Origin: Curtobacterium sp. SGAir0471
GTDB lineage: Bacteria > Actinomycetota > Actinomycetes > Actinomycetales > Microbacteriaceae
Assembly (NCBI RefSeq): GCF_005490985.1
Contig: NZ_CP027869.1
Location: 124,001 to 188,000, forward strand
Direction: 5' to 3'
DNA length: 64,000 bases
Each line of letters starts with the position of its first letter. Position 1 is the stretch's first letter. Under the pieces are notes generated by a model. The model saw only the letters and a list, made by a program, of their open reading frames with translations, had not been told where the DNA came from and did not search any database. The position numbers and the translations under genes were made by a program. Shown piece by piece: positions 1-64,000 of the stretch.

Positions 1-23
1 CTCTCGTGAGGGGCTCTTCACCG

Positions 24-96
24 TGGCTGGACACGGCATCGATCCGTGGACCTTTCGATTTTCAGTCGAACGCTCTACCAACTGAGCTATCCAGCC
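24..96 (-). tRNA. tRNA-Phe (GAA)
   Basis: Read on the minus strand this is a 73-nt cloverleaf. The acceptor arms GGCTGGA and TCCAGCC pair, and the seven-base anticodon loop carries GAA. The discriminator base is A, and the CCA tail is not encoded. It is the most distal gene of a three-tRNA cluster. Confidence 0.95.
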
Positions 97-97
97 G

Positions 98-174
98 TGG
101 CGACCCTGACGGGACTTGAACCCGCGACCTCCGCCGTGACAGGGCGGCACGCTAACCAACTGCGCTACAGGGCC
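98..174 (-). tRNA. tRNA-Asp (GTC)
   Basis: On the minus strand the acceptor arms GGCCCTG and CAGGGTC pair. The T-loop TTCAAGT is canonical and the anticodon is GTC, flanked by a GC-rich anticodon stem. The 3' CCA appears to be encoded, unlike in the neighbouring tRNA-Phe. Confidence 0.95.
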
Positions 175-224
175 ATGTGTTGTGTTGTGTGGTGTTGCTC
201 GGTCGCTTGCTCACTCACGTGGAG

Positions 225-297
225 TGACCCCAACGGGATTCGAACCCGTGCTGCCGCCGTGAAAGGGCGGTGTCCTAGGCCACTAAACGATAGGGCC
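225..297 (-). tRNA. tRNA-Glu (TTC)
   Basis: On the minus strand the acceptor arms GGCCCTA and TGGGGTC pair with two G-U wobbles, and the anticodon loop carries TTC. It is the first gene of the Glu-Asp-Phe cluster. CCA is not encoded. Confidence 0.95.
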
Positions 298-327
298 GCA
301 AGCTGCGCCGTGCGCTACCGGGAGTCA

Positions 328-356
328 AGCATACGGACGGTCTGCGTGATGCACAA
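328..356 (-). promoter_or_regulatory. promoter of the tRNA-Glu-Asp-Phe cluster
   Basis: On the minus strand a -35 TTGTGC (351-356) and a -10 TATGCT (328-333) are separated by exactly 17 bp. They lie about 30 bp upstream of tRNA-Glu with nothing else in between. Confidence 0.6.
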
Positions 357-552
357 ATCGAGCGCCCTCGAGCGTGCATCCCCGGCGTGTCGCGCCCCAC
401 CGATGCTGCTCGGGTCCGTGTCCGGTGCGACCATCGTGGACGGTCCGGACCCTCGCTCGGGGGTGTCCCTGCCGTGACCCGTGTTGTTACTGTTGCGTCT
501 GTTGACAGTGTGGCGTGTCCGAGCCTCGCCGCACCGTTACGAGATCGAGACC

Positions 553-1818
553 ATGTCGCCTGCATCCCACCGCTTCCCCCGCTCCCGCCGCCGCGTCCTC
601 GCCGCCGCGGTCGCCGTCGTGCTCTCGGCCGGCGCCGTCGCCGCGGTCGGCCCGGTCTCCGCCGCATCGGCTGCGCAGTACCCGAGCTGGTCGGACGTCC
701 AGCAGGCCAAGGCCTCGAAGGACGCCCAGCAGGCGAAGGTCACCGAGATCAAGGCGCTGCTGCAGGACCTGACCGAGAAGGCATCGGCTGCACAGCAGGC
801 GTCCGAGGCCGCCGGCACGGCGTACCAGACCGCGCAGACGAAGTACGACGCCGCGACCCTCGAGCAGCAGACGCTGCAGCAGCAGGCGGACGAGGCCGAC
901 CGCACCGCGAAGCGCTCCGAGGAACAGGCCGGACAGCTCGCCGCGCAGCTCGGCCGCGCGAGTGCGAACGACGTGACCACGGACATCCTCACGCACCCCT
1001 CCGACTCGGGTGACCTGCTCTACGAGCTCGGCGCGATGTCGAAGCTGACCGAGCAGGCCGACGGCATCTACTCGCAGGCCTCGCAGGACCGCGGTGTCGC
1101 GCAGGGGCTCGCCGACCGTGCCGAGCAGGCCAAGGAGGCCCTCGGTGCGCTCGCGGACGCGGCCCAGGCGAAGATGCAGGCCGCCCAGGACGCGGCCGAC
1201 CGGGCACAGTCGGCGGTCGACGCGCAGACGGACAACAAGGCCCGTCTCGAGGCCCAGCTCACCCTGCTGACCACCAACGAGCAGGACGTCCAGGCCAAGT
1301 ACGACGAGGGCGTCGCAGCCGCGAAGGCAGCCGAGGCGGCCCGCGCTGCGGCGGCCGCGAAGGCCGCGGCGACGAGCCAGGGCGGCACGGGCGGCGGCGC
1401 GCCGAACTCATCCGGCTGGGTCCGTCCCGCCGGCGGGTACCAGACGAGCCCCTACGGCTACCGCGTCGACCCGTACACGCACTACCGCGCCCTGCACGCC
1501 GGCGTGGACCTGGCGCCCGCCTGCTACGCGCCGATCTACGCCGCCCACGCGGGCACGGTGACGTTCGCGGCGAACGGCGGCGGCTACGGCAACGAGGTCG
1601 TGCTGGACAACGGCGGCGGCATCTCCACCGCGTACGGGCACATCGTCGACGAGGGCATCCTCGTCTCCGTCGGGCAGCACGTCGAGGCCGGGCAGCAGAT
1701 CGCGAAGATCGGCTCCACCGGTTGGTCGACGGGGTGCCACCTCCACTTCGAGACCCGGGTGAACGGTTCCGCCGTCGACCCGGTCCCCTTCATGGCAGCG
1801 CGGGGGATCTCGGTATGA
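553..1818 (+). CDS. secreted coiled-coil M23 peptidoglycan endopeptidase
   Basis: A secreted cell-wall hydrolase of 421 aa. An Arg-rich N-terminus and hydrophobic stretch (about residues 10-35) form the signal peptide. A long Ala/Gln-rich coiled coil follows (about 40-275), then a Gly/Ser linker and a C-terminal M23/LytM domain. The zinc ligands are visible: H315xxxD319 and the H396-L-H398 motif, so the domain should be an active Zn-dependent peptide-bond hydrolase, unlike degenerate EnvC or NlpD types. ATG 553 is chosen because the signal peptide begins there; an upstream in-frame extension reads as poor signal sequence. The stalk is related to that of the next gene, and the overall plan resembles PcsB- or RipA-type hydrolases that FtsEX can activate (inference). 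Confidence 0.9.
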   Translation: MSPASHRFPRSRRRVLAAAVAVVLSAGAVAAVGPVSAASAAQYPSWSDVQQAKASKDAQQAKVTEIKALLQDLTEKASAAQQASEAAGTAYQTAQTKYDAATLEQQTLQQQADEADRTAKRSEEQAGQLAAQLGRASANDVTTDILTHPSDSGDLLYELGAMSKLTEQADGIYSQASQDRGVAQGLADRAEQAKEALGALADAAQAKMQAAQDAADRAQSAVDAQTDNKARLEAQLTLLTTNEQDVQAKYDEGVAAAKAAEAARAAAAAKAAATSQGGTGGGAPNSSGWVRPAGGYQTSPYGYRVDPYTHYRALHAGVDLAPACYAPIYAAHAGTVTFAANGGGYGNEVVLDNGGGISTAYGHIVDEGILVSVGQHVEAGQQIAKIGSTGWSTGCHLHFETRVNGSAVDPVPFMAARGISV

Positions 1819-1851
1819 GCAACAGCGCCGTCGAGAGGCCCTGAGCGAGAC

Positions 1852-3339
1852 ATGAAGCCCTCCCCCCGCACCCTGTCCGGCTGCACCGCGGTCGTCGCCG
1901 TCCTCGGCATCGGTCTGTCGGTCGTCGTCGCCGGTCCCGCGCAGGCAGCCCCGTCCGCCCCGAGCTGGGACGACGTGCGGCAGGCGAAGGCCGACACCGC
2001 TCAGGCCCAGGCCACGGTGGACGAGCTGAGCACCCGGCTGCAGACGCTGCAGGACGCCGCCGACAGCGCGGAGGTCTCCGAGCTCCAGGCGGCGCAGGAC
2101 TACGCGATGGCGGTGTCGCAGCAGCAGGAGGCGCAGGCGTCCCTCGACGACCTGACGGCGCAGGCGAAGCGTGCCGAGCAGCGGGCGGACGAGTCGGCCG
2201 GGCAGGTCGCGGGGCTCGTCGTGGAGCTCTCCCGCACGGGCGGTGGGGACCTGTCGACCTCGATGCTCGTCGACGCCTCGGACGCGAAGGACCTGCTCTA
2301 CCGCGTGGGCACGGTGTCGCACCTGTCCGAGCGCTCCGCGCGGGTGCTCGCCCAGGCGCAGACCGACCAGAACACCGTCGAGTCGATCGCCGCGCAGCAG
2401 TCGGCGGCGACGAAGGCCCTCGCCGCGGCGACCGCGAAGTCCGAGCGGGCGCTCGACGAGGCCAACGACGCATCGGCCTCGGCGCAGGCGCGGGTGCAGG
2501 AGCAGCAGGACCAGCAGTCCGAGGTGCTCGAGCAGCTGGCGTTCCTCAAGGGCACGAGCACGGCGACCGAGACGGCGTACTGGAACGCACAGCAGGCGGA
2601 GCGGGCGCAGCAGCAGCTCGCGGCGCGTGACGCGGCGACCTCGAGCGGGTCCGGCAGCAGCGCGGACCCCTCGTCGTCCGCGGTGCCCTCGCGCCCGAGC
2701 GGCACGCAGTCGAGCGGTTCGCAGCCGAGCACGAGCCAGCCGAGCACGACGCAGCCGAGCACGACGCAGCCGAGCACGAGCCAGCCGAGCACGAGCCAGC
2801 CGAGCACGAGCCAGCCGAACACGAGCCCGTCGCGCCCGAGCACGACGCAGCCGAGCACGACCCCGTCGCGCCCGGCACCGGCACCGGCCCCTGCGCCCGC
2901 TCCGGCTCCTGCGCCCGCTCCGGCTCCCAAGCCGGTCTCGAGCCCGTCGAAGGCCGCCGGTGCCATCGCCTACGCCCGGAACCAGCTCGGCAAGGCGTAC
3001 GTGCTCGGCGGCGCGGGCCCGAACACGTGGGACTGCTCCGGCCTGGTGATGATGGCGTACAACTCGCAGGGCATCGCGACCGGCGGTCACAACGTCGTCT
3101 GGCAGTACAACTACTTCAAGTCGATCGGGCGCCTCGTCCCGCTGTCGCAGCGGCAGCCCGGCGACATCCTGTTCTACTCGTCGAACGGCAGCGTCTCCGG
3201 CGCCTACCACGACAGCATCGTCACGAGCTACGGCACCATGGTCGAGGCCGCGCGCCCCGGCGTCGGTGTGGTCGAGCGCGGCATCTGGCTGCCGAACCAG
3301 CTCCTGCCCTACGTCGCCCGTCCGAGCGGCTCGCTGTAG
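1852..3339 (+). CDS. secreted coiled-coil NlpC/P60 endopeptidase with Ser/Thr/Gln/Pro linker
   Basis: A 495-aa secreted hydrolase starting 33 nt after the M23 gene, probably in the same operon. A signal peptide (residues 1-25) is followed by a coiled-coil stalk (about 30-255). A low-complexity linker rich in Q-P-S-T and then A-P repeats comes next (about 275-360), and the C-terminus is an NlpC/P60 domain. The catalytic Cys is C395 in the DCSGL motif and the His is H453 in YHDS. The start W-x-D-V-x-QAKA of the mature stalk and a D-x-KDLLYxVG block also occur in the M23 neighbour, so the two stalks are paralogous while the catalytic domains are unrelated. The NlpC/P60 family cleaves D-Glu-to-dibasic-acid bonds in peptidoglycan stems. 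Confidence 0.9.
   Translation: MKPSPRTLSGCTAVVAVLGIGLSVVVAGPAQAAPSAPSWDDVRQAKADTAQAQATVDELSTRLQTLQDAADSAEVSELQAAQDYAMAVSQQQEAQASLDDLTAQAKRAEQRADESAGQVAGLVVELSRTGGGDLSTSMLVDASDAKDLLYRVGTVSHLSERSARVLAQAQTDQNTVESIAAQQSAATKALAAATAKSERALDEANDASASAQARVQEQQDQQSEVLEQLAFLKGTSTATETAYWNAQQAERAQQQLAARDAATSSGSGSSADPSSSAVPSRPSGTQSSGSQPSTSQPSTTQPSTTQPSTSQPSTSQPSTSQPNTSPSRPSTTQPSTTPSRPAPAPAPAPAPAPAPAPAPKPVSSPSKAAGAIAYARNQLGKAYVLGGAGPNTWDCSGLVMMAYNSQGIATGGHNVVWQYNYFKSIGRLVPLSQRQPGDILFYSSNGSVSGAYHDSIVTSYGTMVEAARPGVGVVERGIWLPNQLLPYVARPSGSL
2701..2935 (+). repeat. in-gene tandem repeat (Q/S/T/P then A/P linker)
   Basis: Units of about 15 bp based on CAGCCGAGCACGA, with AGC or ACG variants, repeat in frame about ten times. 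They are followed by about 50 bp of alternating Ala-Pro codons. The repeats encode the linker between stalk and catalytic domain of the NlpC/P60 protein. Confidence 0.85.
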
Positions 3340-3393
3340 CGACGAGCGGCCAGCGACGAGCGGCCAGCGACGCACGACGTCAGACCCGCACGA

Positions 3394-3437
3394 ACGACGG
3401 CGCCCGCACTCCCCGAGGGGAGCGCGGGCGCCGTCGT
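3394..3437. terminator. bidirectional terminator hairpin
   Basis: Perfect 14-bp arms (3394-3407 and 3424-3437, ACGACGGCGCCCGC and its complement) enclose a 16-nt loop that itself contains a short inverted repeat. It lies between the convergent NlpC/P60 and ppa genes. There is no T-run, as is usual in actinobacteria. A 14-bp direct repeat precedes it just after the NlpC/P60 stop codon (3339-3368). Confidence 0.75.
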
Positions 3438-3448
3438 GTGTGCGAGCG

Positions 3449-3940
3449 TCAGTGACCGGCGGGCACGTACGCGGCCTGGCCGGCCTGCACGATCGCCTCG
3501 GCCTCGGCGGCGTCGCCCCAGCCCTCGGCCTTGACCCACTTGTTCGGCTCGAGGTCCTTGTAGCGCTCGAAGAAGTGCGCGATCTCGGCCTTCGTCTGCT
3601 CGTCGACGTCCGAGATGTCCTGGATGTGCTGCCAGCGCGGGTCCTTCGCGGGGACCACGAGGACCTTCGCGTCGTTGCCGGCCTCGTCGCTCATCTTGAA
3701 GACGCCGACCGGACGGACCTTGACGCCCACGCCCGGGAACACCGGGTACTCGAGCAGCAGCAGCGCGTCCACGGGGTCGCCGTCGTCGGCGAGCGTGTTC
3801 TCGAAGTAGCCGTAGTCGGTCGGGTAGACGAACGAGGTGAACAGCACGCGGTCGAGGTACACGCGACCGGTCTCGTGGTCGACCTCGTACTTGTTGCGGC
3901 TGCCCTTGGGGATCTCGACGACGACGTCGTACGCGGTCAT
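3449..3940 (-). CDS. ppa: inorganic pyrophosphatase
   Basis: Family I soluble pyrophosphatase of 163 aa, a normal bacterial length. It hydrolyses PPi to two phosphates and so drives biosynthetic reactions forward in the cytoplasm. The family signature DGDPVD is at residues 53-58, and the metal-binding [11 protein letters not shown] segment at about 39-49 is intact. A good Shine-Dalgarno (CAGGAGCG) precedes ATG 3940. It is transcribed divergently from tilS, the two starts being only 51 bp apart. Confidence 0.97.
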
Positions 3941-3979
3941 GGTGCGCTCCTGGTCTCATGTGCGGGAAGAAAGCGCGGC

Positions 3980-3985
3980 TAACGT
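3980..3985 (+). promoter_or_regulatory. -10 element TAACGT of leaderless tilS
   Basis: TAACGT ends 6 nt before the GTG start of tilS and no Shine-Dalgarno is present, so transcription should begin on the start codon. Confidence 0.5.
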
Positions 3986-3991
3986 TACCGG

Positions 3992-5011
3992 GTGAACACT
4001 CCGCGTCCCCGGTTGGACCCGGCCGTCGCCGCGACCCGGCTGGCGGTCCGCACGCTGCTGTCGCAGGCACGCGACGAGGGGTTGCTGCACTCGGGTGACC
4101 TGGTCACCGTCGCGCTGAGCGGCGGAGCCGACTCGCTCGCGCTCGCCGCGGCCACCGCGTTCGAGGCGCCGAAGCAGGACCTGCGTGCCGGCGCGGTCGT
4201 GGTCGACCACGCGCTCCAGGCGGGCAGCGAGGCGGTGGCGAGCCGCGCCTCCAGGACGGCCGCATCGCTCGGTCTCGACCCGGTGACGGTCCGTCGGGTC
4301 GCCGTCGGCTCCGACGGTGGTCCGGAGGGCGCCGCCCGGGAGGCACGGCACACCGCGATCGCGCAGGTCGCCGCCGACACGGGGTCACCCCTGGTGCTGT
4401 TCGGGCACACGCTCGACGACCAGGCCGAGACGGTGCTGCTCGGCCTGCTGCGCGGCAGCGGACCGGACGCGCTCTCCGGCATGCCGCCGCTGGTGCGGCG
4501 GACGGTGGGGCCGGCCTACGGGCGACCGCTCCTGGGTGTCCGTCGACACGCGACGCGGCAGGCCACGGTCGCCGCGGGGCTCGTGCCGTGGGACGACCCG
4601 CAGAACGACGACCCCGCGTACGCCCGCGTGCGGGTGCGGAACGCGCTGATGCCGGTGCTGGAGCGGGAGCTCGGAGCCGGGGTTCCCGAGGCGCTCGCCC
4701 GCACCGCCGAGCAGCTCCGCGAGGACGCCGCGGCGCTCGACCACTTCGCCGAGGAGATGGCGGAGGACCTCGCCGAGCACTCCGAGGCGGGCATCTCGCT
4801 CTCCGTGCCCGGACTGCAGGCGAACCCGCCGGCGCTCCGCCAGCGGCTCGTGCGGCTCGCCGTCGAGGGGGAGTTCGGCGTGACGCTCTCGCGCACCCAG
4901 ACGCTCGAGGTCTGCCGGCTCGTCACCGACTGGCGCGGGCAGGGACCGATCGACCTGCCGGGAGTCCGGGCGTCCCGGTCCGGCGAGCGGATCGCGTTCT
5001 CGGCCGGTTAG
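3992..5011 (+). CDS. tilS: tRNA(Ile)-lysidine synthase
   Basis: Attaches lysine to C34 of the CAU-anticodon tRNA-Ile, so that it reads AUA and is charged with Ile rather than Met. The ATP-pyrophosphatase PP-loop SGGADS is at residues 43-48, and the family motif VVDHALQ follows at about 70. At 339 aa this is the short actinobacterial form. The C-terminal part (about 240-335) holds a TilS substrate-binding-like segment but not the extra C-terminal domain of E. coli TilS. GTG 3992 is the start, with a -10-like hexamer 6 nt upstream and no Shine-Dalgarno. Its stop codon overlaps the hpt promoter. Confidence 0.93.
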   Translation: MNTPRPRLDPAVAATRLAVRTLLSQARDEGLLHSGDLVTVALSGGADSLALAAATAFEAPKQDLRAGAVVVDHALQAGSEAVASRASRTAASLGLDPVTVRRVAVGSDGGPEGAAREARHTAIAQVAADTGSPLVLFGHTLDDQAETVLLGLLRGSGPDALSGMPPLVRRTVGPAYGRPLLGVRRHATRQATVAAGLVPWDDPQNDDPAYARVRVRNALMPVLERELGAGVPEALARTAEQLREDAAALDHFAEEMAEDLAEHSEAGISLSVPGLQANPPALRQRLVRLAVEGEFGVTLSRTQTLEVCRLVTDWRGQGPIDLPGVRASRSGERIAFSAG

Positions 5012-5014
5012 GCT
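5009..5014 (+). promoter_or_regulatory. -10 element TAGGCT of leaderless hpt, overlapping the tilS stop
   Basis: The TAG stop codon of tilS (5009-5011) forms the first half of TAGGCT, which ends 6 nt before the GTG start of hpt. There is no Shine-Dalgarno. Confidence 0.5.
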
Positions 5015-5020
5015 TGTGCG

Positions 5021-5572
5021 GTGGAACTCTCCGACGTCCAGGCAGACCTGTCCGAAGTGCTCTTCACCCCCGAGCAGATCGACGAGAAGCTCGCCGAACT
5101 CGCCGCGGTGGTCGACCGTGACTACGCGGGCAAGGACCCGCTGCTCGTCGGCGTGCTGAAGGGCGCCGTCATGGTCATGGCGGACTTCTCGCGGCACCTC
5201 AAGATGCAGGCCCGCATGGACTGGATGGCGGTCTCGTCGTACGGCTCCGGCACGAAGTCGTCCGGCGTGGTGCGGATCCTCAAGGACCTCGACACCGACC
5301 TGCACGGCCGCGACGTCATCATCGTCGAGGACATCATCGACTCCGGCCTGACGCTGTCCTGGCTCAAGCAGAACCTCGAGTCCCGCGGGGCCGCGAGCGT
5401 CGAGATCGTCGCGCTGCTCCGCAAGCCCGAGGCGGCCAAGGTCGAGGTCGACGTCAAGTACGCCGGCTTCGAGATCCCCGACGCCTTCGTGGTCGGCTAC
5501 GGCCTGGACTTCGACGAGCGCTACCGCAACCTGCGCGGCATCGGCGTGCTCGCGCCGCACGTCTACTCCTGA
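5021..5572 (+). CDS. hpt: hypoxanthine phosphoribosyltransferase
   Basis: Purine salvage enzyme of 183 aa that converts hypoxanthine or guanine plus PRPP to IMP or GMP. The PRPP-binding signature VEDIIDSG is at residues 102-109, and a type-I PRTase fold is apparent around it. It starts at GTG 5021, only 10 nt after tilS. The tilS-hpt-ftsH order is widely conserved in Gram-positive bacteria. Confidence 0.96.
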
Positions 5573-5580
5573 GGCCCCCC

Positions 5581-5606
5581 GGGCCGTCCCGAGCGCCGGG
5601 CGGCCC
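5581..5606 (+). terminator. hairpin after hpt
   Basis: GGGCCG/CGGCCC arms (5581-5586 and 5601-5606) extend through a one-base bulge with CCC/GGG. It lies 9 nt after the hpt stop. There is no T-run, so function is uncertain. Confidence 0.4.
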
Positions 5607-5678
5607 GTACGGCTCCCTCCGGGCACGGGTGGAGTTCGCCCGCAGAGGACACCCATTCTCGCCACAGAGTCACCGCCG

Positions 5679-5684
5679 TATGCT
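5679..5684 (+). promoter_or_regulatory. candidate -10 TATGCT for ftsH
   Basis: A good TATGCT hexamer lies in the 166-bp gap before ftsH, implying a leader of roughly 48 nt. The -35 region (around 5656-5661) is poor. Confidence 0.4.
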
Positions 5685-5738
5685 GACCTCCACGCAACTC
5701 CGGCAGAGAAAGGTGTCGGGCCCTCGCGCCCGGATCAC

Positions 5739-7727
5739 ATGAACTTCAAGCGCATCTTCCGCGGCCCGTACCTCTACGTGCTCATCGCGCTGGTCGGCAT
5801 CTTCATCGGCTGGAGCGTCATCGCACAGTCCGGCACGCAGCAGATCGACACCCAGAAGGGTCTCGAGCAGCTCGCCGACGGCAAGGTCTCGTCCGTGGTC
5901 GTCAACTCGACCGAGCAGCGCGTCGACCTGACCCTGAAGGACGGCAACGCGAAGGAGCAGTTCTACTACTCCACGCCGCGCGGCGAAGAGGTCATCAAGG
6001 CCGTCAACGACGCGAACCTGCCCGACGGGTACAACGACACCGTGCAGCAGGGCAACTGGTTCCTGTCGCTCCTCGGCATCATCCTGCCGTTCCTCATCAT
6101 CGGCGCCCTGTTCTGGTTCCTGCTCTCGAGCGCCCAGGGCGGCGGCTCGAAGGTCATGCAGTTCGGCAAGTCCCGCGCGAAGATGAACAACAAGGAGAAC
6201 CCGCAGGTCTCCTTCGCCGACGTCGCCGGTTCGGACGAGGCGATCGAGGAGCTCCACGAGATCAAGGAGTTCCTGCAGGAGCCCGCGAAGTTCCAGGCGG
6301 TCGGCGCGAAGATCCCGAAGGGCGTGCTGCTGTACGGCCCTCCCGGCACGGGCAAGACTCTGCTCGCACGCGCCGTCGCGGGCGAGGCCGGTGTGCCGTT
6401 CTACTCGATCTCGGGTTCGGACTTCGTCGAGATGTTCGTCGGTGTCGGTGCGAGCCGCGTCCGTGACCTCTTCGAGCAGGCCAAGCAGAACGCCCCCGCG
6501 ATCGTCTTCATCGACGAGATCGACGCCGTGGGTCGTCACCGTGGCGCCGGCATCGGCGGCGGCAACGACGAGCGCGAGCAGACGCTGAACCAGCTCCTCG
6601 TCGAGATGGACGGCTTCGACGGCAAGACGAACGTCATCCTCATCGCCGCGACGAACCGTCCCGACGTCCTCGACCCCGCGCTTCTGCGCCCGGGCCGCTT
6701 CGACCGCCAGATCGGCGTCGACGCCCCGTCGCTCGGTGGCCGCAAGCAGATCCTCGAGGTGCACGCGAAGGGCAAGCCGCTCGCCGCGAGTGTCGACCTC
6801 GAGCTCCTCGCCCGCAAGACGCCCGGCTTCACGGGTGCCGACCTGGCGAACGTCCTGAACGAGGCCGCGCTGCTCACCGCCCGCTCGAACGCGCAGCTCA
6901 TCGACAACCGTGCGCTGGACGAGGCCGTCGACCGCGTCATGGCCGGTCCGCAGCGCCGCACGCGCATCATGTCCGACCAGGAGAAGCTGATCACGGCGTA
7001 CCACGAGGGTGGTCACGCCCTGGCCGCCGCCGCGATGCGTCACACCGACCCGGTGACGAAGATCACGATCCTGCCGCGCGGTCGTGCCCTCGGTTACACG
7101 ATGGTGCTCCCGCTCGAGGACAAGTACTCGGTGACCCGCAACGAGCTCCTCGACCAGCTCACCTACGCCATGGGTGGCCGCGTCGCCGAGGAGATCGTGT
7201 TCCACGACCCGACCACGGGTGCGTCGAACGACATCGAGAAGGCCACCTCGACCGCACGCAAGATGGTGACCGAGTACGGCATGAGCCGCGCGGTCGGTTC
7301 CGTCAAGCTCGGCTCGGGTTCGAGCGAGCCGTTCGTCGGCCGCGAGATGGGCGGCGGCAGCGGTCGTGACTACTCGGAGAACATCGCCGAGACGGTCGAC
7401 GCCGAGACCCGTGCCCTGCTCGAGGCAGCGCACGACGAGGCCTACCAGGTGCTCAACGACAACCGCGACATCCTCGACCGCCTGGCCGGCGAGCTCCTCG
7501 AAAAGGAGACGCTGGACGCGCCGGAGCTCGTCGAGATCTTCAAGGACGTCCGCAAGCTCCCGGAGCGCCCGCAGTGGCTGTCGAGCGACCGTCGGCCGGT
7601 GTCGAACCTGCCCGCGATTGAGTTCCCGGGCAAGGCCGCGGCGACCGCGGCGGAGCAGGGCGACACCGAGTCGTCGTCGAAGCCCCGTCGTCGCCCGTTC
7701 GGCAACCCCGGTATCGCGCCCGCGTAG
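5739..7727 (+). CDS. ftsH: ATP-dependent zinc metalloprotease FtsH
   Basis: Membrane-anchored AAA+ protease of 662 aa that degrades membrane and regulatory proteins. Two TM segments (about residues 8-27 and 103-130) flank an extracytoplasmic segment. The AAA domain has Walker A GPPGTGKT at 200-207, Walker B IVFIDEID and the SRH. The zinc site is H422-E-G-G-H426, where the usual middle Ala of HEAGH is Gly, a change that keeps all ligands. The C-terminal tail is basic and low in complexity. Confidence 0.97.
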
Positions 7728-7733
7728 GCCGGC

Positions 7734-8738
7734 ATGACCGACCTGCCGACGAGACGCTCCCGTCGCCTCGCCGAGGCGGACCGCGCCCGTGCCGCAGAGC
7801 ACGGGGCTCGGGCCGCCGCAGCGGAGCCGCCGACGGTCGCGATCGACCTCCGTGCACCGGCACCGGTGCCGGAGATCGTGACCGGCCGTCGGCGTGACCG
7901 CGCTCCCGGCGGTGCCGCCGACGGGTCGGGCGACCGCACGCGTGTGATGGGCATCCTCAACGTCACGCCGGACTCGTTCAGCGACGGCGGCCTGCACCTG
8001 GCGGTCGACGCTGCGGTCACGCACGCCCGTGACCTCGTCGCGGCCGGAGCGGACCTGGTCGACGTCGGCGGGGAGTCCACCCGTCCCGGCGCGGACCGGG
8101 TGCCGGTCGAGGTCGAGCAGCAGCGCGTCCTGCCGGTCGTCCGGCAGCTCGTGTCCGAGGGCATCGCGGTGAGCGTCGACACGATGAACGCCTCGACGGC
8201 GGAGCGTGCGGTCGAGGTCGGCGCCGCGATCGTCAACGACGTCTCGGGCGGCCTGGCCGACGACGACATGGCCCGGGTCGTCCGCGACACCGGAGCCGGC
8301 TTCGTCGTGATGCACTGGCGCGGCCACAGCGACCGGATGTACCGGAACGCCGAGTACGCCCACGCGGTGGAGGAGGTCCGCCGCGAGGTCGAGCTCCGCG
8401 TCGCCGAGCTGATCGTCCTGGGGGTGCGCGAGGAGCAGGTGGTCATCGACCCCGGGCTCGGCTTCGCCAAGCAGGGCGCCCAGAACTGGGAGATCCTGGC
8501 CGGCTACGAGCGCTTCGCCTCGATCGGGTTGCCGGTGCTCGTCGCCGCTTCACGCAAGCGGTTCCTGGACGGGGTCGGCAGCGCTGCCGGCGCACCGCCC
8601 CGGGACCGCGACCTCGCCACCGCCGCCATCAGCCTGCTCGCCGCCGAACGCGGCGCGTGGGGGGTGCGCGTGCACGACCCCGCACCGACGCGTGCGGTGC
8701 TCGACGTCTGGGATGCCTGGAGGGCAGCACGATCGTGA
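7734..8738 (+). CDS. folP: dihydropteroate synthase with N-terminal extension
   Basis: Condenses p-aminobenzoate with dihydropterin pyrophosphate in folate synthesis, and is the sulfonamide target. The DHPS signature MGILNVTPDSFSDGG starts at residue 72. The conserved GGESTRPGA block and the C-terminal SRKRF substrate site follow. About 68 residues precede the catalytic domain, rich in Arg and Ala and probably disordered; most DHPS enzymes start within a few residues of this motif, so the extension is unusual, or a later start is used. It begins 6 nt after ftsH, where folE would be expected in many actinobacteria, and overlaps folB by 4 nt. Confidence 0.93.
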   Translation: MTDLPTRRSRRLAEADRARAAEHGARAAAAEPPTVAIDLRAPAPVPEIVTGRRRDRAPGGAADGSGDRTRVMGILNVTPDSFSDGGLHLAVDAAVTHARDLVAAGADLVDVGGESTRPGADRVPVEVEQQRVLPVVRQLVSEGIAVSVDTMNASTAERAVEVGAAIVNDVSGGLADDDMARVVRDTGAGFVVMHWRGHSDRMYRNAEYAHAVEEVRREVELRVAELIVLGVREEQVVIDPGLGFAKQGAQNWEILAGYERFASIGLPVLVAASRKRFLDGVGSAAGAPPRDRDLATAAISLLAAERGAWGVRVHDPAPTRAVLDVWDAWRAARS

Positions 8739-9124
8739 GGGACACCATCCGACTGACCGGGGTCCGTGCCCGGGGGAACCACGGCGTGTTCGACCACGAG
8801 CGCGCCGACGGCCAGGACTTCGTCGTCGACGTCGCGGTCGAGGTCGACGCCCGGGTGTCGTCCGGGTCGGACGACCTGGCGGACACCGTGCACTACGGCG
8901 TCGTCGCCGAGCAGGTCGTCGCCGAGATCGAGGGCGGGCCGGTCGACCTCATCGAGACCCTGGCCGAACGGATCGCCGCCGCGGTGCTCACCCACCGCGC
9001 GGCGCTCGCGGTCGAGGTCACGGTGCACAAGCCGCAGGCGCCGATCACCGTGCCGTTCACCGACGTCTCGATCACCATCCGCCGCACCCGCGGTGGGTCG
9101 GTGTCCCACGAGGAAGAAGAGTGA
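8735..9124 (+). CDS. folB: dihydroneopterin aldolase
   Basis: A 129-aa protein that cleaves 7,8-dihydroneopterin to 6-hydroxymethyl-dihydropterin and glycolaldehyde. The N-terminal RARGNHGVFDHER segment and the later VEVTVHKPQAPI block are typical of FolB. GTG 8735 is chosen because it gives a normal-length protein, has GGAGGG upstream, and overlaps the folP stop as GTGA. Confidence 0.95.
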   Translation: MRDTIRLTGVRARGNHGVFDHERADGQDFVVDVAVEVDARVSSGSDDLADTVHYGVVAEQVVAEIEGGPVDLIETLAERIAAAVLTHRAALAVEVTVHKPQAPITVPFTDVSITIRRTRGGSVSHEEEE

Positions 9125-9711
9125 GCAGGGCGGTCATCGCCCTCGGTGCGAACCTCGGCGACCGCGGGAGCACCCTCCGCGCCGCCGCGCAGGCGATCGC
9201 GGATGCGCCGGGCATCCGACCGGTGGCGTCGAGCCACGAGGTGGAGTCCGTCGCCCTGACCCTCGACGGGCTCGACGACACGAAGCCCCGGTACCGCAAC
9301 GGCGTGGTCGTGGTGGACACCGACCTCGCGCCGCAGGAACTGCTCGACGCCCTGCACCGGATCGAGGACGACCACGGGCGCACCCGCGAGGTCCGCTGGG
9401 GTGACCGCACGCTCGACCTCGACGTGATCGCCGTCGAGGACCTCCGGATCGACACCGAGACGCTGACCGTGCCGCACCCGCGGGCGGGGGAGCGGGCGTT
9501 CGTGCTCGCCCCGTGGCTCGACGCCGACCCGGACGCCGTCCTGCCGGGGATCGGACGGGTCGCGGACCTGCTCGACGCCCTCGGCGACGACACCGAGCGT
9601 GTCGACGAGCCACGGCTGTTCGACGCAGCGCCCGCAGCAGACGCGCCCGCAGCCGCACCCGCAGCCACGCCCGCGCCCGCGCCCACCGCCGGGTCGGAGA
9701 CGCTCGCGTGA
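9121..9711 (+). CDS. folK: 2-amino-4-hydroxy-6-hydroxymethyldihydropteridine diphosphokinase
   Basis: HPPK pyrophosphorylates hydroxymethyl-dihydropterin, giving the FolP substrate. The protein has 196 aa. The N-terminal ALGANLGDR, the central RNGVVVV and the RWGDRTLDLDVI signature mark the family. About 30 C-terminal residues are an Ala/Pro tail beyond the domain. GTG 9121 overlaps the folB stop (GTGA), so folP-folB-folK and the next gene form a translationally coupled chain. Confidence 0.95.
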   Translation: MSRAVIALGANLGDRGSTLRAAAQAIADAPGIRPVASSHEVESVALTLDGLDDTKPRYRNGVVVVDTDLAPQELLDALHRIEDDHGRTREVRWGDRTLDLDVIAVEDLRIDTETLTVPHPRAGERAFVLAPWLDADPDAVLPGIGRVADLLDALGDDTERVDEPRLFDAAPAADAPAAAPAATPAPAPTAGSETLA

Positions 9712-10196
9712 AGCCGACCCGCGCCTCCACCCTGATCAGCGTCGCGGTCGTCGCCGCCGTCGCCGGGTTCGCCCTCGACGCCGTCCTGGCCTCGCGCCAG
9801 TCGCCGACCCTGCTGCTCTCGACCCCGCTCGGCGTCACGCTCGCGCTGATCGGTGTCGCGGTCGTCGCCATGGCCCGACCCGTCCGCCGGCACGCGCGCG
9901 ACGGTGCCGGCCGGCAGCACCCCGTCGACCCGCTGTACGCCACCCGCGTGGTCGTGCTGGCGAAGGCCTCGAGCCTGGCCGGCGCGCTGTTCGGTGCGTT
10001 CGCCGCCGGGCTGCTGCTGTACCTCCTGACCCGCTCCGCCCTGCCGCCGCTAGGCTCGGTGCTGCCGAACGCCGTCGCGGTCGGGGGCGGTCTCGTGCTC
10101 GTGGTGTGTGCGCTCGTCGCCGAGCGGATGTGCATGGCGCCGCCACCACAGGACGACGACGACGACCTGCCGCGGGGTGGGACGACGGCGAACTGA
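9708..10196 (+). CDS. DUF3180 family membrane protein
   Basis: A 162-aa integral membrane protein with four predicted TM helices (roughly residues 8-28, 33-55, 85-108 and 115-138) and a short acidic C-terminal tail. Position directly after folK with a GTGA overlap is the hallmark of the DUF3180 family in Actinobacteria. Its function is unknown. Its constant linkage suggests a link to pterin or folate metabolism or simply a conserved operon. Confidence 0.8.
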   Translation: MKPTRASTLISVAVVAAVAGFALDAVLASRQSPTLLLSTPLGVTLALIGVAVVAMARPVRRHARDGAGRQHPVDPLYATRVVVLAKASSLAGALFGAFAAGLLLYLLTRSALPPLGSVLPNAVAVGGGLVLVVCALVAERMCMAPPPQDDDDDLPRGGTTAN

Positions 10197-10218
10197 CCGA
10201 CGACCGCAGGAGGCCGAG

Positions 10219-10740
10219 ATGCCGCTCGAACGACTCGACGAGCCGGGCCTCGGCCTGACCGGGACCACGTGGACGCGGGTGTCGCCGAAGCTGGTCTGGA
10301 CCGAACTCGTCAGCACGATCGTGGTCGGGGTGATCGTGACGGCCGGGTGCGTGCTGTTCGCGGTGCTCTTCGGCGGGTTCGGGGGTGCGGCCGGCACGGT
10401 GTGGAGCTGCATCGCGATCGTGGTCGCCCTCGTCGCGCTGGTCACCGCCGTCCTGACGCCCCGTCGCGTCCGCGCCATCGGGTACGCCCTGCGCGACGAC
10501 GACCTCGTGCTGCGCCGTGGGCTGATGTGGCAGCGCTTCACGGCCGTGCCGTACGGGCGGATGCAGCTGGTCGACGTGAACCGCGGACCGCTCGACCGGG
10601 TCCTCGGGCTCAGCGAGCTGAAGTTCGTCACCGCCGCGGCCGCGACGAACGTCCGGATCCCGGGCATCCCCGCCGCCGACGCCGACGAGCTGCGTGACCG
10701 GCTCGTCGAGCTCGCCGAGTCCCGCCGCGCCGGGCTCTAG
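10219..10740 (+). CDS. PH (bPH2/DUF304) domain membrane protein, short
   Basis: A 173-aa protein with two TM helices (about 25-55 and 60-80) followed by a cytoplasmic bacterial PH domain with the VPYGRMQLVDVNRGPLDR block typical of YdbS-type proteins. ATG 10219 has CAGGAGG 5 nt upstream. It pairs with the longer YdbT-like gene that starts 8 nt downstream. Together they match the YdbS/YdbT membrane-protein pair; precise function is not established. Confidence 0.8.
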   Translation: MPLERLDEPGLGLTGTTWTRVSPKLVWTELVSTIVVGVIVTAGCVLFAVLFGGFGGAAGTVWSCIAIVVALVALVTAVLTPRRVRAIGYALRDDDLVLRRGLMWQRFTAVPYGRMQLVDVNRGPLDRVLGLSELKFVTAAAATNVRIPGIPAADADELRDRLVELAESRRAGL

Positions 10741-10748
10741 GGGGCGTC

Positions 10749-12512
10749 GTGACGTTCCGACCCGGACCGCCCCCGCCCGCGCCGCCGCGGCAGGGCAACG
10801 CCGCCGCAGCAGCCCCGCTGACGGACGGCGAGTGGCACCGCCTGCATCCGCTGACACCGCTGCTCAAGGGCGGCATCTTCCTGATCGTGGTGCTCGGCTA
10901 CACGCTGAGCAACCTGCGCGACCAGCTGCTGGAGTTCTTCGTCCCGGGCCCGGCTCCGCAGGAGGACGGCGACCCCGTCCGCTACGTGTACGAGCACGGC
11001 GCGGTCGGCTGGGTGCTGCTCGGGGTGGTCGTGGTCCTGGTCGTGCTGATCGGGCTCTTCTACGTCTCCTGGCGGATGCACGAGTTCCGCGTCACCGGCG
11101 ACGTCGTCGAGGTCCGCTCCGGCGTGCTGTTCCGCAGCCACCGCAAGGCGCGGCTCGACCGCATCCAGGGCATCAACATCTCGCGGCCGGTGGTCCCCCG
11201 CATCTTCGGGACGGCGAAGCTCGAGATCGCCCAGGCCGGCAACGACGCCAACGTGCAGCTGGCGTACCTCGGGGCCCGGGCAGCCGACGACCTGCGGCAG
11301 CGCATCCTCGTGCTCGCCTCCGGCGCGCAGGACGACGAGCGGTCCGAGGCGCGGGCGTCGAACGGCGTGCTGCAGGACCGCGTCGACGAGCTGTTCTCAC
11401 CGGAGCTCGACCCGGCCGCCGTGCACGCGACGCGCATCGTGAAGGTGCACCCCGGTCGGCTCATCGCGTCGATGCTGCTGTCCGGCACGACGGTCTTCTT
11501 CGTCGTGGTCATCGTCGCGATGATCGTCAGCATCGCGATCACCGGCGAGTACGGCATCCTGATCGGCCTGTTCCCCGTGGTGATCGGCGCCGGCGGCTAC
11601 ACGGTCCGGAAGTTCTCGCGCTCGCTGCAGTACACGATCGCCGAGACCCGCGACGGCATCCGCATCGGCTTCGGGCTCGTCTCGACCTCGAACGAGACGC
11701 TGCCGCCGGGCCGCATCCACGCCGTGAGCGTCGCGCAGCCGCTGCTCTGGCGTCCGTTCGGCTGGTGGGACGTCCGCATCAACCGGGCGACGAACGCCGG
11801 CAACGGCGCATCGACCAACCAGCAGGTCTCGTCGATCGTGCTGCCGGTCGGCCGCGCCGAGGACGTCCGCCAGGTCCTCGACATCATCCTGCCGGGGCTC
11901 GTCGGCACCGCCGTGGCCGGGCCGACGGCGTCGCGCGAGGAACTCCGCGAGGGCTCGTCCGAGGCCGTCAACGTCGTCGACGACAGCCTCACCACGACCG
12001 GCGACCGCGGTGGCTTCGCGCACTCCCCGCGCCGCGGAGCCTGGCTCCGTCCGCTGTCCTTCCGCCGCAACGGCTACCGCTTCGTGCAGGGTGCGGTGCT
12101 GCTCCGGCTGGGGGCCGTGTGGCGGTCGCTCGTGATCGTGCCGCTGCCGCGTGTGCAGAGCGTGAAGGTCGAGCAGGGCCCGCTCGAGCGGCTGCTCCGG
12201 CTCGCGACCGCGCACGTCCACACCGTGGCCGGTCCGGTGTCCGCACGCATCGGTGCGCTGGACGCGCTCGACGCCCAGCGCCTGTGGTCGGAGACCGCGC
12301 ACCGCGCCGTCGAGGCGGCCGCGGCCGACACCACGCACCGCTGGCGCGCCCGGGAGGCCCACCGCGCCCCCGCCACGCACGCAGCGGACGGACGGACGGT
12401 GCCGACCACCGCCGACCCGGCTGCCACGGGCACGCGGCGGGCCGACGGTGGGCCGCAGGACGCGCCTCCCGGCCGCTGGTCCGACGTCCCGCCGCCCGGA
12501 GCGGTGCGGTGA
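10749..12512 (+). CDS. YdbT-like multi-PH-domain membrane protein
   Basis: A 587-aa membrane protein. Several TM helices (about 45-65, 85-110, 240-285) are interleaved with three bPH2 repeats, recognised by the R-x-x-R-I-x-G-I-N (about 140), PPGRIHAVSVAQPL (about 320) and LPRVQSVKVEQGPLERLLRLA (about 465) blocks. The last 70 residues are disordered. It starts at GTG 10749 just after its short partner and overlaps the next gene as GTGA. In Bacillus the YdbST pair affects sensitivity to an antimicrobial peptide, but the role here is unknown. Confidence 0.78.
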   Translation: MTFRPGPPPPAPPRQGNAAAAAPLTDGEWHRLHPLTPLLKGGIFLIVVLGYTLSNLRDQLLEFFVPGPAPQEDGDPVRYVYEHGAVGWVLLGVVVVLVVLIGLFYVSWRMHEFRVTGDVVEVRSGVLFRSHRKARLDRIQGINISRPVVPRIFGTAKLEIAQAGNDANVQLAYLGARAADDLRQRILVLASGAQDDERSEARASNGVLQDRVDELFSPELDPAAVHATRIVKVHPGRLIASMLLSGTTVFFVVVIVAMIVSIAITGEYGILIGLFPVVIGAGGYTVRKFSRSLQYTIAETRDGIRIGFGLVSTSNETLPPGRIHAVSVAQPLLWRPFGWWDVRINRATNAGNGASTNQQVSSIVLPVGRAEDVRQVLDIILPGLVGTAVAGPTASREELREGSSEAVNVVDDSLTTTGDRGGFAHSPRRGAWLRPLSFRRNGYRFVQGAVLLRLGAVWRSLVIVPLPRVQSVKVEQGPLERLLRLATAHVHTVAGPVSARIGALDALDAQRLWSETAHRAVEAAAADTTHRWRAREAHRAPATHAADGRTVPTTADPAATGTRRADGGPQDAPPGRWSDVPPPGAVR

Positions 12513-13201
12513 GGGCCGGACGACTCGGCGTCGGCATCGTCGGTGCGGGGAAGGTCGGTCCGGTGCTCGGGGCGGCCCTCGCGAACGCCGAGCACGCCGT
12601 GGTCGGCGTGACCGCCGTGTCCGACGCCGGCCGTGACCGGGCCGAGGCGATGCTGCCCGGCGCCCCCGTCCTGGCGACCCCCGACCTGGTGGAGCGGAGC
12701 GAGCTCGTGCTGCTCGCGGTGCCGGACGACCAGCTCGCCGGACTCGTGCAGGGCCTGGCCGACGCCGGGATCTGGCAGCCCGGGCAGCTCGTCGTGCACA
12801 CCAGCCCGGACCACGGCGTCGAGGTGCTGCGGCCGGCCCTGACCGCCGGCGCGATCCCGCTCGCGATCCACCCCGCGATGGCGTTCACGGGCACCAGCGT
12901 GGACCTCGCCCGACTGCGGGACGCCTACTGCGCGGTGACCGCCCCGGCGCCCGTGCTGCCGATCGCCCAGGCGCTCGTCGTCGAGATGGGCGCGGAGCCG
13001 TTCGTCGTCACCGAGCAGGACCGGCCCGCGTACGCCGACGCCGTGCGCGCCGCGGTGTCGTTCTCGACCGCGATCGTCGACCAGTCCGCCGGGACGCTCT
13101 CCGGCATCGGCGTGGAGCACCCCGGCCGCGTGCTCGGCGCCCTCGTGCGCTCCGCCGTCGACAACGCGCTCGCCGCGGCCGACGGCCAGGCCGCGCTGTA
13201 G
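12509..13201 (+). CDS. Rossmann-like DUF2520 protein
   Basis: A 230-aa protein. The N-terminal GVGIVGAGKVGPVLGAAL is a dinucleotide-binding Rossmann motif. The middle LAIHPAMAFTGT segment and the C-terminal helical part match the Rossmann-like/DUF2520 family, related to ketopantoate or 6-phosphogluconate-type reductases. Its substrate is unknown. In many relatives this gene is followed by panC, which is not present here. GTG 12509 overlaps the preceding stop codon. Confidence 0.8.
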   Translation: MRAGRLGVGIVGAGKVGPVLGAALANAEHAVVGVTAVSDAGRDRAEAMLPGAPVLATPDLVERSELVLLAVPDDQLAGLVQGLADAGIWQPGQLVVHTSPDHGVEVLRPALTAGAIPLAIHPAMAFTGTSVDLARLRDAYCAVTAPAPVLPIAQALVVEMGAEPFVVTEQDRPAYADAVRAAVSFSTAIVDQSAGTLSGIGVEHPGRVLGALVRSAVDNALAAADGQAAL

Positions 13202-13238
13202 CCGTCCCGGCGGTACCGGGCGCGTGCGGTGTGCCCGG

Positions 13239-13244
13239 TACCAT
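13239..13244 (+). promoter_or_regulatory. candidate -10 TACCAT for lysS
   Basis: TACCAT in the 81-bp gap ahead of lysS would give a leader of roughly 32 nt ending at the AACGGAG sequence before the ATG. Confidence 0.4.
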
Positions 13245-13282
13245 CGGTGCATCCCCACGACCCCAACGGAGCCGCAGCAGCA

Positions 13283-14788
13283 ATGAGCGAAGAGACCCCC
13301 GCCGCAGACGCCCTGTCCGCCGAAGAGACCAGCGAACAGCGACAGGTGCGGCTCGACAAGCGGGCGAAGCTCCTGGACGCCGGCATCGAGGCCTACCCCG
13401 CCGAGCTGCCGATCACCACGACGATCCCCGCCGTGCGCGAGCAGTACGCGCACCTCGAGACCGGCGAGGAGACGCAGGACGTCGTCGGCATCGCCGGACG
13501 CATCGTGTTCTCGCGAAACACCGGCAAGCTCTGCTTCGCGACCCTGCAGTCCGGCGACGGCGCCCGGATCCAGGCGATGGTCTCCCTCGCCGAGGTCGGG
13601 GACGAGTCCCTGGCACGGTGGAAGGAGTTCGTCGACCTCGGCGACCACGTCTTCGTGCACGGGCGCGTGATCTCCTCGCGTCGCGGCGAGCTGAGCATCA
13701 TGGTCGACGAGTGGGCGATGGCGGCGAAGGCCGTCCTGCCGCTGCCGAACCTGCACAACGAGCTGAACGAGGAGACCCGGGTCCGCCAGCGCTACCTGGA
13801 CCTGATCGTCCGCGACCAGGCCCGCGAGACCGTCCGCGCCCGTGCCGCCGTCATGGCGTCGCTCCGGCAGACGTTCACCGGGCACGACTACCTCGAGGTC
13901 GAGACCCCGATGCTGCAGACCCAGCACGGCGGCGCATCGGCCCGGCCCTTCATCACGCACTCGAACGCGTTCGACACCGAGCTGTACCTCCGCATCGCGC
14001 CGGAGCTGTTCCTCAAGCGCGCCGTCGTCGGTGGCATCGACCGGGTCTTCGAGATCAACCGGAACTTCCGGAACGAGGGCGCCGACTCGTCGCACTCGCC
14101 CGAGTTCGCGATGGTCGAGGCGTACCAGGCGTACGGCAACTACGAGCAGATGGCCGACCTGACGCAGGAGCTCGTGCAGAACGCGGCGAAGGCGGTGACC
14201 GGCGGCTCCCTCGTCGTCACGCTCGCCGACGGCACCGAGTACGACCTCGGTGGCGAGTGGGCACGCATGGACATGTACGGGTCGCTGTCCGAGGCCGCCG
14301 GCCGGGAGATCACCCCAGAGACCCCGCTGTCCGAGCTGGTGGCGCTTGCCGAGGCCGAGGGGGTCGAGGTCGCGCACGCCACCCACGGCAAGTACGTCGA
14401 GGAGCTCTGGGAGCACTTCCACGGGGACGACCTGCACGCGCCGACCTTCGTGATGAACTTCCCGGTCGACACCTCCCCGCTGACCCGCGAGCACCGCACC
14501 CGCCCGGGCGTCGTCGAGAAGTGGGACCTGTACGTCCGCGGGTTCGAGCTCGCGACCGCCTACTCCGAGCTCGTCGACCCCGTCGTGCAGCGCGAGCGCT
14601 TCGTCGAGCAGGCGAAGCTCGCCGCGGGCGGTGACCCCGAGGCGATGCGTGTCGACGAGGACTTCCTGCGCGCCCTCGAGCACGCGATGCCGCCGTCGGG
14701 CGGCATGGGCATGGGCGTCGACCGCCTGCTCATGGCGATCACCGGCCTGGGCATCCGCGAGACGATCCTGTTCCCGCTGGTCAAGTAG
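13283..14788 (+). CDS. lysS: lysyl-tRNA synthetase, class II
   Basis: Charges tRNA-Lys. 501 aa, normal for the class. An N-terminal OB-fold anticodon-binding domain (about 60-165) is followed by a class II catalytic core with motif 2 FEINRNFRNEG and motif 3 GMGMGVDRLLM close to the C-terminus. ATG 13283 is used. The gene is followed 20 nt later by the first copy of the dispersed palindrome. Confidence 0.97.
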   Translation: MSEETPAADALSAEETSEQRQVRLDKRAKLLDAGIEAYPAELPITTTIPAVREQYAHLETGEETQDVVGIAGRIVFSRNTGKLCFATLQSGDGARIQAMVSLAEVGDESLARWKEFVDLGDHVFVHGRVISSRRGELSIMVDEWAMAAKAVLPLPNLHNELNEETRVRQRYLDLIVRDQARETVRARAAVMASLRQTFTGHDYLEVETPMLQTQHGGASARPFITHSNAFDTELYLRIAPELFLKRAVVGGIDRVFEINRNFRNEGADSSHSPEFAMVEAYQAYGNYEQMADLTQELVQNAAKAVTGGSLVVTLADGTEYDLGGEWARMDMYGSLSEAAGREITPETPLSELVALAEAEGVEVAHATHGKYVEELWEHFHGDDLHAPTFVMNFPVDTSPLTREHRTRPGVVEKWDLYVRGFELATAYSELVDPVVQRERFVEQAKLAAGGDPEAMRVDEDFLRALEHAMPPSGGMGMGVDRLLMAITGLGIRETILFPLVK

Positions 14789-14807
14789 GGGCGCGACCGG
14801 CGACGCA

Positions 14808-14845
14808 ACGGGAGGCGCGGTGCCGGCTGGCACCGCGCCTCCCGT
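14808..14845. repeat. dispersed palindrome, copy 1
   Basis: Arms of 17 nt (ACGGGAGGCGCGGTGCC and its complement) around GGCT. It lies 20 nt after the lysS stop. It is the same sequence family as the copies at 20721, 21864, 28625, 41418, 51044, 55981, 58128 and 60615. Confidence 0.9.
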
Positions 14846-14892
14846 CCGTCCACCGGTGCAGTTCCGGGCAGGTGGCGGTCACCGGAGCGAGG

Positions 14893-14898
14893 TACGAT
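14893..14898 (+). promoter_or_regulatory. -10 element TACGAT of a leaderless small gene
   Basis: TACGAT ends 6 nt before GTG 14905, with no Shine-Dalgarno before that start. Confidence 0.5.
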
Positions 14899-14904
14899 GC
14901 TGCG

Positions 14905-15108
14905 GTGCCAGAGGGAGTCGTGACCGGGATCATCTTCGCCGTGACGCCGACCATCGTCGTCGGCCTGATCTTCTGGTTCGTGATGCGCGCGATCATGCGC
15001 GCGGACCGCACCGAGCGGTCCGCCTACGCGAAGGTCGAGGCCGAGGAGCGCGCGCGGTACGAGCGCGAGCACGGCCGCCCCGCTCCCGCGCCGACCTCCG
15101 CGGAGTAG
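14905..15108 (+). CDS. small single-pass membrane protein
   Basis: A 67-aa protein with one TM helix (about residues 5-27) followed by a charged cytoplasmic helix and a Pro/Ala tail. The start GTG 14905 is supported by the TACGAT hexamer 6 nt upstream. I do not recognise a named family. The TM-plus-basic-amphipathic-helix layout fits a small membrane regulator or assembly factor, but this is a description only. Confidence 0.65.
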   Translation: MPEGVVTGIIFAVTPTIVVGLIFWFVMRAIMRADRTERSAYAKVEAEERARYEREHGRPAPAPTSAE

Positions 15109-15169
15109 TCCAGCGCAGGAGCCCGCGCCGTCCCGCGTCACCCGCCGTTCACCGACGGGTGCTGCACTC

Positions 15170-15301
15170 GTGCGCGTGGACGCACGACCGACCGACCCGG
15201 CCGACCTCGACCCCGAGGACGCCTTCGGGCACTCGGTGCTGCCCGATCCCGCCCGTGACGCCGTCTGGTCCGACGGGGACGACGACGACATCGACGTCTG
15301 A
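15170..15301 (+). CDS. very small acidic protein with a W-S-D-G motif
   Basis: A 43-aa reading frame from GTG 15170, with an alternative GTG at 15176. It is strongly acidic and ends with PARDAVWSDG followed by a run of Asp. The W-S-D-G ending recurs in the small gene at 24009 (PASDTIWSDG), which is the main argument that it is translated. No Shine-Dalgarno or clear -10 is seen. Function unknown. Confidence 0.4.
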   Translation: MRVDARPTDPADLDPEDAFGHSVLPDPARDAVWSDGDDDDIDV

Positions 15302-15364
15302 GCGTCCGTCGTCGGTCACCGGGCGTTCACCGTGGCGTCGCCGGACGGGGTGAGCATCGTCCGC

Positions 15365-15496
15365 ATGTCCATCACGCACGCCTTCACCGGCCGTAGCCTC
15401 GTCGGCGACATCGAGAGCGAGTACGACGAGTTCGACCGCGACGCCGATCTCGAGACCTCCAAGCGACGGGACGGGTGGCTCGAACCCTCCTGGTGA
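15365..15496 (+). CDS. very small acidic protein before an intrinsic terminator
   Basis: A 43-aa reading frame from ATG 15365, with an alternative in-frame GTG at 15350, rich in Asp and Glu and ending in W-L-E-P-S-W. A strong T-run terminator begins 22 nt after its stop, which argues that this strand is transcribed here. I recognise no family. Confidence 0.45.
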   Translation: MSITHAFTGRSLVGDIESEYDEFDRDADLETSKRRDGWLEPSW

Positions 15497-15517
15497 CACC
15501 GACTCCTGACGATCTTC

Positions 15518-15566
15518 GGGGTACGACGCCCGGATCACGACGATCCGGAACGCCGTACCCCTTTTT
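15518..15566 (+). terminator. intrinsic terminator with T-run
   Basis: Outer arms GGGGTAC (15518-15524) and GTACCCC (15555-15561) and inner arms around CGGATC/GATCCG form a long stem, followed at once by five T residues. This is the only classic T-tailed terminator in the left half of the window. Confidence 0.85.
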
Positions 15567-15842
15567 CGTGTCCGCTCCGCGCTGCACCCCGGGGTACACA
15601 CTTGCGATCGGTGATGAAACATCCCTGCAACACCGGAAACACGGCGACATCCCCTTGTGCGCGGGCATCGGCCGGGTCCATGCTGGCGTCGAGCATGTAC
15701 CCCGCGGGGGACAGTTCGACGGGTGAAGCACGACGTTCCCTGGGAATCGATCCGATCGGTTTGTGGGGTACACCTCGGGACCGCTTTACTCATCAGCACC
15801 CCCCAACGAGGCCATCACCGTCGAACCGCAGGGAGAGTCACC
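15567..15842 (+). other. leader region of the sigma factor gene
   Basis: A 276-bp stretch without a gene I can support. The heptamer GGGGTAC or its complement occurs at 15591, 15697 and 15765, besides the two arms of the terminator just upstream. These could be operator sites or remnants of duplication. A GGGAGAG Shine-Dalgarno precedes the ATG at 15843. Confidence 0.4.
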
Positions 15843-16913
15843 ATGACGATCGCGACCGCAGCACCGAAGACGACGACCACTGGCACCACCGCGCGCCGCG
15901 GCAAGAAAACCGCAGCCGCGAAGACCGCGGACGCCGCGGTGGAGACCACCACGCTCGACACCGAGGTCGAGGCCGACGAGCAGCTCGCGGGTGTCCGCGG
16001 CGCCTCGGTCGACCAGGTCGGCGACTACCTGCGCCACATCGGCCGCCTCTCGCTCCTGACCGCCGAGGAGGAGGCGGACATCGCCCGCCGCATCGAGGTC
16101 GGCCTGTTCGCCGAGGAGAAGCTCGCCACCGAGGCCGGCATCGACAAGACCCTGCAGCGCGAACTGCGCTGGCTCGTCCGCGACGGTGAGCGCGCCAAGG
16201 AGCGCATGATCACCTCGAACCTCCGCCTCGTCGTGAGCATCGCGAAGCGCTACTCGCAGCGCGGCCTGCCGTTCATGGACGTCATCCAGGAGGGCAACCT
16301 CGGTCTGGTCCGTGCGGTCGAGAAGTTCGACTTCACCCAGGGCTACAAGTTCTCGACCTACGCCACCTGGTGGATCCGCCAGGCGATCTCGCGTGGTCTC
16401 GCCGACAAGGCGCGCACCATCCGCATCCCGGTGCACACCGTCGAGCTCATCAACAAGATCTCGCGCACCGAGCGTGACCTGACCGTCGACCTCGGCCGTG
16501 CGCCGATGCCCGACGAGGTCGCCGCCGAGCTCAGCATGAGCACCGAGGAGCTCCTCGACCTGAAGGGCCGCTCGCACGAGCCGGTGTCGATCCACACCGT
16601 CGTCGGCGACTCCGACGACAGCGAGCTCGGCGACTTCATCGAGGACGAGGACGCCGCGAGCCCGAACGAGCTCACCGAGACGACGCTCCTGCACCGCGAC
16701 ATCCGCTCCATCGTCGCCGAGCTGCCGAGCGACGAGGCCAACGTGATCCGCATGCGCTACGGCCTGGACGACGACAAGCCGATGACGCTCGACGAGATCT
16801 CGAAGATCGTGCACACCACGCGCCAGGCGGTCAGCCGCGTCGAGTCGCGTGCGAAGCTGCGCCTGTTCGCGAAGGCCGTGAGCCAGGACATGCAGCTGTA
16901 CCTGACCGACTGA
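15843..16913 (+). CDS. SigB-like group 2 RNA polymerase sigma factor
   Basis: A 356-aa sigma-70 family protein. About 50 low-complexity Ala/Thr/Lys residues replace region 1.1. Then come region 1.2 (VGDYLRHIGR), region 2 with FSTYATWWIRQAISR for -10 recognition, region 3 and region 4. The length and LGDFIEDEDA segment match group 2 (SigB/HrdB-like) factors rather than a 450-500 aa RpoD. Region 4.2 reads TRQAVSRVESRAKLRLF, where primary factors have R-E-R-I-R-Q-I-E, so -35 recognition may differ. ATG 15843 has a good Shine-Dalgarno. An alternative is that this is the main sigma factor of the lineage, but I consider that less likely. Confidence 0.85.
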   Translation: MTIATAAPKTTTTGTTARRGKKTAAAKTADAAVETTTLDTEVEADEQLAGVRGASVDQVGDYLRHIGRLSLLTAEEEADIARRIEVGLFAEEKLATEAGIDKTLQRELRWLVRDGERAKERMITSNLRLVVSIAKRYSQRGLPFMDVIQEGNLGLVRAVEKFDFTQGYKFSTYATWWIRQAISRGLADKARTIRIPVHTVELINKISRTERDLTVDLGRAPMPDEVAAELSMSTEELLDLKGRSHEPVSIHTVVGDSDDSELGDFIEDEDAASPNELTETTLLHRDIRSIVAELPSDEANVIRMRYGLDDDKPMTLDEISKIVHTTRQAVSRVESRAKLRLFAKAVSQDMQLYLTD

Positions 16914-16999
16914 GGTCAGCAGGCTTCGGCCGGGGTCTCGACCTCGGCACGGGGAACCGGGCCGTCCTGTGGGAAGGCGGTCCGGTGGGGTGATGGGAC

Positions 17000-17028
17000 G
17001 GCCCGTCCAGGCACTGCCTGGGCGGGCC
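17000..17028. terminator. bidirectional terminator between sigma factor and nadK
   Basis: 14-bp arms (17000-17013 and 17015-17028, GGCCCGTCCAGGCA) with one wobble pair and a minimal loop. It is placed between two convergent genes. Confidence 0.65.
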
Positions 17029-17055
17029 ACTCCGCTGTCCGGGCGCCGGTCGGCG

Positions 17056-17988
17056 CTAGTCCTCGAGCTCGCGGCCGAGCTTCTGGCGCAGGTCCTGCGG
17101 GATGAGCTCGATGAGCTGGTCCGGGCGGACCGGCAGGTCGAGCAGGCTGAGCTTCACCCGGCCGGTGCGTCCGTGGCGCTCGGCGTCCAGGCGCACGACG
17201 CTGCCGGCGTCCTTCCGGAGCCGGATGTCGATCTGCGCCCCGGTCGCGACCTCGCCCACGACGAGCCCGTCCACCTCGAGGGCGGCGCTCCGCGTGCTCT
17301 CGGCGATGTCGAAGCGGTAGCGCTCCCGCGCCGCCAGGACCACGGCGCGGTCGATGCCCGCCATCGGGGCGACCGGCGTCACCACGGAGCCCGACAGTGC
17401 CGGGGACAGCACGGGCCCGCCGGCCGCGTAGTTGTACGCGGTGGACCCCGCCGGGGTCGCGGCGACGACGGCGTCCGCGCGGTAGTAGCCGTAGCCGAGC
17501 CCGTTCACGCTGAGGTCGGCGGAGACCTGTCCGGCGCCGGGGCGTCGCACGATCGTCAGGTCGTTGAACGCCAGGTAGTCCGTGCGGGCGCCGCTCCAGG
17601 ACAGCCGGGCCTCGAGCGCATGGTGCGGCTCGAGCTGGTACTCACCGGCGGACAGTCGGTCGAGCGCGGCCTCGAGCTCGGGCGGCTCGATCTCGACCAG
17701 GAACCCGACGTTGCCGTAGTTCACGCCGAGCACGGGGACCGGGCGCTTCGCCACGAGTCGCATCGCGCCGAGCATCGTGCCGTCCCCGCCGAGCGCGACG
17801 ACGAGGTCGACCTGGTCGGTGAAGTCGTCGTCGCCGATCACCTCGACGTCACCGCCGATGCGCTGCGCGTCCGCCCGCCGGGCCACGAGCCGTCCCGCAC
17901 CCGACGCGTTCCACCGCTGCAGGGTCGTGATGGACTCACGCACGTTCTTGGTGGGGTGGACGACGAGGCCGACGACGGGCTGCTCCAT
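17056..17988 (-). CDS. nadK: NAD kinase
   Basis: Phosphorylates NAD+ to NADP+. 310 aa. The family GGDGT motif is at residues 67-71, followed by the NYGNVGFL block and the glycine-rich GSTAYNYAAGGP segment of the NAD-binding domain. ATG 17988 has no Shine-Dalgarno but a TACGAT hexamer 6 nt upstream. It is convergent with the sigma factor and divergent from clpC. Confidence 0.96.
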   Translation of the reverse strand: MEQPVVGLVVHPTKNVRESITTLQRWNASGAGRLVARRADAQRIGGDVEVIGDDDFTDQVDLVVALGGDGTMLGAMRLVAKRPVPVLGVNYGNVGFLVEIEPPELEAALDRLSAGEYQLEPHHALEARLSWSGARTDYLAFNDLTIVRRPGAGQVSADLSVNGLGYGYYRADAVVAATPAGSTAYNYAAGGPVLSPALSGSVVTPVAPMAGIDRAVVLAARERYRFDIAESTRSAALEVDGLVVGEVATGAQIDIRLRKDAGSVVRLDAERHGRTGRVKLSLLDLPVRPDQLIELIPQDLRQKLGRELED

Positions 17989-17994
17989 GCCCAG

Positions 17995-18000
17995 ATCGTA
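17995..18000 (-). promoter_or_regulatory. -10 element TACGAT of leaderless nadK
   Basis: On the minus strand TACGAT ends 6 nt before the ATG; there is no Shine-Dalgarno. Confidence 0.5.
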
Positions 18001-18138
18001 CCCGGCGACGCCGAGCCGACTCCTGACGGGAGCCGTGGCGAGCGGTCCGTCGGGGGCGCCGTCGCGGGGCGGTGTGCCCGGTGCGCAACGAGGTCACGCC
18101 CACGGCGAACAGGGGCAGCCCTCCGGGGGTCCGCTGGT

Positions 18139-18144
18139 TAGTCT
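18139..18144 (+). promoter_or_regulatory. candidate -10 TAGTCT for clpC
   Basis: TAGTCT lies about 45 nt upstream of the clpC ATG, and the GGGAG ribosome site follows. I saw no convincing CtsR or HspR operator around it. Confidence 0.35.
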
Positions 18145-18189
18145 CGATGTACGTCACCGAGCTCCCACGAGCCCGGCAAGGGAGAGCAC

Positions 18190-20706
18190 ATGTTCGAGAG
18201 ATTCACCGACCGAGCCCGTCGTGTTGTCGTCCTCGCTCAAGAAGAAGCGAAGATGCTCAACCACAACTACATCGGCACCGAGCACATCCTCCTCGGCCTC
18301 ATCCACGAGGGCGAGGGCGTCGCCGCCAAGGCGTTGGAGTCGCTCGGCATCTCGCTCGATGCCGTCCGCGAGCAGGTCCAGGACATCATCGGGCAGGGCC
18401 AGCAGCAGCCGACCGGGCACATCCCGTTCACGCCGCGCGCCAAGAAGGTGCTCGAGCTGTCCCTGCGCGAGGCGCTGCAGCTCGGCCACAACTACATCGG
18501 CACCGAGCACATCCTGCTCGGCCTGATCCGTGAGGGCGAGGGCGTCGCCGCCCAGGTCCTCGTCAAGCTCGGCGCGGACCTCAACCGCGTCCGTCAGCAG
18601 GTCATCCAGCTCCTGTCCGGCTACCAGGGCAAGGAAGCGGTCGCCGTCGGCGGCGAGCAGCAGCAGAACGCCCAGCAGGGTTCGCAGGTCCTCGACCAGT
18701 TCGGTCGGAACCTCACCCAGGCCGCGCGCGACGCCAAGCTCGACCCGGTCATCGGGCGCGAGAAGGAGATGGAGCGGGTCATGCAGATCCTCTCCCGCCG
18801 CTCCAAGAACAACCCCGTCCTGATCGGTGAGCCGGGCGTCGGCAAGACCGCGGTCGTCGAGGGCCTCGCCCAGGCGATCGTCAAGGGCGACGTCCCGGAG
18901 ACGCTGAAGGACAAGCAGCTCTACTCGCTCGACCTCGGGTCGCTCATCGCCGGGTCCCGCTACCGCGGTGACTTCGAGGAGCGCCTCAAGAAGGTCACGA
19001 AGGAGATCCGCACCCGCGGCGACATCATCGTCTTCATCGACGAGATCCACACGCTCGTCGGTGCCGGCGCTGCCGAGGGTGCGATCGACGCCGCGTCGAT
19101 CCTCAAGCCGCTCCTCGCCCGCGGTGAGCTGCAGACGGTCGGTGCGACCACGCTCGACGAGTACCGCAAGCACTTCGAGAAGGACGCCGCACTCGAACGC
19201 CGCTTCCAGCCGGTGCAGGTCAACGAGCCGTCGCTGCCCCACGCGATCAACATCCTCAAGGGCCTCCGCGACAAGTACGAGGCGTTCCACAAGGTGTCCA
19301 TCACCGACGGCGCGATCGTCGCCGCGGCGAACCTGGCGGACCGCTACGTGCAGGACCGCTTCCTGCCGGACAAGGCCATCGACCTGATCGACGAGGCCGG
19401 CGCCCGCCTGCGTCTGTCGATCCTGTCGGCGCCGCCGGAGCTCCGCGAGTTCGACGAGAAGATCTCGACGGTCCGCGGGCAGAAGGAAGCCGCGATCGAG
19501 GAGCAGGACTTCGAGAAGGCCGCGAGCCTGCGCGACGAGGAGAAGAAGCTCCTCGGCGAGCGTCTGCGCCTCGAGAAGCAGTGGCGTGCGGGTGACGTCG
19601 CCGCGTCCGGCACCGTCGACGAGGGCATCATCGCCGAGGTGCTGGCGCAGGCCACGGGCATCCCGGTGTTCAAGCTCACCGAGGAGGAGACCTCGCGTCT
19701 CGTCTTCATGGAGAAGGCCCTGCACGAGCGCGTCATCGGTCAGGAAGAGGCGATCTCGGCCCTCTCGAAGACGATCCGCCGCACCCGCGCCGGCCTCAAG
19801 GACCCGAACCGCCCCTCGGGCTCGTTCATCTTCGCCGGCCCCACCGGCGTCGGGAAGACCGAGCTCGCCAAGGCGCTCGCCGAGTTCCTGTTCGACGACG
19901 AGGGTGCGCTGATCTCCCTCGACATGTCGGAGTTCGGTGAGAAGCACACGGTCTCGCGACTCTTCGGTGCCCCTCCCGGGTTCGTCGGGTTCGAGGAGGG
20001 CGGCCAGCTCACCGAGAAGGTGCGCCGCAAGCCGTTCTCCGTGGTCCTGTTCGACGAGATCGAGAAGGCCCACCCGGACATCTTCAACTCGCTGCTGCAG
20101 GTCCTCGAAGAGGGTCGCCTGACCGATGGTCAGGGCCGCGTCGTCGACTTCAAGAACACCGTCATCATCATGACCACGAACCTCGGTTCGCAGGGCATCG
20201 CGGGTGGCCCGGTGGGCTTCCAGGTCGAGGGCGACTCGGCCGTCGGCTACGACCGCATGCGCTCGAAGGTGAACGAGGAGCTCAAGAAGCACTTCAAGCC
20301 CGAGTTCCTGAACCGCGTCGACGACACGATCGTGTTCCCGCAGCTCTCGCAGTCCGAGCTGCTGCAGATCGTGGACCTGTTCGTGAAGCGCCTGTCGGAC
20401 CGCCTGCTGGACCGCGACATGACGGTGGAGCTCACGCTCGCCGCCAAGGAGCAGCTCATCAAGGTCGGCTTCGACCCCGCACTCGGCGCCCGTCCGCTGC
20501 GTCGCGCGATGCAGCACGAGGTCGAGGACCAGCTGTCCGAGCACATCCTGCAGGGTGAGCTCAACGCCGGTGACCACGTGAAGGTCGACTTCGCCGAGGG
20601 GAAGTTCCAGTTCGAGACCGGGCGTCAGCCGGGTCGCGAGGAGGTCCTCGCCGGGGCTGCCGCGGTCGAGGCCGCGGAGACCCCGCAGGGCGAGATCGAG
20701 TCCTAG
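18190..20706 (+). CDS. clpC: ATP-dependent Clp protease ATPase ClpC
   Basis: Hsp100 unfoldase of 838 aa that feeds substrates to ClpP. Two N-terminal Clp repeats each contain the [14 protein letters not shown] sequence (about residues 20-35 and 95-110). AAA-1 has Walker A GEPGVGKT at 213-220. A UVR-type coiled insertion (about 415-450) precedes AAA-2 with GPTGVGKT at 550-557 and a C-terminal D2-small domain. The [15 protein letters not shown] pore-loop region is intact. ATG 18190 has GGGAG upstream. It is monocistronic, ending 15 nt before palindrome copy 2. Confidence 0.97.
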
Positions 20707-20720
20707 GACTCCTCCACACG

Positions 20721-20766
20721 ACGGACGGGAGGCGCGGTGCCAGCTGGCACCGCGCCTCCCGTCCGT
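20721..20766. repeat. dispersed palindrome, copy 2 (perfect)
   Basis: A perfect 46-bp palindrome centred between 20743 and 20744, 15 nt after the clpC stop. The core is identical to copy 3. It sits between convergent clpC and the alpha/beta hydrolase gene. Confidence 0.95.
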
Positions 20767-21002
20767 TCGTGCGGCGACCACTTGTGCGGGTTCCGGCGTG
20801 CGCGGCGGACGCGACCCCCGGGCGGGGGGTACCGTTGTTGCTGCGAGGGTTCCCCCAACACCTCGCGAACGGCGTCCGGCTGGTTCCCCCAACAGGTCGG
20901 ACGTCCGTGGCCCCGGTCTCCCCCCGACCGGGGCCACGCTTCGTTCCGGGCCACGCTTCGTTCCGGGCCCCGCTTCGTTCCGGGGGTGCCTCGCCCCGGC
21001 AG
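20767..21002. other. gene-free 236-bp stretch with hairpin and tandem repeats
   Basis: No gene is supported. It holds the motif GTTCCCCCAACA twice (near 20850 and 20882). A hairpin has 12-bp arms GTGGCCCCGGTC (20907-20918 and 20926-20937). A 17-bp unit CCACGCTTCGTTCCGGG is repeated three times at 20934-20984. The hairpin could terminate transcription from either side. Confidence 0.6.
20934..20984 (+). repeat. 3 x 17-bp tandem repeat
   Basis: Units at 20934-20950, 20951-20967 and 20968-20984. The first two are identical and the third differs at one base. Confidence 0.9.
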
Positions 21003-21812
21003 TCAGCCGAGGGCCGCGGCGAAGTCGCGGACGGCGCGCTCCCAGCGCTCCGGGTCTTCGTTCCACTCGAGCGTGTGCCGGGCGTGCGTGAACGTCTCGA
21101 CCCGGGCACCACGTGCGCGCCGTGCAGCGACGTCGGTCGCGGCCACGAGGGGGTCGGCCGCCGAGTGCAGCAGCAGTGTCGGCGTGCCCTCGTCCTGCCA
21201 GCGCGTCACGGACAGCGGGTAGGGCACACCGGCCAGGCGGCTGAGGCCCGGTGTGGTCGCGATGCGTCCGGCGACGACGCCGACGGCCTCTGGGAAGCGG
21301 GCGGTCCGCACGGCGCCGCGCAGGGCCGATCGGACGTCGAGCAGGGGCGCGACCCCGACGATGCCGTCGACCGGTGTGCGTGCCGCGGCAGCGGAGGCGG
21401 CGAGGGCGCCGGCGGACCAGCCCTGGAGCACCACGCGCTCTGCCCCACGGGCCCGGGCAGCGTGCGCGGCGGCCGCGACCCGGTCGACGGCGGCGGGGTC
21501 GAGGGACCGCAGCGGCAGCGCGCTGGTGTCGATCACCTGGTTCGAGGCGCCGAGCTCCCGCCAGACCCGGAGGCCACGGAGGATCTGCTGCGGACCGAGC
21601 GACTGCCCGTGCACGTGCACGACGTGGGTGCGTCCGACGACGCCGTCCGGTTCCTCGCCGGGGACGTCGTGCTCGTCGGTCCAGACCAGCTCGGACTCCG
21701 GAGGCACGAAGGGTGCGGGGCGGAGGAGGCGGCGTGCGGCGGCGGCCCCGAGGGCGACGCTCCCGGCGGAGGCGATCACGGTGCCGGTGACGGCGGTGCG
21801 GACGAGCTGCAT
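21003..21812 (-). CDS. alpha/beta hydrolase with N-terminal anchor
   Basis: A 269-aa predicted serine hydrolase. An N-terminal hydrophobic segment (about 5-25) may anchor it or act as a signal. The nucleophile elbow is G-W-S-A-G, the acid is probably the Asp in SAADPL, and the histidine is in ARHTLEW near the C-terminus, giving a full catalytic triad. The substrate cannot be read from sequence. The start is uncertain; ATG 21812 fits the hydrophobic segment best. Confidence 0.75.
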   Translation of the reverse strand: MQLVRTAVTGTVIASAGSVALGAAAARRLLRPAPFVPPESELVWTDEHDVPGEEPDGVVGRTHVVHVHGQSLGPQQILRGLRVWRELGASNQVIDTSALPLRSLDPAAVDRVAAAAHAARARGAERVVLQGWSAGALAASAAAARTPVDGIVGVAPLLDVRSALRGAVRTARFPEAVGVVAGRIATTPGLSRLAGVPYPLSVTRWQDEGTPTLLLHSAADPLVAATDVAARRARGARVETFTHARHTLEWNEDPERWERAVRDFAAALG

Positions 21813-21854
21813 GGTGCCCACCCTGCCAGCGGGACGTGTGCGTGCGGTCCGGAC

Positions 21855-21909
21855 CACGACAGAACGGGAGGCGCGGTGCCAGCTGGCACCGCGCCTCCCG
21901 TCCGTCGTG
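21855..21909. repeat. dispersed palindrome, copy 3
   Basis: The core 21864-21901 is a perfect 38-bp palindrome, and outer CACGAC/GTCGTG arms extend it to 21855-21909. It lies 19 nt after the stop of the minus-strand SRPBCC gene (read in that gene's direction). Confidence 0.95.
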
Positions 21910-21927
21910 TTGCTGGTCCTCGGTGAC

Positions 21928-22380
21928 CTAGGCCTGGACGTCGCCGCGCCAGCCCGGCTCGGTCGGGGCGTTCTCGACGCGCTCCTTGTAGTTCTGCAGG
22001 TCCTTCTTGACGGCGTGGCCGCCGACGCCGACGGCGGAGCCGAGCTTCTCGAGCAGGCCCGAGGGCTCCCAGTCGATCTGCGCGGTGACGCGCGTCTCGT
22101 TGTCGGACAGCTTGTGGAAGGTCACCACGCCGGCATGGTCGACGTCACCGTCCTTCACGGTCCACGCGACGCGCTCGTCGGGGTGCTGCTCGGTGATGAC
22201 GGCGCGGAACTCGCGCTCCTGCCCGGCGACCTTGACCGTCCAGTCGGTGGTCTTGTCGTCGACCTGGACGATCTTCTCGACCTCGTCGAGGAAGTGCGGG
22301 AACTCCTCGAACCGGGTCCACTGGTCGTAGGCCTGGCGGACGGGGACGTTGACGTCGACGGTCTCGATGATCTGGGGCAT
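21928..22380 (-). CDS. SRPBCC (START-like) family protein
   Basis: A 150-aa single-domain protein of the polyketide-cyclase/START-like fold. It has the N-terminal beta strand and helix PVRQAYDQWTRFEEFPHFL, the central AWTVKDGDVDHAGVVTFHKL strands and a long C-terminal helix. This fold binds hydrophobic ligands; the ligand here is unknown. ATG 22380 has GAAGGAGCGAG upstream. It looks monocistronic. Confidence 0.85.
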   Translation of the reverse strand: MPQIIETVDVNVPVRQAYDQWTRFEEFPHFLDEVEKIVQVDDKTTDWTVKVAGQEREFRAVITEQHPDERVAWTVKDGDVDHAGVVTFHKLSDNETRVTAQIDWEPSGLLEKLGSAVGVGGHAVKKDLQNYKERVENAPTEPGWRGDVQA

Positions 22381-22546
22381 GCTCGCTCCTTCGTTTCGTC
22401 GTGCTCTTCGGGTTCGGCATCGACGCTATGCCGCGGCGGCTGGAGGCCCTCCAGGGCGGTGTCCCCCTGCTGCGGCGGACGGCCCTCCGGGCGGCGTCCC
22501 GCTGCTGCGCCGAGCAGCCACTGGGCGGGGCCCGTCTGCTGCGCCG

Positions 22547-22552
22547 TATGCT
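22547..22552 (+). promoter_or_regulatory. -10 element TATGCT of a leaderless GNAT gene
   Basis: TATGCT ends 7 nt before ATG 22560. The preceding 150 bp contains short imperfect repeats of CTGCTGCGCCG. Confidence 0.45.
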
Positions 22553-22559
22553 CGACGGG

Positions 22560-23102
22560 ATGACTGGTCACGGCAAGCACGCGTTCGACGAGCGGGACGA
22601 GCACGGCATCCGGGTGCGTCCGGCCCTGGCGTCGGACGTGCCGCACATCCAGCGGCTCATCGCACCGTACGTCGACCGGCGCATCCTGCTCGGCAAGGAG
22701 AACGTCGCGCTGTACGGCTCGATCCAGCAGTTCCGGATCGCCGAAGGACCGGACGGCGTGCCGATCGGCTGCGGCGCCCTCGCCGTGTTCTGGGACGACA
22801 TCGCCGAGGTCCGCACACTCGCCCTCGACGCCGACTGGATCCACAAGCGGGTCGGCCACCGGATGCTCGAGGCGCTCGAGCACGACGCCCGCGAGCTCGG
22901 TGTCGCGCGCATCTTCTGCCTGACGTTCGAGGTCGAGTTCTTCGCGAAGCACGGGTACCTGGAGATCGGCGAGCAGGTCGTGTCGCCCGATGTCTACGCC
23001 GAACTCGTGCGCTCGTCGGACGAGGGGGTCGCGGAGTTCCTCGACCTCGCCCGGGTGAAGCCGAACACGCTCGGCAACACCCGCATGCTCAAGATCCTCT
23101 GA
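22560..23102 (+). CDS. GNAT acetyltransferase, ArgA-type
   Basis: A 180-aa GNAT-fold acetyltransferase using acetyl-CoA. It has the VRTLALDADWIHKRVGHRMLEALE region of motif A and the C-terminal FFAKHGYLEIGE of motif B. The layout resembles short N-acetylglutamate synthase (ArgA-like) proteins of actinobacteria, so a role in arginine synthesis is possible but not shown. ATG 22560 is chosen over an upstream in-frame start because of the -10 hexamer 7 nt before it. Confidence 0.75.
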   Translation: MTGHGKHAFDERDEHGIRVRPALASDVPHIQRLIAPYVDRRILLGKENVALYGSIQQFRIAEGPDGVPIGCGALAVFWDDIAEVRTLALDADWIHKRVGHRMLEALEHDARELGVARIFCLTFEVEFFAKHGYLEIGEQVVSPDVYAELVRSSDEGVAEFLDLARVKPNTLGNTRMLKIL

Positions 23103-23180
23103 TCGCCGGCCAGCTGGGGATCGTCTGACGCTTTCGCGGGTGCCGCGGCGTCGCTCCGTGGTCGGGCGTGGTGTTCGCCC

Positions 23181-23186
23181 TACCCT
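23181..23186 (+). promoter_or_regulatory. -10 element TACCCT of a leaderless gene
   Basis: TACCCT ends 6 nt before ATG 23193, which selects that ATG over the GTG at 23187. Confidence 0.45.
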
Positions 23187-23192
23187 GTGCGC

Positions 23193-23903
23193 ATGTCGTC
23201 GTTCCGTCACCCTGTCGGACCCGAGTCGTCCAGCGTCTACTGGCGTCGTCGTGCGCTCGTCGCCGGCGTGCTGCTGCTCGTCGTCGTGGTGGTCGTGCTG
23301 ATCGTCGTGGGCCGGGGGAGCGGGGCGTCGTCGGCGTCTGCGCCTGGGGTGTCGGCGTCACCGTCGGCGTCTGCGTCCGCCGACGGTGCCGGGTCGACTG
23401 CGGGCTCCTCGTCCGGGTCCGGCTCGGCTGACCCGTCGGCGTCGCCGTCCGCCACTCCTTCCTCGGACTCGTCCGCCGCTGCGTCGTCCTCTGGGGACGC
23501 GGCAACGTGCTCGAAGGACCAGATCGAGCTCACGCCGGTCGTCGACAAGAGCACCTACGGGCCGACCGAGGACCCGCAGATCGCGATGTCGATCAAGAAC
23601 ACCGGCTCCGACGCGTGCCACATGGACCTCGGTTCGGCGCAGCAGGTCCTGACGATCAGCTCCGGTCAGGAGCAGTACTGGTCGTCGAAGGACTGCCAGA
23701 CCGGCGGGACGAACCAGGACGTCACGATCAAGGCGGGGCAGGAGCTCACGACGCCGGCGATCGCCTGGGACCGCACGCGCTCGTCGACCACCACGTGCGA
23801 CAGTGCCCGCCCGTCGGTGCCCGGGGGTGGGGCGAGCTACCACCTGCAGGTGGCCGTGGGGAGCCTGGAGTCGAAGGAGTCGGCGCAGTTCGTGCTGAAC
23901 TGA
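23193..23903 (+). CDS. membrane-anchored extracytoplasmic protein of unknown function
   Basis: A 236-aa protein with a short basic N-terminus, one TM helix (about 22-42) and a Ser/Ala/Pro-rich linker of about 60 residues. A C-terminal domain (about 105-236) has four cysteines that could form two disulfides. The domain reads as an all-beta, Ig-like or DUF4232-type fold, but I cannot assign a family firmly. It is probably displayed on the outer face of the membrane. ATG 23193 is set by the hexamer 6 nt upstream. Confidence 0.65.
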   Translation: MSSFRHPVGPESSSVYWRRRALVAGVLLLVVVVVVLIVVGRGSGASSASAPGVSASPSASASADGAGSTAGSSSGSGSADPSASPSATPSSDSSAAASSSGDAATCSKDQIELTPVVDKSTYGPTEDPQIAMSIKNTGSDACHMDLGSAQQVLTISSGQEQYWSSKDCQTGGTNQDVTIKAGQELTTPAIAWDRTRSSTTTCDSARPSVPGGGASYHLQVAVGSLESKESAQFVLN

Positions 23904-23996
23904 CGCTCGTCCCGTATCGTCTGCCGCAGCGTCGCGCGCCGCACCCGGCGGTCATCCACCCACCGCACTCTGCCGTCGGAGCGGTCCACCTTGCGT

Positions 23997-24002
23997 CATG
24001 CT
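23997..24002 (+). promoter_or_regulatory. -10-like CATGCT of a small leaderless gene
   Basis: CATGCT, one mismatch from TATGCT, ends 6 nt before GTG 24009. Confidence 0.35.
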
Positions 24003-24008
24003 GACAGA

Positions 24009-24170
24009 GTGTCGGATCAGGGAATCGTGCGGGAATCGTCCTACGAGCGTGACCGCGGCGTCGAGCCGGTGAAGATCGCGACGCTCAAGGGGCTGCGGAA
24101 GCGTGCGAAGCGCGGGTTGTTCGAGCCCGCCAGCGACACGATCTGGTCGGACGGCGTCCGCAGCGAGTAG
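24009..24170 (+). CDS. small basic protein ending in a W-S-D-G motif
   Basis: A 53-aa reading frame from GTG 24009. The middle is Lys/Arg-rich (KGLRKRAKRG) and the end reads PASDTIWSDGVRSE. The decapeptide PASDTIWSDG matches seven of ten positions of PARDAVWSDG in the small gene at 15170. No Shine-Dalgarno is present; the spacing from a -10-like hexamer fits leaderless translation. Function unknown. Confidence 0.5.
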   Translation: MSDQGIVRESSYERDRGVEPVKIATLKGLRKRAKRGLFEPASDTIWSDGVRSE

Positions 24171-24200
24171 CAGCGTCGGGCCTTTGAACCTGGCTGTCGC

Positions 24201-24314
24201 CTAGGCCTTCTCTTCGACCGATCCCGGCTCGAGCCCCGTCATGAAGTCGTCGAGGAACGTCTGCATGTCGAACGGCTGCGCGCTGTCTTCCGGTCCGTGG
24301 TGCGTGGAAGTCAT
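24201..24314 (-). CDS. 37-aa leaderless small protein
   Basis: A 37-aa acidic frame from ATG 24314 containing DDFMTGLEPG. On the minus strand TACCGT ends exactly 6 nt before the ATG, and no Shine-Dalgarno is seen. It is convergent with the small gene at 24009, the stops being 30 bp apart. No family recognised. Confidence 0.45.
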   Translation of the reverse strand: MTSTHHGPEDSAQPFDMQTFLDDFMTGLEPGSVEEKA

Positions 24315-24320
24315 GCAACA

Positions 24321-24326
24321 ACGGTA
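24321..24326 (-). promoter_or_regulatory. -10 element TACCGT of the 37-aa gene
   Basis: Minus-strand TACCGT, 6 nt before ATG 24314. Confidence 0.4.
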
Positions 24327-24440
24327 CGTCACATCGCTAGGTTGTCTAGCGACTTGTCCAGAAGTGGCGTGATCTTCCCCACGTGCACGCGATCGGTTGC
24401 GACGCGGGGCTGGGCCAGCACCCGAACGAGCCCGGACGTG

Positions 24441-24478
24441 CGAACGGGCCCGCCGTCCGGAGACGACGAGCCCGTTCC
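24441..24478 (-). terminator. hairpin after the cold-shock gene
   Basis: Arms CGGAACGGGC-like (24470-24478) and GCCCGTTCG (24441-24449) pair over 8-9 bp with a loop of about 20 nt, 13 nt downstream of the cold-shock gene stop. Confidence 0.55.
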
Positions 24479-24490
24479 GAGCAGCTGAGG

Positions 24491-24697
24491 TCAGCCGATG
24501 ACCGAGATGTTCTCGGCCTGCGGGCCCTTGCGGCCCTCGGTGATCTCGAACTCCACCTTCTGGTTCTCCTCGAGCGACTTGTAGCCGTTGCCAGCGATCG
24601 CGGAGAAGTGCGCGAAGACGTCGGCGCTGCCGTCGTCCGGAGCGATGAAGCCGAAGCCCTTTTCGTTGTTGAACCACTTGACGGTGCCAGTTGCCAT
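24491..24697 (-). CDS. cold-shock protein
   Basis: A 68-aa single OB-fold nucleic-acid chaperone of the CspA family. RNP1 KGFGFI is at residues 13-18 and RNP2 VFAHF at 27-31. AAGGAAA precedes ATG 24697. The upstream 340 bp carries no gene I can support and probably includes a long 5' leader, typical of csp mRNAs. Confidence 0.95.
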
Positions 24698-25040
24698 GAT
24701 GGCGTTTCCTTAACTTTCTTGCCAGGCCACGTTCGTTGCCTGTCTTGCGAGACGGCTCTTGCTGCCGCCGATCCACCGACGGTTGTCGTCAGATCAGTGC
24801 GTCCCGCGGGCATGGGCCGGTGGGACGGGTTCGGGGCCAGGCGACCTGGGAAGATCAGTGACCGATGGCGCTCGAAGGTGCAGAGCACCGGAAGAACGAT
24901 GGACTCCCGCCGGAGCGGTTGAGACCAACCTACCGTGCTGCGGCCGCAATGGAAGAGGCAGCGCCCACTTCTGTGCATCATCTCCGCCCCGCAGTCGTTC
25001 CTGTTCGCCGACCGCGTCGAAGTCTGGTGGACTAGGGGCG
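24698..25040. other. 343-bp intergenic region, probable csp leader
   Basis: It lies between the divergent cold-shock and SseB-like genes. I see no supportable gene and no strong hairpin. A minus-strand TAGGTT near 24930 is a weak -10 candidate. Confidence 0.4.
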
Positions 25041-25424
25041 ATGGCAGACAAGGAACAGCGCTTCCGGAGCGAGCAGCTCGAGGAGGCCCTCGCGAAGCAG
25101 GACGTCGCCGCGGTCGCGTTCGCCCTGCGGAACGACATCGTGATCGTCCCCCGGCTCGTCACCGGCAAGAAGGACATGCAGGTCCGGGTCTTCGGCCGCG
25201 AGGGCTCGGACAAGCGCATCCTGTTGCTCTTCTCGTCCGCCGACGCCTACACGGCGATGGTGCCGGACGAGAAGATCCGCCAGGTCATGGTCTACGACGG
25301 GCCGCGGCTCGAGGAGTTCCTGGCCGCGCACCTCGACTCGCTCGAGGGCGTGTTCTTCGACATCGCCGGCCCGCACACCATGCAGGCCACCCCGTCGGAC
25401 CTGCTGGCGGCGCTCCGCGCGTAG
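25041..25424 (+). CDS. SseB N-terminal-domain protein
   Basis: A 127-aa cytoplasmic protein matching the SseB_N domain pattern: LEEALAKQDVAAV, a central beta hairpin, and a C-terminal PSDLLAAL helix. SseB-type domains occur singly or in tandem in many actinobacterial proteins of unknown role. ATG 25041 has only a weak GGGGCG before it, so translation initiation is not well defined. Confidence 0.65.
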   Translation: MADKEQRFRSEQLEEALAKQDVAAVAFALRNDIVIVPRLVTGKKDMQVRVFGREGSDKRILLLFSSADAYTAMVPDEKIRQVMVYDGPRLEEFLAAHLDSLEGVFFDIAGPHTMQATPSDLLAALRA

Positions 25425-25579
25425 TCGCGCTCCGTCGCGGTCGTCCGCCCCGCTGCTCCGGCGTCGCGGTCGGCCGCCGCTGCTCCGGCCTGGAGGCGCT
25501 GGTTGCCTCCGCCGCGTCGCGCGCCGTCTCGGGGGCCGGGTTGCGCACGGTCCCTGGTGGCCGGGTTCGTGGCGGCGGG

Positions 25580-26941
25580 TCAGAACGCGCGGTCGAGCTC
25601 GCGTTCGCGCACCGACTGCGTCAGCGAGAACGCGACGCGCAGCGCTTCGCGCAGGTGTTCGGCGTCCGCGCCGAGCACGGTCGTGAACCCGAGCCGTGAG
25701 GCCTCGTTCGCCCGCTGCTTCGCACCGGTCGCCGGTCGGATCTCGCCCGCCAGGCTGATCTCACCGACCGCCGCGAGCGTGTGCGGGTAGGGGCGGTCGC
25801 GAGCCGCACTCGCCAGGGCCAGCGCGATCGCCAGGTCGGCGCCCGGCTCCGTGAGCTTCATCCCGCCCACCGTCGAGACGTAGACGTCCGCGTCGGAGAG
25901 CTTCAAGCCGGCACGTCGTTCGAGCACCGCGAGCAGCATCGCGACGCGTGACGAGTCGACCCCGTTCACGACCCGGCGCGGCTGCGGTGCTGAGCTCGGC
26001 ACGACGAGCGCCTGCACCTCGACCGGAAGCGCACGGCGTCCCTCGAGCGCGACGGTCACGCACGTGCCGGACACCGGGGTGCCGTTGCGGGACATGAAGA
26101 GGCCGCTCGGGTCGGGGACCTCGTGGATGCCGTCGCCGGCCATGTCGAAGCAGCCGACCTCGTCCGTCGGACCGAAGCGGTTCTTGAGGGCGCGGACGAA
26201 GCGGAGTGCGGTCTGTCGGTCGCCCTCGAAGTGGCACACGACGTCGACCAGGTGCTCGAGCAGTCGCGGTCCGGCGATCGTGCCGTCCTTCGTGACGTGA
26301 CCGACGATCAGGACCGGGAGCGACCGCTCCTTCGCCACCCGGATCAGGGTGGAGGCGACCTCGCGCACCTGGGACGTCCCACCGGCGATGCCGTCCACCG
26401 TGCTCGACGAGATCGTCTGCACGGAGTCGGCGATCACCAGGTCCGGCTGCACCTGGTCGATCTGCCCGAGGATGACGCCGAGGTCGACCTCGCTCGCCAG
26501 GTAGAGCTGGTCGTGCATGGCGTTGGTGCGCTCGGCGCGGAGTCGCACCTGATCCACCGACTCTTCCGCGCTGACGTAGAGGACACGCTTGCCGGTCGCC
26601 GCGGCGCGCGACGCGACCTCGAGCAGCAGTGTCGACTTACCGACGCCCGGCTCGCCGGACAGCAGCACGGCGGCGCCGGGGACGATGCCGCCGCCGAGGA
26701 CGCGGTCGAACTCGCCGATGCCGGTGTTCCAGCGCTGCACGGCGGTGCCCCGGGCCTCGGTGATCGGTCGGGCGACCCGGGCACCGGCGACGGAGACCGC
26801 GGCGGTCCCGCGGGAGCTCGCAGCGGCTGCGGTGGTGTCCTCGACCGTGCCCCACGCCTGGCACTCGCCGCAGCGGCCGACCCACTTGATGCTGGTCCAG
26901 CCGCATTCGGTGCAGCGGTAGAGGGACTGGGTGCGGGCCAT
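25580..26941 (-). CDS. radA: DNA repair protein RadA
   Basis: A RecA-like branch-migration ATPase of 453 aa that processes recombination intermediates. An N-terminal zinc finger uses C10, C13, C24 and C27. Walker A GEPGVGKST follows at about 97-105, and the RadA-specific LKNRFGPTDEVG (KNRFG) motif is near residue 250. A C-terminal Lon-like domain ends the protein. ATG 26941 has a TAGCCT hexamer 6 nt upstream and no Shine-Dalgarno. Confidence 0.96.
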   Translation of the reverse strand: MARTQSLYRCTECGWTSIKWVGRCGECQAWGTVEDTTAAAASSRGTAAVSVAGARVARPITEARGTAVQRWNTGIGEFDRVLGGGIVPGAAVLLSGEPGVGKSTLLLEVASRAAATGKRVLYVSAEESVDQVRLRAERTNAMHDQLYLASEVDLGVILGQIDQVQPDLVIADSVQTISSSTVDGIAGGTSQVREVASTLIRVAKERSLPVLIVGHVTKDGTIAGPRLLEHLVDVVCHFEGDRQTALRFVRALKNRFGPTDEVGCFDMAGDGIHEVPDPSGLFMSRNGTPVSGTCVTVALEGRRALPVEVQALVVPSSAPQPRRVVNGVDSSRVAMLLAVLERRAGLKLSDADVYVSTVGGMKLTEPGADLAIALALASAARDRPYPHTLAAVGEISLAGEIRPATGAKQRANEASRLGFTTVLGADAEHLREALRVAFSLTQSVRERELDRAF

Positions 26942-26947
26942 GGTTCG

Positions 26948-26953
26948 AGGCTA
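26948..26953 (-). promoter_or_regulatory. -10 element TAGCCT of leaderless radA
   Basis: Minus-strand TAGCCT, 6 nt before ATG 26941. It also lies beyond the stop codon of the upstream SGNH gene, so radA has its own promoter. Confidence 0.5.
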
Positions 26954-27994
26954 GAGCGCCCCGCTGACACCGCGGTGTCGCGGCGCGTGCCCGTCGTGCG
27001 CGTCGTGCTGGTGTTCCGCGTGCGGTTCGTCGTCCTCGTCGTGCTCGGGCGTCCGGTCGCGACCGCGCGCCTGCTCGGGCAAGGGGATCGCGCCCGTCAC
27101 CCGCTGGCGCAGGCGCTCGACCCGACCGGGCCGATCGTGTTCCAGCTCCGCCGCGTGTTCGGTGTCCTGCTCGGCGCGGGCGCTCGCGACGGCACCCGCG
27201 TCGCGCCCGAGGTCCTCGGCCTCGCGCGCGGACAGGTAGTGCCGGATCGCCGCAACGGTGTCGACCCGCGCGTCGACGGCGGGCTCGAACGCACTCGCCC
27301 AGATCTCGTACCCACGGTCGTTCGGGTGGAACAGGTCCCCGTAGCTGTTGAAGAATGTCCGACGGAGTCCGACGCGCTTCGTGATGACGTGGAGCGGCGC
27401 CACCGTCAGCCCGAGTTCGGCGGCGACGCGGTGCACGATCTCGTTCGCCACCGCGACCTTGCGCTCCCGGTCCGGCACGAACATGCAGGGCAGCTCAGCG
27501 ACGATCGCGTGCGACGGCACGGCGCTGTAGATCGCCCGGATGTTCCGCTCGAACTTGTCCGGGTGGAAGTCGGCGATGTCGTTCGCGCCGATCGACACGG
27601 TGCAGATGTCCGGCGAGTACTGCCGGAGCTTCGGGAGCTGGTCCTGCTTCGCGCCCCAGGTCGTCGCGCCCGAGACGCTGAGGTTCACGACCCGCACCGA
27701 CATGCGCGACCGGTGCCGGATGCGCCGCGCGAGCAGTCCGACGTACCCGCGGCCAGGAGCGGTCGCGCCGACACCCTGCGCCGCCGAGTCACCGATCGCC
27801 AGGTACGTCAGCTGGCCCTCGTGCTGCAGTCGCTCCCGCCACCAGTCGGCGTGCACGGGCAGCATGTCGACCACGCGCTGGGATGCGGCTCGTTGCCCTC
27901 GGATCCCCGCGCGAGCCCCGAACGCGCCGCCGCCCACGACGGCGAGTCCGCCGATGACAGACGTGAGCAGGGCGACGAGGGTGCGGGTCTTCAT
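26951..27994 (-). CDS. SGNH/GDSL hydrolase with histidine-rich tail
   Basis: A 347-aa esterase/lipase-like protein. An N-terminal TM or signal helix (about 7-28) is followed by an SGNH domain with block I AIGDSAAQG (Ser), block III GANDIADF (Asn), and block V DLFHPNDRGY (Asp and His). The last about 90 residues are charged and low in complexity and end in a His/Asp-rich stretch (HDEDDEPHAEHQHDAHDG), which may bind metal. Start ATG 27994 has TACGGT 7 nt upstream. Confidence 0.82.
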   Translation of the reverse strand: MKTRTLVALLTSVIGGLAVVGGGAFGARAGIRGQRAASQRVVDMLPVHADWWRERLQHEGQLTYLAIGDSAAQGVGATAPGRGYVGLLARRIRHRSRMSVRVVNLSVSGATTWGAKQDQLPKLRQYSPDICTVSIGANDIADFHPDKFERNIRAIYSAVPSHAIVAELPCMFVPDRERKVAVANEIVHRVAAELGLTVAPLHVITKRVGLRRTFFNSYGDLFHPNDRGYEIWASAFEPAVDARVDTVAAIRHYLSAREAEDLGRDAGAVASARAEQDTEHAAELEHDRPGRVERLRQRVTGAIPLPEQARGRDRTPEHDEDDEPHAEHQHDAHDGHAPRHRGVSGAL

Positions 27995-28001
27995 GCCGGA
28001 G

Positions 28002-28007
28002 ACCGTA
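28002..28007 (-). promoter_or_regulatory. -10 element TACGGT of the SGNH hydrolase gene
   Basis: Minus-strand TACGGT, 7 nt before ATG 27994. Confidence 0.4.
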
Positions 28008-28123
28008 CGCGGGCTCGCTCATCTCGGACTCTGTCGGAGCTTGCCGGTGGATGAGCGCTGCGGAGGTGCGGTCTGTGCAGGGGGAGGCACCCGCCGGTGG
28101 TCGTGAGCACCGCCGGAGTCGTG

Positions 28124-28129
28124 TAAACT
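28124..28129 (+). promoter_or_regulatory. -10 TAAACT of tRNA-Ser
   Basis: TAAACT lies 7 nt before the mature 5' end of tRNA-Ser, a usual distance for tRNA promoters. Confidence 0.55.
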
Positions 28130-28136
28130 CTCTCCC

Positions 28137-28226
28137 GGTACCGTGTCCGAGCGGCCGAAGGATCATGTCTCGAAAACATGTGTGGGGGCAACTCCACCGT
28201 GGGTTCAAATCCCACCGGTACCGCCA
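28137..28226 (+). tRNA. tRNA-Ser (CGA)
   Basis: Acceptor arms GGTACCG and CGGTACC pair. The anticodon loop CTCGAAA carries CGA, and a long variable arm typical of tRNA-Ser is present. The CCA tail is encoded. Confidence 0.95.
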
Positions 28227-28227
28227 C

Positions 28228-28257
28228 AGAGAACCCCCGCGCAAGCGGGGGTTCTCT
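28228..28257 (+). terminator. terminator after tRNA-Ser
   Basis: A perfect 13-bp stem (AGAGAACCCCCGC, 28228-28240, with 28245-28257) is closed by a GCAA tetraloop and starts 2 nt after the tRNA. Confidence 0.85.
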
Positions 28258-28335
28258 TGTTCCTGGAGGTTTCGCGATCGCTCGGGACCAGGGGACCTCG
28301 CCCCCACCACACAGCCTCAGGTCAGGAGCGCCGTG

Positions 28336-28602
28336 ATGACCGAAGACGACGGGTACCGGTACGTCCTCGCGAGCTTCGTAGGGGAGCGGGACGGTATGGC
28401 GCTCGAACTGCACGACGCTGACCACTGCTGCATCGCCGAGGTATTCGAGGACGATGCCACCGGCGCATGTTCCCTCTCGATCGCCGACGGCGCGGCGGTC
28501 CCGATCGACCGGGTCTGCGACCTGCTGGCGCGGGCTGCCGCCGAGTTCCCGCAGGTGGCCGCGAGCTGGCCGACCGCGCCACAGGACCGGGTGGACCCCT
28601 GA
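28336..28602 (+). CDS. small acidic protein of unknown function
   Basis: An 88-aa acidic, soluble protein with no TM helix. CAGGAG precedes adjacent GTG and ATG codons (28333 and 28336), and spacing favours the ATG. Two adjacent cysteines (DADHCCIAEV) lie near residue 32. I recognise no family. It follows the tRNA-Ser terminator, so it needs its own promoter, and palindrome copy 4 lies 23 nt after its stop. Confidence 0.6.
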   Translation: MTEDDGYRYVLASFVGERDGMALELHDADHCCIAEVFEDDATGACSLSIADGAAVPIDRVCDLLARAAAEFPQVAASWPTAPQDRVDP

Positions 28603-28624
28603 CGCGCGAGCACGCTCGCCACTG

Positions 28625-28670
28625 CCGGACGGGAGGCGCGGTGCCAGCGCGCCCCGCGCCTCCCGTCCGG
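28625..28670. repeat. dispersed palindrome, copy 4
   Basis: 17-nt arms (CCGGACGGGAGGCGCGG and complement) keep the family sequence, but the centre is changed so that the inner TGCC/GGCA pairs are lost. It lies 23 nt after a stop codon. Confidence 0.9.
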
Positions 28671-28777
28671 ACGCAGCGGAGGCGGCTGCAGCCGCGAGCG
28701 GTGCGCTGTCCCCGACAAGGCCGACTGGTGCGGCGACCGGGTAGGCGGCAGTCTTGCCGCATGCGCACGGGTCGACG

Positions 28778-29182
28778 GTGAACGTACGGAGGGGTGGGAC
28801 GACCACCACTCCGTGGCAGGGCGTGACCTTCGCTCTCTTGGAGCTCGTGGCGGTCCTCACGGCGATCATCGTCTGGTTCCTCTACCAGTTCACGTTGATG
28901 GTCTACACGCCCTGCGGAGGAGCGGGGACGTGTTCGCTGGGAGCTCAGCAGGTCATCTACGTCGCCTTCGTCCTCGCGGTGGGTTCGAGCATCGTGCTGC
29001 CGCTGTGGGGCGGGCTCGCCCGTCGCAGGAAGGGACTGAGCTTCTGGTGGGTGCCACTCGTCTCGATCGTCTCGATCGTCACGGTGCTGGCGCTGTCCTG
29101 GCCGCTCAACCAGTGGGCGGCGTCGCCTTCCGCCGCCCACGTGCCGCCGACCGCGGCGGGTGCTGTCGCAGGTGCCCGCTGA
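28778..29182 (+). CDS. small multi-pass membrane protein
   Basis: A 134-aa protein with three predicted TM helices (about 16-38, 56-78, 92-112) and a Cys pair (CGGAGTC) in the loop after the first helix. The start is uncertain: GTG 28778 has no clear Shine-Dalgarno, and TTG 28754 or GTG 28823 are alternatives. Its 3' end overlaps the convergent marR-type gene by 77 bp. No family recognised. Confidence 0.5.
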   Translation: MNVRRGGTTTTPWQGVTFALLELVAVLTAIIVWFLYQFTLMVYTPCGGAGTCSLGAQQVIYVAFVLAVGSSIVLPLWGGLARRRKGLSFWWVPLVSIVSIVTVLALSWPLNQWAASPSAAHVPPTAAGAVAGAR

Positions 29183-29618
29183 CCCGCCCCAGGACGTCCG
29201 CCAGCGCCGCTGCGTCGTCGTCGCTGATCTGCGCGAACAGCAGCCCGTGCACGGTCGCGATGTGGCCGGGGAAGACGGCCGCGAGGGTGTCACGGCCGGC
29301 ATCCGTCAACGAGACCACGGTGCTCCGCTCGTCGTCCGGCGACGGCCCCCGCGTGACGAGCCCGCGCTGCTCGAGCACCTGCGCCTGGTACGTCAGCCCA
29401 CTGCGGCTGTAGACGACCCCGTCCGCCAGGTCCGTCATCCGCAGCCGCCCGTCCGGCGCATCGCCCAGCCGCGCCAGCAGCTGGAACTGGACGTAGCTGA
29501 GCTCGCCGGCGTCGCGGAGCTGCTGCTCGACCGCCGGGCGGAGCAGTGCCGCGACCTCGGTGAACGACAGGTACGCGTCGAGCTGGGTCCGGGTGAGTGC
29601 CGACGGGGGAGAGGTCAT
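29106..29618 (-). CDS. MarR-family repressor
   Basis: A 170-aa winged-helix regulator. An N-terminal dimer helix, a helix-turn-helix around MTDLADGVVYSRSGLTYQAQVLEQRG (about 60-85) and a wing GPSPDDERSTVVSLT mark the MarR family. It is divergent from an oxidoreductase gene with two palindromic operators between them, so it probably represses both. On the minus strand TAGGAT ends 6 nt before ATG 29618 (leaderless). Confidence 0.9.
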   Translation of the reverse strand: MTSPPSALTRTQLDAYLSFTEVAALLRPAVEQQLRDAGELSYVQFQLLARLGDAPDGRLRMTDLADGVVYSRSGLTYQAQVLEQRGLVTRGPSPDDERSTVVSLTDAGRDTLAAVFPGHIATVHGLLFAQISDDDAAALADVLGRVSGHLRQHPPRSAARGRRKATPPTG

Positions 29619-29624
29619 GAATCG

Positions 29625-29630
29625 ATCCTA
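29625..29630 (-). promoter_or_regulatory. -10 element TAGGAT of the marR-type gene
   Basis: Minus-strand TAGGAT, 6 nt before the ATG. Operator 1 begins 5 bp upstream of it and covers the -35 region. Confidence 0.5.
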
Positions 29631-29635
29631 CCTGT

Positions 29636-29653
29636 TGCTTCGAACTCGAAGCA
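29636..29653. promoter_or_regulatory. MarR operator 1
   Basis: TGCTTCGA-AC-TCGAAGCA is a perfect 8+8 palindrome with a 2-bp centre. It overlaps the -35 region of the regulator gene. Confidence 0.75.
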
Positions 29654-29671
29654 GGTGTACGGTCGCACCAT

Positions 29672-29689
29672 CGCTTCGAATTCAAAGCA
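29672..29689. promoter_or_regulatory. MarR operator 2
   Basis: CGCTTCGAATTCAAAGCA is an imperfect copy of operator 1, 36 bp away (between three and four helical turns). It lies just upstream of the oxidoreductase Shine-Dalgarno (GAAGGGGAAG). Confidence 0.7.
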
Positions 29690-29708
29690 CATTACGAAGG
29701 GGAAGACC

Positions 29709-30665
29709 ATGAACGAGAACACGATGCAGGCGATCCGGTTCCACGAGGTCGGCGGACCGGAGGTCCTGCGGATCGAGGACGTCGAGCGCCCCGAGCCCGG
29801 TGTGGGTGAGGTCCTGGTGCAGGTCGCCGCCTCCGCCTACAACGCCGCCGACAACGGCATGCGCGGCGGGTTCCTGCCGATCCCGGTCCAGCTCCCGCAC
29901 GTGCCCGGCTACGACGTCTCCGGCACCATCGCTGCGCTGGGCGCGGGCGTCGGGGGCCTCGCCGTCGGCGACGCGGTCGTCGGGTTCCTGCCGATGGAGC
30001 GCGACGGCGGTGCCGCTGAGTACGTCGTCTCGCCCGCGGAGGCACTGGTCACCGCCCCGACGAGCGTCCCGCTGGTCGACGCGGCGGCACTGCCGTCCGT
30101 GGCGCTGACCGCGTGGCAGGCCCTGTTCGACGAGGGGCACCTCGAGGCGGGCCAGCGCGTGCTGATCAACGGCGCCGGCGGCGTGGTCGGGAAGTACGCG
30201 ATCCAGCTCGCGGTCCGCGCCGGCGTGCACGTGGTCGCCACCGCGAGCCCGCGGAGCGCCGACGCGGTCCGCGCTGCAGGCGCCCAGCAGGTCGTCGACC
30301 ACACCACGACCGACGTCCTCGCGGCGCTCGACGAGCCGGTCGACGTGCTGCTCAACCTCGCGCCGATCGAGCCGGAGCGCTTCCGGGCGCTCGTCGCGGC
30401 GGTCCGTGACGGCGGCGCCGTGGTCAGCACCACGGCGTTCATGGCGACGCCGGACGACGCGTCCCGGGGCGTCCGGGCCGCGACGGTGTTCGTCCTGCCG
30501 AACCGCGAGCGACTGGCGGAGCTCGTCGCGCTCGTGGACGCCGGGCAGTTGACCGTCGAGGTCACCCGACGCGTCCCGCTGGCGGAGCTCCCGGCGCTGC
30601 ACGCCGAGGGCGCGGCCGGTCGGATCGCCGGAAAGGTCGTCGTCACCGTCCAGGACGACGCCTGA
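29709..30665 (+). CDS. NADP-dependent zinc-less alcohol dehydrogenase/quinone reductase
   Basis: A 318-aa medium-chain dehydrogenase of the quinone-oxidoreductase branch, lacking zinc ligands. The N-terminal GroES-like domain has VPGYDVSGTIAALG. The Rossmann motif is NGAGGVVGKYAIQLA (about 155-170). Likely role: reduction of quinones or reactive carbonyls, induced when the divergent MarR repressor is released. ATG 29709 has a strong AGGGGAAG site. The 3' end lies in a short GACGACGCCT direct repeat (30653-30680). Confidence 0.88.
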   Translation: MNENTMQAIRFHEVGGPEVLRIEDVERPEPGVGEVLVQVAASAYNAADNGMRGGFLPIPVQLPHVPGYDVSGTIAALGAGVGGLAVGDAVVGFLPMERDGGAAEYVVSPAEALVTAPTSVPLVDAAALPSVALTAWQALFDEGHLEAGQRVLINGAGGVVGKYAIQLAVRAGVHVVATASPRSADAVRAAGAQQVVDHTTTDVLAALDEPVDVLLNLAPIEPERFRALVAAVRDGGAVVSTTAFMATPDDASRGVRAATVFVLPNRERLAELVALVDAGQLTVEVTRRVPLAELPALHAEGAAGRIAGKVVVTVQDDA

Positions 30666-30692
30666 CGACGCCTGACGACGCTCGGCGGCCGG

Positions 30693-32114
30693 TCAGCCGA
30701 TGAAGGACGCCGCGTCGACCGCCCGCTCCCCGGTGACGGACGGGGTGAGGTCGACCACCCGGTCGTCGACACGGAAGACGTACCGGCCGAGCTGCTCGAC
30801 CACCGCGGTCCCGCCGAGCCAGTCCGCGGCCTCGGCACGCTCCTCCGGCCGGAGCCAGTCGACGGGGTCGGACATCGACCGGAACCCGAGCACCGCCGCG
30901 GTGTCCTGCAGCGCCCGACGCTCGTCCGGTCCGAGCAGGTTCCGCTCGCTCCGGAAGTAGACCGAGTCCGGGTCCACCTCGTACAGCCGCCGCATCCACA
31001 CCCGGTTGACCGAGGACACGAGCGCGTTGCGCGCGCCCTCGCCGGACGGGTCGCCCACGCGTTCGGCGTTGTCCCAGAACGGTGCGACGTCCGGGCCGAC
31101 GCGGGCGCCGTTGAACACCCCGACCGAGGGGATCATCGGCACCCCGCACCCGAGCAGGTAGACGTCGTCGCCGACGGTGGCCCGGACGTGCTCGATCGCC
31201 TGCCGGTAGGCCTGTTCGCGGGGCAGGTCGACGTGTCGGTGTCCGCCGACGGCGCCGGCGTACATGAAGTCGAGCTTCAGGTAGCTGTAGCCGTCCGCGG
31301 TGATGCGGTCGAAGACCCCGCGGAGGTGGTCGAGCACCTCCGGGTGCGTCGTGTCGAGCGAGTGGTAGTGCGACCCCCAGTTGTGCCCGGTGACGAGCGG
31401 ACGGCCGTCGTCACCGGCCACGAGCAGGTCGGGGCGCTCGGTGGCGATCGTCGAGCCGGGCAGGGCGATCAGCGGCGCGAGCCAGATGCCCGGACGGAAG
31501 GCGTGCCGCGCGATGGTCCGTGCCGTGGCCGCCATCCCGCTCGGGAAGTCCGGCCCGGCCGTCCAGTCCCCGACGACCGGCTCCCAACCGTCGTCCATCT
31601 GGAAGACGTCGACCGGGTACCCCTCGAGGTCGGCTGCCGCACGGGCGATCCGCTCTTCGGTGATGTCCTCGTAGTACGAGTACCAGCTGCTCCACACCGT
31701 GCCGGCGCGGGCGGTGCGGCGGCCGAGCCGCTCCGCGACCTGGTCGGCGTAGGCGGCGAAGACGTCCTGCTCGGTGCCGTGTGCGACGAACCACTCCGCG
31801 TCGTCGTGCTCGCTCCTCGCCCACAGGACGTTGCCGTCGGCGCCGACCCGCGGGGTGCCGAGCCCGAGCGATCCGACGAGCAGTGTGCCGCCGTCCGGGC
31901 TGGTCACCGCTCCCACTGCGCTGCCGGAGTGGGCGTGCGGGGTCTCGTTCGTGGCGTCGTCGGCGGTCAGCAGGCGTTCGGGGCTGTCCTTGATCCCGAT
32001 CGTGTCGCCGTCGAGCCGCGTCCATCCGCTCGGACTCCACGAGTTCCAGCCGTGCCGGTAGAACTCGGCCGTGGGACCGAACGGGTGGAGCAGCGCGACG
32101 GGACCCGCCGGCAC
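30693..32114 (-). CDS. alpha-galactosidase, GH36-like
   Basis: A glycoside hydrolase expected to release alpha-linked galactose (or GalNAc). The TIM-barrel motifs are present: FQMDDGWEP, the nucleophile strand YLKLDFMYAG, and the acid/base region GARVGPDVAPFWDN. From the GTG at 32114 it has 473 aa. However, the reading frame continues upstream in a protein-like way (QTTFAFDGLRVPANV) to a GTA codon at 32198-32196 that sits 6 nt after a GAGGAG ribosome site, where a start codon is expected. So either GTA or another non-standard start is used, or the N-terminus is truncated and begins at 32114. It is the last gene of a four-gene minus-strand operon. Confidence 0.8.
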   Translation of the reverse strand: MPAGPVALLHPFGPTAEFYRHGWNSWSPSGWTRLDGDTIGIKDSPERLLTADDATNETPHAHSGSAVGAVTSPDGGTLLVGSLGLGTPRVGADGNVLWARSEHDDAEWFVAHGTEQDVFAAYADQVAERLGRRTARAGTVWSSWYSYYEDITEERIARAAADLEGYPVDVFQMDDGWEPVVGDWTAGPDFPSGMAATARTIARHAFRPGIWLAPLIALPGSTIATERPDLLVAGDDGRPLVTGHNWGSHYHSLDTTHPEVLDHLRGVFDRITADGYSYLKLDFMYAGAVGGHRHVDLPREQAYRQAIEHVRATVGDDVYLLGCGVPMIPSVGVFNGARVGPDVAPFWDNAERVGDPSGEGARNALVSSVNRVWMRRLYEVDPDSVYFRSERNLLGPDERRALQDTAAVLGFRSMSDPVDWLRPEERAEAADWLGGTAVVEQLGRYVFRVDDRVVDLTPSVTGERAVDAASFIG

Positions 32115-32229
32115 GATCCACCCGCCCCTGGTCCGGCGGGGTGGCCCGGAGACGTTCGCGGGGACCCGGAGGCCGTCGAACGCGAAGGTGGTCTGTACGG
32201 TGGTCTCCTCGTGGTGTCGGGTCGCTGGA

Positions 32230-33216
32230 TCAGCGCGCCACGGCGGAGCTGATCGCCGGGGTGGCGTCGGCGGCGAACCGCTCGGGGATCGGTGCCCCGG
32301 CGCGGCGCATCGCGACGAGGACACTGCCGACGGTCGGGTCGTGGCGCGGCTCGACGAGTTCGAGGTGCGGGTCCTCGACGTGCAGGGCGGTGGCGAACTC
32401 CTGGCGGAACCGCGGCGCCCGGAAGAGCCCGCCGGAGTACGACACCGGGACGGCCTCGTCGGCGGGGAAGCCGAGCGCGCGGACGGTCGTGACGACGAGG
32501 TTCGTGAGCTCCGCCGCGGCACGGTGCAGGGCGTCGGCAGCGGCCTCGTCGCCGGCGTCGGCGGCTGCGACGACCACCTTCGCCAGGTCGGCGATCGTGC
32601 CGCGGTCCGCCCCCCACTCCTCCATGACGACGCCGATCGTGTCGAGGTCCTCGGTCACCCCGACCCGCTCGCGCAGGAGGGCGTGCAGCGGACCCCGGGG
32701 CAGCCGTCCGTCCGCCATCCGCGAGAACGCGTTGAGCCCCTGCACCGCGACCCAGTACGCGGAGCCCTCGTCACCGAAGACCTCGCTCCAGCCACCGACG
32801 CGGTGGGCGCTGCCGCCGCGCTCGCCGTAGGCCATCGAGCCGGTGCCGGCGATCACGTTCACGCCGTCCCGACCCGCCAGGGAGCCGGCCCACCCGCCGA
32901 TCATGTCGTTGCCGCAGGAGTACCGGTCGTGGCCGAGTACCGCCGCGGGGAGGGCGTCGAGCACGGGGGTGTCCCGACTCGACTCCCCGTGTCCGGGGAT
33001 CCCGAAGTACGCGGAGGTGATGTCCGCCGGGGTGATGCCGGCCGCCGCCGTCACCGCGTCGACGCCGGCTCGGACGTTGTCGCCGACGAGACCGGTACCC
33101 GCGTCGAACCAGTAGCAGGTCGGCTGCCGTGACTCGGCGAGCGTGGTGCCCTCGCCGTCGGTGAGCAGGAACGCGGTCTTGGTGCCGCCGCCGTCCATGC
33201 CGAGGAAGACGGTCAT
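32230..33216 (-). CDS. BadF/BadG-type sugar kinase (N-acetylhexosamine kinase-like)
   Basis: A 328-aa ASKHA-fold kinase. The phosphate-1 motif MDGGGTKTAF is at residues 7-16. The N-D-M-x-G-G-W and IAGTGSMAYG blocks match N-acetylglucosamine kinases of the BadF/BadG/BcrA family. In this operon it could phosphorylate GalNAc, GlcNAc or galactosamine. It overlaps the upstream SIS gene by 4 nt (ATGA). Confidence 0.85.
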   Translation of the reverse strand: MTVFLGMDGGGTKTAFLLTDGEGTTLAESRQPTCYWFDAGTGLVGDNVRAGVDAVTAAAGITPADITSAYFGIPGHGESSRDTPVLDALPAAVLGHDRYSCGNDMIGGWAGSLAGRDGVNVIAGTGSMAYGERGGSAHRVGGWSEVFGDEGSAYWVAVQGLNAFSRMADGRLPRGPLHALLRERVGVTEDLDTIGVVMEEWGADRGTIADLAKVVVAAADAGDEAAADALHRAAAELTNLVVTTVRALGFPADEAVPVSYSGGLFRAPRFRQEFATALHVEDPHLELVEPRHDPTVGSVLVAMRRAGAPIPERFAADATPAISSAVAR

Positions 33217-34358
33217 GGTCGGGCGGCTCCCTCGCGGTGGTCGTGGATGGTCACGCCCTGGACGACGCGGTTGACCGTGCCGCCCGGGAACGGGTTGTCC
33301 GGCGTGCACCCGTGCGCGACCGACGTGGCGAGGGCCAGGAGCTGCGCGAAGCCGACGAGGGCGACGCTCCGGAGTGCGTCGTCGAGGCCCGCCAGGTCGT
33401 CGAGCGGGAAGGAGCGCTCGTCGTCCGCGTCGCCGCCGACGGACACGACCCGGACGGCCCCGTCCGCACGGAGTTCACGGAGGATGTCCGCGTCGTACCG
33501 CGCCGTGTACGGGTCGGCCGAGCCGTACACGACCACCAGGGTGTGGGCACCCGCGACGGCCTTCGGACCGTGCCGGAACCCGAGCGGGGTGTCGAAGAAC
33601 GACACGACCCCGCCGGCGGTGAGCTCGAGCAGCTTCAGCGCCGACTCGCGTGCCAGGCCCTGCAGCGCACCGCTGCCCAGGTAGACCACGCGTTCGGTGC
33701 CCTCCGCGAGCGAGGCGATCCGTGCCTCCAGGCCGGCGATCGTCCGGGCCGCGGCGACCAGCGCGCCGGTACCGGCCACGAGCTCCGGCCGGAAGGCCAG
33801 GAGCACGGCCAGCAGCATCGTCGAGAAGCTGGACGTCATCGCGAAGCCGGTGTCGTTCGTCTCCGACGGCATCTCGAGGACGAACGACCCTTCCTTCCCC
33901 CGGTGCTCACGGGCGAGGGCGCCGGCGGGGTCGCACGTGACGACCAGGTGGTGCGTGCCGGGCGCGACGTCGTCGACGACGCGGGTCGCGGCGACGCTCT
34001 CCGGGCTGTTGCCCGAGCGGGCGAAGGAGACCAGGAGCACCCGGCCCGGGGCACCGAGCGACCCGTGCGGGTCGGCGACCACGTCGGTCGTGGCGATCGA
34101 CTCGACGCGACGGCCGAGGTGGCGGCGCAGGTCGACGCTCGCGATGTCCCCGACGAACGCCGAGGTGCCGGCCCCGGTGAGCACGATGCGCAGCTCCGGG
34201 TCGGCGAGCAGCGGCTGCAGGAAGGCGTCCAGCTCGGCGCGGCGGTCGTCGAGCGAGGCCACGAGGCGCTGCCAGCTGTCGGGCTGCTGCAGGATCTCGC
34301 GGTGGGTCGCGGTCTCGTCGGCGCGGACGGGGGCGGGGGCGGGGGCGGAGGTGGTCAC
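33213..34358 (-). CDS. SIS-domain amino-sugar/ketose isomerase, AgaS-like
   Basis: A 381-aa protein with two SIS domains: the first around LTGAGTSAFVGD (about 60) and VSFARSGNSPESVA, the second around YLGSGALQGLARESALKLLEL (about 215). Length and layout match AgaS, which deaminates/isomerises galactosamine-6-phosphate to tagatose-6-phosphate. Glucosamine-type isomerase is an alternative. It overlaps both neighbours by 4 nt, so production is coupled to the kinase and GatZ homologue. Confidence 0.85.
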   Translation of the reverse strand: MTTSAPAPAPVRADETATHREILQQPDSWQRLVASLDDRRAELDAFLQPLLADPELRIVLTGAGTSAFVGDIASVDLRRHLGRRVESIATTDVVADPHGSLGAPGRVLLVSFARSGNSPESVAATRVVDDVAPGTHHLVVTCDPAGALAREHRGKEGSFVLEMPSETNDTGFAMTSSFSTMLLAVLLAFRPELVAGTGALVAAARTIAGLEARIASLAEGTERVVYLGSGALQGLARESALKLLELTAGGVVSFFDTPLGFRHGPKAVAGAHTLVVVYGSADPYTARYDADILRELRADGAVRVVSVGGDADDERSFPLDDLAGLDDALRSVALVGFAQLLALATSVAHGCTPDNPFPGGTVNRVVQGVTIHDHREGAARP

Positions 34359-35686
34359 AGGGACTCCTTGCTGGTGGTGGCGGGGACCGCGTCGGCGACG
34401 CGTGAGCGCGGGGCGACGGCGGCGGAGTAGGGGCGCAGGACGTCACGGACCCGGTCGAGCACGATGTCCTCGGCACGGTTCGGCAGCAGGCCCTCGCGGA
34501 CGCGCTCGTACTGCACGGGCAGGTACTGGCTCAGCAGCGGGAGCGGGATGCCGACCTCGTCGAGGCTGCCCAGGAGCGCCTCCGTCGCGGCGGTGACCTC
34601 CGAGTCCGGCCAGTAGTAGCGCATCCGGTCGCTGTAGCTGTACGTGCGGGCGATGCGCTGCTCGTGCTCGTCGCCCTCGTAGTAGCGCTCCCAGCGACCG
34701 GGCTCGGCGAGCATCCGGCGCTCGACGACACCGCGCAGGTCGGTGGCGGAGCCCTCCGGTACGAGTTCCGACTCCAGGGCGTCGAGGGCGAACAGGCCCT
34801 CGCGGAGGCCGAAGGTCAGACCCGGGCCGACCTTGAGCACCGCCCAGTGGTCGTCGACCAGCGCACGGAGCGCCTCGGGCGTCTGGTAGTCGGTCGAGTG
34901 CGCCTCGTACACCAGCCCGGGCGTCGCCTCGATGACCTCCTGCAGGGCGGCCGTGGCCTCCGGGACGTAGTCGATGACCTGCAGGTGGTCGAACTCCACC
35001 GCCGGCTGCACGACGAGGGCGACGACGCGCGGCCACACGTCGGCGAGCCCGGCACGCTCGAACGCGGCACGGTGCACGTCGAGCGTGCCGACCGCCGCGG
35101 TCGCCGGGGTCGGCTCGAGGTCGTGGAGCGTCTCCTTCGCCCCGCCGGGGGTCGGGACCTCGGTGCCGATGACGTAGACGATGCCGTCGCGGTCGATCCC
35201 GGCGTCCGTCGCGGCGGACTCCGCGGCGGCGAGCAGCACCGCGGCCCGCTCGGCGACGACGGCGTCGGTCAGCGGAGCGGTCTCGCCCTGCAGCGGCATG
35301 CTGCAGTCGAGGTGGATCTTCGTGTAGCCGGCGGCGACGTACGCGCGGACGAGGTCGACGGCGAGCGGCATGGCCTCGGCAGCAGGGCGGTCCTGCCACG
35401 TGTTCGGGCCGAGGTGGTCGCCGCCGAGGATCAACCGCTCGGCCGGGAATCCTTCGGCGTCGGCGAGGTCGAGCACCGCCCTGCGGAAGTCCGCGGGCGT
35501 CATGCCGGTGTAGCCGCCGAACTGGTCGACCTGGTTCGAGGTCGCCTCGACGAGCAGGGGTGCGTCGTCCTCGAGCGCCTGGCGCATCGAGGCCCGCAGC
35601 ACGTAGGGGTTCGCCGAGCAGACCGAGGTGATGCCCTCACCGGATCCGGCACGGTGACGAGCGACGAGCGCAGTGATGGGGTTCAC
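34355..35686 (-). CDS. tagatose-bisphosphate aldolase non-catalytic subunit, GatZ/KbaZ-like
   Basis: A 443-aa protein of the GatZ/KbaZ/AgaZ family: the N-terminal GITSVCSANPYVLRA, GGDHLGPN and IHLDCSMPL blocks are typical. GatZ stabilises the catalytic subunit GatY/KbaY, which is not encoded in this window. First gene of the operon. GTG 35686 is chosen for the CAGGAGAAC Shine-Dalgarno. The promoter region contains a 10+10 inverted repeat shared with the divergent DeoR-family gene. Confidence 0.88.
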   Translation of the reverse strand: MNPITALVARHRAGSGEGITSVCSANPYVLRASMRQALEDDAPLLVEATSNQVDQFGGYTGMTPADFRRAVLDLADAEGFPAERLILGGDHLGPNTWQDRPAAEAMPLAVDLVRAYVAAGYTKIHLDCSMPLQGETAPLTDAVVAERAAVLLAAAESAATDAGIDRDGIVYVIGTEVPTPGGAKETLHDLEPTPATAAVGTLDVHRAAFERAGLADVWPRVVALVVQPAVEFDHLQVIDYVPEATAALQEVIEATPGLVYEAHSTDYQTPEALRALVDDHWAVLKVGPGLTFGLREGLFALDALESELVPEGSATDLRGVVERRMLAEPGRWERYYEGDEHEQRIARTYSYSDRMRYYWPDSEVTAATEALLGSLDEVGIPLPLLSQYLPVQYERVREGLLPNRAEDIVLDRVRDVLRPYSAAVAPRSRVADAVPATTSKESL

Positions 35687-35794
35687 GGGGTTCTCCTGGT
35701 GCGTGCGCCGCGATCGGCGGCGCTGCCGACGCGGCACCGTCCGGCGCCGCGTCCGGTCTCAGTGTCGGCAACGACCGATCACTTCCGCTGCCGT

Positions 35795-35826
35795 AACGAT
35801 CACTCCGGTCATTCGCAGTGATCGTT
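35795..35826. promoter_or_regulatory. DeoR-type operator between gatZ-like and deoR-like genes
   Basis: Perfect 10-bp arms AACGATCACT (35795-35804) and AGTGATCGTT (35817-35826), 12 bp apart. A further half-site CGATCACT lies at 35776-35783. A related site is found before the GH4 gene. Confidence 0.7.
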
Positions 35827-35832
35827 CTGCCG

Positions 35833-35838
35833 CATGAT
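35833..35838 (+). promoter_or_regulatory. -10-like CATGAT of the deoR-type gene
   Basis: CATGAT ends 6 nt before ATG 35845, and the operator arm ends 6 bp upstream of it, a position suited to repression. Confidence 0.4.
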
Positions 35839-35844
35839 GGGTCC

Positions 35845-36633
35845 ATGGACAACGACACCCCGGACGTCGGCCGCAAGCGGCGGGACCGGATGCGGGACAT
35901 CCTCGAGCGGGTGCGCGAGCAGGGGTCGACGACCACGGACGAGCTCATCCGCGCGTGCGGCGTCTCCGCCGCCACCGTCCGGCGCGACCTCAGCGAGCTC
36001 GAGGCGCGCGGGCTCGTCCAGCGCAGCTACGGTCGGGTCGAGGCCGTCGGTGTGCTCCCCGAGCTGCCCGTCGTGATGCGGGCGTCCGAGGCGGACGCCG
36101 CCAAGCGCGCGGTCGGGCGGCTGGCCGCGCGGCTCCTGCCGTCGGGACGCCAGGCCGTCGCCGTGAGCGGGGGGACCACGACGATGGAGGTCGTCCGGGC
36201 GCTCGGCGACCGGAACGGCCTGACCGTCATCACGAACGCCGTCACCATCGCGCTGGAGGTCTCGCGCAGCCCCCGGGTCAAGACGATCCTGACCGGCGGG
36301 ACCCTCCGCGCCACCTCGCTCGAGGCGGTCGGCCCCCTGGCCGAGGCGGCGTTCTCGGCCTTCAAGGTGACGACGGCGTTCCTCGGCACGGACGGCATCA
36401 GCGCCGCGGGCGGCGTCACGACCCACGACGACACCGAGGCGCGGACGAACGGCGTGATGGTGACGCACGCCGACCGGGTGGTCGTCGTGTGCGACGGGTC
36501 GAAGGTCGGCCGGCAGACGATGGCGCGGATGGCCGACATCGGCGACGTGTCCGTCCTGGTGACCGACGAGCACGCCCCGCGGGAGGCGCTCGAGCAGATC
36601 GCGGCGGCCGGGGTCGAGGTCCTCATCGCCTGA
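35845..36633 (+). CDS. DeoR/GlpR-family sugar regulator (galactosamine/galactoside locus)
   Basis: A 262-aa regulator. An N-terminal winged helix (TTTDELIRACGVSAATVRRDLSELEARGLV, about 25-55) is followed by a DeoR sensor domain with the GGTTTMEVV and FLGTDGIS blocks that bind sugar phosphates. It lies divergent to the gatZ-like operon and directly upstream of the GH4/ABC operon; candidate operators flank it on both sides. ATG 35845 is preceded by CATGAT at 6 nt (leaderless-type). Confidence 0.9.
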   Translation: MDNDTPDVGRKRRDRMRDILERVREQGSTTTDELIRACGVSAATVRRDLSELEARGLVQRSYGRVEAVGVLPELPVVMRASEADAAKRAVGRLAARLLPSGRQAVAVSGGTTTMEVVRALGDRNGLTVITNAVTIALEVSRSPRVKTILTGGTLRATSLEAVGPLAEAAFSAFKVTTAFLGTDGISAAGGVTTHDDTEARTNGVMVTHADRVVVVCDGSKVGRQTMARMADIGDVSVLVTDEHAPREALEQIAAAGVEVLIA

Positions 36634-36646
36634 GCGCTGCATGCCG

Positions 36647-36668
36647 AACGCTCACTCCTGGTGTGCGT
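36647..36668. promoter_or_regulatory. candidate DeoR-type operator before GH4 gene
   Basis: AACGCTCACT (36647-36656) differs from the arm AACGATCACT at 35795 in one base, and is followed by the imperfect inverse GGTGTGCGTT. A half-site GTGATCGT lies at about 36685-36692, and a -10-like TACGGT at 36706-36711. Confidence 0.5.
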
Positions 36669-36812
36669 TTCCAGCCGCCTCGTGGTGATCGTGTGGCGTG
36701 CCCCCTACGGTGAAGCCGTCCGGGGAGCCCAGTCGGTCGCGGTCCGCAGCCGCCCGACACCACGGCGCCAGAGATCCGCTCGAGGCGGGGCACCCGGAGA
36801 TCAGGACGAGCC

Positions 36813-38174
36813 ATGCTCCCCTCCTCGCGGTCCGCCGTCGCACCCGCTGTCGGGCACGCTCCCCGCATCGTGTTCGTCGGCGCCGGCAGCGTCGTCTTCA
36901 CCCGACAGCTGCTCGCCGACCTGCTCCGCTACGACGACCTCCCCCAGCTGGACCTCCGGCTGTTCGACGTCGACGAGCGCCGCCTCGCCGTCGCCGAGGC
37001 CACCGCGCACCAGGTGAGCGAGCGCCTCGGGCGTCCGGTCACCGTCACCGCGACGACCGACCGCCGCCGTGCCCTGGCCGACGCCGACTTCGTCGTCGAC
37101 ATGGTGCAGATCGGCGGGATCGCCGCGACCCGCACGGACCTCGAGATCCCGGAGCGGTACGGCCTGCACCAGACGATCGGTGACACCACGGGTGTCGGCG
37201 GCGTGTTCCGGGCGCTCCGGACCTTCCCGTTCCTCACCGAGCTGACCGCGGACATGCGCGAGGTCGCCCCGGGCGCGGTCCTGCTCAACTACACGAACCC
37301 GATGGCGATGAACATCTGGTGGGCGAACACCGTCGCGCCGGACATCACCGCGCTCGGGCTCTGCCACAGCGTCTACTGGACCGCGCACGACCTCGCCGAG
37401 CTCGTCGGCCTCGACGTCGAGCAGACCCGGTTCCGCGCGGCGGGCGTCAACCACCAGTCGTGGCTGCTCGAGTGGACGCACGAGGGCGAGGACCTCTACC
37501 CCCGGCTCCGCGAGCGCATCCGGCAGGACCCCGAACTCGAACGCCGGGTCCGGGTGGAGATGTACAAGCGGATCGGCTTCTACCCGACGGAGACGAGCGA
37601 GCACTCGTCGGAGTACCTGTCGTGGTTCCTCCGGTCTCCCGAGCAGGTCGACCGCTTCCGCCTGCGTCCGCTCGAGTACGTCGGCATCTCCGAGGACAAC
37701 GTCGCGGAGTTCGAGGCGGCCGAGCGTGACCTGGCGGCCGGTCGACCCGTGCAGCTCGAGGAGGGCGCGTCGGAGTACGCCCCGCAGGTCGTCCACTCCC
37801 TGGTGACCGGCACCGAGCGCGAGATCCACGCGAACGTGCCGAACACCGGACTGATCGACAACCTCCCGGCGGGCTGCGTCGTCGAGGTCCCGACCACGGT
37901 CGGCGCCGGCGGCATCGCCCCGATCCCGATGGGGGCGCTCCCCGTGCAGGCCGCGGCGCTGAACCGCTCGTACGTCTCCGTGAACGAGCTCACGGTGCAC
38001 GCCGCACGGACGGGTGACCCCGTCGCGATCCGGCAGGCCGTGCTCATGGACCCGAACGCGTCCTCGACGCTCACGCCGGAGCAGATCTGGGAGCTGTGCG
38101 ACGAGCTGGTGGTCGCGCACGGCGACCTGCTGCCCGAGCCGCTCCGGGTGACGGTCCCCGCACGCGGCATCTGA
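36813..38174 (+). CDS. alpha-galactosidase, glycoside hydrolase family 4
   Basis: A 453-aa NAD- and metal-dependent GH4 enzyme, mechanistically distinct from the GH36-like enzyme at 30693. The Rossmann motif IVFVGAGSVVFTRQLL is at about 19-34. The metal ligands are C184-H185 (LCHSVYWT, MelA-type) and H214 (GVNHQSW). MelA-type sequence suggests unphosphorylated alpha-galactosides as substrate. It is the first gene of an operon with a sugar ABC transporter. Confidence 0.92.
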   Translation: MLPSSRSAVAPAVGHAPRIVFVGAGSVVFTRQLLADLLRYDDLPQLDLRLFDVDERRLAVAEATAHQVSERLGRPVTVTATTDRRRALADADFVVDMVQIGGIAATRTDLEIPERYGLHQTIGDTTGVGGVFRALRTFPFLTELTADMREVAPGAVLLNYTNPMAMNIWWANTVAPDITALGLCHSVYWTAHDLAELVGLDVEQTRFRAAGVNHQSWLLEWTHEGEDLYPRLRERIRQDPELERRVRVEMYKRIGFYPTETSEHSSEYLSWFLRSPEQVDRFRLRPLEYVGISEDNVAEFEAAERDLAAGRPVQLEEGASEYAPQVVHSLVTGTEREIHANVPNTGLIDNLPAGCVVEVPTTVGAGGIAPIPMGALPVQAAALNRSYVSVNELTVHAARTGDPVAIRQAVLMDPNASSTLTPEQIWELCDELVVAHGDLLPEPLRVTVPARGI

Positions 38175-38221
38175 CCCGGCCGATCGCCGACGACGCACCA
38201 CTGACGACGAAGGAGTCCGCA

Positions 38222-39544
38222 GTGACACGCACCAGGACACGCACCAGCAGCACCACCCGCACGGCGCTCGCCGTCGCGATCGCGGTCGCCGCCACGGTCC
38301 TCACCGGCTGTGCCCCGCAGGGCGCAACCGTCCTCGACACCGCGGCGCCCGTCCGCCTCACCATGTGGTCGGGCCAGAGCGACGAGGCGGCCAAGCTCCT
38401 GCAGGGGCTCGTCGACGAGTACGAGGACGAGCACCCGAACGTGACGATCGACATGTCCTCCGGGGCGTCGTCGACCGACGAACTGCTGCAGAAGCTCGCG
38501 GCGTCGTTCGCCGGGAACGACTCCCCGGACATCTCGTACACCTTCGGGTCGTGGGCGAGCCAGCTCGAGCGCTCCGGACGGACGCTCGACCTGCGCGCCG
38601 AGGCCGAGGACCCGGACACCCGCTGGGACGAGTTCTCCCCGGCGGCCCGCGGGACCGCACAGCCGACCGGCAAGAAGGTGATCGGCTTCCCCGCGGTCGT
38701 CGACAACATCTCGCTCTTCTACAACAAGACGGTGTTCGACGCCGCGGGCGAGCCCTACCCGACCGCGGACTGGGACTGGTCCGACTTCCGGCGGGCCGCC
38801 AAGGCGTTGACGGACCGGGACAGCCAGACCTTCGGGTACGGCTACTCGGTGTCCGGCAGCGAGGAGACCACCTGGCAGATGTGGCCCCACCTCTGGCAGA
38901 ACGGCGGCTCGATCCTGTCCGAGGACGGCGAGCACGCCGCCTTCGACTCGGAGGCCGGCGTCGACGCGCTGACGTTCATGCGGTCGATGGCCGTCACGGA
39001 CCGGAGCGTCTACCTCGACCAGACGGACACGAAGTCCGCGCAGCTGTTCGAGAGCGACCGCATCGGCATGATCACCTCCGGCCCGTGGGAGCTCTCGGCC
39101 CTGAAGACCGCGGGCACCTCGTACGGCGTCGTGCGGCTCCCGGGGACGGACGGCGACCACCAGACGGTGTCCGGGCCAGACCTCTGGACCCTGTTCGACA
39201 ACCACGACGTGAACCGGTCGTACTGGGCGAAGGACTTCACGAAGTGGCTGACCTCGCCCGAACAGGACGAGCGGTTCAACGTCGCGGTCGGCAACCTGCC
39301 GCTGCGGTCGAGCGAGGCCGACAGCCCGGCCTTCCGCGAGCAGGTCGCCGCCCTGCCCGGGCTCGACGTCATCCAGGCGAACTCCGCCGAGGCGAAGCAG
39401 GTCCGCCCGACCCTGCCCGGCTACAACGGCCTGTCCGAGGCGTTCGGTGACGCGGTGTCCCGCGTGCTCCAGGGCGAGGGCGAACCGGCCGAGGCACTCC
39501 GGCAGGCGACCGTCGCCGCCGACAAGGCACTCCGTCAGGGCTAG
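38222..39544 (+). CDS. sugar ABC transporter substrate-binding lipoprotein
   Basis: A 440-aa family 1 solute-binding protein. A signal peptide with lipobox LTGC (C30) attaches it to the membrane. The mature start VRLTMWSGQSDEAAKLL and later WDWSDFRRAAKAL and FYNKTVFD blocks are typical of maltose/raffinose-type binders. AAGGAG precedes GTG 38222. Together with the next two genes it probably brings in the alpha-galactosides cleaved by the GH4 enzyme. Confidence 0.92.
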   Translation: MTRTRTRTSSTTRTALAVAIAVAATVLTGCAPQGATVLDTAAPVRLTMWSGQSDEAAKLLQGLVDEYEDEHPNVTIDMSSGASSTDELLQKLAASFAGNDSPDISYTFGSWASQLERSGRTLDLRAEAEDPDTRWDEFSPAARGTAQPTGKKVIGFPAVVDNISLFYNKTVFDAAGEPYPTADWDWSDFRRAAKALTDRDSQTFGYGYSVSGSEETTWQMWPHLWQNGGSILSEDGEHAAFDSEAGVDALTFMRSMAVTDRSVYLDQTDTKSAQLFESDRIGMITSGPWELSALKTAGTSYGVVRLPGTDGDHQTVSGPDLWTLFDNHDVNRSYWAKDFTKWLTSPEQDERFNVAVGNLPLRSSEADSPAFREQVAALPGLDVIQANSAEAKQVRPTLPGYNGLSEAFGDAVSRVLQGEGEPAEALRQATVAADKALRQG

Positions 39545-39553
39545 GAGGCCCCC

Positions 39554-40504
39554 GTGACCACTCCCGCACTCCGCACCCGTCCGACCACCGACACCGAGCC
39601 GCCGCGACCCGAGCGCCGACGTCGGCCCGCCGCCGCCCGCGAGGGCCTCGCTGGCTGGGGCTTCGTCGCCCCGGCCCTGGCGGTCGTGCTCGGCCTCACG
39701 ATCTTCCCCGGCGTCTGGGCGCTCGTGCTGTCGTTCCAGCGCTGGGACGGCTTCAGCCCGCCGTCCTTCGCCGGCATCGAGAACTACCAGGACCTGGCGA
39801 CCGACGCGAGCGCGCTCGCGGCTGCCGTGCACACCCTGCTCTACACGGTGCTCTTCGTCCCCGCGTCCCTGCTGCTCGGACTCGCCCTGGCCGTCGCCCT
39901 GAACCGGCGCATCCGGTTCATCGGGCTGTACCGCACGGCGATCTTCGTGCCGTTCGTGGCGTCCGCCGCCGCGACCGGCATCCTGACCACCTACCTGTTC
40001 AGCCCGCAGTTCGGCATCGTGAACAACGTCCTGCGCGTGCTGCACGTCCCACCGCAGGGGTGGCTGGAGGACCGCTCCGAGGCGATGGTCGTCATCGTCA
40101 TCATGTCCCTGTGGGGGCAGGCGGCCTTCACGACCGTGATCTACCTCGCAGCGCTGCAGGACGTCCCGGGCGACGTGCTCGAGGCGGCGCGCATCGACGG
40201 TGCGAACAACTGGCAGACGTTCTGGCGCGTGGTGTGGCCGCAGCTGGCACCGGTCACCGCGTTCGTCGGGATCTACCAGACCCTGCAGGCCGTGCAGCTC
40301 TTCGACCTCGTCTACGCGACCACCCGTGGTGGACCCCTCGACGCGACGCAGACGATCGTCTACTACCTGTGGAAGACGGCCTTCCAGAACCTGCAGTTCG
40401 GTTACGGGTCGGCCATCGCCTACGGCATGTTCTTCGTCACCCTCACCGCGACCGTGATCGTCACGGTCGTGCAGCGCCGAGCCGGAAGGAAGGCGTCCCG
40501 ATGA
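39554..40504 (+). CDS. sugar ABC transporter permease (MalF/UgpA-like)
   Basis: A 316-aa permease with six TM helices and the EAA loop LEAARIDGANNWQTFWRVVWPQL (about 210) that contacts the ATPase. AGGAGGC precedes GTG 39554, 9 nt after the binding-protein gene. It overlaps the next permease by 4 nt. No ATPase gene is adjacent. Confidence 0.93.
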   Translation: MTTPALRTRPTTDTEPPRPERRRRPAAAREGLAGWGFVAPALAVVLGLTIFPGVWALVLSFQRWDGFSPPSFAGIENYQDLATDASALAAAVHTLLYTVLFVPASLLLGLALAVALNRRIRFIGLYRTAIFVPFVASAAATGILTTYLFSPQFGIVNNVLRVLHVPPQGWLEDRSEAMVVIVIMSLWGQAAFTTVIYLAALQDVPGDVLEAARIDGANNWQTFWRVVWPQLAPVTAFVGIYQTLQAVQLFDLVYATTRGGPLDATQTIVYYLWKTAFQNLQFGYGSAIAYGMFFVTLTATVIVTVVQRRAGRKASR

Positions 40505-41403
40505 CCGTCGAGACCCGCGTACTCGAGACCCCGAACCGGCCGGCCGCCGTCGCGGCTCCCGCCGCGCGCACGGCGCCCCGCCGCCGACGTCGGTTGCCGT
40601 TCAGTCCGTGGCACCTCCTGCTGGCTCCGGTGGCGCTCCTGTTCCTGCTGCCGTTCGTCGAGATGTTCCTCACCTCGCTCGAGCCGGCGTCGGAGATCAA
40701 CAAGTTCCCGCCGTCGTTCCTGCCGACGCAGTTCACCTTCTCGGGCTACTCGCGTCTGTTCGCGGAGTCGGACATCCTGCACTGGCTCCTCAACACGGTC
40801 ATCGTGTCGGCGTCGGCGATCGTCTCGCACCTCGTGCTGTGCTCGCTGGCCGGCTACGGGTTCGCGCGGCTGCGGTTCCCGGGACGGACGTTCGGCTTCC
40901 TGGCGATCCTCGCGACGATCATGATCCCGTCGCAGCTGCTCATGATCCCGACCTACGTGATGTTCGCCCGGCTGCACCTCGTGGACAGCCTCGGTGCGGC
41001 GATCGTGCCGTGGCTCGCGTCGGCGTTCGGCATCTTCCTCATGCGGCAGTTCTTCCTGTCGCTGCCCGCCGAACTCGAGGAGGCCGGCCAGATCGACGGC
41101 TGCACCCGCCTGCAGGTGTTCTTCCGGATCGTCCTGCCGCTCGCCCGACCGGCGCTCGCGACGCTCGCGATCTTCACCCTGCTCGGGTCCTGGAACGACC
41201 TGGTCTGGCCGCTCGTCGCGATCAACGACGCGGACTCGTTCACGCTGCAGCTCGGTCTGACCAACTTCCAGGGGGCACGGCGGACCGACTGGTCGCTGCT
41301 GATGGCCGGCAACGTGGTCGCGACGCTGCCGCTCATCCTGCTGTTCCTGGTGGCGCAGAAGCAGTTCGTCGCGACGATGGCGTCGGCCGGCCTGAAGGGC
41401 TGA
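40501..41403 (+). CDS. sugar ABC transporter permease (MalG-like)
   Basis: A 300-aa permease with six TM helices and the EAA loop ELEEAGQIDGCTRLQVFFRIVLPL (about 200). It starts at ATG 40501 overlapping the previous stop. It is the last gene of the GH4 operon, followed 15 nt later by palindrome copy 5. Confidence 0.93.
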   Translation: MTVETRVLETPNRPAAVAAPAARTAPRRRRRLPFSPWHLLLAPVALLFLLPFVEMFLTSLEPASEINKFPPSFLPTQFTFSGYSRLFAESDILHWLLNTVIVSASAIVSHLVLCSLAGYGFARLRFPGRTFGFLAILATIMIPSQLLMIPTYVMFARLHLVDSLGAAIVPWLASAFGIFLMRQFFLSLPAELEEAGQIDGCTRLQVFFRIVLPLARPALATLAIFTLLGSWNDLVWPLVAINDADSFTLQLGLTNFQGARRTDWSLLMAGNVVATLPLILLFLVAQKQFVATMASAGLKG

Positions 41404-41417
41404 AGCGGGTCGCAGCA

Positions 41418-41457
41418 GACGGGAGGCACGGTGCCCACGGGCCCCGTGCCTCCCGTC
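41418..41457. repeat. dispersed palindrome, copy 5
   Basis: Arms GACGGGAGGCACGG (41418-41431) and complement (41444-41457). It carries the A-T variant GGCACGG/CCGTGCC of the family, and the centre is altered. It lies 15 nt after a stop codon. Confidence 0.9.
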
Positions 41458-41471
41458 GTGCGTGCGGTCGG

Positions 41472-41516
41472 CCTGGAGGCGAGGGGCGGTCCCGCACCGT
41501 GCCTCCCGTCCGGGCG
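41472..41516. repeat. degenerate second palindrome copy
   Basis: The right arm (GCACCGTGCCTCCCGTCCGG, about 41493-41512) keeps the family sequence, while the left arm (GGAGGCGAGGGGCGG) has drifted. It lies directly behind copy 5. Confidence 0.65.
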
Positions 41517-41533
41517 CTCACCGGGCACGACGG

Positions 41534-41560
41534 AGCGCCCCTCGGATCCCGAGGGGCGCT
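41534..41560. terminator. terminator hairpin between convergent ABC operons
   Basis: 12-bp arms AGCGCCCCTCGG (41534-41545) and complement (41549-41560) with a 3-nt loop, between two convergent operons. Confidence 0.75.
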
Positions 41561-41588
41561 GTCGTCCGGTGGCCGTCCCGGCCACCGC

Positions 41589-42497
41589 TCACTTCAGGCC
41601 GGAGGACGCGAGCCCGTCGATCACCCGCCGCTGCAGCACGATGAACAGGACCAGGACGGGCGCCATCGCCATCAGGCTCGCCGCCATGAGCAGCGGGTAG
41701 TCGATGGTGCGGTCGCTGGAGAGCGTCGCGAGCCCGGCGGCGAGCGGCATGTCCTCGGCGCGGGTGGAGACCACCAGCGGCCAGAGCAGCTCGTTCCACG
41801 ACCAGAGCACCGTCGTGATCGCGAGCACGCTGATCGACGGACGTGCGAGCGGCAGCATGATCCGCCAGAAGGTCTGGAACGGGTTCGCGCCGTCCATGCG
41901 CGCGGCCTCCTCGAGCTCGGCGGGCATGTTGAGGAACGCCGTCCGCATCAGGAACGTGCCGAAGGCACTGAACAGACCGGGCGCGACGATGCCGGCCAGG
42001 GTGTCCAGCCACCCGAGGCCCTGCACGATCTGGTACTGCGAGATGAGGTAGACCTGTGACGGCACCAGCAGGATCGACAGCACGATGCCGAGGATGATCG
42101 CGCGTCCGCGGAACCGCATGCGGGCGAACGCGTAGCCCGCCAGGGTGCACAGCACGATCTGCGCCAGGGTGCGGATCAGGGTCACCCAGATCGAGGTCGC
42201 CAGCTGGTCGAGGAAGGGGAGCCGCTCGAAGACCCGGGCGAAGTTGTTCCACTGCAGCTCGCCCGGCCAGAAGGTCGGCGTCGGCGAGGTGACCTGCGCG
42301 TTCGTGGACAGCGCCATCACGATCTGCCACAGGAACGGGAAGGCCATGACGAACCCGCCGATGCCGAGCACCACGTGGATCCACCAGTGGCTGCCGCCGC
42401 GGCGACCGGGACGTGCGGCGGTCGTCGCGCGGGTGCGGCCCGCCGCCTTCGTGGCTGCCGCGACCCTGCTGCCGCGTGCGTCGATGATGCCGGTCAT
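41589..42497 (-). CDS. sugar ABC transporter permease (MalG-like), second system
   Basis: A 302-aa permease with six TM helices and the EAA loop ELEEAARMDGANPFQTFWRIMLPL. It is the last gene of the second transporter operon. ATG 42497 overlaps the upstream permease stop by 4 nt. Confidence 0.93.
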   Translation of the reverse strand: MTGIIDARGSRVAAATKAAGRTRATTAARPGRRGGSHWWIHVVLGIGGFVMAFPFLWQIVMALSTNAQVTSPTPTFWPGELQWNNFARVFERLPFLDQLATSIWVTLIRTLAQIVLCTLAGYAFARMRFRGRAIILGIVLSILLVPSQVYLISQYQIVQGLGWLDTLAGIVAPGLFSAFGTFLMRTAFLNMPAELEEAARMDGANPFQTFWRIMLPLARPSISVLAITTVLWSWNELLWPLVVSTRAEDMPLAAGLATLSSDRTIDYPLLMAASLMAMAPVLVLFIVLQRRVIDGLASSGLK

Positions 42498-43453
42498 GAC
42501 TGGACCCACTTCCGCTGGACCCGGAACTGCACGACGGTGATGATGCCGATGAGCACGAAGATCACCATCGCGATCGCAGCCGCGAATCCCTTGTCGTTGT
42601 CGATGAACCCGGCGTTGTAGAAGTAGAAGACGAGGGACATCGTCTGCGGGATGACCGGGTTGGTGGAGCCGAGGATGGCGTAGAGCAGGTCGAACAGCTG
42701 GAAGCTCGAGATCGTGGTGACCACGAGCACGAAGAAGATGCTCGGCGTCAGCAGCGGCACGGTGAGCGAGCGGAACTGGCGCCAGCGGCTCGCGCCGTCG
42801 AGCTCGGCGGCCTCGTACAGCTCGGGCGGGATGTCCTTCAGCCCGGCGCCGAGGATGATCATCGAGAAGCCGAGCGAGGACCACAGGCCGACGAGGGACA
42901 CGGCGACGAGCGCGAAGCCCGGGGTGGAGATCCAGTACGGGCCGTCGATGCCGAAGCGTCCGAGGAACCAGTTCACGATGCCGAAGTCGCCGTTGAACAT
43001 GATCCGCCACACCAGGGCGATCGCGGCGGGCATCGCCACGTAGGGCAGGAAGAAGAGCACCCGGTAGAACTGGGCGAACCGCAGGCCCGGGGTGTTGAGG
43101 AGACTCGCGAGCCAGACCGCGATCGGGATGCCGAGCAGGACGATCACCGTGTAGACGATCGTGTTGACGAGCGACTGGTACAGCTGCGGGTCGGACAGCA
43201 GGCGGGCGTAGTTCGCGAGCCCGGTGAAGGTGGCGCCGCCGAAGACGCCCCAGCTCGTGAAGGAGTACCAGAAGGTCTGCAGGATCGGCCAGATGAAGAA
43301 CGTGCCGACGCCGATCAGCAGCGGGAGCACGAACAGCCACGGCCAGATGCCGTCGGTGCGGTGGGCGCGGGTCGGGCGTGGCCGTTCGTCGCGGTGGGTT
43401 CGGGGTGGCGGTGACGGCCGGGTCGCCGTCGTCTGCCGGGTGTTCGTGGTCAT
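42494..43453 (-). CDS. sugar ABC transporter permease (MalF-like), second system
   Basis: A 319-aa permease with six TM helices after a basic, Pro-rich N-terminal tail of about 35 residues. The EAA loop reads LYEAAELDGASRWRQFRSLTVPLL. CAGGAGCG precedes ATG 43453. It is separated from the binding-protein gene by 191 bp of simple repeat and a hairpin. Confidence 0.93.
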   Translation of the reverse strand: MTTNTRQTTATRPSPPPRTHRDERPRPTRAHRTDGIWPWLFVLPLLIGVGTFFIWPILQTFWYSFTSWGVFGGATFTGLANYARLLSDPQLYQSLVNTIVYTVIVLLGIPIAVWLASLLNTPGLRFAQFYRVLFFLPYVAMPAAIALVWRIMFNGDFGIVNWFLGRFGIDGPYWISTPGFALVAVSLVGLWSSLGFSMIILGAGLKDIPPELYEAAELDGASRWRQFRSLTVPLLTPSIFFVLVVTTISSFQLFDLLYAILGSTNPVIPQTMSLVFYFYNAGFIDNDKGFAAAIAMVIFVLIGIITVVQFRVQRKWVQS

Positions 43454-43486
43454 CGGATCGCTCCTGGGCCGAGGTGGGCGGATCGA

Positions 43487-43560
43487 GGGGTGCGGATGCG
43501 GGTGCGGGTGCGCGGGTGCGGGTGCGCGGGTGCGGTTGCGCGGGGCCGGACGCGGGTGCT
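43487..43560. repeat. GC-rich simple repeat (GCGGGT)n
   Basis: Irregular repeats of GTGCGG/GCGGGT occupy most of the gap between binding-protein and permease genes of the second ABC operon. Confidence 0.8.
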
Positions 43561-43599
43561 TGCGGACCGTGCTCGTGCTGATCGGTCGGGGTGCCGGAC

Positions 43600-43638
43600 A
43601 GCGCCGGTCGGCCGGGGTGGACCCGACCGACCGGCGCT
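43600..43638 (-). terminator. intra-operon hairpin after the second binding-protein gene
   Basis: 12-bp arms AGCGCCGGTCGG (43600-43611) and complement (43627-43638), placed right after the stop of the binding-protein gene. It may attenuate transcription or protect the upstream mRNA, so that binding protein exceeds permease. Confidence 0.6.
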
Positions 43639-43644
43639 CGTCGC

Positions 43645-44958
43645 TCACTCCTTCGCGAGTGCGGCGTCCATCTCCTTCGCGAGCTCGGCCGTCACCTGGT
43701 CGACGGGTCGCGACCCGTCGAAGGCGCTCGGGAGCAGGTTCGTCTCGAGGGTGTTCCACGCAGCGATGTTCTTGGACACCGGGAGCGGCTTCGCGTAGTC
43801 GACCGCGTCGAGGAACACCTGCAGGTCCGCATCGGGCATCGTCTTCGTGAAGGCGTCCTGCGTGCCCTCGTAGGCCGGGATGACCGCACCCATGTCGCCC
43901 TGCTGCTGTTGGGCCGGCTTGCTCGCCAGGTACGCCTGCAGTGCCTGGGCGGCCGCCTTGTTCTTCGACCCCTCGGCCACGACGTTCGAGACACCGTGGA
44001 TCACGGTCGCCTGCTCCTTGCCCTTCGGCAGCGGGTAGACGACGACGTCCTTCTCCAGGTCGGTGCCGATGAGCGCCGACCGGAACCAGCTGCCGCCCTG
44101 GTACATCGCGAGCTTGCCGGAGGTGAACCACTGGTCCGCCGTGGTGTCGGTCAGCTGCTTGATCGACGGCGAGGCGCCGGAGCCGATCAGGTCGGTCCAG
44201 AACCGGATGCCCTCCTGGGCGGCCTTCGTGTCGTACTCCGACTTCCCGTCGTCGATCACGGACCCGCCGGCCTGGAAGATCGTGTCGTAGTAGGTGGTCT
44301 GGCCGTCCATGCCGCCGGCGGCGCCGTACGCGCCGTCGCCCTGCAGCTTCTGCGACAGTTCGGCGGCGGTGTCCTGGAAGTCCTGCCAGGTCCAGTCCTT
44401 CGACGGCAGCGGCACGCCGGCCTTCTCGAACAGCGCCTTGTTCACCCAGACGCCGATGGTGTCGAAGTCCTTCGGCACGCCGTACTGCGTCCCGTCGTAG
44501 GTGTACAGGTCGTCGAGCGCCTTCGAGTACTTCGACGGGTCGATCGCACCCGACTCCACTGCGCCGGTGATCGGCGCGAGCTTGCCGTTGGCCGCGTAGA
44601 GCTGGAAGTTCGGGCCGTTCATCCAGAACAGGTCGGGCAGCGTGTTGCTGGAACCCTGCGTCTGCAGCTTCGTGAAGTAGTTGGCGAAGGGCGTCACGTC
44701 CACGTTGACCGTGATGTCCGGGTACTCCTCGTTGAAGCCCTTGATGTTCGCCTTGATCGCGTCGACCTGGTTCTGGTCCCAGACGGCGTAGGTCAGGTCG
44801 GCCTTCGTGTCCTTCGCGACCGTGCCCGTCCCGGAGTCGGAACCGGCGGACGATGCGCTGCTGCACCCCGCCAGGAGGGCGACGGCGCTGACCACGGCAG
44901 CAAGACCGAGCAGGGCGCGGCCGCGGCCGCCGCCGTGGCGGGGAGAGGGGAGGGTCAT
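43645..44958 (-). CDS. sugar ABC transporter substrate-binding lipoprotein, second system
   Basis: A 437-aa solute-binding lipoprotein with lipobox LAGC (C32). The mature part has the KADLTYAVWDQNQVDAI start, the DTIGVWVNKALFEKAG block and a C-terminal helical lobe of the family 1 sugar binders. ATG 44958 overlaps the stop of the oxidoreductase gene by 4 nt, an unusually tight link between enzyme and binding protein. Confidence 0.93.
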   Translation of the reverse strand: MTLPSPRHGGGRGRALLGLAAVVSAVALLAGCSSASSAGSDSGTGTVAKDTKADLTYAVWDQNQVDAIKANIKGFNEEYPDITVNVDVTPFANYFTKLQTQGSSNTLPDLFWMNGPNFQLYAANGKLAPITGAVESGAIDPSKYSKALDDLYTYDGTQYGVPKDFDTIGVWVNKALFEKAGVPLPSKDWTWQDFQDTAAELSQKLQGDGAYGAAGGMDGQTTYYDTIFQAGGSVIDDGKSEYDTKAAQEGIRFWTDLIGSGASPSIKQLTDTTADQWFTSGKLAMYQGGSWFRSALIGTDLEKDVVVYPLPKGKEQATVIHGVSNVVAEGSKNKAAAQALQAYLASKPAQQQQGDMGAVIPAYEGTQDAFTKTMPDADLQVFLDAVDYAKPLPVSKNIAAWNTLETNLLPSAFDGSRPVDQVTAELAKEMDAALAKE

Positions 44959-46196
44959 CGGGTGTTCCTTCCGGAGGGGTCGTCGTGGCCGGCTGCGGCC
45001 GTGAAGTGACGGATGGTGGCTTCGGGGAGGGGCGGCACGTCGAGCGGGACGGAGCCGTTCCGCAGGGAACGCGTCGCGAGCGCTCCCGCGGCGACCGCGG
45101 CGCGCGCTGCGATCGGGGACAGGGTCGTCGGCTCACCGAGGGCGACGGAGCGGAGGAACTCGGTCATGGTGAGCAGGTCGGCGTCGGCGTGGCCGTCCTC
45201 GACGCCGTCGATCGGGTACTCGACGTCACCGGCGACGTCCCAGTTGCGGCGGTGGTTCCACACCTTGACGACCCCGCCGCCGGTGTCCCCGACGTTCTCG
45301 AGGCGGCCGTGGGTGCCGATGACGGTGTAGTTCCGCCAGTAGTCGGGCGTGAAGTGGCACTGCTCGTAGCTCGCCTGCACGCCGTTCTCGAGCGTCATCA
45401 TCACCATCGAGACGTCCTCGACGTCGACGACGGGATTGAGGCCGGTCTGCTCAGCGGGCGGCCAGTTGTCGAACGAGAACCAGTCGGTCATGAGCTCGTC
45501 GCTGCGGTCGCGCCGGTCGGTGACGTCGCCGTACACCGAGAGCGACCCCATCCCGACGACCCGGCTGGTGTACGCGCCGGCGAGGGCGTGCACGACGTCG
45601 AGGTCGTGGCTCGCCTTCTGCAGCAGGAGCGAGTTCACGCGGCTGCGGTCGGCGTGCCAGTCCTTGAAGTAGTAGTCGCCGCCGTTGCCGACGAAGTGGC
45701 GGACCCAGACGGCCTTCACCTCGCCGATCTCCCCACGGGCGATGACCTCGCGCATGAGGCGGACGACGGCTGCGTGCCGGAAGTTGTGGCCGACGTACAG
45801 GGGCGTACCGGTCTCGGCGGCAGCGTTCAGGACGGCGTCGGCGTCCTCGATGGTGATCGCCAGGGGCTTCTCGAGGTAGACGGCGATGCCGGCGCGGAGC
45901 AGGTCGATCGCGATCTCGGCGTGGGTCCAGTCCGGGGTGGTGACGATCGCCGCGTCGACGAGGTTCGGCGCACCGCCCGTGCCGATCAGTGCCCGGTGGC
46001 CGGTCACCACCGCGGCCTCCGGCCAGTGTGCGGCGGCCCGTTCGCGTCCCGCGGCCGTGGTGTCGGCCGCGACGGTGATGCGGGCGTCCACCCCGTCGGC
46101 GTCGAGGCCTGCGGCGGACACGTGGTCGGCGATGGCCGATCGCTGGCCGATGCCGACGACGGCGACCCGGAGCAGGCGTGTGCTCGTGGTGGTCAT
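44955..46196 (-). CDS. Gfo/Idh/MocA family oxidoreductase
   Basis: A 413-aa NAD(P)-dependent sugar oxidoreductase. The N-terminal Rossmann motif VAVVGIGQRSAIADH and the catalytic EKPLAI motif (about 115) are present. The C-terminal half is the Gfo/Idh alpha/beta domain. It could oxidise, epimerise or hydrolyse the imported sugar. ATG 46196 has AAAGGAGCGAG upstream. It is the first gene of the second ABC operon. Confidence 0.9.
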   Translation of the reverse strand: MTTTSTRLLRVAVVGIGQRSAIADHVSAAGLDADGVDARITVAADTTAAGRERAAAHWPEAAVVTGHRALIGTGGAPNLVDAAIVTTPDWTHAEIAIDLLRAGIAVYLEKPLAITIEDADAVLNAAAETGTPLYVGHNFRHAAVVRLMREVIARGEIGEVKAVWVRHFVGNGGDYYFKDWHADRSRVNSLLLQKASHDLDVVHALAGAYTSRVVGMGSLSVYGDVTDRRDRSDELMTDWFSFDNWPPAEQTGLNPVVDVEDVSMVMMTLENGVQASYEQCHFTPDYWRNYTVIGTHGRLENVGDTGGGVVKVWNHRRNWDVAGDVEYPIDGVEDGHADADLLTMTEFLRSVALGEPTTLSPIAARAAVAAGALATRSLRNGSVPLDVPPLPEATIRHFTAAAGHDDPSGRNTR

Positions 46197-46224
46197 CTCG
46201 CTCCTTTGCGTGATTGTGACGGCA

Positions 46225-46253
46225 ATGATGCCAAATCGATCATGAATGCACAA
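46225..46253 (-). promoter_or_regulatory. promoter of the oxidoreductase/ABC operon with internal operator
   Basis: On the minus strand -35 TTGTGC (46248-46253) and -10 CATCAT (46225-46230) are separated by exactly 17 bp. The spacer contains CGATCATGA (46237-46245), also found in inverse orientation before the ROK kinase gene. Confidence 0.55.
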
Positions 46254-46338
46254 TAAGCACGCACGGGTCGATCACGGAAGCGTGCATCCGAGGTTGTTAC
46301 ACGCCGGCAACGTCGGGACGGCGCCGCTCGCGGCACGG

Positions 46339-46378
46339 CGATGGTCGGCTGCGGCTGCGGCTGCGGCTGCGGCCGCGG
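46339..46378. repeat. GGCTGC simple repeat
   Basis: A GGCTGC hexamer repeated about six times lies between the DeoR stop and the operon promoter. Confidence 0.8.
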
Positions 46379-46402
46379 GATCGCCGGGGCGACCCCCGCG
46401 GG

Positions 46403-47191
46403 TCAGCTCGCGACGACGAGTTCCACGCCGGCGGACGCCAGGTCGGCGGCGAACGGGACGGGCACGGCCTGGTCCGTGACGAGCACGTCGATGCGCTCGA
46501 GCGGGCAGATGCGCGCGAAGGTGGCGCGCTCGATCTTCGTCGAGTCGGCGACGACCACGACCCGGCGGCCGACAGACGCGAAGTGCCGGCTGACCTCGGC
46601 CTCGCCCTCGTGCATCGTCGTCGCGCCGTACTGGCTCGTCAGCCCGTCGACGCCGAGCACGACGACGTCGAGTGCGAAGCCGTCGAGCGTGTCCCGCACG
46701 GTCGGACCGATGAGCTCGTACGACTGCCGCCGGGCCACACCGCCGGTCACGACGATCTTGACGTTGGCGCGGACGGACAGCTCGTAGCCGATGTTCAGCG
46801 CGTTCGTGACGATCGTGATGCCGCACTCGCCGTCGGCGCGGATGAAGCGCTCGCTCTTGCCGAGCTCCCGCGCCACCTCGGTCGTCGTCGTCCCGCCGTT
46901 CAGGCCGACCGTGTCACCCGGCGAGACGAGCGCGGCGGTCGCCCGGGCGATGGCGGTCTTCGCCTCGGCCTGTCGGGCGATCTTGTACTGCAGGGGCAGT
47001 TCGTACCCGGCTCCCAGCGCCGCTGCGCCACCGTGCGTGCGGGTGACGAGCCGCTGGTCGGCCAGGGTCGTGAGGTCGCGTCGTGCGGTCGCAGCGGAGA
47101 TGCCCAGCGCCTCACCGATCTCGGCGATGGAGACGTTCCCGCGGTCGCTCACCAGCTCGAGGAGCGCGTTGAGCCTCTGCTGCGGGGTCAT
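46403..47191 (-). CDS. DeoR/GlpR-family regulator of the second sugar locus
   Basis: A 262-aa DeoR regulator: winged helix NVSIAEIGEALGISAATARRDLTTL at about 18-42, then the sensor domain with LNGGTTTTEVA and LGVDGLTSQYG. It lies between the ABC operon and the divergent ROK kinase/nagA pair, both of which carry a CGATCATGA element. TAGGAT ends 6 nt before ATG 47191 on the minus strand (leaderless). Confidence 0.9.
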   Translation of the reverse strand: MTPQQRLNALLELVSDRGNVSIAEIGEALGISAATARRDLTTLADQRLVTRTHGGAAALGAGYELPLQYKIARQAEAKTAIARATAALVSPGDTVGLNGGTTTTEVARELGKSERFIRADGECGITIVTNALNIGYELSVRANVKIVVTGGVARRQSYELIGPTVRDTLDGFALDVVVLGVDGLTSQYGATTMHEGEAEVSRHFASVGRRVVVVADSTKIERATFARICPLERIDVLVTDQAVPVPFAADLASAGVELVVAS

Positions 47192-47197
47192 GGCGTC

Positions 47198-47203
47198 ATC
47201 CTA
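47198..47203 (-). promoter_or_regulatory. -10 element TAGGAT of the second deoR-type gene
   Basis: Minus-strand TAGGAT, 6 nt before the ATG; no Shine-Dalgarno. Confidence 0.5.
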
Positions 47204-47250
47204 CGGGCGGCGTCGTTCGGCGATGTGAGCGGAATTGCTGCGCGTTGTTT

Positions 47251-47296
47251 GCACTGATCATGATCGATCGGCAGGCTGACGACGTCCGATCAGTGC
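47251..47296. promoter_or_regulatory. compound operator before the ROK kinase gene
   Basis: A perfect 9-bp inverted repeat GCACTGATC (47251-47259) / GATCAGTGC (47288-47296) encloses the palindrome GATCATGATC (47256-47265), which includes the inverse of CGATCATGA seen at 46237. Confidence 0.55.
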
Positions 47297-47322
47297 TGGT
47301 CGGCGCGATCGGAGGGCCCGCG

Positions 47323-48294
47323 ATGACCACTGACGGCGCAGCGCTCGGCATCGACGTCGGGGGCACGAGCATCAAGGCGCGCCTGGTCGCCGGCGACGGA
47401 CGGGTGCTCGATGAGCAGCGTGTCCCGACCCCGCGAGACGACCCACGGGCGAGTGCGTTGGCCGAGGTCGTCGCGTCGCTGGGGCAGCGGGCACGGACGG
47501 ACGCTCGGCAGCACGGGAGCGACCTCGGAGCGATCGGGCTGGTCGTCCCGGGGGTCGTCGACGAGGACGCGGGCCGTTCGGTGCTCTCCGTGAACCTCGG
47601 GTGGCGGGACGTGCCGGTCCGGGCCCGGGTCACCGAGGCCCTGGGGGTCGCAGGGCTCGACACCGTGCCGCTCGCCTTCGGCCACGACGTCCGGGCCGGA
47701 GCGCTCGCCGAGGTCCACGCCGCCGGTCCCACGACGCTCGGCCGTGGCACGGTCGCCTTCGTCCCCGTCGGCACCGGTCTGGCGAGCGCCCTGGTGGTCG
47801 ACGGCCGGGTGGTCCCGGGCGGCGGCTGGGCGGGGGAGATCGGCCAGGTCCGGATCCGGGACGGTGCCCACGCGGGCCTCCGGGTCGAGGAGATCGCCTC
47901 GGCCGGGGCCGTCGCGCGTCGCAGTGGTGCTCCGAGTGCCCACGACGCGATGCTCCGTGTCCTCGACGGCGACCCGGTGGCCCGACGGGCGTGGGACGAC
48001 TGCGTCGAGGTGCTCGCCGACTCCCTGGCGTGGCTGACCGCCGTGGCCGGCTGCCACACCCTGATCGTCGGCGGCGGCCTCGCGCAGTCCGGACCGCTGC
48101 TCTTCGACCCGTTGCGTTCCGCGGTGGCGGACCGACTCACCGGGGTCAGGGTCCCCGAGCTGGTGGGTGCGCAGCACGGCGACGCGGCCGGTGCCATCGG
48201 CGCGGTGCTGCTCGCGCGCCAGCAGCTGGTCGGCTCGGCTCGGCTCGGCTCGGTGCGTGCTGGTTGGCTCCCGGACGTCACGGTGACCGCGTGA
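47323..48294 (+). CDS. ROK-family sugar kinase
   Basis: A 323-aa ASKHA-fold kinase. The ATP motif GIDVGGTSIKARL is at about 8-20, with a second phosphate motif PVGTGLASALVV in the middle. The zinc-binding C-x-C-G-x-x-G-C-x-E segment of most ROK proteins is absent: after GGGWAGEIGQ the sequence runs VRIRDGAHAGLRVEEIAS with no cysteines. It probably phosphorylates GlcNAc, glucosamine or a related sugar. GGAGGG precedes ATG 47323. It overlaps nagA by 4 nt. Confidence 0.85.
   Translation: MTTDGAALGIDVGGTSIKARLVAGDGRVLDEQRVPTPRDDPRASALAEVVASLGQRARTDARQHGSDLGAIGLVVPGVVDEDAGRSVLSVNLGWRDVPVRARVTEALGVAGLDTVPLAFGHDVRAGALAEVHAAGPTTLGRGTVAFVPVGTGLASALVVDGRVVPGGGWAGEIGQVRIRDGAHAGLRVEEIASAGAVARRSGAPSAHDAMLRVLDGDPVARRAWDDCVEVLADSLAWLTAVAGCHTLIVGGGLAQSGPLLFDPLRSAVADRLTGVRVPELVGAQHGDAAGAIGAVLLARQQLVGSARLGSVRAGWLPDVTVTA
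48231..48250 (+). repeat. (CGGCT)4 pentanucleotide repeat inside the ROK kinase gene
   Basis: Four perfect CGGCT units lie 44 bp before the kinase stop. A unit gain or loss would shift the frame of the last residues and move the stop relative to the nagA start. Confidence 0.85.
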
Positions 48295-49406
48295 CCGCCC
48301 TCGTCCGCGCCCCGCGGATCGTCACCGCCGAGGTCGACCTACCGAACGCCTGGCTCGCGGTCGACGACGGCCGGGTCACCGCACTCGGCACCGGCACGGC
48401 GCCCGCGCACGATCGCGTGGTCGAGGCGCCGGGCACCGTCCTGCCGGCCTTCGTCGACCTGCACGCGCACGGCGCACTCGGCCACGACTTCGCATCGTGC
48501 TCGGTCACCGAGGCCCGGGCCGCCGCCGCCCACCACGCCGCACGGGGGACCGGACGCCTGGTGGCGTCGATCGCGACGGGCACGGTCCCGGACACGGTCG
48601 CCGCCCTGCACCGCCTCCGCCCGCTCGTCGACGACGGCACGCTCGCCGGACTGCACCTCGAGGGGCCCTGGCTCGCTCCGGCCCGCCGGGGTGCGCACGC
48701 TGCCGGACTGCTCCACCCGCCGGCCCCGGACGAGGTCGACCTGTTCGTGGACGCCGGCGGTGCAGCGCTCCGGATCGTCACGCTCGCGCCCGAGCTCCCG
48801 GGCGCGCTCGACGCCGTCCGGAGGCTGGTCGCATCGGGCGTCGTCGTCGCGGTCGGCCACACCGATGCCGACGCCGACCAGGTGCGCGCCGCAGTGGACG
48901 CCGGCGCGACCCTGGTCACGCACCTGTTCAACGGCATGCCGCAGCTGCACCACCGTGCGCCCGGGCCGGTCGGCGTCGCGCTGACCGACGAGCGACTCAC
49001 GGTGGAGTGCATCGTGGACGGTCACCACCTCGACCCGGTGACCGTCGACCTGGTGCGAGAGTCCGTCGGTGAACGGCTCGTGCTCGTGTCGGACGCCATG
49101 GCGGCGACCGGGTGCGCCGACGGCCGCTACCGGATCGCCGGCTCGGAGGTCGTGGTCTCCGACGGGGTCGCCCGGCTCGCCGACGGCTCCTCGTTGGCCG
49201 GGAGCACGATCACGGTCGCCGACGCCGTGGCCCGGTTCGTCGACGGTCGTCCGGACCGACTGCCGTCGGCCGTGCGCGCATCCTCCGTGCGTGCGGCGTC
49301 GGTGCTCGGGCTGCGTCCGCCGCTCAGCATCGGTGCGGCCGCCGACCTCGTGGTCCTCTGCCGGGACGGCCGGGTCGAGCCGCTGCGGCTCGGTCCGACC
49401 GGCTGA
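48291..49406 (+). CDS. nagA: N-acetylglucosamine-6-phosphate deacetylase
   Basis: Removes acetate from GlcNAc-6-P (or GalNAc-6-P). 371 aa, amidohydrolase fold. The metal-binding H58-x-H60 is in FVDLHAHG. The HLEGPWL glutamate (about 124), the HTDAD histidine and the THLFNGM histidine also match NagA, and the SDAMAATG Asp is the catalytic residue. GTG 48291 overlaps the kinase stop, so both enzymes are made together. NagB is not in the window. Confidence 0.93.
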   Translation: MTALVRAPRIVTAEVDLPNAWLAVDDGRVTALGTGTAPAHDRVVEAPGTVLPAFVDLHAHGALGHDFASCSVTEARAAAAHHAARGTGRLVASIATGTVPDTVAALHRLRPLVDDGTLAGLHLEGPWLAPARRGAHAAGLLHPPAPDEVDLFVDAGGAALRIVTLAPELPGALDAVRRLVASGVVVAVGHTDADADQVRAAVDAGATLVTHLFNGMPQLHHRAPGPVGVALTDERLTVECIVDGHHLDPVTVDLVRESVGERLVLVSDAMAATGCADGRYRIAGSEVVVSDGVARLADGSSLAGSTITVADAVARFVDGRPDRLPSAVRASSVRAASVLGLRPPLSIGAAADLVVLCRDGRVEPLRLGPTG

Positions 49407-49589
49407 CCCGCTCAGCGGCTGGCCGACCAGCTGACCACAGCGGCCTGCTCCGGCCGTGCGGGGTGCCGGAGTCGGTCACGGCCGAACGACAGGCACGGCC
49501 AGCAACCGGTACCCCGTTCGACGGACCCCCTGTCCGGACGAGCCGATCCCCGCACGCCGCGGGTCGTTGCTCGCGGACGGACCCGGCGG

Positions 49590-50009
49590 TCAGCGGGGCG
49601 AGGGTCGGAACCAGCGGATCAGCTCGCGGAGCGCCGGCAGGGAGCTGATCTGCGTACCGTCGGTGGCGTCGAGGTCGTCGAAGGTGCTCCGGTACCCGGG
49701 AGCCTGCTCGACGTCGGTGTCCTCGGCGGGGAAGCCCATCGTCCACTCCGGGAACTGCCGCTCCTCGATGAGCTCCTCGGTGAGCACCGTGACCTTGGTG
49801 TGTCGGTCGTCGTGCTTGATCGTGTCCATCTTCGAGCGCACGGCCTGGTCCGGCCCCTCGAGCAGCTGCAGGAAGTAGCCGTTCCGGAAGAGCAGCACCC
49901 CGGTGACGTCGTTCTCGGCGTTGGCACGGCGGCTCTGGGCGAGCAGGGCGGCGAGGTCGTCGTCGCCGAGGGGACGGGTGGCGACGCTCGAGTAGATCAG
50001 GGACAGCAT
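49590..50009 (-). CDS. BLUF-domain blue-light sensor protein
   Basis: A 139-aa single-domain flavoprotein photoreceptor. The residues that form the flavin hydrogen-bond switch are all present with the same spacing as in AppA: Y6 (Y21), N30 (N45), Q48 (Q63), W89 (W104) and M91 (M106). The core GVLLFRNGYFLQLLEG is unmistakable. About 45 residues follow the core and may form the C-terminal helices. No output domain is fused, so it must act through a partner. CAAGGAGCC precedes ATG 50009. It stands alone between nagA and a PfkB kinase. Confidence 0.92.
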   Translation of the reverse strand: MLSLIYSSVATRPLGDDDLAALLAQSRRANAENDVTGVLLFRNGYFLQLLEGPDQAVRSKMDTIKHDDRHTKVTVLTEELIEERQFPEWTMGFPAEDTDVEQAPGYRSTFDDLDATDGTQISSLPALRELIRWFRPSPR

Positions 50010-50125
50010 CGGGGCTCCTTGTCGGGGTCGTGCCGGGCCCGTCAGTCAACTCCGCCGCACCCGTGCGTCCGCAGACCACCGGGGGACGACCGGACAGTGC
50101 GCCGTCGCACGGGCGTCCGGTCTGC

Positions 50126-50131
50126 CACGCT
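50126..50131 (+). promoter_or_regulatory. -10-like CACGCT of the first PfkB kinase gene
   Basis: CACGCT ends 6 nt before GTG 50138, and no Shine-Dalgarno is present. Confidence 0.35.
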
Positions 50132-50137
50132 GGACCC

Positions 50138-51040
50138 GTGGACACCGTCATCGTCATCGGAGAAGCCCTGGTCGACGTGGTCGACCGCCCCGAGGGTCGC
50201 GTCGAACACCCGGGTGGCAGCCCGATGAACGTCGCCGTCGGCCTCGCCCGGCTCGGCCGGTCGGCGCGACTCGTCTGCGCACTCGGCGACGACGACCGCG
50301 GCGCCTCGATCCGGGCGCACGTCGGCGCGAGCGACGTCGAGGTCGACGCGACCGCGATCGACCGGACCTCGACGGCCGTCGCGACCATCGGCGAGGACGG
50401 CGGCGCGTCCTACGAGTTCGACCTCGACTGGCGGCTCGACCCGGTGCACGTGCCCGCTGCGACGCCGCTCGTCCACGTCGGCTCCATCGGCGCCGTGCTC
50501 GAACCCGGGGCACGCGCCGTGCTCGAGGCCCTGCGCGTCCGTCCGACCGACGCACTCGTCTCGGTCGACCCGAACGTCCGGCCGTCGATCACGCCGGACC
50601 GGGACGCCGTGCTCGCGACCCTCGAGCCGCTGTTCGCCGAGGCCGACGTGGTCAAGCTCAGCGACGAGGACGCCGCGTGGCTCTGGCCGGACCGCAGCGT
50701 CGACCAGGTGCTCGACGGCCTGCTCGCCTACGGCACGGCCCTCGCCGCGGTGACGCTCGGCGGAGCGGGGTGTGCGATGGCGTCCACTCGGGCGCGTATC
50801 ACCGTGCCGGCGCCGCGCGTCGAGGTCGCGGACACGATCGGTGCGGGGGACTCGTTCATGGCGGGGCTGCTCGCGAGTGTGCTGGCACGGGGGAGCGCCC
50901 CGACCGCGCTCGACGCCGACGAGCTCGGTCGCCTGGCGTCGCTCGCCCTGGCCTGTGCCGCGATCACGGTGTCCCGCCCGGGCGCCGACCCACCGACCCG
51001 CGCCGAGCTCCCGACCGGGGTCGTGTCGGACGTCGACTGA
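50138..51040 (+). CDS. PfkB-family carbohydrate kinase (fructokinase-like)
   Basis: A 300-aa ribokinase-fold kinase. Signature 1 HPGGSPMNVAVGLARLG (about 25-41) and signature 2 DTIGAGDSFMAG (about 230) with the catalytic Asp are intact. The fructokinase-like N-terminus suggests a free hexose substrate; tagatose-6-phosphate is an alternative given the nearby galactosamine locus. GTG 50138 is set by the -10-like hexamer 6 nt upstream. Confidence 0.88.
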   Translation: MDTVIVIGEALVDVVDRPEGRVEHPGGSPMNVAVGLARLGRSARLVCALGDDDRGASIRAHVGASDVEVDATAIDRTSTAVATIGEDGGASYEFDLDWRLDPVHVPAATPLVHVGSIGAVLEPGARAVLEALRVRPTDALVSVDPNVRPSITPDRDAVLATLEPLFAEADVVKLSDEDAAWLWPDRSVDQVLDGLLAYGTALAAVTLGGAGCAMASTRARITVPAPRVEVADTIGAGDSFMAGLLASVLARGSAPTALDADELGRLASLALACAAITVSRPGADPPTRAELPTGVVSDVD

Positions 51041-51043
51041 CGG

Positions 51044-51061
51044 CGGACGGGAGGCGCGGGG
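51044..51061 (+). repeat. half copy of the dispersed palindrome
   Basis: Only the left arm (CGGACGGGAGGCGCGGGG) is present, 3 nt after a stop codon. The expected right arm is missing and a decayed region follows. Confidence 0.75.
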
Positions 51062-51085
51062 CTGCTGGCGTGACGCCGGTGACGG

Positions 51086-51205
51086 TCAGGAGATTCCGGC
51101 CAGCGCCAGCCAGTCGCCGAAGGCGTCCTTCGGGATGACGCTCAGGGTGCCGTCCGTCTCGATCACGACCGCGGCCACCGTGCTCACGTCGCCGACCCTC
51201 GAGCT
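51086..51205 (-). pseudogene. remnant of a DUF421 (YetF-like) gene
   Basis: The last about 35 codons read TVAAVVIETDGTLSVIPKDAFGDW and then stop. This matches the usual C-terminal end of DUF421 membrane proteins (A-x-L-E-x-D-G-x-x-S-V-I). The frame upstream turns into unrelated low-complexity sequence and lacks the TM domain, so only the 3' end survives. The upstream limit is approximate. Confidence 0.5.
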
Positions 51206-51343
51206 GAGGTCGCGAGCAGCGCGCTCGCCAGCGCCCCCTCCGCCCACGACACTCCGCCCACGACACTCCGTCCCGGCGCTCGGCAGCGGCGCCGCCACCC
51301 ACCGTGCACCGCGGTCGGCTGCCCCGCTGTCAGACCGTGACGG

Positions 51344-51698
51344 GGAGCTCATCAGCCCGTCCCTGCTCGCCGACGTCGGCGTGCCCGGCTACGTGTTCGC
51401 CGTGCTGCTGCTCCTGCTCGCCCGGCCGCTCGCGGTCGAGGTCGCACTCGTCCGCAGCGGACTGGACCGGTGGGAGCGAGCGACGGCTGCGTGGTTCCGT
51501 CCGAAGGGGTTCGCGAGCGTGCTCTACGGGCTGCTCGTGCTCGGGAGCACGGTGCCCGACGCCGATCGGCTCTTCGACGTCATCGTGGTCGCGGTCGTGC
51601 TCTCGATCGTCGCGCACTCGTCGACCGACGTCCCCATCGCGGACGCCTTCGCGCGCCGGGCGGAGCGCGAAGAGGAGTCCCGACGGGTCGGCCGCTGA
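51344..51698 (+). pseudogene. 3' remnant of a cation:proton antiporter gene
   Basis: About 115 codons read LISPSLLADVGVPGYVFAVL, further TM helices, the FRPKGFASVLYGLLVLGS segment, and a final cytoplasmic tail. This matches the C-terminal third of CPA-type Na+/H+ antiporters (normally about 400 aa or more). No start codon or upstream half is present in any frame nearby, so the 5' part was deleted. The left limit is approximate. Confidence 0.6.
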
Positions 51699-51710
51699 GA
51701 CGTCGTGCGC

Positions 51711-52634
51711 TCAGGCGTGGGCCGCGAGGAACGCGTCGGTCTCAGCGGCCGTCGGTGCCGTCGCCGGCCCCTGCCGCGTCACCGCGAGGGCGGCTGCGGC
51801 GTTCGCGCGCCGGACCGACTCGTGCAGGGACGCTCCGCGGGCCAGGGCTGCGACGAACACCCCGCCGTGGGCGTCGCCCGCGCCGTTCGAGTCCACCGCG
51901 TCGACGGGGAAGCCGGGCACCAGGACAGGGGCGCGTCCGGACTCGGCGACCCAGCAGCCCGCTGCGCCGTCGCGGACCAGCGCGGTGCCGCGGGCGGACG
52001 CGGCGATCGCGGCGACCGCCTCGGGGAGTCCCGCGGCGGTCGGTGCCATGAGCCGCGCCTCCCGGCCGTTGGCGCTGACCACGTCCGCACGGGCGATGAC
52101 GGGGCCGAGCACCGCCGGGGGCAGCGTGTCGACCAGGGGCGACGGGTCGAGCACGACGCGCACCGTGTCCGGCACCGTCGTCAGCCAGTCGGCGATCGCC
52201 GGACCGTTGACGGCGTGGGCGAGGCCGTAGCCGGAGACGAAGACCGTGTCGTCGGACCGGAGCACGATCCGGTCGAGGTCCTCGCGACCGAGGCGGCCCT
52301 CGGCACCGACGCTCGTCACGAAGGTCCGTTCGGTCGTCGCGTCGACGAGTGCCACGCAGTACCCGCTGTCGACGTCGTCGAGTCCCGGCTGCAGGACCTC
52401 GACGTCCGAGTCGACGAGCGCGGCTCGGACGACGTCGCCGAACGGCCCGGTGCCGTACTGCCCGGCGAACACCACCGGGAGCCCGTCCCGGACCGCGGCC
52501 ACCATCGTGTTGAGCCCGCCGCCCGCGGTGATCTCGGATGCCGAAGCGATGACGTCGCCGCCGGGCTCCGGGATCGCGTCCACGCGCATGACGATGTCGA
52601 CGACGACGTTGCCGACGGAGACGAGGCGGCTCAC
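51711..52634 (-). CDS. PfkB-family kinase of the ADP-ribosylglycohydrolase operon
   Basis: A 307-aa ribokinase-fold kinase. Signature 1 is GGGLNTMVAAVRDG (about 40-53) and signature 2 DSNGAGDAHGGVF (about 255-267) holds the catalytic Asp. In context it may phosphorylate ribose or a nucleoside. GTG 52634 overlaps the permease stop (GTGA). Last gene of its operon. Confidence 0.88.
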   Translation of the reverse strand: MSRLVSVGNVVVDIVMRVDAIPEPGGDVIASASEITAGGGLNTMVAAVRDGLPVVFAGQYGTGPFGDVVRAALVDSDVEVLQPGLDDVDSGYCVALVDATTERTFVTSVGAEGRLGREDLDRIVLRSDDTVFVSGYGLAHAVNGPAIADWLTTVPDTVRVVLDPSPLVDTLPPAVLGPVIARADVVSANGREARLMAPTAAGLPEAVAAIAASARGTALVRDGAAGCWVAESGRAPVLVPGFPVDAVDSNGAGDAHGGVFVAALARGASLHESVRRANAAAALAVTRQGPATAPTAAETDAFLAAHA

Positions 52635-54115
52635 GCGCGCTCCTCGGGTGCGTGCAGCTGGCCGCGGGGACCGCCGGTGAGCAGGTAGACCAGGGCGGCG
52701 ACGACGAACGTCACGACCCAGCCGAGGCCGTTCGCGCCGATCCAGCTGTCGGAGAGCGCTCCGACGAACACCGGGTCCGCGTCGCCGACCTGCACCGAGG
52801 TGAAGAGGAAGCCGACGACGATCGCGACGACCCAGGCCGAGAGGGCACCCCAGGCGACACCGCCGCGGTACCAGTAGCGGCCGCCGGCGCGCAGGTCGAG
52901 CAGCGCGGCCGGGTCGTACCAGCGTCGCTTCGCCATGTCGGCGATGAAGACCCCGAGCCAGGCCGTGATCGGCACCGCGAGCACGGAGATGAAGGTGATG
53001 AAGGGCGCGTAGAAGCCGTCGGCCACGAGCATGAAGTACATCGCGCCGAGGGTCGTGACGACCACGTCGACGGCGACCGCCCACACCCGGGGCACCTTGA
53101 CGCCGAGGGTCAGCGTGGTGAGGCTCGCCGAGTACACCGACAGGTGGTTCGACAGCAGCAGGCCGCCGAACGCGGCGACCAGGTACGGGATCGCCATCCA
53201 GCTCGGCAGCAGGTCGCGGATCGCCGCCACCGGGTCACCGGCCTGCGCGAGCGTGGGGTCGCCGGCGGAGACGAGGGCACCGAGACCGACCAGGACCACG
53301 AGCGGGATGCCCGCGCCGGCGGCGCTCGCGCTGATCAGTGCGCCCGCCTTCACCGACGTGCGCGTGTACCGGGCGATGTCCGCGCCGGCGGTCGCCCAGC
53401 CGATGCCGGTGCCCGCGGCGATGGTGCCGATGCCGATGACCATCGCGGCTACCGGACCCGCCGGCTGCGACCCGACGACGTCCCAGTCGACGCGGAGCAC
53501 CAGGAAGACGGCGACGAACACGTTGAGCGCGCCGAACACCCACGTCGCCCACTTCTGCACGGCGACGATGAACGCGTGACCGAGCCCGGAGATGAGCACG
53601 GTGGCGATCACGAACACCAGGATGGCGACGATCGTCAGCACCGGGTTCGCCTTCGCGTCGCCGTCGGTGCCGAAGAGGATCGTGAAGAGCGACAGCAGCA
53701 CGAAGGCCGCGGTCGTGGTGTTCACGGTCTCCCAACCCAGGCGGGACAGCAGCGACACCGCGGTCGGCCCGATGTTGCCGCGGACGCCGAACACCGCGCG
53801 GCTCAGGGTCAGTCCGGGGGCGCCGCCGCGTCGTCCGGCGATGGAGATCACGCCGACGACCGCGAACGAGCCTGCGGCGCCGATGAGCGCGACGACGAGC
53901 GCCTGCCAGATCGTCAGGCCCTGGAACGCCACGAGGGTCGCGCCGAGCGGGAGCCCGAGGATCGAGATGTTCGCGGCGAACCAGACCCAGAACAGTGCGC
54001 CGGGTGCGCCGTTCCGCTCGTCGTGGGGCACGGGCTCGATGCCGCGCTGTTCGACGCTCGTCAGCGTGCCGCTGGAGAGCGTGCCGCCGGAGCGTGTGGT
54101 GGTGTCCTGGGCCAT
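52631..54115 (-). CDS. NCS1-family nucleobase/nucleoside permease
   Basis: A 494-aa permease with about twelve TM helices of the purine-cytosine permease (NCS1) family. The start IEPVPHDERNGAPGALFWVWFAANIS and LSRAVFGVRGNIGPTAVSLLSRLGWETVN are typical of CodB/cytosine-permease-like proteins. AAGAGGATC precedes ATG 54115. It probably imports the base or nucleoside used by the operon enzymes. Confidence 0.9.
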   Translation of the reverse strand: MAQDTTTRSGGTLSSGTLTSVEQRGIEPVPHDERNGAPGALFWVWFAANISILGLPLGATLVAFQGLTIWQALVVALIGAAGSFAVVGVISIAGRRGGAPGLTLSRAVFGVRGNIGPTAVSLLSRLGWETVNTTTAAFVLLSLFTILFGTDGDAKANPVLTIVAILVFVIATVLISGLGHAFIVAVQKWATWVFGALNVFVAVFLVLRVDWDVVGSQPAGPVAAMVIGIGTIAAGTGIGWATAGADIARYTRTSVKAGALISASAAGAGIPLVVLVGLGALVSAGDPTLAQAGDPVAAIRDLLPSWMAIPYLVAAFGGLLLSNHLSVYSASLTTLTLGVKVPRVWAVAVDVVVTTLGAMYFMLVADGFYAPFITFISVLAVPITAWLGVFIADMAKRRWYDPAALLDLRAGGRYWYRGGVAWGALSAWVVAIVVGFLFTSVQVGDADPVFVGALSDSWIGANGLGWVVTFVVAALVYLLTGGPRGQLHAPEERA

Positions 54116-54204
54116 GGGGATCCTCTTACGTCATCGGAAGGGTGCTGCGGGGGAGGGGTGACCGGACGGCGGCGGAGGGGGGACCGCCGCCGTCCGGGGT
54201 CGGG

Positions 54205-55221
54205 TCAGGCCCGGTGACGGAGCGTGAGCAGTCCGTCGACCAGCGGGCCGAGGTCGAGGTGGTTGACGGTCGTCACGGTGGCGACCGCGTCGGCGGGCCA
54301 TGCGTCCGGACCGTGCACGGCGCCGAGCACCGCACCGGCCATCGCGGCGATCGTGTCGGTGTCGCCGCCGATCGACGCGGCGGTGCAGAGCGTCTCCCAG
54401 GGATCGAGGTCGAGCGCGACGAGCGCGAGCGCAGCGACGACGGACTCCTGGCTGGCCACGCTCGTGCCGATCACCTGCGCGACGGCGTCGATCCGGCCGT
54501 CGGTGGGGACGGTGGGCAGGAAGCCGCGCGCCCAGGTGGTCTTCGCCGCGATGTCGCCACCGGCGACCCAGTGGCCGCGCGCCGCACCGATCGTGGCGGC
54601 GGCGACCGCGGCGTCGAGTGCCTCGGTCCGCGTGGCACCGTCGATGCCGGCGCTCACCGCGGCGGCGACCGCGCTCGCCCCGGCGATGCCGATCCCGGTG
54701 TCGTGGGTGACGCGTGACGCGTCCTGCACGGCGTCGACCAGGCGGACGAGGTCACCGGAGGGCACGGCGATCCCGACCGGGGCGATCCGCATCGCGGCAC
54801 CGTTCGTCGTGCCCGTCGAGCCGGCCTCGGACGCCGGCACCCCGTCGAGGATCCGCTGCACGGCGGTCTTCGTGCTCGGTCCGAGCAGGTCGAGCGACCC
54901 CTTGGCCTCCATCGCGCGTTCCCACGCGATGAGTGCCTCGGCGAAGCGGGTGGGGTCGATGTGTCCGTCGCCCTCGAGGAGCAGCTCGGCGACCATGACC
55001 GCCTGCTCGGTGTCGTCGGTGATCGTGCCCGCGGGCATGCCGGCGGCGATCCGCTGGTGCGGTCCGGCGTCGGCGAACCCGGTGATCCTCCCGTGGTCGG
55101 CGCGGATCTGCGCGAGGGACATCGATTGCGTGGGCATGCCGAGGGCGTCGCCGATCGCGAGTCCGGTCAGAGCGGCGAGGGCGTGGGGCTGGTCGTTCAC
55201 GGTGTCCTGTCGGGTCGTCAT
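54205..55221 (-). CDS. ADP-ribosylglycohydrolase family protein
   Basis: A 338-aa all-helical hydrolase of the ARH/DraG family, which cleaves N- or O-glycosidic bonds of ribosyl groups using two metal ions. Metal-site motifs are visible: GDALGMP (about 24-30), TDDTEQA (about 67-73) and GGDTDTIAAMAG (about 287-298). In this operon a nucleoside or ribosylated small molecule is a more likely substrate than an ADP-ribosylated protein. It overlaps the GntR gene by 4 nt. Confidence 0.9.
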   Translation of the reverse strand: MTTRQDTVNDQPHALAALTGLAIGDALGMPTQSMSLAQIRADHGRITGFADAGPHQRIAAGMPAGTITDDTEQAVMVAELLLEGDGHIDPTRFAEALIAWERAMEAKGSLDLLGPSTKTAVQRILDGVPASEAGSTGTTNGAAMRIAPVGIAVPSGDLVRLVDAVQDASRVTHDTGIGIAGASAVAAAVSAGIDGATRTEALDAAVAAATIGAARGHWVAGGDIAAKTTWARGFLPTVPTDGRIDAVAQVIGTSVASQESVVAALALVALDLDPWETLCTAASIGGDTDTIAAMAGAVLGAVHGPDAWPADAVATVTTVNHLDLGPLVDGLLTLRHRA

Positions 55222-55928
55222 CGTGTCGTCCCGAAGCGCATGTGCAGGCGGAACCGGTCTGGGTCGAGGAGGCTGTCGACGCGCTCGACGAACGCGCCCT
55301 GGGCGGTGCGCGAGTCACGTCGGCTCCGGAGGAACGGGGTCCCCTCGGCGCGGTCGAGCAGGCGGGCGTCCTCGGCGTCGAGGGGCACGACGTCGACCCA
55401 CTGCTCGGCGCTCGCCGGCACGAGTCCCGCCTCGGCGATGGTCGCGGTGAGCGAGTCGTCGACCAGGCCGGCGGTCGGTGCGGTGGCCAGGCGGCCGATG
55501 GCGGGCAGGACGCTCCGCTCGAGGGACACCGGGCGTCCGCCCACGACGGTGCGTAGGCGGTCGACCACGACGAACGTCGCGTCCGCCGCGTCCACCTCGG
55601 CCTGGAGGTGCGGGTCGTCCACGCGGTCGAGCCGCAGGACGCGTGTGGTCACCTCGGTGCCCGAGGCGGCGATCGATCGCGCCCAGCCGCCGCGCGGGTC
55701 CAGGGCGGCGCCGTCGAAGGTCACGACCGACCCGACGCCCCCGTGGGTCGAGATGTACTCGTCGTCGGCCAGATCGGCGAGGGCGGCGCGGACGGTGCCG
55801 CGGCTCACCGCGAAGCGGGCGGCGAGGTCGTGCTCGCCGGGCAGGCGCTCACCGGCGCGGTACCGACCCGTCGCGATCGCGTCGCGGAGGGCGTCGGCGA
55901 CGAGGCGTCGCTTCGATGAGACGGGCAT
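55218..55928 (-). CDS. GntR/HutC-family regulator
   Basis: A 236-aa regulator with an N-terminal GntR winged helix (DAIATGRYRAGERLPGEHDLAARFAVSRGTVRAAL, about 12-50) and a C-terminal UTRA ligand-binding domain. It is the first gene of the operon with ADP-ribosylglycohydrolase, NCS1 permease and PfkB kinase. A perfect palindrome overlaps its promoter, which suggests autorepression. ATG 55928 has TACACT 7 nt upstream. Confidence 0.92.
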   Translation of the reverse strand: MPVSSKRRLVADALRDAIATGRYRAGERLPGEHDLAARFAVSRGTVRAALADLADDEYISTHGGVGSVVTFDGAALDPRGGWARSIAASGTEVTTRVLRLDRVDDPHLQAEVDAADATFVVVDRLRTVVGGRPVSLERSVLPAIGRLATAPTAGLVDDSLTATIAEAGLVPASAEQWVDVVPLDAEDARLLDRAEGTPFLRSRRDSRTAQGAFVERVDSLLDPDRFRLHMRFGTTR

Positions 55929-55935
55929 GGACAGC

Positions 55936-55949
55936 AGTGTACATGTACA
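55936..55949. promoter_or_regulatory. GntR operator and -10 element
   Basis: TGTACATGTACA (55938-55949) is a perfect 12-bp palindrome. The minus-strand -10 TACACT (55936-55941) overlaps it and ends 7 nt before the GntR ATG, so bound repressor would block the promoter. Confidence 0.7.
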
Positions 55950-55980
55950 AATCCTGTCCAGTACCACTCGTCCCCGCACG

Positions 55981-56026
55981 ACGGACGGGAGGCACGGTGC
56001 CAGCCGGCACCGTGCCTCCCGTCCGT
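55981..56026. repeat. dispersed palindrome, copy 6
   Basis: 21-nt arms around AGCC, with the paired variant GGCACGG/CCGTGCC instead of GGCGCGG/CCGCGCC. It lies 23 nt after the glgX stop (in the minus direction). Confidence 0.95.
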
Positions 56027-56048
56027 CTCGTCCTGCGTGCCGTCCCCG

Positions 56049-58067
56049 CTACACCAGCGCCGTGAAGGACGCGTCGCGCACGAGCAGCGTCGTCGCGTCG
56101 CCCTCGACGGCCTGGTCCGGGTCGCTCGACAGGCCGAGCGACCACGAACCGCCGCCCGGCTTCTCCGGCAGCGTGAACTCGACCGTGGTGTCCGACGCGT
56201 TGAGCAGCGCCGCGACGGTGTCGTCCCCACGCTGCAGCACGAGAATCACCGCGCGGTTGCCGCCGTCTGCCCAGTCGCCGTCCTCGAAGCCCTGCGCGTC
56301 GGCGCGGAGCACCTGCACCGTGGACTCCGAGTCGCCGGGGGCCGTACGGTACCACTCCGGGCGGAGCGCCTCGTGCTCCTTGCGGAACGCGATCGCCGCG
56401 GTGGTGAAGGCGAGCAGGTCACGGTCGGCGGCGTGCCAGTCGAACCACGAGATCTCGTCGTCCTGGCAGTACGCGTTGTTGTTGCCGCCCTGCGAGCGGG
56501 CGATCTCGTCGCCGCCCAGGATCATCGGGACACCCGCCGAGAGCAGCAGCGTGCCGAGGAAGTTCCGGCGCTGGCGGTCGCGGTAGTCGTTCACGGCGCC
56601 GTCGTCGGTCGGGCCCTCGATGCCGCCGTTGAACGAGGTGTTGTTGCTCTCGCCGTCGTTGTTGTCCTCGCCGTTGGCCTCGTTGTGCTTCTCGGCGTAC
56701 ATCGTCAGGTCGGCCAGGGTGAAGCCGTCGTGCGCGGTGACGAAGTTCACCGAGCAGAGCGGGGAACGACGGGAGCCTTCGTACACGTCGGGGGAGCCGA
56801 GGGCGCGCTGGACGGCGTCGCCGAGCGTGCCCTCGTCACCGCGCCAGAACGCGCGGAGGTCGTCGCGGTACTTGCCGTTCCACTCCGACCAGTCGGCCGG
56901 GAAGCCACCGACCTGGTACCCGGCGGTGTCCCACGGCTCGGCGATCATCTTCACCTCGCGGAGCACCGGGTCCTGGTGGATGATGTCGAGGAACGCGGAG
57001 TGCTTCTCGGCCTCGCCGTCCTGGCGGGTCAGCGTCGTCGCCAGGTCGAAGCGGAAGCCGTCGACGTGCATCTCCTCGACCCAGTAGCGCAGCGAGTCGG
57101 TGATGAGCCCGAGCGCCGACGGGTGCGACACGTTGAGCGAGTTGCCCGTGCCGGTCGTGTCGAAGTAGTTGCCCTCGTCGCCCTCGACCAGGCGGTAGTA
57201 CGAGGCGTTGTCGATGCCCTTGAAGGACAGCGTCGGGCCCATGTGGTTGCCCTCGGCGGTGTGGTTGTAGACGACGTCCATGATGACCTCGAGCCCCGCG
57301 GCGTGCAGGGCCTTGACCATCTCCTTGAACTCGGTGACCTGCTGGCCGGCGGTGCCCGAGGACGAGTACTCGTCGTGCGGGGCGAAGAAGCCGATGCTGT
57401 TGTAGCCCCAGTAGTTCCGGAGGCCCTTGTCGGCCAGGGTCGAGTCCTGCACGAACTGGTGCGTCGGCAGCAGCTCGACCGACGTGACGCCGAGGTCGGT
57501 CAGGTGCTTGATCGCCGCCGGGTGCGCCAGGCCCGCGTAGGTGCCGCGGATCTCCTCGGGCACGTCGGGGTGCTGCTTCGTGAAGCCCTTGACGTGCACC
57601 TCGTAGACGACGGTGTCGCGGTACGGGATGTGGAGCAGCGTGTCCCCGTCCCAGTCGAACTCGCGGTCGGCGACGACGGACTTCGGCATGGCGCTCGCCG
57701 AGTCGGTCTCGTCGATCTGCTCGGGGTTGTCCATGTCGTGCCCGAACAGCGCCTGGCCCCACTCGTACGAGCCGTCGATCGCGGTGGCGTAGGGGTCGAG
57801 GAGGAGCTTCGCCGGGTTGTGGCGGAGGCCGTTCGCCGGGTCCCACGCGCCGTGCACGCGGAAGCCGTAGCGGGTGCCGACGGTCACGTCCGGCACGACG
57901 TCGTGGAACGTGTACCCGGTGCGGTTGCGGAGCTCGGTGCGGTGCTCGGTGCCGTCCTCGTCGAAGCGGCAGAACTCCACGCGCTCGGCGGTGCTGGAGA
58001 AGAGGGCGACGTTGGCGCCGCCCTCGACGAGGGTGACACCGAGGGGCGTGCGGGAGGAAGAGGTCAT
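56049..58067 (-). CDS. glgX: glycogen debranching enzyme GlgX
   Basis: A 672-aa GH13 isoamylase-type enzyme that hydrolyses alpha-1,6 branches of phosphorylase-limit glycogen. A CBM48 domain (about 5-95) precedes the GH13 barrel. The barrel carries DVVYNHTAEG, the nucleophile DGFRFDLAT, the acid/base EPWD and TAHDGFTL. An acidic Asn/Asp insert (NGEDNNDGESNN) is normal for GlgX. ATG 58067 has no clear Shine-Dalgarno. Confidence 0.94.
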   Translation of the reverse strand: MTSSSRTPLGVTLVEGGANVALFSSTAERVEFCRFDEDGTEHRTELRNRTGYTFHDVVPDVTVGTRYGFRVHGAWDPANGLRHNPAKLLLDPYATAIDGSYEWGQALFGHDMDNPEQIDETDSASAMPKSVVADREFDWDGDTLLHIPYRDTVVYEVHVKGFTKQHPDVPEEIRGTYAGLAHPAAIKHLTDLGVTSVELLPTHQFVQDSTLADKGLRNYWGYNSIGFFAPHDEYSSSGTAGQQVTEFKEMVKALHAAGLEVIMDVVYNHTAEGNHMGPTLSFKGIDNASYYRLVEGDEGNYFDTTGTGNSLNVSHPSALGLITDSLRYWVEEMHVDGFRFDLATTLTRQDGEAEKHSAFLDIIHQDPVLREVKMIAEPWDTAGYQVGGFPADWSEWNGKYRDDLRAFWRGDEGTLGDAVQRALGSPDVYEGSRRSPLCSVNFVTAHDGFTLADLTMYAEKHNEANGEDNNDGESNNTSFNGGIEGPTDDGAVNDYRDRQRRNFLGTLLLSAGVPMILGGDEIARSQGGNNNAYCQDDEISWFDWHAADRDLLAFTTAAIAFRKEHEALRPEWYRTAPGDSESTVQVLRADAQGFEDGDWADGGNRAVILVLQRGDDTVAALLNASDTTVEFTLPEKPGGGSWSLGLSSDPDQAVEGDATTLLVRDASFTALV

Positions 58068-58127
58068 GACGCCACTTGTAGTGGTCGGCGGCTGTGTCCT
58101 CGGGCCGGGTGCGTACCCCGGCGACGG

Positions 58128-58181
58128 GACGACGGACGGGAGGCGCGGTGCCGGCTGGCACCGCGCCTCCCGTCCGTCGTC
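58128..58181. repeat. dispersed palindrome, copy 7 (longest)
   Basis: 25-nt arms around GGCT, the longest copy. It lies 43 nt after the msrA stop in the minus direction, between msrA and glgX. Confidence 0.95.
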
Positions 58182-58223
58182 CGGTCACGTCGTCACGTGA
58201 CCGTCGCGATCACCCGCCGGCGG

Positions 58224-58745
58224 TCAGACCGAGGCGGTCGCCTCGTCGCGGTGCGGGAGCTTCCAGCCCGGGCGCACGAAGTGGCAGGTGTACCCGGCGG
58301 GGTACTTCTCGAGGTAGTCCTGGTGCTCCTCCTCGGCCTCCCAGAAGTCGCCGGCGGGCTCGACCTCGGTGACGACCTTGCCCGGCCAGATGCCGGATGC
58401 GTCGACGTCCGCGATGGTGTCGAGCGCGACCTGGCGCTGCTCGTCGTCCTGGTAGAAGATCGCCGAGCGGTAGCTGCGGCCGACGTCGTTGCCCTGCCGG
58501 TCCTTGGTGGACGGGTCGTGGATCTGGAAGAAGAACTCGAGCAGGTCACGGTACGAGATCTGTGACGGGTCGAAGACGATCTCGACGGCCTCGGCGTGGT
58601 CGCCGTGGTTCCGGTACGTGGCGTTCGGGGTGTCGCCGCCGGAGTACCCGACGCGCGTGCTGATGACACCCGGACGGCGACGGAGGAGCTGCTGCGCTCC
58701 CCAGAAGCAGCCGCCGGCGAGGATGGCGGTCTCGGTCGTGGTCAT
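58224..58745 (-). CDS. msrA: peptide methionine-S-sulfoxide reductase MsrA
   Basis: A 173-aa enzyme that reduces Met-S-sulfoxide in proteins. The catalytic Cys is C13 in GCFWG. The conserved [12 protein letters not shown] and [15 protein letters not shown] blocks are present. CAGGAGGCC precedes ATG 58745. Confidence 0.96.
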
Positions 58746-58939
58746 GGTGGCCTCCTGGGGTCGTCGTACCGCTGGCTGCGGCACCGTCGGGTGCAACCAC
58801 CGCGTGGGTGCAGGTGTTCCCGCGGGTCCATGGTGCCGTGTCGACCCGCGTGGCGGCTGTCCGACGGCCCGCGCGGAGCGCCCGTTGTCCACCGACCGCC
58901 GCCACGCCGGAGGCCCTCGCCGGTGTCGTCCCGGTGCTC

Positions 58940-58961
58940 TACCATTCGAACACACGTTCGA
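58940..58961 (+). promoter_or_regulatory. LexA SOS box overlapping a -10 element
   Basis: TCGAAC-ACAC-GTTCGA (58946-58961) matches exactly the actinobacterial/Gram-positive LexA site (CGAAC-N4-GTTCG). TACCAT (58940-58945) directly abuts it as -10. Flanking A and T extend the symmetry to ATTCGAA/TTCGAAT. Confidence 0.75.
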
Positions 58962-58975
58962 ATCGGGAGGTCGAG

Positions 58976-59236
58976 ATGATGTTGACGCACGAGGTCGCCA
59001 CGGTGTGGTGGGAGCGCGGCGTGCCGGACCGGATGGTGTGGCGTGACCGGCGTTGGCGGGTGAGCGACACCCCGACGCGGCTGACGGCGACGGCCGAGTT
59101 CCTGCCGTCGGCGATGACCCACGCGCCCGAGCGCACGGTCGGCTGGCGCTTCCAGGTCAGTGCCGAGGGTGACGCGGTCGTGGTCGACATCGTGCCCGAG
59201 GGGGACGGCTGGGTGGTCGCCCGCACCTGGCGCTGA
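58976..59236 (+). CDS. small DUF6504-like protein under SOS control
   Basis: An 86-aa protein with a Trp/Arg-rich start ([27 protein letters not shown]) typical of the DUF6504 type that accompanies DinB/ImuB-like Y-family polymerases in actinobacteria. GGGAGG precedes adjacent ATG codons at 58976 and 58979. The LexA box upstream supports a DNA-damage role. No polymerase gene is adjacent here. The family assignment is from memory of the motif and should be treated as likely, not certain. Confidence 0.7.
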
Positions 59237-59270
59237 CCGCGGGACCGGTCGTGCGCCGACGCGGCCCGGG

Positions 59271-59894
59271 TCAGTGGGTGAGGGCGTGTGCGAGCCCACG
59301 GACGAGCACCGCGCGGGTACGGTCGGTGGGGGAGCCGTCCGGATCGCTCCAGGCCGCGCGCCCGAGTCCGTCGACCAGGGCGAGCACGGCGTCCGCGGCC
59401 ACCGCGGTCGGCTCGGCGAGTTCGATGCCGTGTCGTGCGGTCCAGCGGGTGATGCCGGCCGTGACGCCGTCGTGCCAGAGGGTCCGCTCGGCGGCGACGA
59501 GCGTGTCGTCCCCGTCGAGGGCGGTGCGGCTGACGGCCTCGAGCAGTCGGAAGCGCTCCGGCTCCCGGCGGACCAGGTCCAGGTACGCGGCCACCCCGGC
59601 GTCGAGCGCCTCGACCAGCTCGTCGTGCTGGTCCGCGGCGGCGAGCACGCGGGGCAGGACGTCCCGCGCCTGTCGCTCGAGGAGCGCGACGACGAGGTTC
59701 CGCCGGGCGCCGAAGACGTAGTGCACGACACCGTGTGCGACGCCGGCGCGCTCGGCGACCGCCCGCGTGGTGAGGCCCGGCAGGCCGTGGTCGCGCACGA
59801 CGAGGGCGGCGGCGTCGAGGAGCTCGTCGCGCCGTTCCCCTCTGCTGCGGTACGCCCGCGTCTGCTGGTCCTGCGTCTGCTGGTCCTGCGTCAT
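59271..59894 (-). CDS. TetR-family regulator
   Basis: A 207-aa regulator. The helix-turn-helix is LTTRAVAERAGVAHGVVHYVFGARRNLV (about 40-67), and a TetR_C-type ligand domain follows. The N-terminal tail carries a duplicated TQDQQ unit from a 15-bp tandem repeat. ATG 59894 (GTG 59897 also possible) has TACGCT 7 nt upstream. It is divergent from the GNAT gene, its most likely target. Confidence 0.9.
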   Translation of the reverse strand: MTQDQQTQDQQTRAYRSRGERRDELLDAAALVVRDHGLPGLTTRAVAERAGVAHGVVHYVFGARRNLVVALLERQARDVLPRVLAAADQHDELVEALDAGVAAYLDLVRREPERFRLLEAVSRTALDGDDTLVAAERTLWHDGVTAGITRWTARHGIELAEPTAVAADAVLALVDGLGRAAWSDPDGSPTDRTRAVLVRGLAHALTH

Positions 59895-59901
59895 CACAGG
59901 A

Positions 59902-59907
59902 AGCGTA
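59902..59907 (-). promoter_or_regulatory. -10 element TACGCT of the tetR-type gene
   Basis: Minus-strand TACGCT, 7 nt before ATG 59894. Confidence 0.4.
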
Positions 59908-59984
59908 CGGGTCGCCTGCAGCGAGCAGCGGGAAGCTGATCTGGCCGAGCGGCCGAATGTGCCACCGCCAGCAGAGGAGTCCCG

Positions 59985-60599
59985 ATGTCGATCACCGTCC
60001 GCCCCGCGTCCCGGTCCGAGGTGCCCGCAGCAGCGGCCGTGCTGGCCGAGGCCTTCGCCGCCGATCCCGTCCTCGCCGAGATCCGCCCGTCACGGTCGGG
60101 CGAGGACCGCACCGCCGTGCTCGGCGCGCTCTTCACGGCACTCGTCCGCTCGGTCCCCGAGCGTGCCCGCGCGCTCGACGTCGCGGTCGACGGCGATCGT
60201 GTGGTCGGTGCAGCGTTCTGGCAGGCGCCACGACCGCACGTGGGTGGCACGGTCGCGTTCCTCCGGCAGGTCCCCGAGCTCCTCCGGGTCCTCGGGGTCG
60301 GTGGTGCGTTCCGCGCGCTGCGGCACCTGCGCCGGATGGACCGTGCACGACCGGACGCGCCGCACTGGTACCTCGCCGAGATCGGCGTCGCCGCCGCGGC
60401 CCGGGGTCAGGGGGTCGGCGGGCTCCTGCTCGAGCACGCGCTGCGGCGGGTCGACGGACTCGGTGCGGACGCGTACCTCGAGTCCTCGACGCCGCAGAAC
60501 CGACGGCTCTACCGTCGCCACGGCTTCGGTGACGGGGCACCGATCACCGGCTTCCGTGCGGCGGCGCCCGTCTCGATGTGGCGACCGGCGGTCGCCTGA
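59985..60599 (+). CDS. GNAT acetyltransferase
   Basis: A 204-aa GNAT protein. Motif A reads LAEIGVAAAARGQGVGGLLLEHAL (about 128-151) with the Q/R-x-x-G-x-G/A acetyl-CoA loop, and motif B is YLESSTPQNRRLYRRHGF. The long N-terminal half and overall layout resemble toxin/antibiotic-resistance type GNATs of actinobacteria. AGAGGAG precedes ATG 59985. It lies 90 bp from the divergent tetR-type gene. Confidence 0.88.
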   Translation: MSITVRPASRSEVPAAAAVLAEAFAADPVLAEIRPSRSGEDRTAVLGALFTALVRSVPERARALDVAVDGDRVVGAAFWQAPRPHVGGTVAFLRQVPELLRVLGVGGAFRALRHLRRMDRARPDAPHWYLAEIGVAAAARGQGVGGLLLEHALRRVDGLGADAYLESSTPQNRRLYRRHGFGDGAPITGFRAAAPVSMWRPAVA

Positions 60600-60610
60600 A
60601 CCGTGCGACG

Positions 60611-60656
60611 ACGAACGGGAGGCGCGGTACCAGCCGGTACCGCGCCTCCCGTCCGT
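60611..60656. repeat. dispersed palindrome, copy 8
   Basis: Core 60615-60652 with the paired variant GGTACC/GGTACC replacing GGTGCC/GGCACC. It lies 12 nt after the GNAT stop, between convergent genes. Confidence 0.95.
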
Positions 60657-60674
60657 CAGGTGGTGACGCGTCGG

Positions 60675-61859
60675 TCAGGCGACCGCGATCTCGTTCGGGA
60701 CGCCCGGCAGCTCGTCGCTCGAGGCGACGACCTCCCCGGTCGTGAGGTCCACCGCGTGGATCTTCCGCTCCGCAGGGTCGGTGACGTAGGCGACGTTGCC
60801 GGCGACCTTGAGGGCCGGGTGGGCGTCCTGCCACTCGGCCGGGCCCTCCCAGGCGTCGATGACGTCGACCGTGTCGGTCGGCTCGCCGGTCGCGACGTCG
60901 AAGCTGTGCAGCGCGCCGTCGGAGCCGAGGATCACGGCCTCGTCAGCGGGGCCGCGCGCGATGTCGCGGAAGGTGAACCCGACGCCCTCGGGCATGTCGG
61001 TCACGCGGTACTCGCCCGCCGCGGCGTCGATGAGCGCGACCTGGTCGAGCAGGTAGCCCTCGCTGTCCGGGTCGTCGTTGTAGTCGCCGACCGCGATCGA
61101 GCTCGACTCGGTCGTGAAGAGGTTGCCGGTACGGCCGTACTCGGTCGGGGCGTCGATCTTCGTGAAGGCGCCGTCCTGGTAGACCAGCGCTCCGTCGGTG
61201 CAGCCGAAGACCGCGACCTCGTCCTCGACCGCTCCCTCGCCGTGGACGCTCGGGCACTCCTCGGAACGCGCGATCTCCTGGCCGTCCTCGTCGAGCGCGC
61301 GGACGCCGGAGCGGGATTCCTCGGAGCCGATCGTGGAGAGGAGCGTCCCGTCCTCGAGGACGATGGCGACGCCGTGGTGGGCGGCCTCGGACTCCGTCGT
61401 CTCGACGTCGGGGAGCGTGTCGCCGTCGAGGTCGTCGTGGTCGAACACCGTCACGTCGCCGCTGCCGTCGGCGAAGAGCGCGGTCTTCTCGCCGTGCACG
61501 ACCGCGTGCCCGCCGGTGTCGGCCGGGAAGACCGCGTCGGTCAGGGCGGGGTCGGCCGCGGTGTCGAGGACCCGGAAGCCCTCGGGGACGGTGACGAGCA
61601 CGTGGCGGCCGTCGCCGGCCGGGTTCACGCGGGTGAAGCCGTCGATGCCGTCGTCGGCGACGACCCGCAGGTCCTGGTCGAGGGTGAGCAGGCCGCCGTC
61701 GTAGGTGAGGACGATGCGGTCCCCGTCGGTCGAGGCGGCCGTCGCGGTGCGGCCGCCCTCGGCCTCCGCGTCGGCGGGCGAGGTCGAGCAGCCGGTGAGG
61801 ACGAGGGCTGCGGCGCCGAGCAGGGCTGCGGGCGCGAGCGTGGTGCGCAGGGATGTCAT
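60675..61859 (-). CDS. aztD: zinc metallochaperone AztD-like lipoprotein
   Basis: A 394-aa extracytoplasmic beta-propeller-like protein with lipobox LTGC (C24). Repeats contain the AztD-type signatures GGHAVVHGEKTALFADGSGDVTVFD, EAAHHGVAIVLEDG and DAHPALKVAGNVAYVTDP. AztD hands Zn(II) to the binding protein AztC. ATG 61859 lies 26 nt after the aztC stop, with its own -10 TACAGT 7 nt upstream and a Zur-like site overlapping the aztC stop, so it can be expressed separately under zinc limitation. Confidence 0.85.
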   Translation of the reverse strand: MTSLRTTLAPAALLGAAALVLTGCSTSPADAEAEGGRTATAASTDGDRIVLTYDGGLLTLDQDLRVVADDGIDGFTRVNPAGDGRHVLVTVPEGFRVLDTAADPALTDAVFPADTGGHAVVHGEKTALFADGSGDVTVFDHDDLDGDTLPDVETTESEAAHHGVAIVLEDGTLLSTIGSEESRSGVRALDEDGQEIARSEECPSVHGEGAVEDEVAVFGCTDGALVYQDGAFTKIDAPTEYGRTGNLFTTESSSIAVGDYNDDPDSEGYLLDQVALIDAAAGEYRVTDMPEGVGFTFRDIARGPADEAVILGSDGALHSFDVATGEPTDTVDVIDAWEGPAEWQDAHPALKVAGNVAYVTDPAERKIHAVDLTTGEVVASSDELPGVPNEIAVA

Positions 61860-61866
61860 GTCGTTC

Positions 61867-61888
61867 ACTGTACTGATTCTCATTCTCA
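61867..61888 (-). promoter_or_regulatory. aztD promoter with Zur-like box overlapping the aztC stop
   Basis: On the minus strand TGAGAATGAGAATCA (61888-61874) resembles a Zur site (TGAAAATGATTTTCA type, 11 of 15 positions). Its first three bases are the TGA stop of aztC. The -10 TACAGT (61872-61867) follows, 7 nt before the aztD ATG. Confidence 0.5.
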
Positions 61889-62791
61889 TCTAGAAATCGA
61901 CAGGCCGTCGACGATCGCGTCCGTGTTCGAGCGCATCATGCCGAGGTAGGTCGACGCTGCTCCGTCCTCGGTCAGTGACTCGGTGGCGAGCGAGCGGATC
62001 TCGACGTGCACGTCGACCTCGTCGGCCAGCACTTCGGCCAGGCGCGCGGGCTGCGACAGGTCGGCGAAGATCGTCGGGACCCCGGCCTCGTCGATCGCTG
62101 CAGCGAGGTCCCGCAGGTCGGCGGCGCTCGGCGACGCCAGGGTCGTGCCGCTGGGGATCACGGCGCCGACCACGCGGAAGCCGTATCGGTCGGCGAGGTA
62201 CCCGAACACGTGGTGGTTCGTCACGAGGGCCCGGCGCTCGTCCGGGATGCCCGCGAACGCCTCGGACATCTCGGTGTCGAGCGTGGTCAGCTCGTCGAGG
62301 TAGGCGGCGGTCCCGCTCGGCTCGACGCCGGCCTCACGCAGGGCTCCGTCGAGCGCCTCGACGACGTCCACCATGCGAGCCGGGTCTGTCCACAGGTGCG
62401 GATCCGGGCCGCTGTCGTCCTCGGTCGTCCACTCGAGCGCGTCGACGTGGTCGCCGGCGGTGAACACCGGGACCCCGTCGGACGCGGCTGCCTCGACGTG
62501 CCGCGCGACGCCCTCCTCGAGCCCGAGGCCGTTCTCGACGACGAGGTCGGCGGTCCGGAGTCGGGCGGCTTCCTGCGCGGACACCTCGAACGAGTGCGGG
62601 TCCGCGCCCGGGGGCATGAGGACCATCACGTCGGCGGCGTCCCCGACCACCTCGGAGACGACGTCGCCGAGGATGTTCGTCGTCACCGCGACGACCGGGC
62701 GGTCCGATCCCGCGGACGAGCACCCCGCCGTGGTCGTCACGAGTCCCGCGGCGAGGGCCAGTGCAGCCCCGACCCGGAACCGGCGCGTCAC
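61886..62791 (-). CDS. aztC: zinc ABC transporter substrate-binding lipoprotein AztC/ZnuA-like
   Basis: A 301-aa cluster A-I metal-binding protein with lipobox TAGC (C24). The metal-site histidines are visible in PGADPHSFE, GPDPHLWTDP and NHHVFGYLADRYG. The His-rich loop is short, as in AztC rather than ZnuA of E. coli. The partners AztA/AztB are not in the window and may lie beyond its right end. GTG 62791 overlaps the upstream stop by 4 nt. Confidence 0.9.
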   Translation of the reverse strand: MTRRFRVGAALALAAGLVTTTAGCSSAGSDRPVVAVTTNILGDVVSEVVGDAADVMVLMPPGADPHSFEVSAQEAARLRTADLVVENGLGLEEGVARHVEAAASDGVPVFTAGDHVDALEWTTEDDSGPDPHLWTDPARMVDVVEALDGALREAGVEPSGTAAYLDELTTLDTEMSEAFAGIPDERRALVTNHHVFGYLADRYGFRVVGAVIPSGTTLASPSAADLRDLAAAIDEAGVPTIFADLSQPARLAEVLADEVDVHVEIRSLATESLTEDGAASTYLGMMRSNTDAIVDGLSISR

Positions 62792-63993
62792 AGCCCGACC
62801 TCGGCGAACGCGACGGGGGCTGCGGTCAGGTCGATCGACCGCGCGACGCGGGCACCGTCCGCGAAGTCGATCTCGTGCACCTGCGGCCCGGAGGCGTCGG
62901 CGACGTAGGCGCGCTGGGCGTCGAGCTGCAGGAGCGGCTGCTCGTCGGGGTCGAGCAGCGGCTCGGTCGTGGCGATCGCGCCCGTCGACGCCGTGAGCAC
63001 CACGACCCGGCTCTGGTCGTCGATGCCGACGACGTGCTCGTCCTCGTCGTCGACGGCGCTCACGGCGCGCAGGGGACGCTCGGTCTCGACCAGCCGCCAA
63101 TTGCCCTCGCGGCTGTCGAGCAGCCAGGCGCCGCGATCGCCGGCGAGCCCCGCGACCGTCGGCCTGCCTGCACGGGCGGAGAACGCCGTCGGACGGTCGG
63201 CGCCGTCGGGCAGCGCGACGGCGGTGACCCCGCCGTCCTCACCGACGACGACCGCACCGTCCGCGCACCCGACCACTGCTCCCGCACGCGTGACGATGCC
63301 GCCGGCCGGGTCCGTGCACGCGGCCTCGGCGCCGGTCGGCTGCCCGTCGGTCGGCTCGCCGTCGGCATCGAGCACCCGCACGCCGTCGGCGGTACCGGCG
63401 ACCAGCTGCTCGCCGAACGGCAGCAGCACGGTCGCATCGACCCGGACGGTCTCCTGGACGACGCCCTGACCGAGTGCCGCCCGGTCGAGGACGACGCCCT
63501 CGCCGCGCTCCGGCCACGTGATCGTCGTCATCGTCTCCGAGGAGTGCACCTCGACGGGGCCGCCACCGTCGATCGTGCCGACGACCCGGGGTTCGGCCGC
63601 GTAGTAGTGCGTGTGGTCGCCGTGGTCGACCGTCCACGCCCCGCCGTCGATGATCGTCGTGCGGTCCCCGGTGCTGGTGACGAGGAAGCGTCCGTCGGTC
63701 GTCGAGTGGTCCGGTGCCTCGACGTCGTCGAGTTCGGTGGTCTCGTCGGCGATCAGGTCGTGGACGGTGGTGGATCCGTCCGCGGACACGGCCAGGAGGC
63801 GCACCTGCGGCTCCTGGGCCTCGCTCGCCCCCTCGACGTAGCCGTGCGGCTTCGCGGTGGCGGTGGTCTCGTCGGCTGCCGGCCCGGCGGTGTCCTCGGT
63901 CGAGCAGGCGGTCAGGCCGAGCGCGAGCCCGGCGGCGACCACCGCGGTGGTGATGCGTCGCGATGGTGCGCGACGGGTCGTGGGCTGGTTCAT
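62788..63993 (-). CDS. second AztD-like beta-propeller lipoprotein
   Basis: A 401-aa lipoprotein (lipobox LTAC, C30) with propeller-type repeats. The WTVDHGDHTHYYAAEP segment (about 115-130) offers a cluster of His and Asp suited to zinc binding. It is related in style to the AztD at 60675 but keeps a different histidine cluster, so one may collect and the other deliver zinc (inference). ATG 63993 lies 8 bp from the window end, so upstream genes of the operon are not visible. Confidence 0.75.
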   Translation of the reverse strand: MNQPTTRRAPSRRITTAVVAAGLALGLTACSTEDTAGPAADETTATAKPHGYVEGASEAQEPQVRLLAVSADGSTTVHDLIADETTELDDVEAPDHSTTDGRFLVTSTGDRTTIIDGGAWTVDHGDHTHYYAAEPRVVGTIDGGGPVEVHSSETMTTITWPERGEGVVLDRAALGQGVVQETVRVDATVLLPFGEQLVAGTADGVRVLDADGEPTDGQPTGAEAACTDPAGGIVTRAGAVVGCADGAVVVGEDGGVTAVALPDGADRPTAFSARAGRPTVAGLAGDRGAWLLDSREGNWRLVETERPLRAVSAVDDEDEHVVGIDDQSRVVVLTASTGAIATTEPLLDPDEQPLLQLDAQRAYVADASGPQVHEIDFADGARVARSIDLTAAPVAFAEVGL

Positions 63994-64000
63994 GCTCCCT

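What the first reader, a model, noticed from the sequence alone, without database searches (positions are those of the whole stretch)
14808..60656. Dispersed family of near-identical palindromes placed just after stop codons
Eight full copies (14808, 20721, 21855, 28625, 41418, 55981, 58128, 60611), one half copy (51044) and one degenerate copy (41472) share the arm ACGGGAGGCGCGGTGCC. The full copies lie 12-43 nt downstream of a stop codon, and none lies inside a gene. Arms differ by paired changes (GGCGCGG/CCGCGCC to GGCACGG/CCGTGCC; GGTGCC/GGCACC to GGTACC/GGTACC), so complementarity itself is conserved. They could be T-less terminators or 3' end stabilisers, but identity this high between unrelated loci also points to a REP-like element that is copied or homogenised.
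Basis: partly seen in the sequence, partly recalled or inferred. Interest (0 to 1): 0.75.

Follow-up and report, generated by a model that had tools for sequence, protein, structure and literature searches.

The report
Dispersed 3'-end hairpins in Curtobacterium
The genome carries a large family of near-identical hairpin-forming DNA palindromes just after genes, found almost only in the bacterial genus Curtobacterium and not linked to the usual transposase; they probably end or protect gene transcripts, and their stems appear to be copied over one another.

Summary
The eight palindromes, the half copy and the degenerate copy are there, far above chance, and belong to a genome-wide family: 165 exact base-arm palindromes, reversed control 0. 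It is nearly confined to Curtobacterium: 59 of 60 genus genomes (11-202 copies), 3 of 388 other genomes of the family (one copy each). Copies lie in convergent and codirectional gaps, median 22.5 nt from a stop, rarely in divergent gaps, without a U-tract. Pairing is kept while inner stems change. No RAYT/IS200-type (Y1) transposase was found in 60 genus genomes. Against close species orthologous copies are more alike than paralogues; against a farther clade sites are shared, but orthologous stems are hardly more alike than random copies, and one inner stem is clade-specific. Best reading: a REP-like family of bidirectional U-less 3'-end hairpins (terminators or 3' stabilisers) whose stems are overwritten in place by family copies. 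RNA function is inferred: no RNA data, and a strand-bias test was neutral. A second palindromic element nested in the arm was found in passing.

The parts
14808..14845 (.). full palindrome, GGTGCC type; 19 nt after the stop of a class II tRNA synthetase gene (tRNA-synt_2, 13283-14788 +)
20721..20766 (.). full palindrome (23-bp arms); 38-nt core 20725-20762; after a ClpC-type AAA gene (18253-20706 +); in G167 the same gene end carries the CCGGTACC stem
21864..21901 (.). full palindrome, 26 nt downstream of the stop of the minus-strand gene 21928-22380
28629..28666 (.). full palindrome with inner mismatches, 26 nt after the stop at 28602
41419..41456 (.). full palindrome, GGCACGG type, between two convergent ABC-permease genes; hairpin also present in G203 and G188
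41472..41509 (.). degenerate second copy, 53 nt further on; a counterpart is present in G203 and G188
51047..51063 (.). half copy (left arm only), 6 nt after the stop of a pfkB-type gene (50138-51040 +)
55985..56022 (.). full palindrome, GGCACGG type, 26 nt after the stop of the gene 56049-58067 (-) (CBM_48 and alpha-amylase domains); paired arm changes in G203 and G188, interrupted by a second element in G164
58136..58173 (.). full palindrome, 50 nt after the stop of a peptide methionine sulfoxide reductase gene (PMSR, 58224-58745 -); in G167 the same gene end carries the CCGGTACC stem
60615..60652 (.). full palindrome, GGTACC type, between convergent genes (15 and 22 nt from the two stops)

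Best explanation
These are members of a Curtobacterium-specific, REP-like family of long hairpins lying just after stop codons. Shown: placement at 3' ends, lack of a U-tract, base arms GACGGGAGGC/GCCTCCCGTC, inner arms that vary but tend to stay paired, a GGTC box at fixed spacing, no Y1 transposase found, sites shared between species. Inferred: in the transcript the hairpin ends or protects the 3' end of the mRNA (U-less terminator or exonuclease barrier), and between convergent genes it serves both directions. Inferred: sequence likeness is kept by overwriting stems in place from other family copies (gene conversion or template switching using the constant base arms), which changes both arms at once and lets one inner stem spread in a clade.
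For: Copy number 165 with reversed control 0. Intergenic copies in the own sample: convergent 21, codirectional 21, divergent 1, where intergenic bases predict 14.3, 18.7 and 10.0; median distance to a stop 22.5 nt. Other strong hairpins take equivalent places: 17 family and 25 other hairpins in 62 convergent gaps, shuffles 0.3. Covariation score 0.175 against 0.078 shuffled, 0 of 500. Folding energies of the eight window copies -48 to -68 kcal/mol, z -5 to -12. GGTC at exactly +9..12 in 50 of 208 flanks, background 0.9%. Collinear gene ends own/G167: both have the family 9, only own 3, only G167 1, neither 85; 5 non-collinear ends dropped. The 9 are 8 distinct hairpins with mean identity 0.775 (my average of the listed differences), random pairs 0.74-0.75. 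CCGGTACC stem: 15-21 copies in 8 genomes, 0-5 in the other 52; three of those 8 were in a tree of one gene and form a 100/100 clade. Three CCGGTACC copies of G167 lie in alignments that run through the hairpin into the own genome, and all three meet a family hairpin with the GCGGTGCC stem.
Against: No RNA data. G-U versus A-C pairs in the sense strand of codirectional copies: 22 against 27, so nothing favours RNA over DNA. Between own, G203 and G188 orthologous hairpins (15, 16 and 11 pairs) are more alike (0.87-0.90) than paralogues (0.75-0.77), so overwriting is not fast. The three aligned CCGGTACC/GCGGTGCC differences are two base pairs plus loop bases, which drift could also give. Within-versus-between sharing of inner arms is significant for own/G167 (p 0.024) and G188/G167 (0.004), not for G203/G167 (0.20) or own against its close relatives. 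In 28 of 43 own copies the two 8-nt inner arms are not exact complements. The count of pairs with two-sided changes (8) was reached in 5 of 500 shuffles and by one slid control.
Confidence: 0.6

Rival explanations
1. Ordinary U-less (I-shaped) terminators under convergent selection: each hairpin arose or drifts on its own, and likeness reflects a sequence preference of RNA polymerase or of a termination factor.
For: Many unrelated hairpins occupy equivalent gaps; site positions are conserved; orthologues are closer than paralogues among near species; U-lacking structured 3' ends are common in Streptomyces clavuligerus (353 of 535 highly structured ends; PMC8269248, passages read).
Against: Base arms and a GGTC box at fixed spacing, 15-21 copies of one stem in one group of genomes, and near-absence in 388 other genomes of the same family and 395 others of the phylum draw point to descent from copied units.
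Confidence: 0.25
2. RAYT-mobilised REP/REPIN elements of the known kind.
For: High copy number, palindromic, extragenic, 3' placement.
Against: PF01797 matches in 0 of 60 genus genomes, while 5 of 14 control genomes rang; no GTAG tag beside the hairpin (flank profile); I noticed no clean empty site (output partly cut).
Confidence: 0.05
3. Double-stranded DNA site for a chromosome-organising or other DNA-binding protein, as proposed for BIMEs (recalled); position after genes only reflects tolerance.
For: No RNA-strand bias; base arms nearly fixed; a divergent-gap deficit can come from selection against promoter damage.
Against: Inner arms change but tend to stay complementary, which a fixed duplex site does not need; non-family hairpins occupy equivalent gaps; in codirectional own copies the outer GGTC box is kept on the stop side (7 of 16) and not on the far side (0 of 16), though G203 and G188 alone each give p 0.66.
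Confidence: 0.15
4. DNA-uptake-type sequence doubled into terminators, as in Neisseria and Pasteurellaceae (recalled).
For: A short recurrent word forms inverted pairs after genes.
Against: 68 of 74 occurrences of GACGGGAGGC in the own sample have a partner arm; uptake words also occur singly in large numbers (recalled).
Confidence: 0.03

Closest known systems
CGTC-tagged REPs (Di Nocera et al. 2013, PMC3733652; abstract, passages and two sections read)
   Same: High-copy palindromes, mostly between convergent and unidirectional ORFs, close to the 3' end of the upstream ORF; reported to lack a dedicated transposase; CGTC often adjoins the hairpin here too
   Different: Those have stems of 8 or 9 bp, an unpaired CGTC at one end and mostly CCA tails, in five phyla that do not include Actinobacteria; here stems are 18 bp or more, CGTC stands on either or both sides and then extends the palindrome, and the host is an actinobacterium
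GTAG REPs / REPINs with RAYT (abstracts seen)
   Same: Dispersed extragenic palindromes in dozens to hundreds of copies
   Different: No GTAG tag, Y1 transposase in 0 of 60 genus genomes
HS-U-lack 3' ends / I-shaped terminators of GC-rich actinobacteria (PMC8269248, passages read)
   Same: Strong GC-rich hairpin without a U-tract
   Different: Not described in the passages I read as one repeated sequence family; no RNA ends are mapped here
BIMEs of enterobacteria (recalled)
   Same: Palindromes with some close pairs; two sites in the own sample have 53-nt doublets
   Different: Mostly single palindromes; no Y1 transposase found

Membership tests
REP (general) | High-copy (>100) extragenic palindrome | tested here: met
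   165 exact base-arm palindromes, control 0; 43 of 53 sampled matches intergenic
REP (general) | Mostly in convergent/unidirectional gaps near stops | tested here: met
   convergent 21, codirectional 21, divergent 1; median 22.5 nt
GTAG REP / REPIN | Unpaired GTAG at one end | tested here: not met
   Outward flank profile reads C-G-(T)-C, not GTAG
GTAG REP / REPIN | RAYT (Y1) transposase in the genome | tested here: not met
   PF01797 in 0 of 1 own and 0 of 60 genus genomes
CGTC REP | Unpaired CGTC at one end only | tested here: inconclusive
   CGTC adjoins at least one side in 94 of 158 copies (34 both sides, 60 one side)
CGTC REP | Stem of 8-9 bp | tested here: not met
   18 pairs in the aligned core, 88.9% of cells paired; window copies fold with longer stems
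Canonical intrinsic terminator | T-rich tail after the hairpin | tested here: not met
   5 or more T in 8: 0 of 205 sense tails
U-less (I-shaped) terminator | Transcripts end at the hairpin | not testable with these tools
   no RNA data
U-less (I-shaped) terminator | Strong hairpin shortly after the stop | tested here: met
DNA-uptake-sequence terminator | The word also common singly | tested here: not met
   68 of 74 arms paired
Mobile element with precise insertion | Clean empty sites / target duplications | tested here: inconclusive
   None noticed by eye; output was partly cut and spacers are often unalignable

The most novel reading that the evidence does not exclude
A transposase-free REP system in an actinobacterium: terminator hairpins are placed early in the genus and thereafter spread not by moving but by being overwritten in situ, both arms at once, by other copies that share the same base arms, so that single stem versions spread through many unrelated gene ends in a clade.
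Probability: 0.45. Interest if true: 0.75.

Novelty: new variant of a known kind. Interest (0 to 1): 0.57.

Why it matters
How REP families stay uniform has been debated since gene conversion was proposed; a 1988 review carries that question in its title (seen only as a reference in PMC12306157), whereas mobilisation by RAYT transposases is now commonly proposed (abstracts). A genus with up to 202 copies a genome and no Y1 transposase found, where the same gene ends keep a hairpin while its stem differs between clades, allows that question to be tested by comparing genomes alone. It would also help explain how a high-GC actinobacterium equips many gene ends with near-identical U-less 3'-end hairpins.

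Tried and rejected
RAYT/IS200 transposase: none found. Uptake-sequence reading: rejected. RNA-strand bias by G-U versus A-C: neutral. Fixed doublet spacing: an attempt with loose limits mostly returned noise; only the 53-nt doublets at 41418 (with G203/G188 counterparts) and L044:6211 look real. De novo repeated hairpin families in three other genera (G035, G109, G118) and in the family-less G189, 100 kb each: only three two-member clusters (one in G189, two in G118), none in G035 or G109; samples are small. Phage records: no match; plasmids: three records. A first orthologue table for G167 included a non-collinear pair (L033:17599) and counted one convergent hairpin twice; I replaced it. One search's own de-duplication printed 7 pairs and 0.761 because two loci share the same sequences; counting loci gives 8 and 0.775. 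One more G167 copy (778448) was left out as ambiguous, because another family copy lies 1.9 kb away and both border the matching own hairpin. I first meant to quote L040:11831 as an exchanged stem, but its hairpins lie at different distances from the stop, so I dropped it. The family-wide covariance search was capped at 37 candidates a genome, so I rest distribution on the pattern searches. Paper searches: 8. No listed title or abstract start was about such a family in Curtobacterium; this says nothing about papers beyond those listings or outside that library.
Full report
WHAT IS THERE. The window lies at 124001-188000 of a single-contig genome of 3,531,991 bases; the window is 71.7% G+C. The eight full copies, one half copy and one degenerate copy are confirmed at the stated places. 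The exact 17-base arm occurs 47 + 50 times in the genome with a reversed control of 0, and 181 + 191 times at up to 2 mismatches with controls 2 + 3.

The constant part is the base of the stem, GACGGGAGGC ... GCCTCCCGTC; the inner eight or so pairs vary. Exact base-arm palindromes: 165 in the own genome, control 0. A 464-kb sample (window plus 20 evenly spaced 20-kb stretches) holds 53 matches at up to 3 mismatches in the 20 base-arm letters, reversed control 0. Of these 43 are intergenic, and 10 are at stretch edges or in called genes: three exact copies at edges, one exact copy in a called gene, six looser matches. That density would extrapolate to roughly 330 intergenic copies per genome (extrapolation).

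PLACEMENT. Of the 43, 21 are in convergent gaps, 21 codirectional and 1 divergent, where intergenic bases would give 14.3, 18.7 and 10.0. The median distance to the nearest stop is 22.5 nt, against 45 for random placement in the same gaps (Mann-Whitney p 0.0045, random positions oversampled). Gene calls are from my own codon-usage caller, not a curated annotation. The hairpins are not alone: of 62 convergent gaps of 30 nt or more, 17 hold a family hairpin and 25 others a different strong hairpin (score 12 or more; shuffles 0.3); codirectional 18 and 16 of 141; divergent 1 and 1 of 63. No sense-strand tail has 5 T in 8 (0 of 205). The eight window copies fold at -48 to -68 kcal/mol.

STRUCTURE IS KEPT. 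On 43 own copies (42 distinct), 18 pairs: 88.9% of cells paired, covariation score 0.175 against 0.078 in shuffles, 0 of 500 as high, and 0.020-0.111 when the partner is slid; the plain count of pairs with two-sided changes (8) was reached in 5 of 500 shuffles and by one slide. The alignment was chosen by base-arm match, so only the inner pairs are independent evidence; pairs 11, 14, 15 and 18 carry 52 of the 59 two-sided cells. Many stems are imperfect: in 28 of 43 own copies the two 8-nt inner arms are not exact complements. A test for RNA-level selection was neutral: in codirectional copies of all sampled relatives the sense strand has 22 G-U and 27 A-C cells.

A COPIED UNIT. Reading outward from the core, CGTC and then, after four free bases, GGTC recur. 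GGTC stands at exactly +9..12 in 50 of 208 flanks (own, G203 and G188; background 0.9%), in codirectional copies 15 of 52 on the stop side and 4 of 52 on the far side (p 0.010). The side difference comes mainly from the own genome (7 of 16 against 0 of 16; G203 and G188 alone each p 0.66), and orthologous copies are not independent.

DISTRIBUTION. Genus: 59 of 60 genomes, 11 to 202 copies, G189 none. Rest of the family: 3 of 388 genomes, one copy each. Phylum draw: 2 of 395 others, one each. Plasmid records: three, two Microbacterium and one Curtobacterium; the two Microbacterium hits sit 11 nt after the same annotated gene, probably one transferred segment. Phages: none. No repeated hairpin family of comparable size turned up in 100-kb samples of G189 and three other genera.

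NO USUAL TRANSPOSASE. PF01797 (Y1, the RAYT/IS200 family): 0 in the own genome and 0 of 60 genus genomes, with the control ringing in 5 of 14 known genomes. Other transposase families were not searched.

HOW THE COPIES EVOLVE. Against close relatives a family hairpin stands at the same gene end in 22 of 30 (G203) and 20 of 25 (G188) cases, counted by gene end, so convergent hairpins can count twice. Orthologous hairpins are 0.90 and 0.88 identical (G203-G188 0.87; 15, 16 and 11 pairs), paralogues within a genome 0.75-0.77, and the outer flank only about 0.65 even at the best of nine shifts. So sites are inherited and stems mostly vertical at this depth, though some already differ wholesale: at the end matching G203 75819 (80-kb coordinates), G203 has the stem GCTCCCCACC where G185 and G165 have GCGCGGTGCC, with flanks 90-95% identical. 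Against G167 (genes about 84% identical), among collinear gene ends 9 have the family in both, 3 only in own, 1 only in G167 and 85 in neither (Fisher p 1.4e-9; 5 non-collinear ends dropped). The 8 distinct shared hairpins differ by 5-14 of 40 bases (mean identity 0.775 by hand), little above random family pairs (0.74-0.75). The stem CCGGTACC occurs 15-21 times in eight genomes and 0-5 times in the other 52; three of the eight were in a 21-genome tree of one gene and group with 100/100 support. In G167 three such copies (near 445920, 2677697 and 2726917) lie in alignments that run through the hairpin into the own genome, and each meets a family hairpin with the GCGGTGCC stem there, two base pairs and loop bases different; beside the third, a neighbouring G167 hairpin has kept GCGGTGCC. 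A fourth match is ambiguous. Within-versus-between sharing of inner arms is significant for own/G167 and G188/G167, not for G203/G167 or between own and its close relatives. I read this as replacement in place by other family copies on a time scale longer than the split of the closest species. Pair-by-pair drift cannot be excluded for the shared sites that differ by only two inner pairs.

MECHANISM. Shown: a genus-specific family, 3'-end placement, kept pairing, shared sites, a clade-specific stem, no Y1 enzyme found. Inferred: bidirectional U-less termination or 3' protection, and overwriting by gene conversion or template switching. In Streptomyces clavuligerus, highly structured RNA 3' ends without a U-tract were common (353 of 535), and the authors suggest they may include I-shaped terminators or 3' ends of Rho-dependent transcripts (PMC8269248, passages read); either would suit these hairpins.

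COMPARISON WITH THE KNOWN. The nearest described class is the CGTC-tagged REPs, which lie after genes and lack a dedicated transposase; the survey names five phyla for them, and the word Actinobacteria does not occur in its text (PMC3733652, abstract, passages and two sections). Their stem length (8 or 9 bp) is not met here, and the one-ended unpaired tag is unclear. A 2025 REP survey lists three actinobacterial genomes in the passage I saw and does not name Curtobacterium; it separates REPs from terminators by the T-rich tail (PMC12306157, abstract and passages). Hence a new variant of a known kind, not a filed member of either tagged class.

Noticed in passing
L131-L150 (one per genome); own genome 224890, 2200102, 3430709: A second palindromic element of about 60 nt (GCGCGCCCCGC...GCGGGGCGCGCCGACCGAGCCTGCGAGG) sits inside the left arm of a family hairpin at one point in 19 of 20 loci examined. 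Its tail is found in 53 of 60 genus genomes, up to 13 copies. No Rfam match to it in five loci. Its mover is unknown.
   Followed up: partly
L043:12780, L033:5392, L037:1971, L047:694: Another dispersed long hairpin family (arms with GGTTCGATGTCGG / CCGACATCGAACC, with variations) at convergent gene ends.
   Followed up: no
L048:17760, L048:616, L130:7520, L130:17923, L125:9667: A family of roughly 60-nt hairpins beginning ACGCAACG, ACGCAACC or ACGCGACG at gene ends in own and G188.
   Followed up: no
L035:190, L048:5282, L048:3574; G188 gene end orthologous to L046:17766: Hairpins with CTGTCGC(T/C)TT arms; one stands in G188 where own and G203 have a family hairpin.
   Followed up: no
L059, L060, L062: At the gene end matching window 56049 three species carry an unrelated hairpin (GAGCAGGAATGGTCGGGT...ACCCGACCATTTCTGCTC).
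   Followed up: no
window 20870-20942 +: A 6C RNA motif (Rfam RF01066, 49.9 bits) about 100 nt beyond the 20725 hairpin.
   Followed up: no
L132:2706-2763: msiK RNA motif (Rfam RF01747) in a relative.
   Followed up: no
L209 (G167), compared with window 20600-22400: G167 lacks the minus-strand gene 21003-21821, so that two family hairpins with different stems stand 72 nt apart.
   Followed up: no
   Followed up: partly
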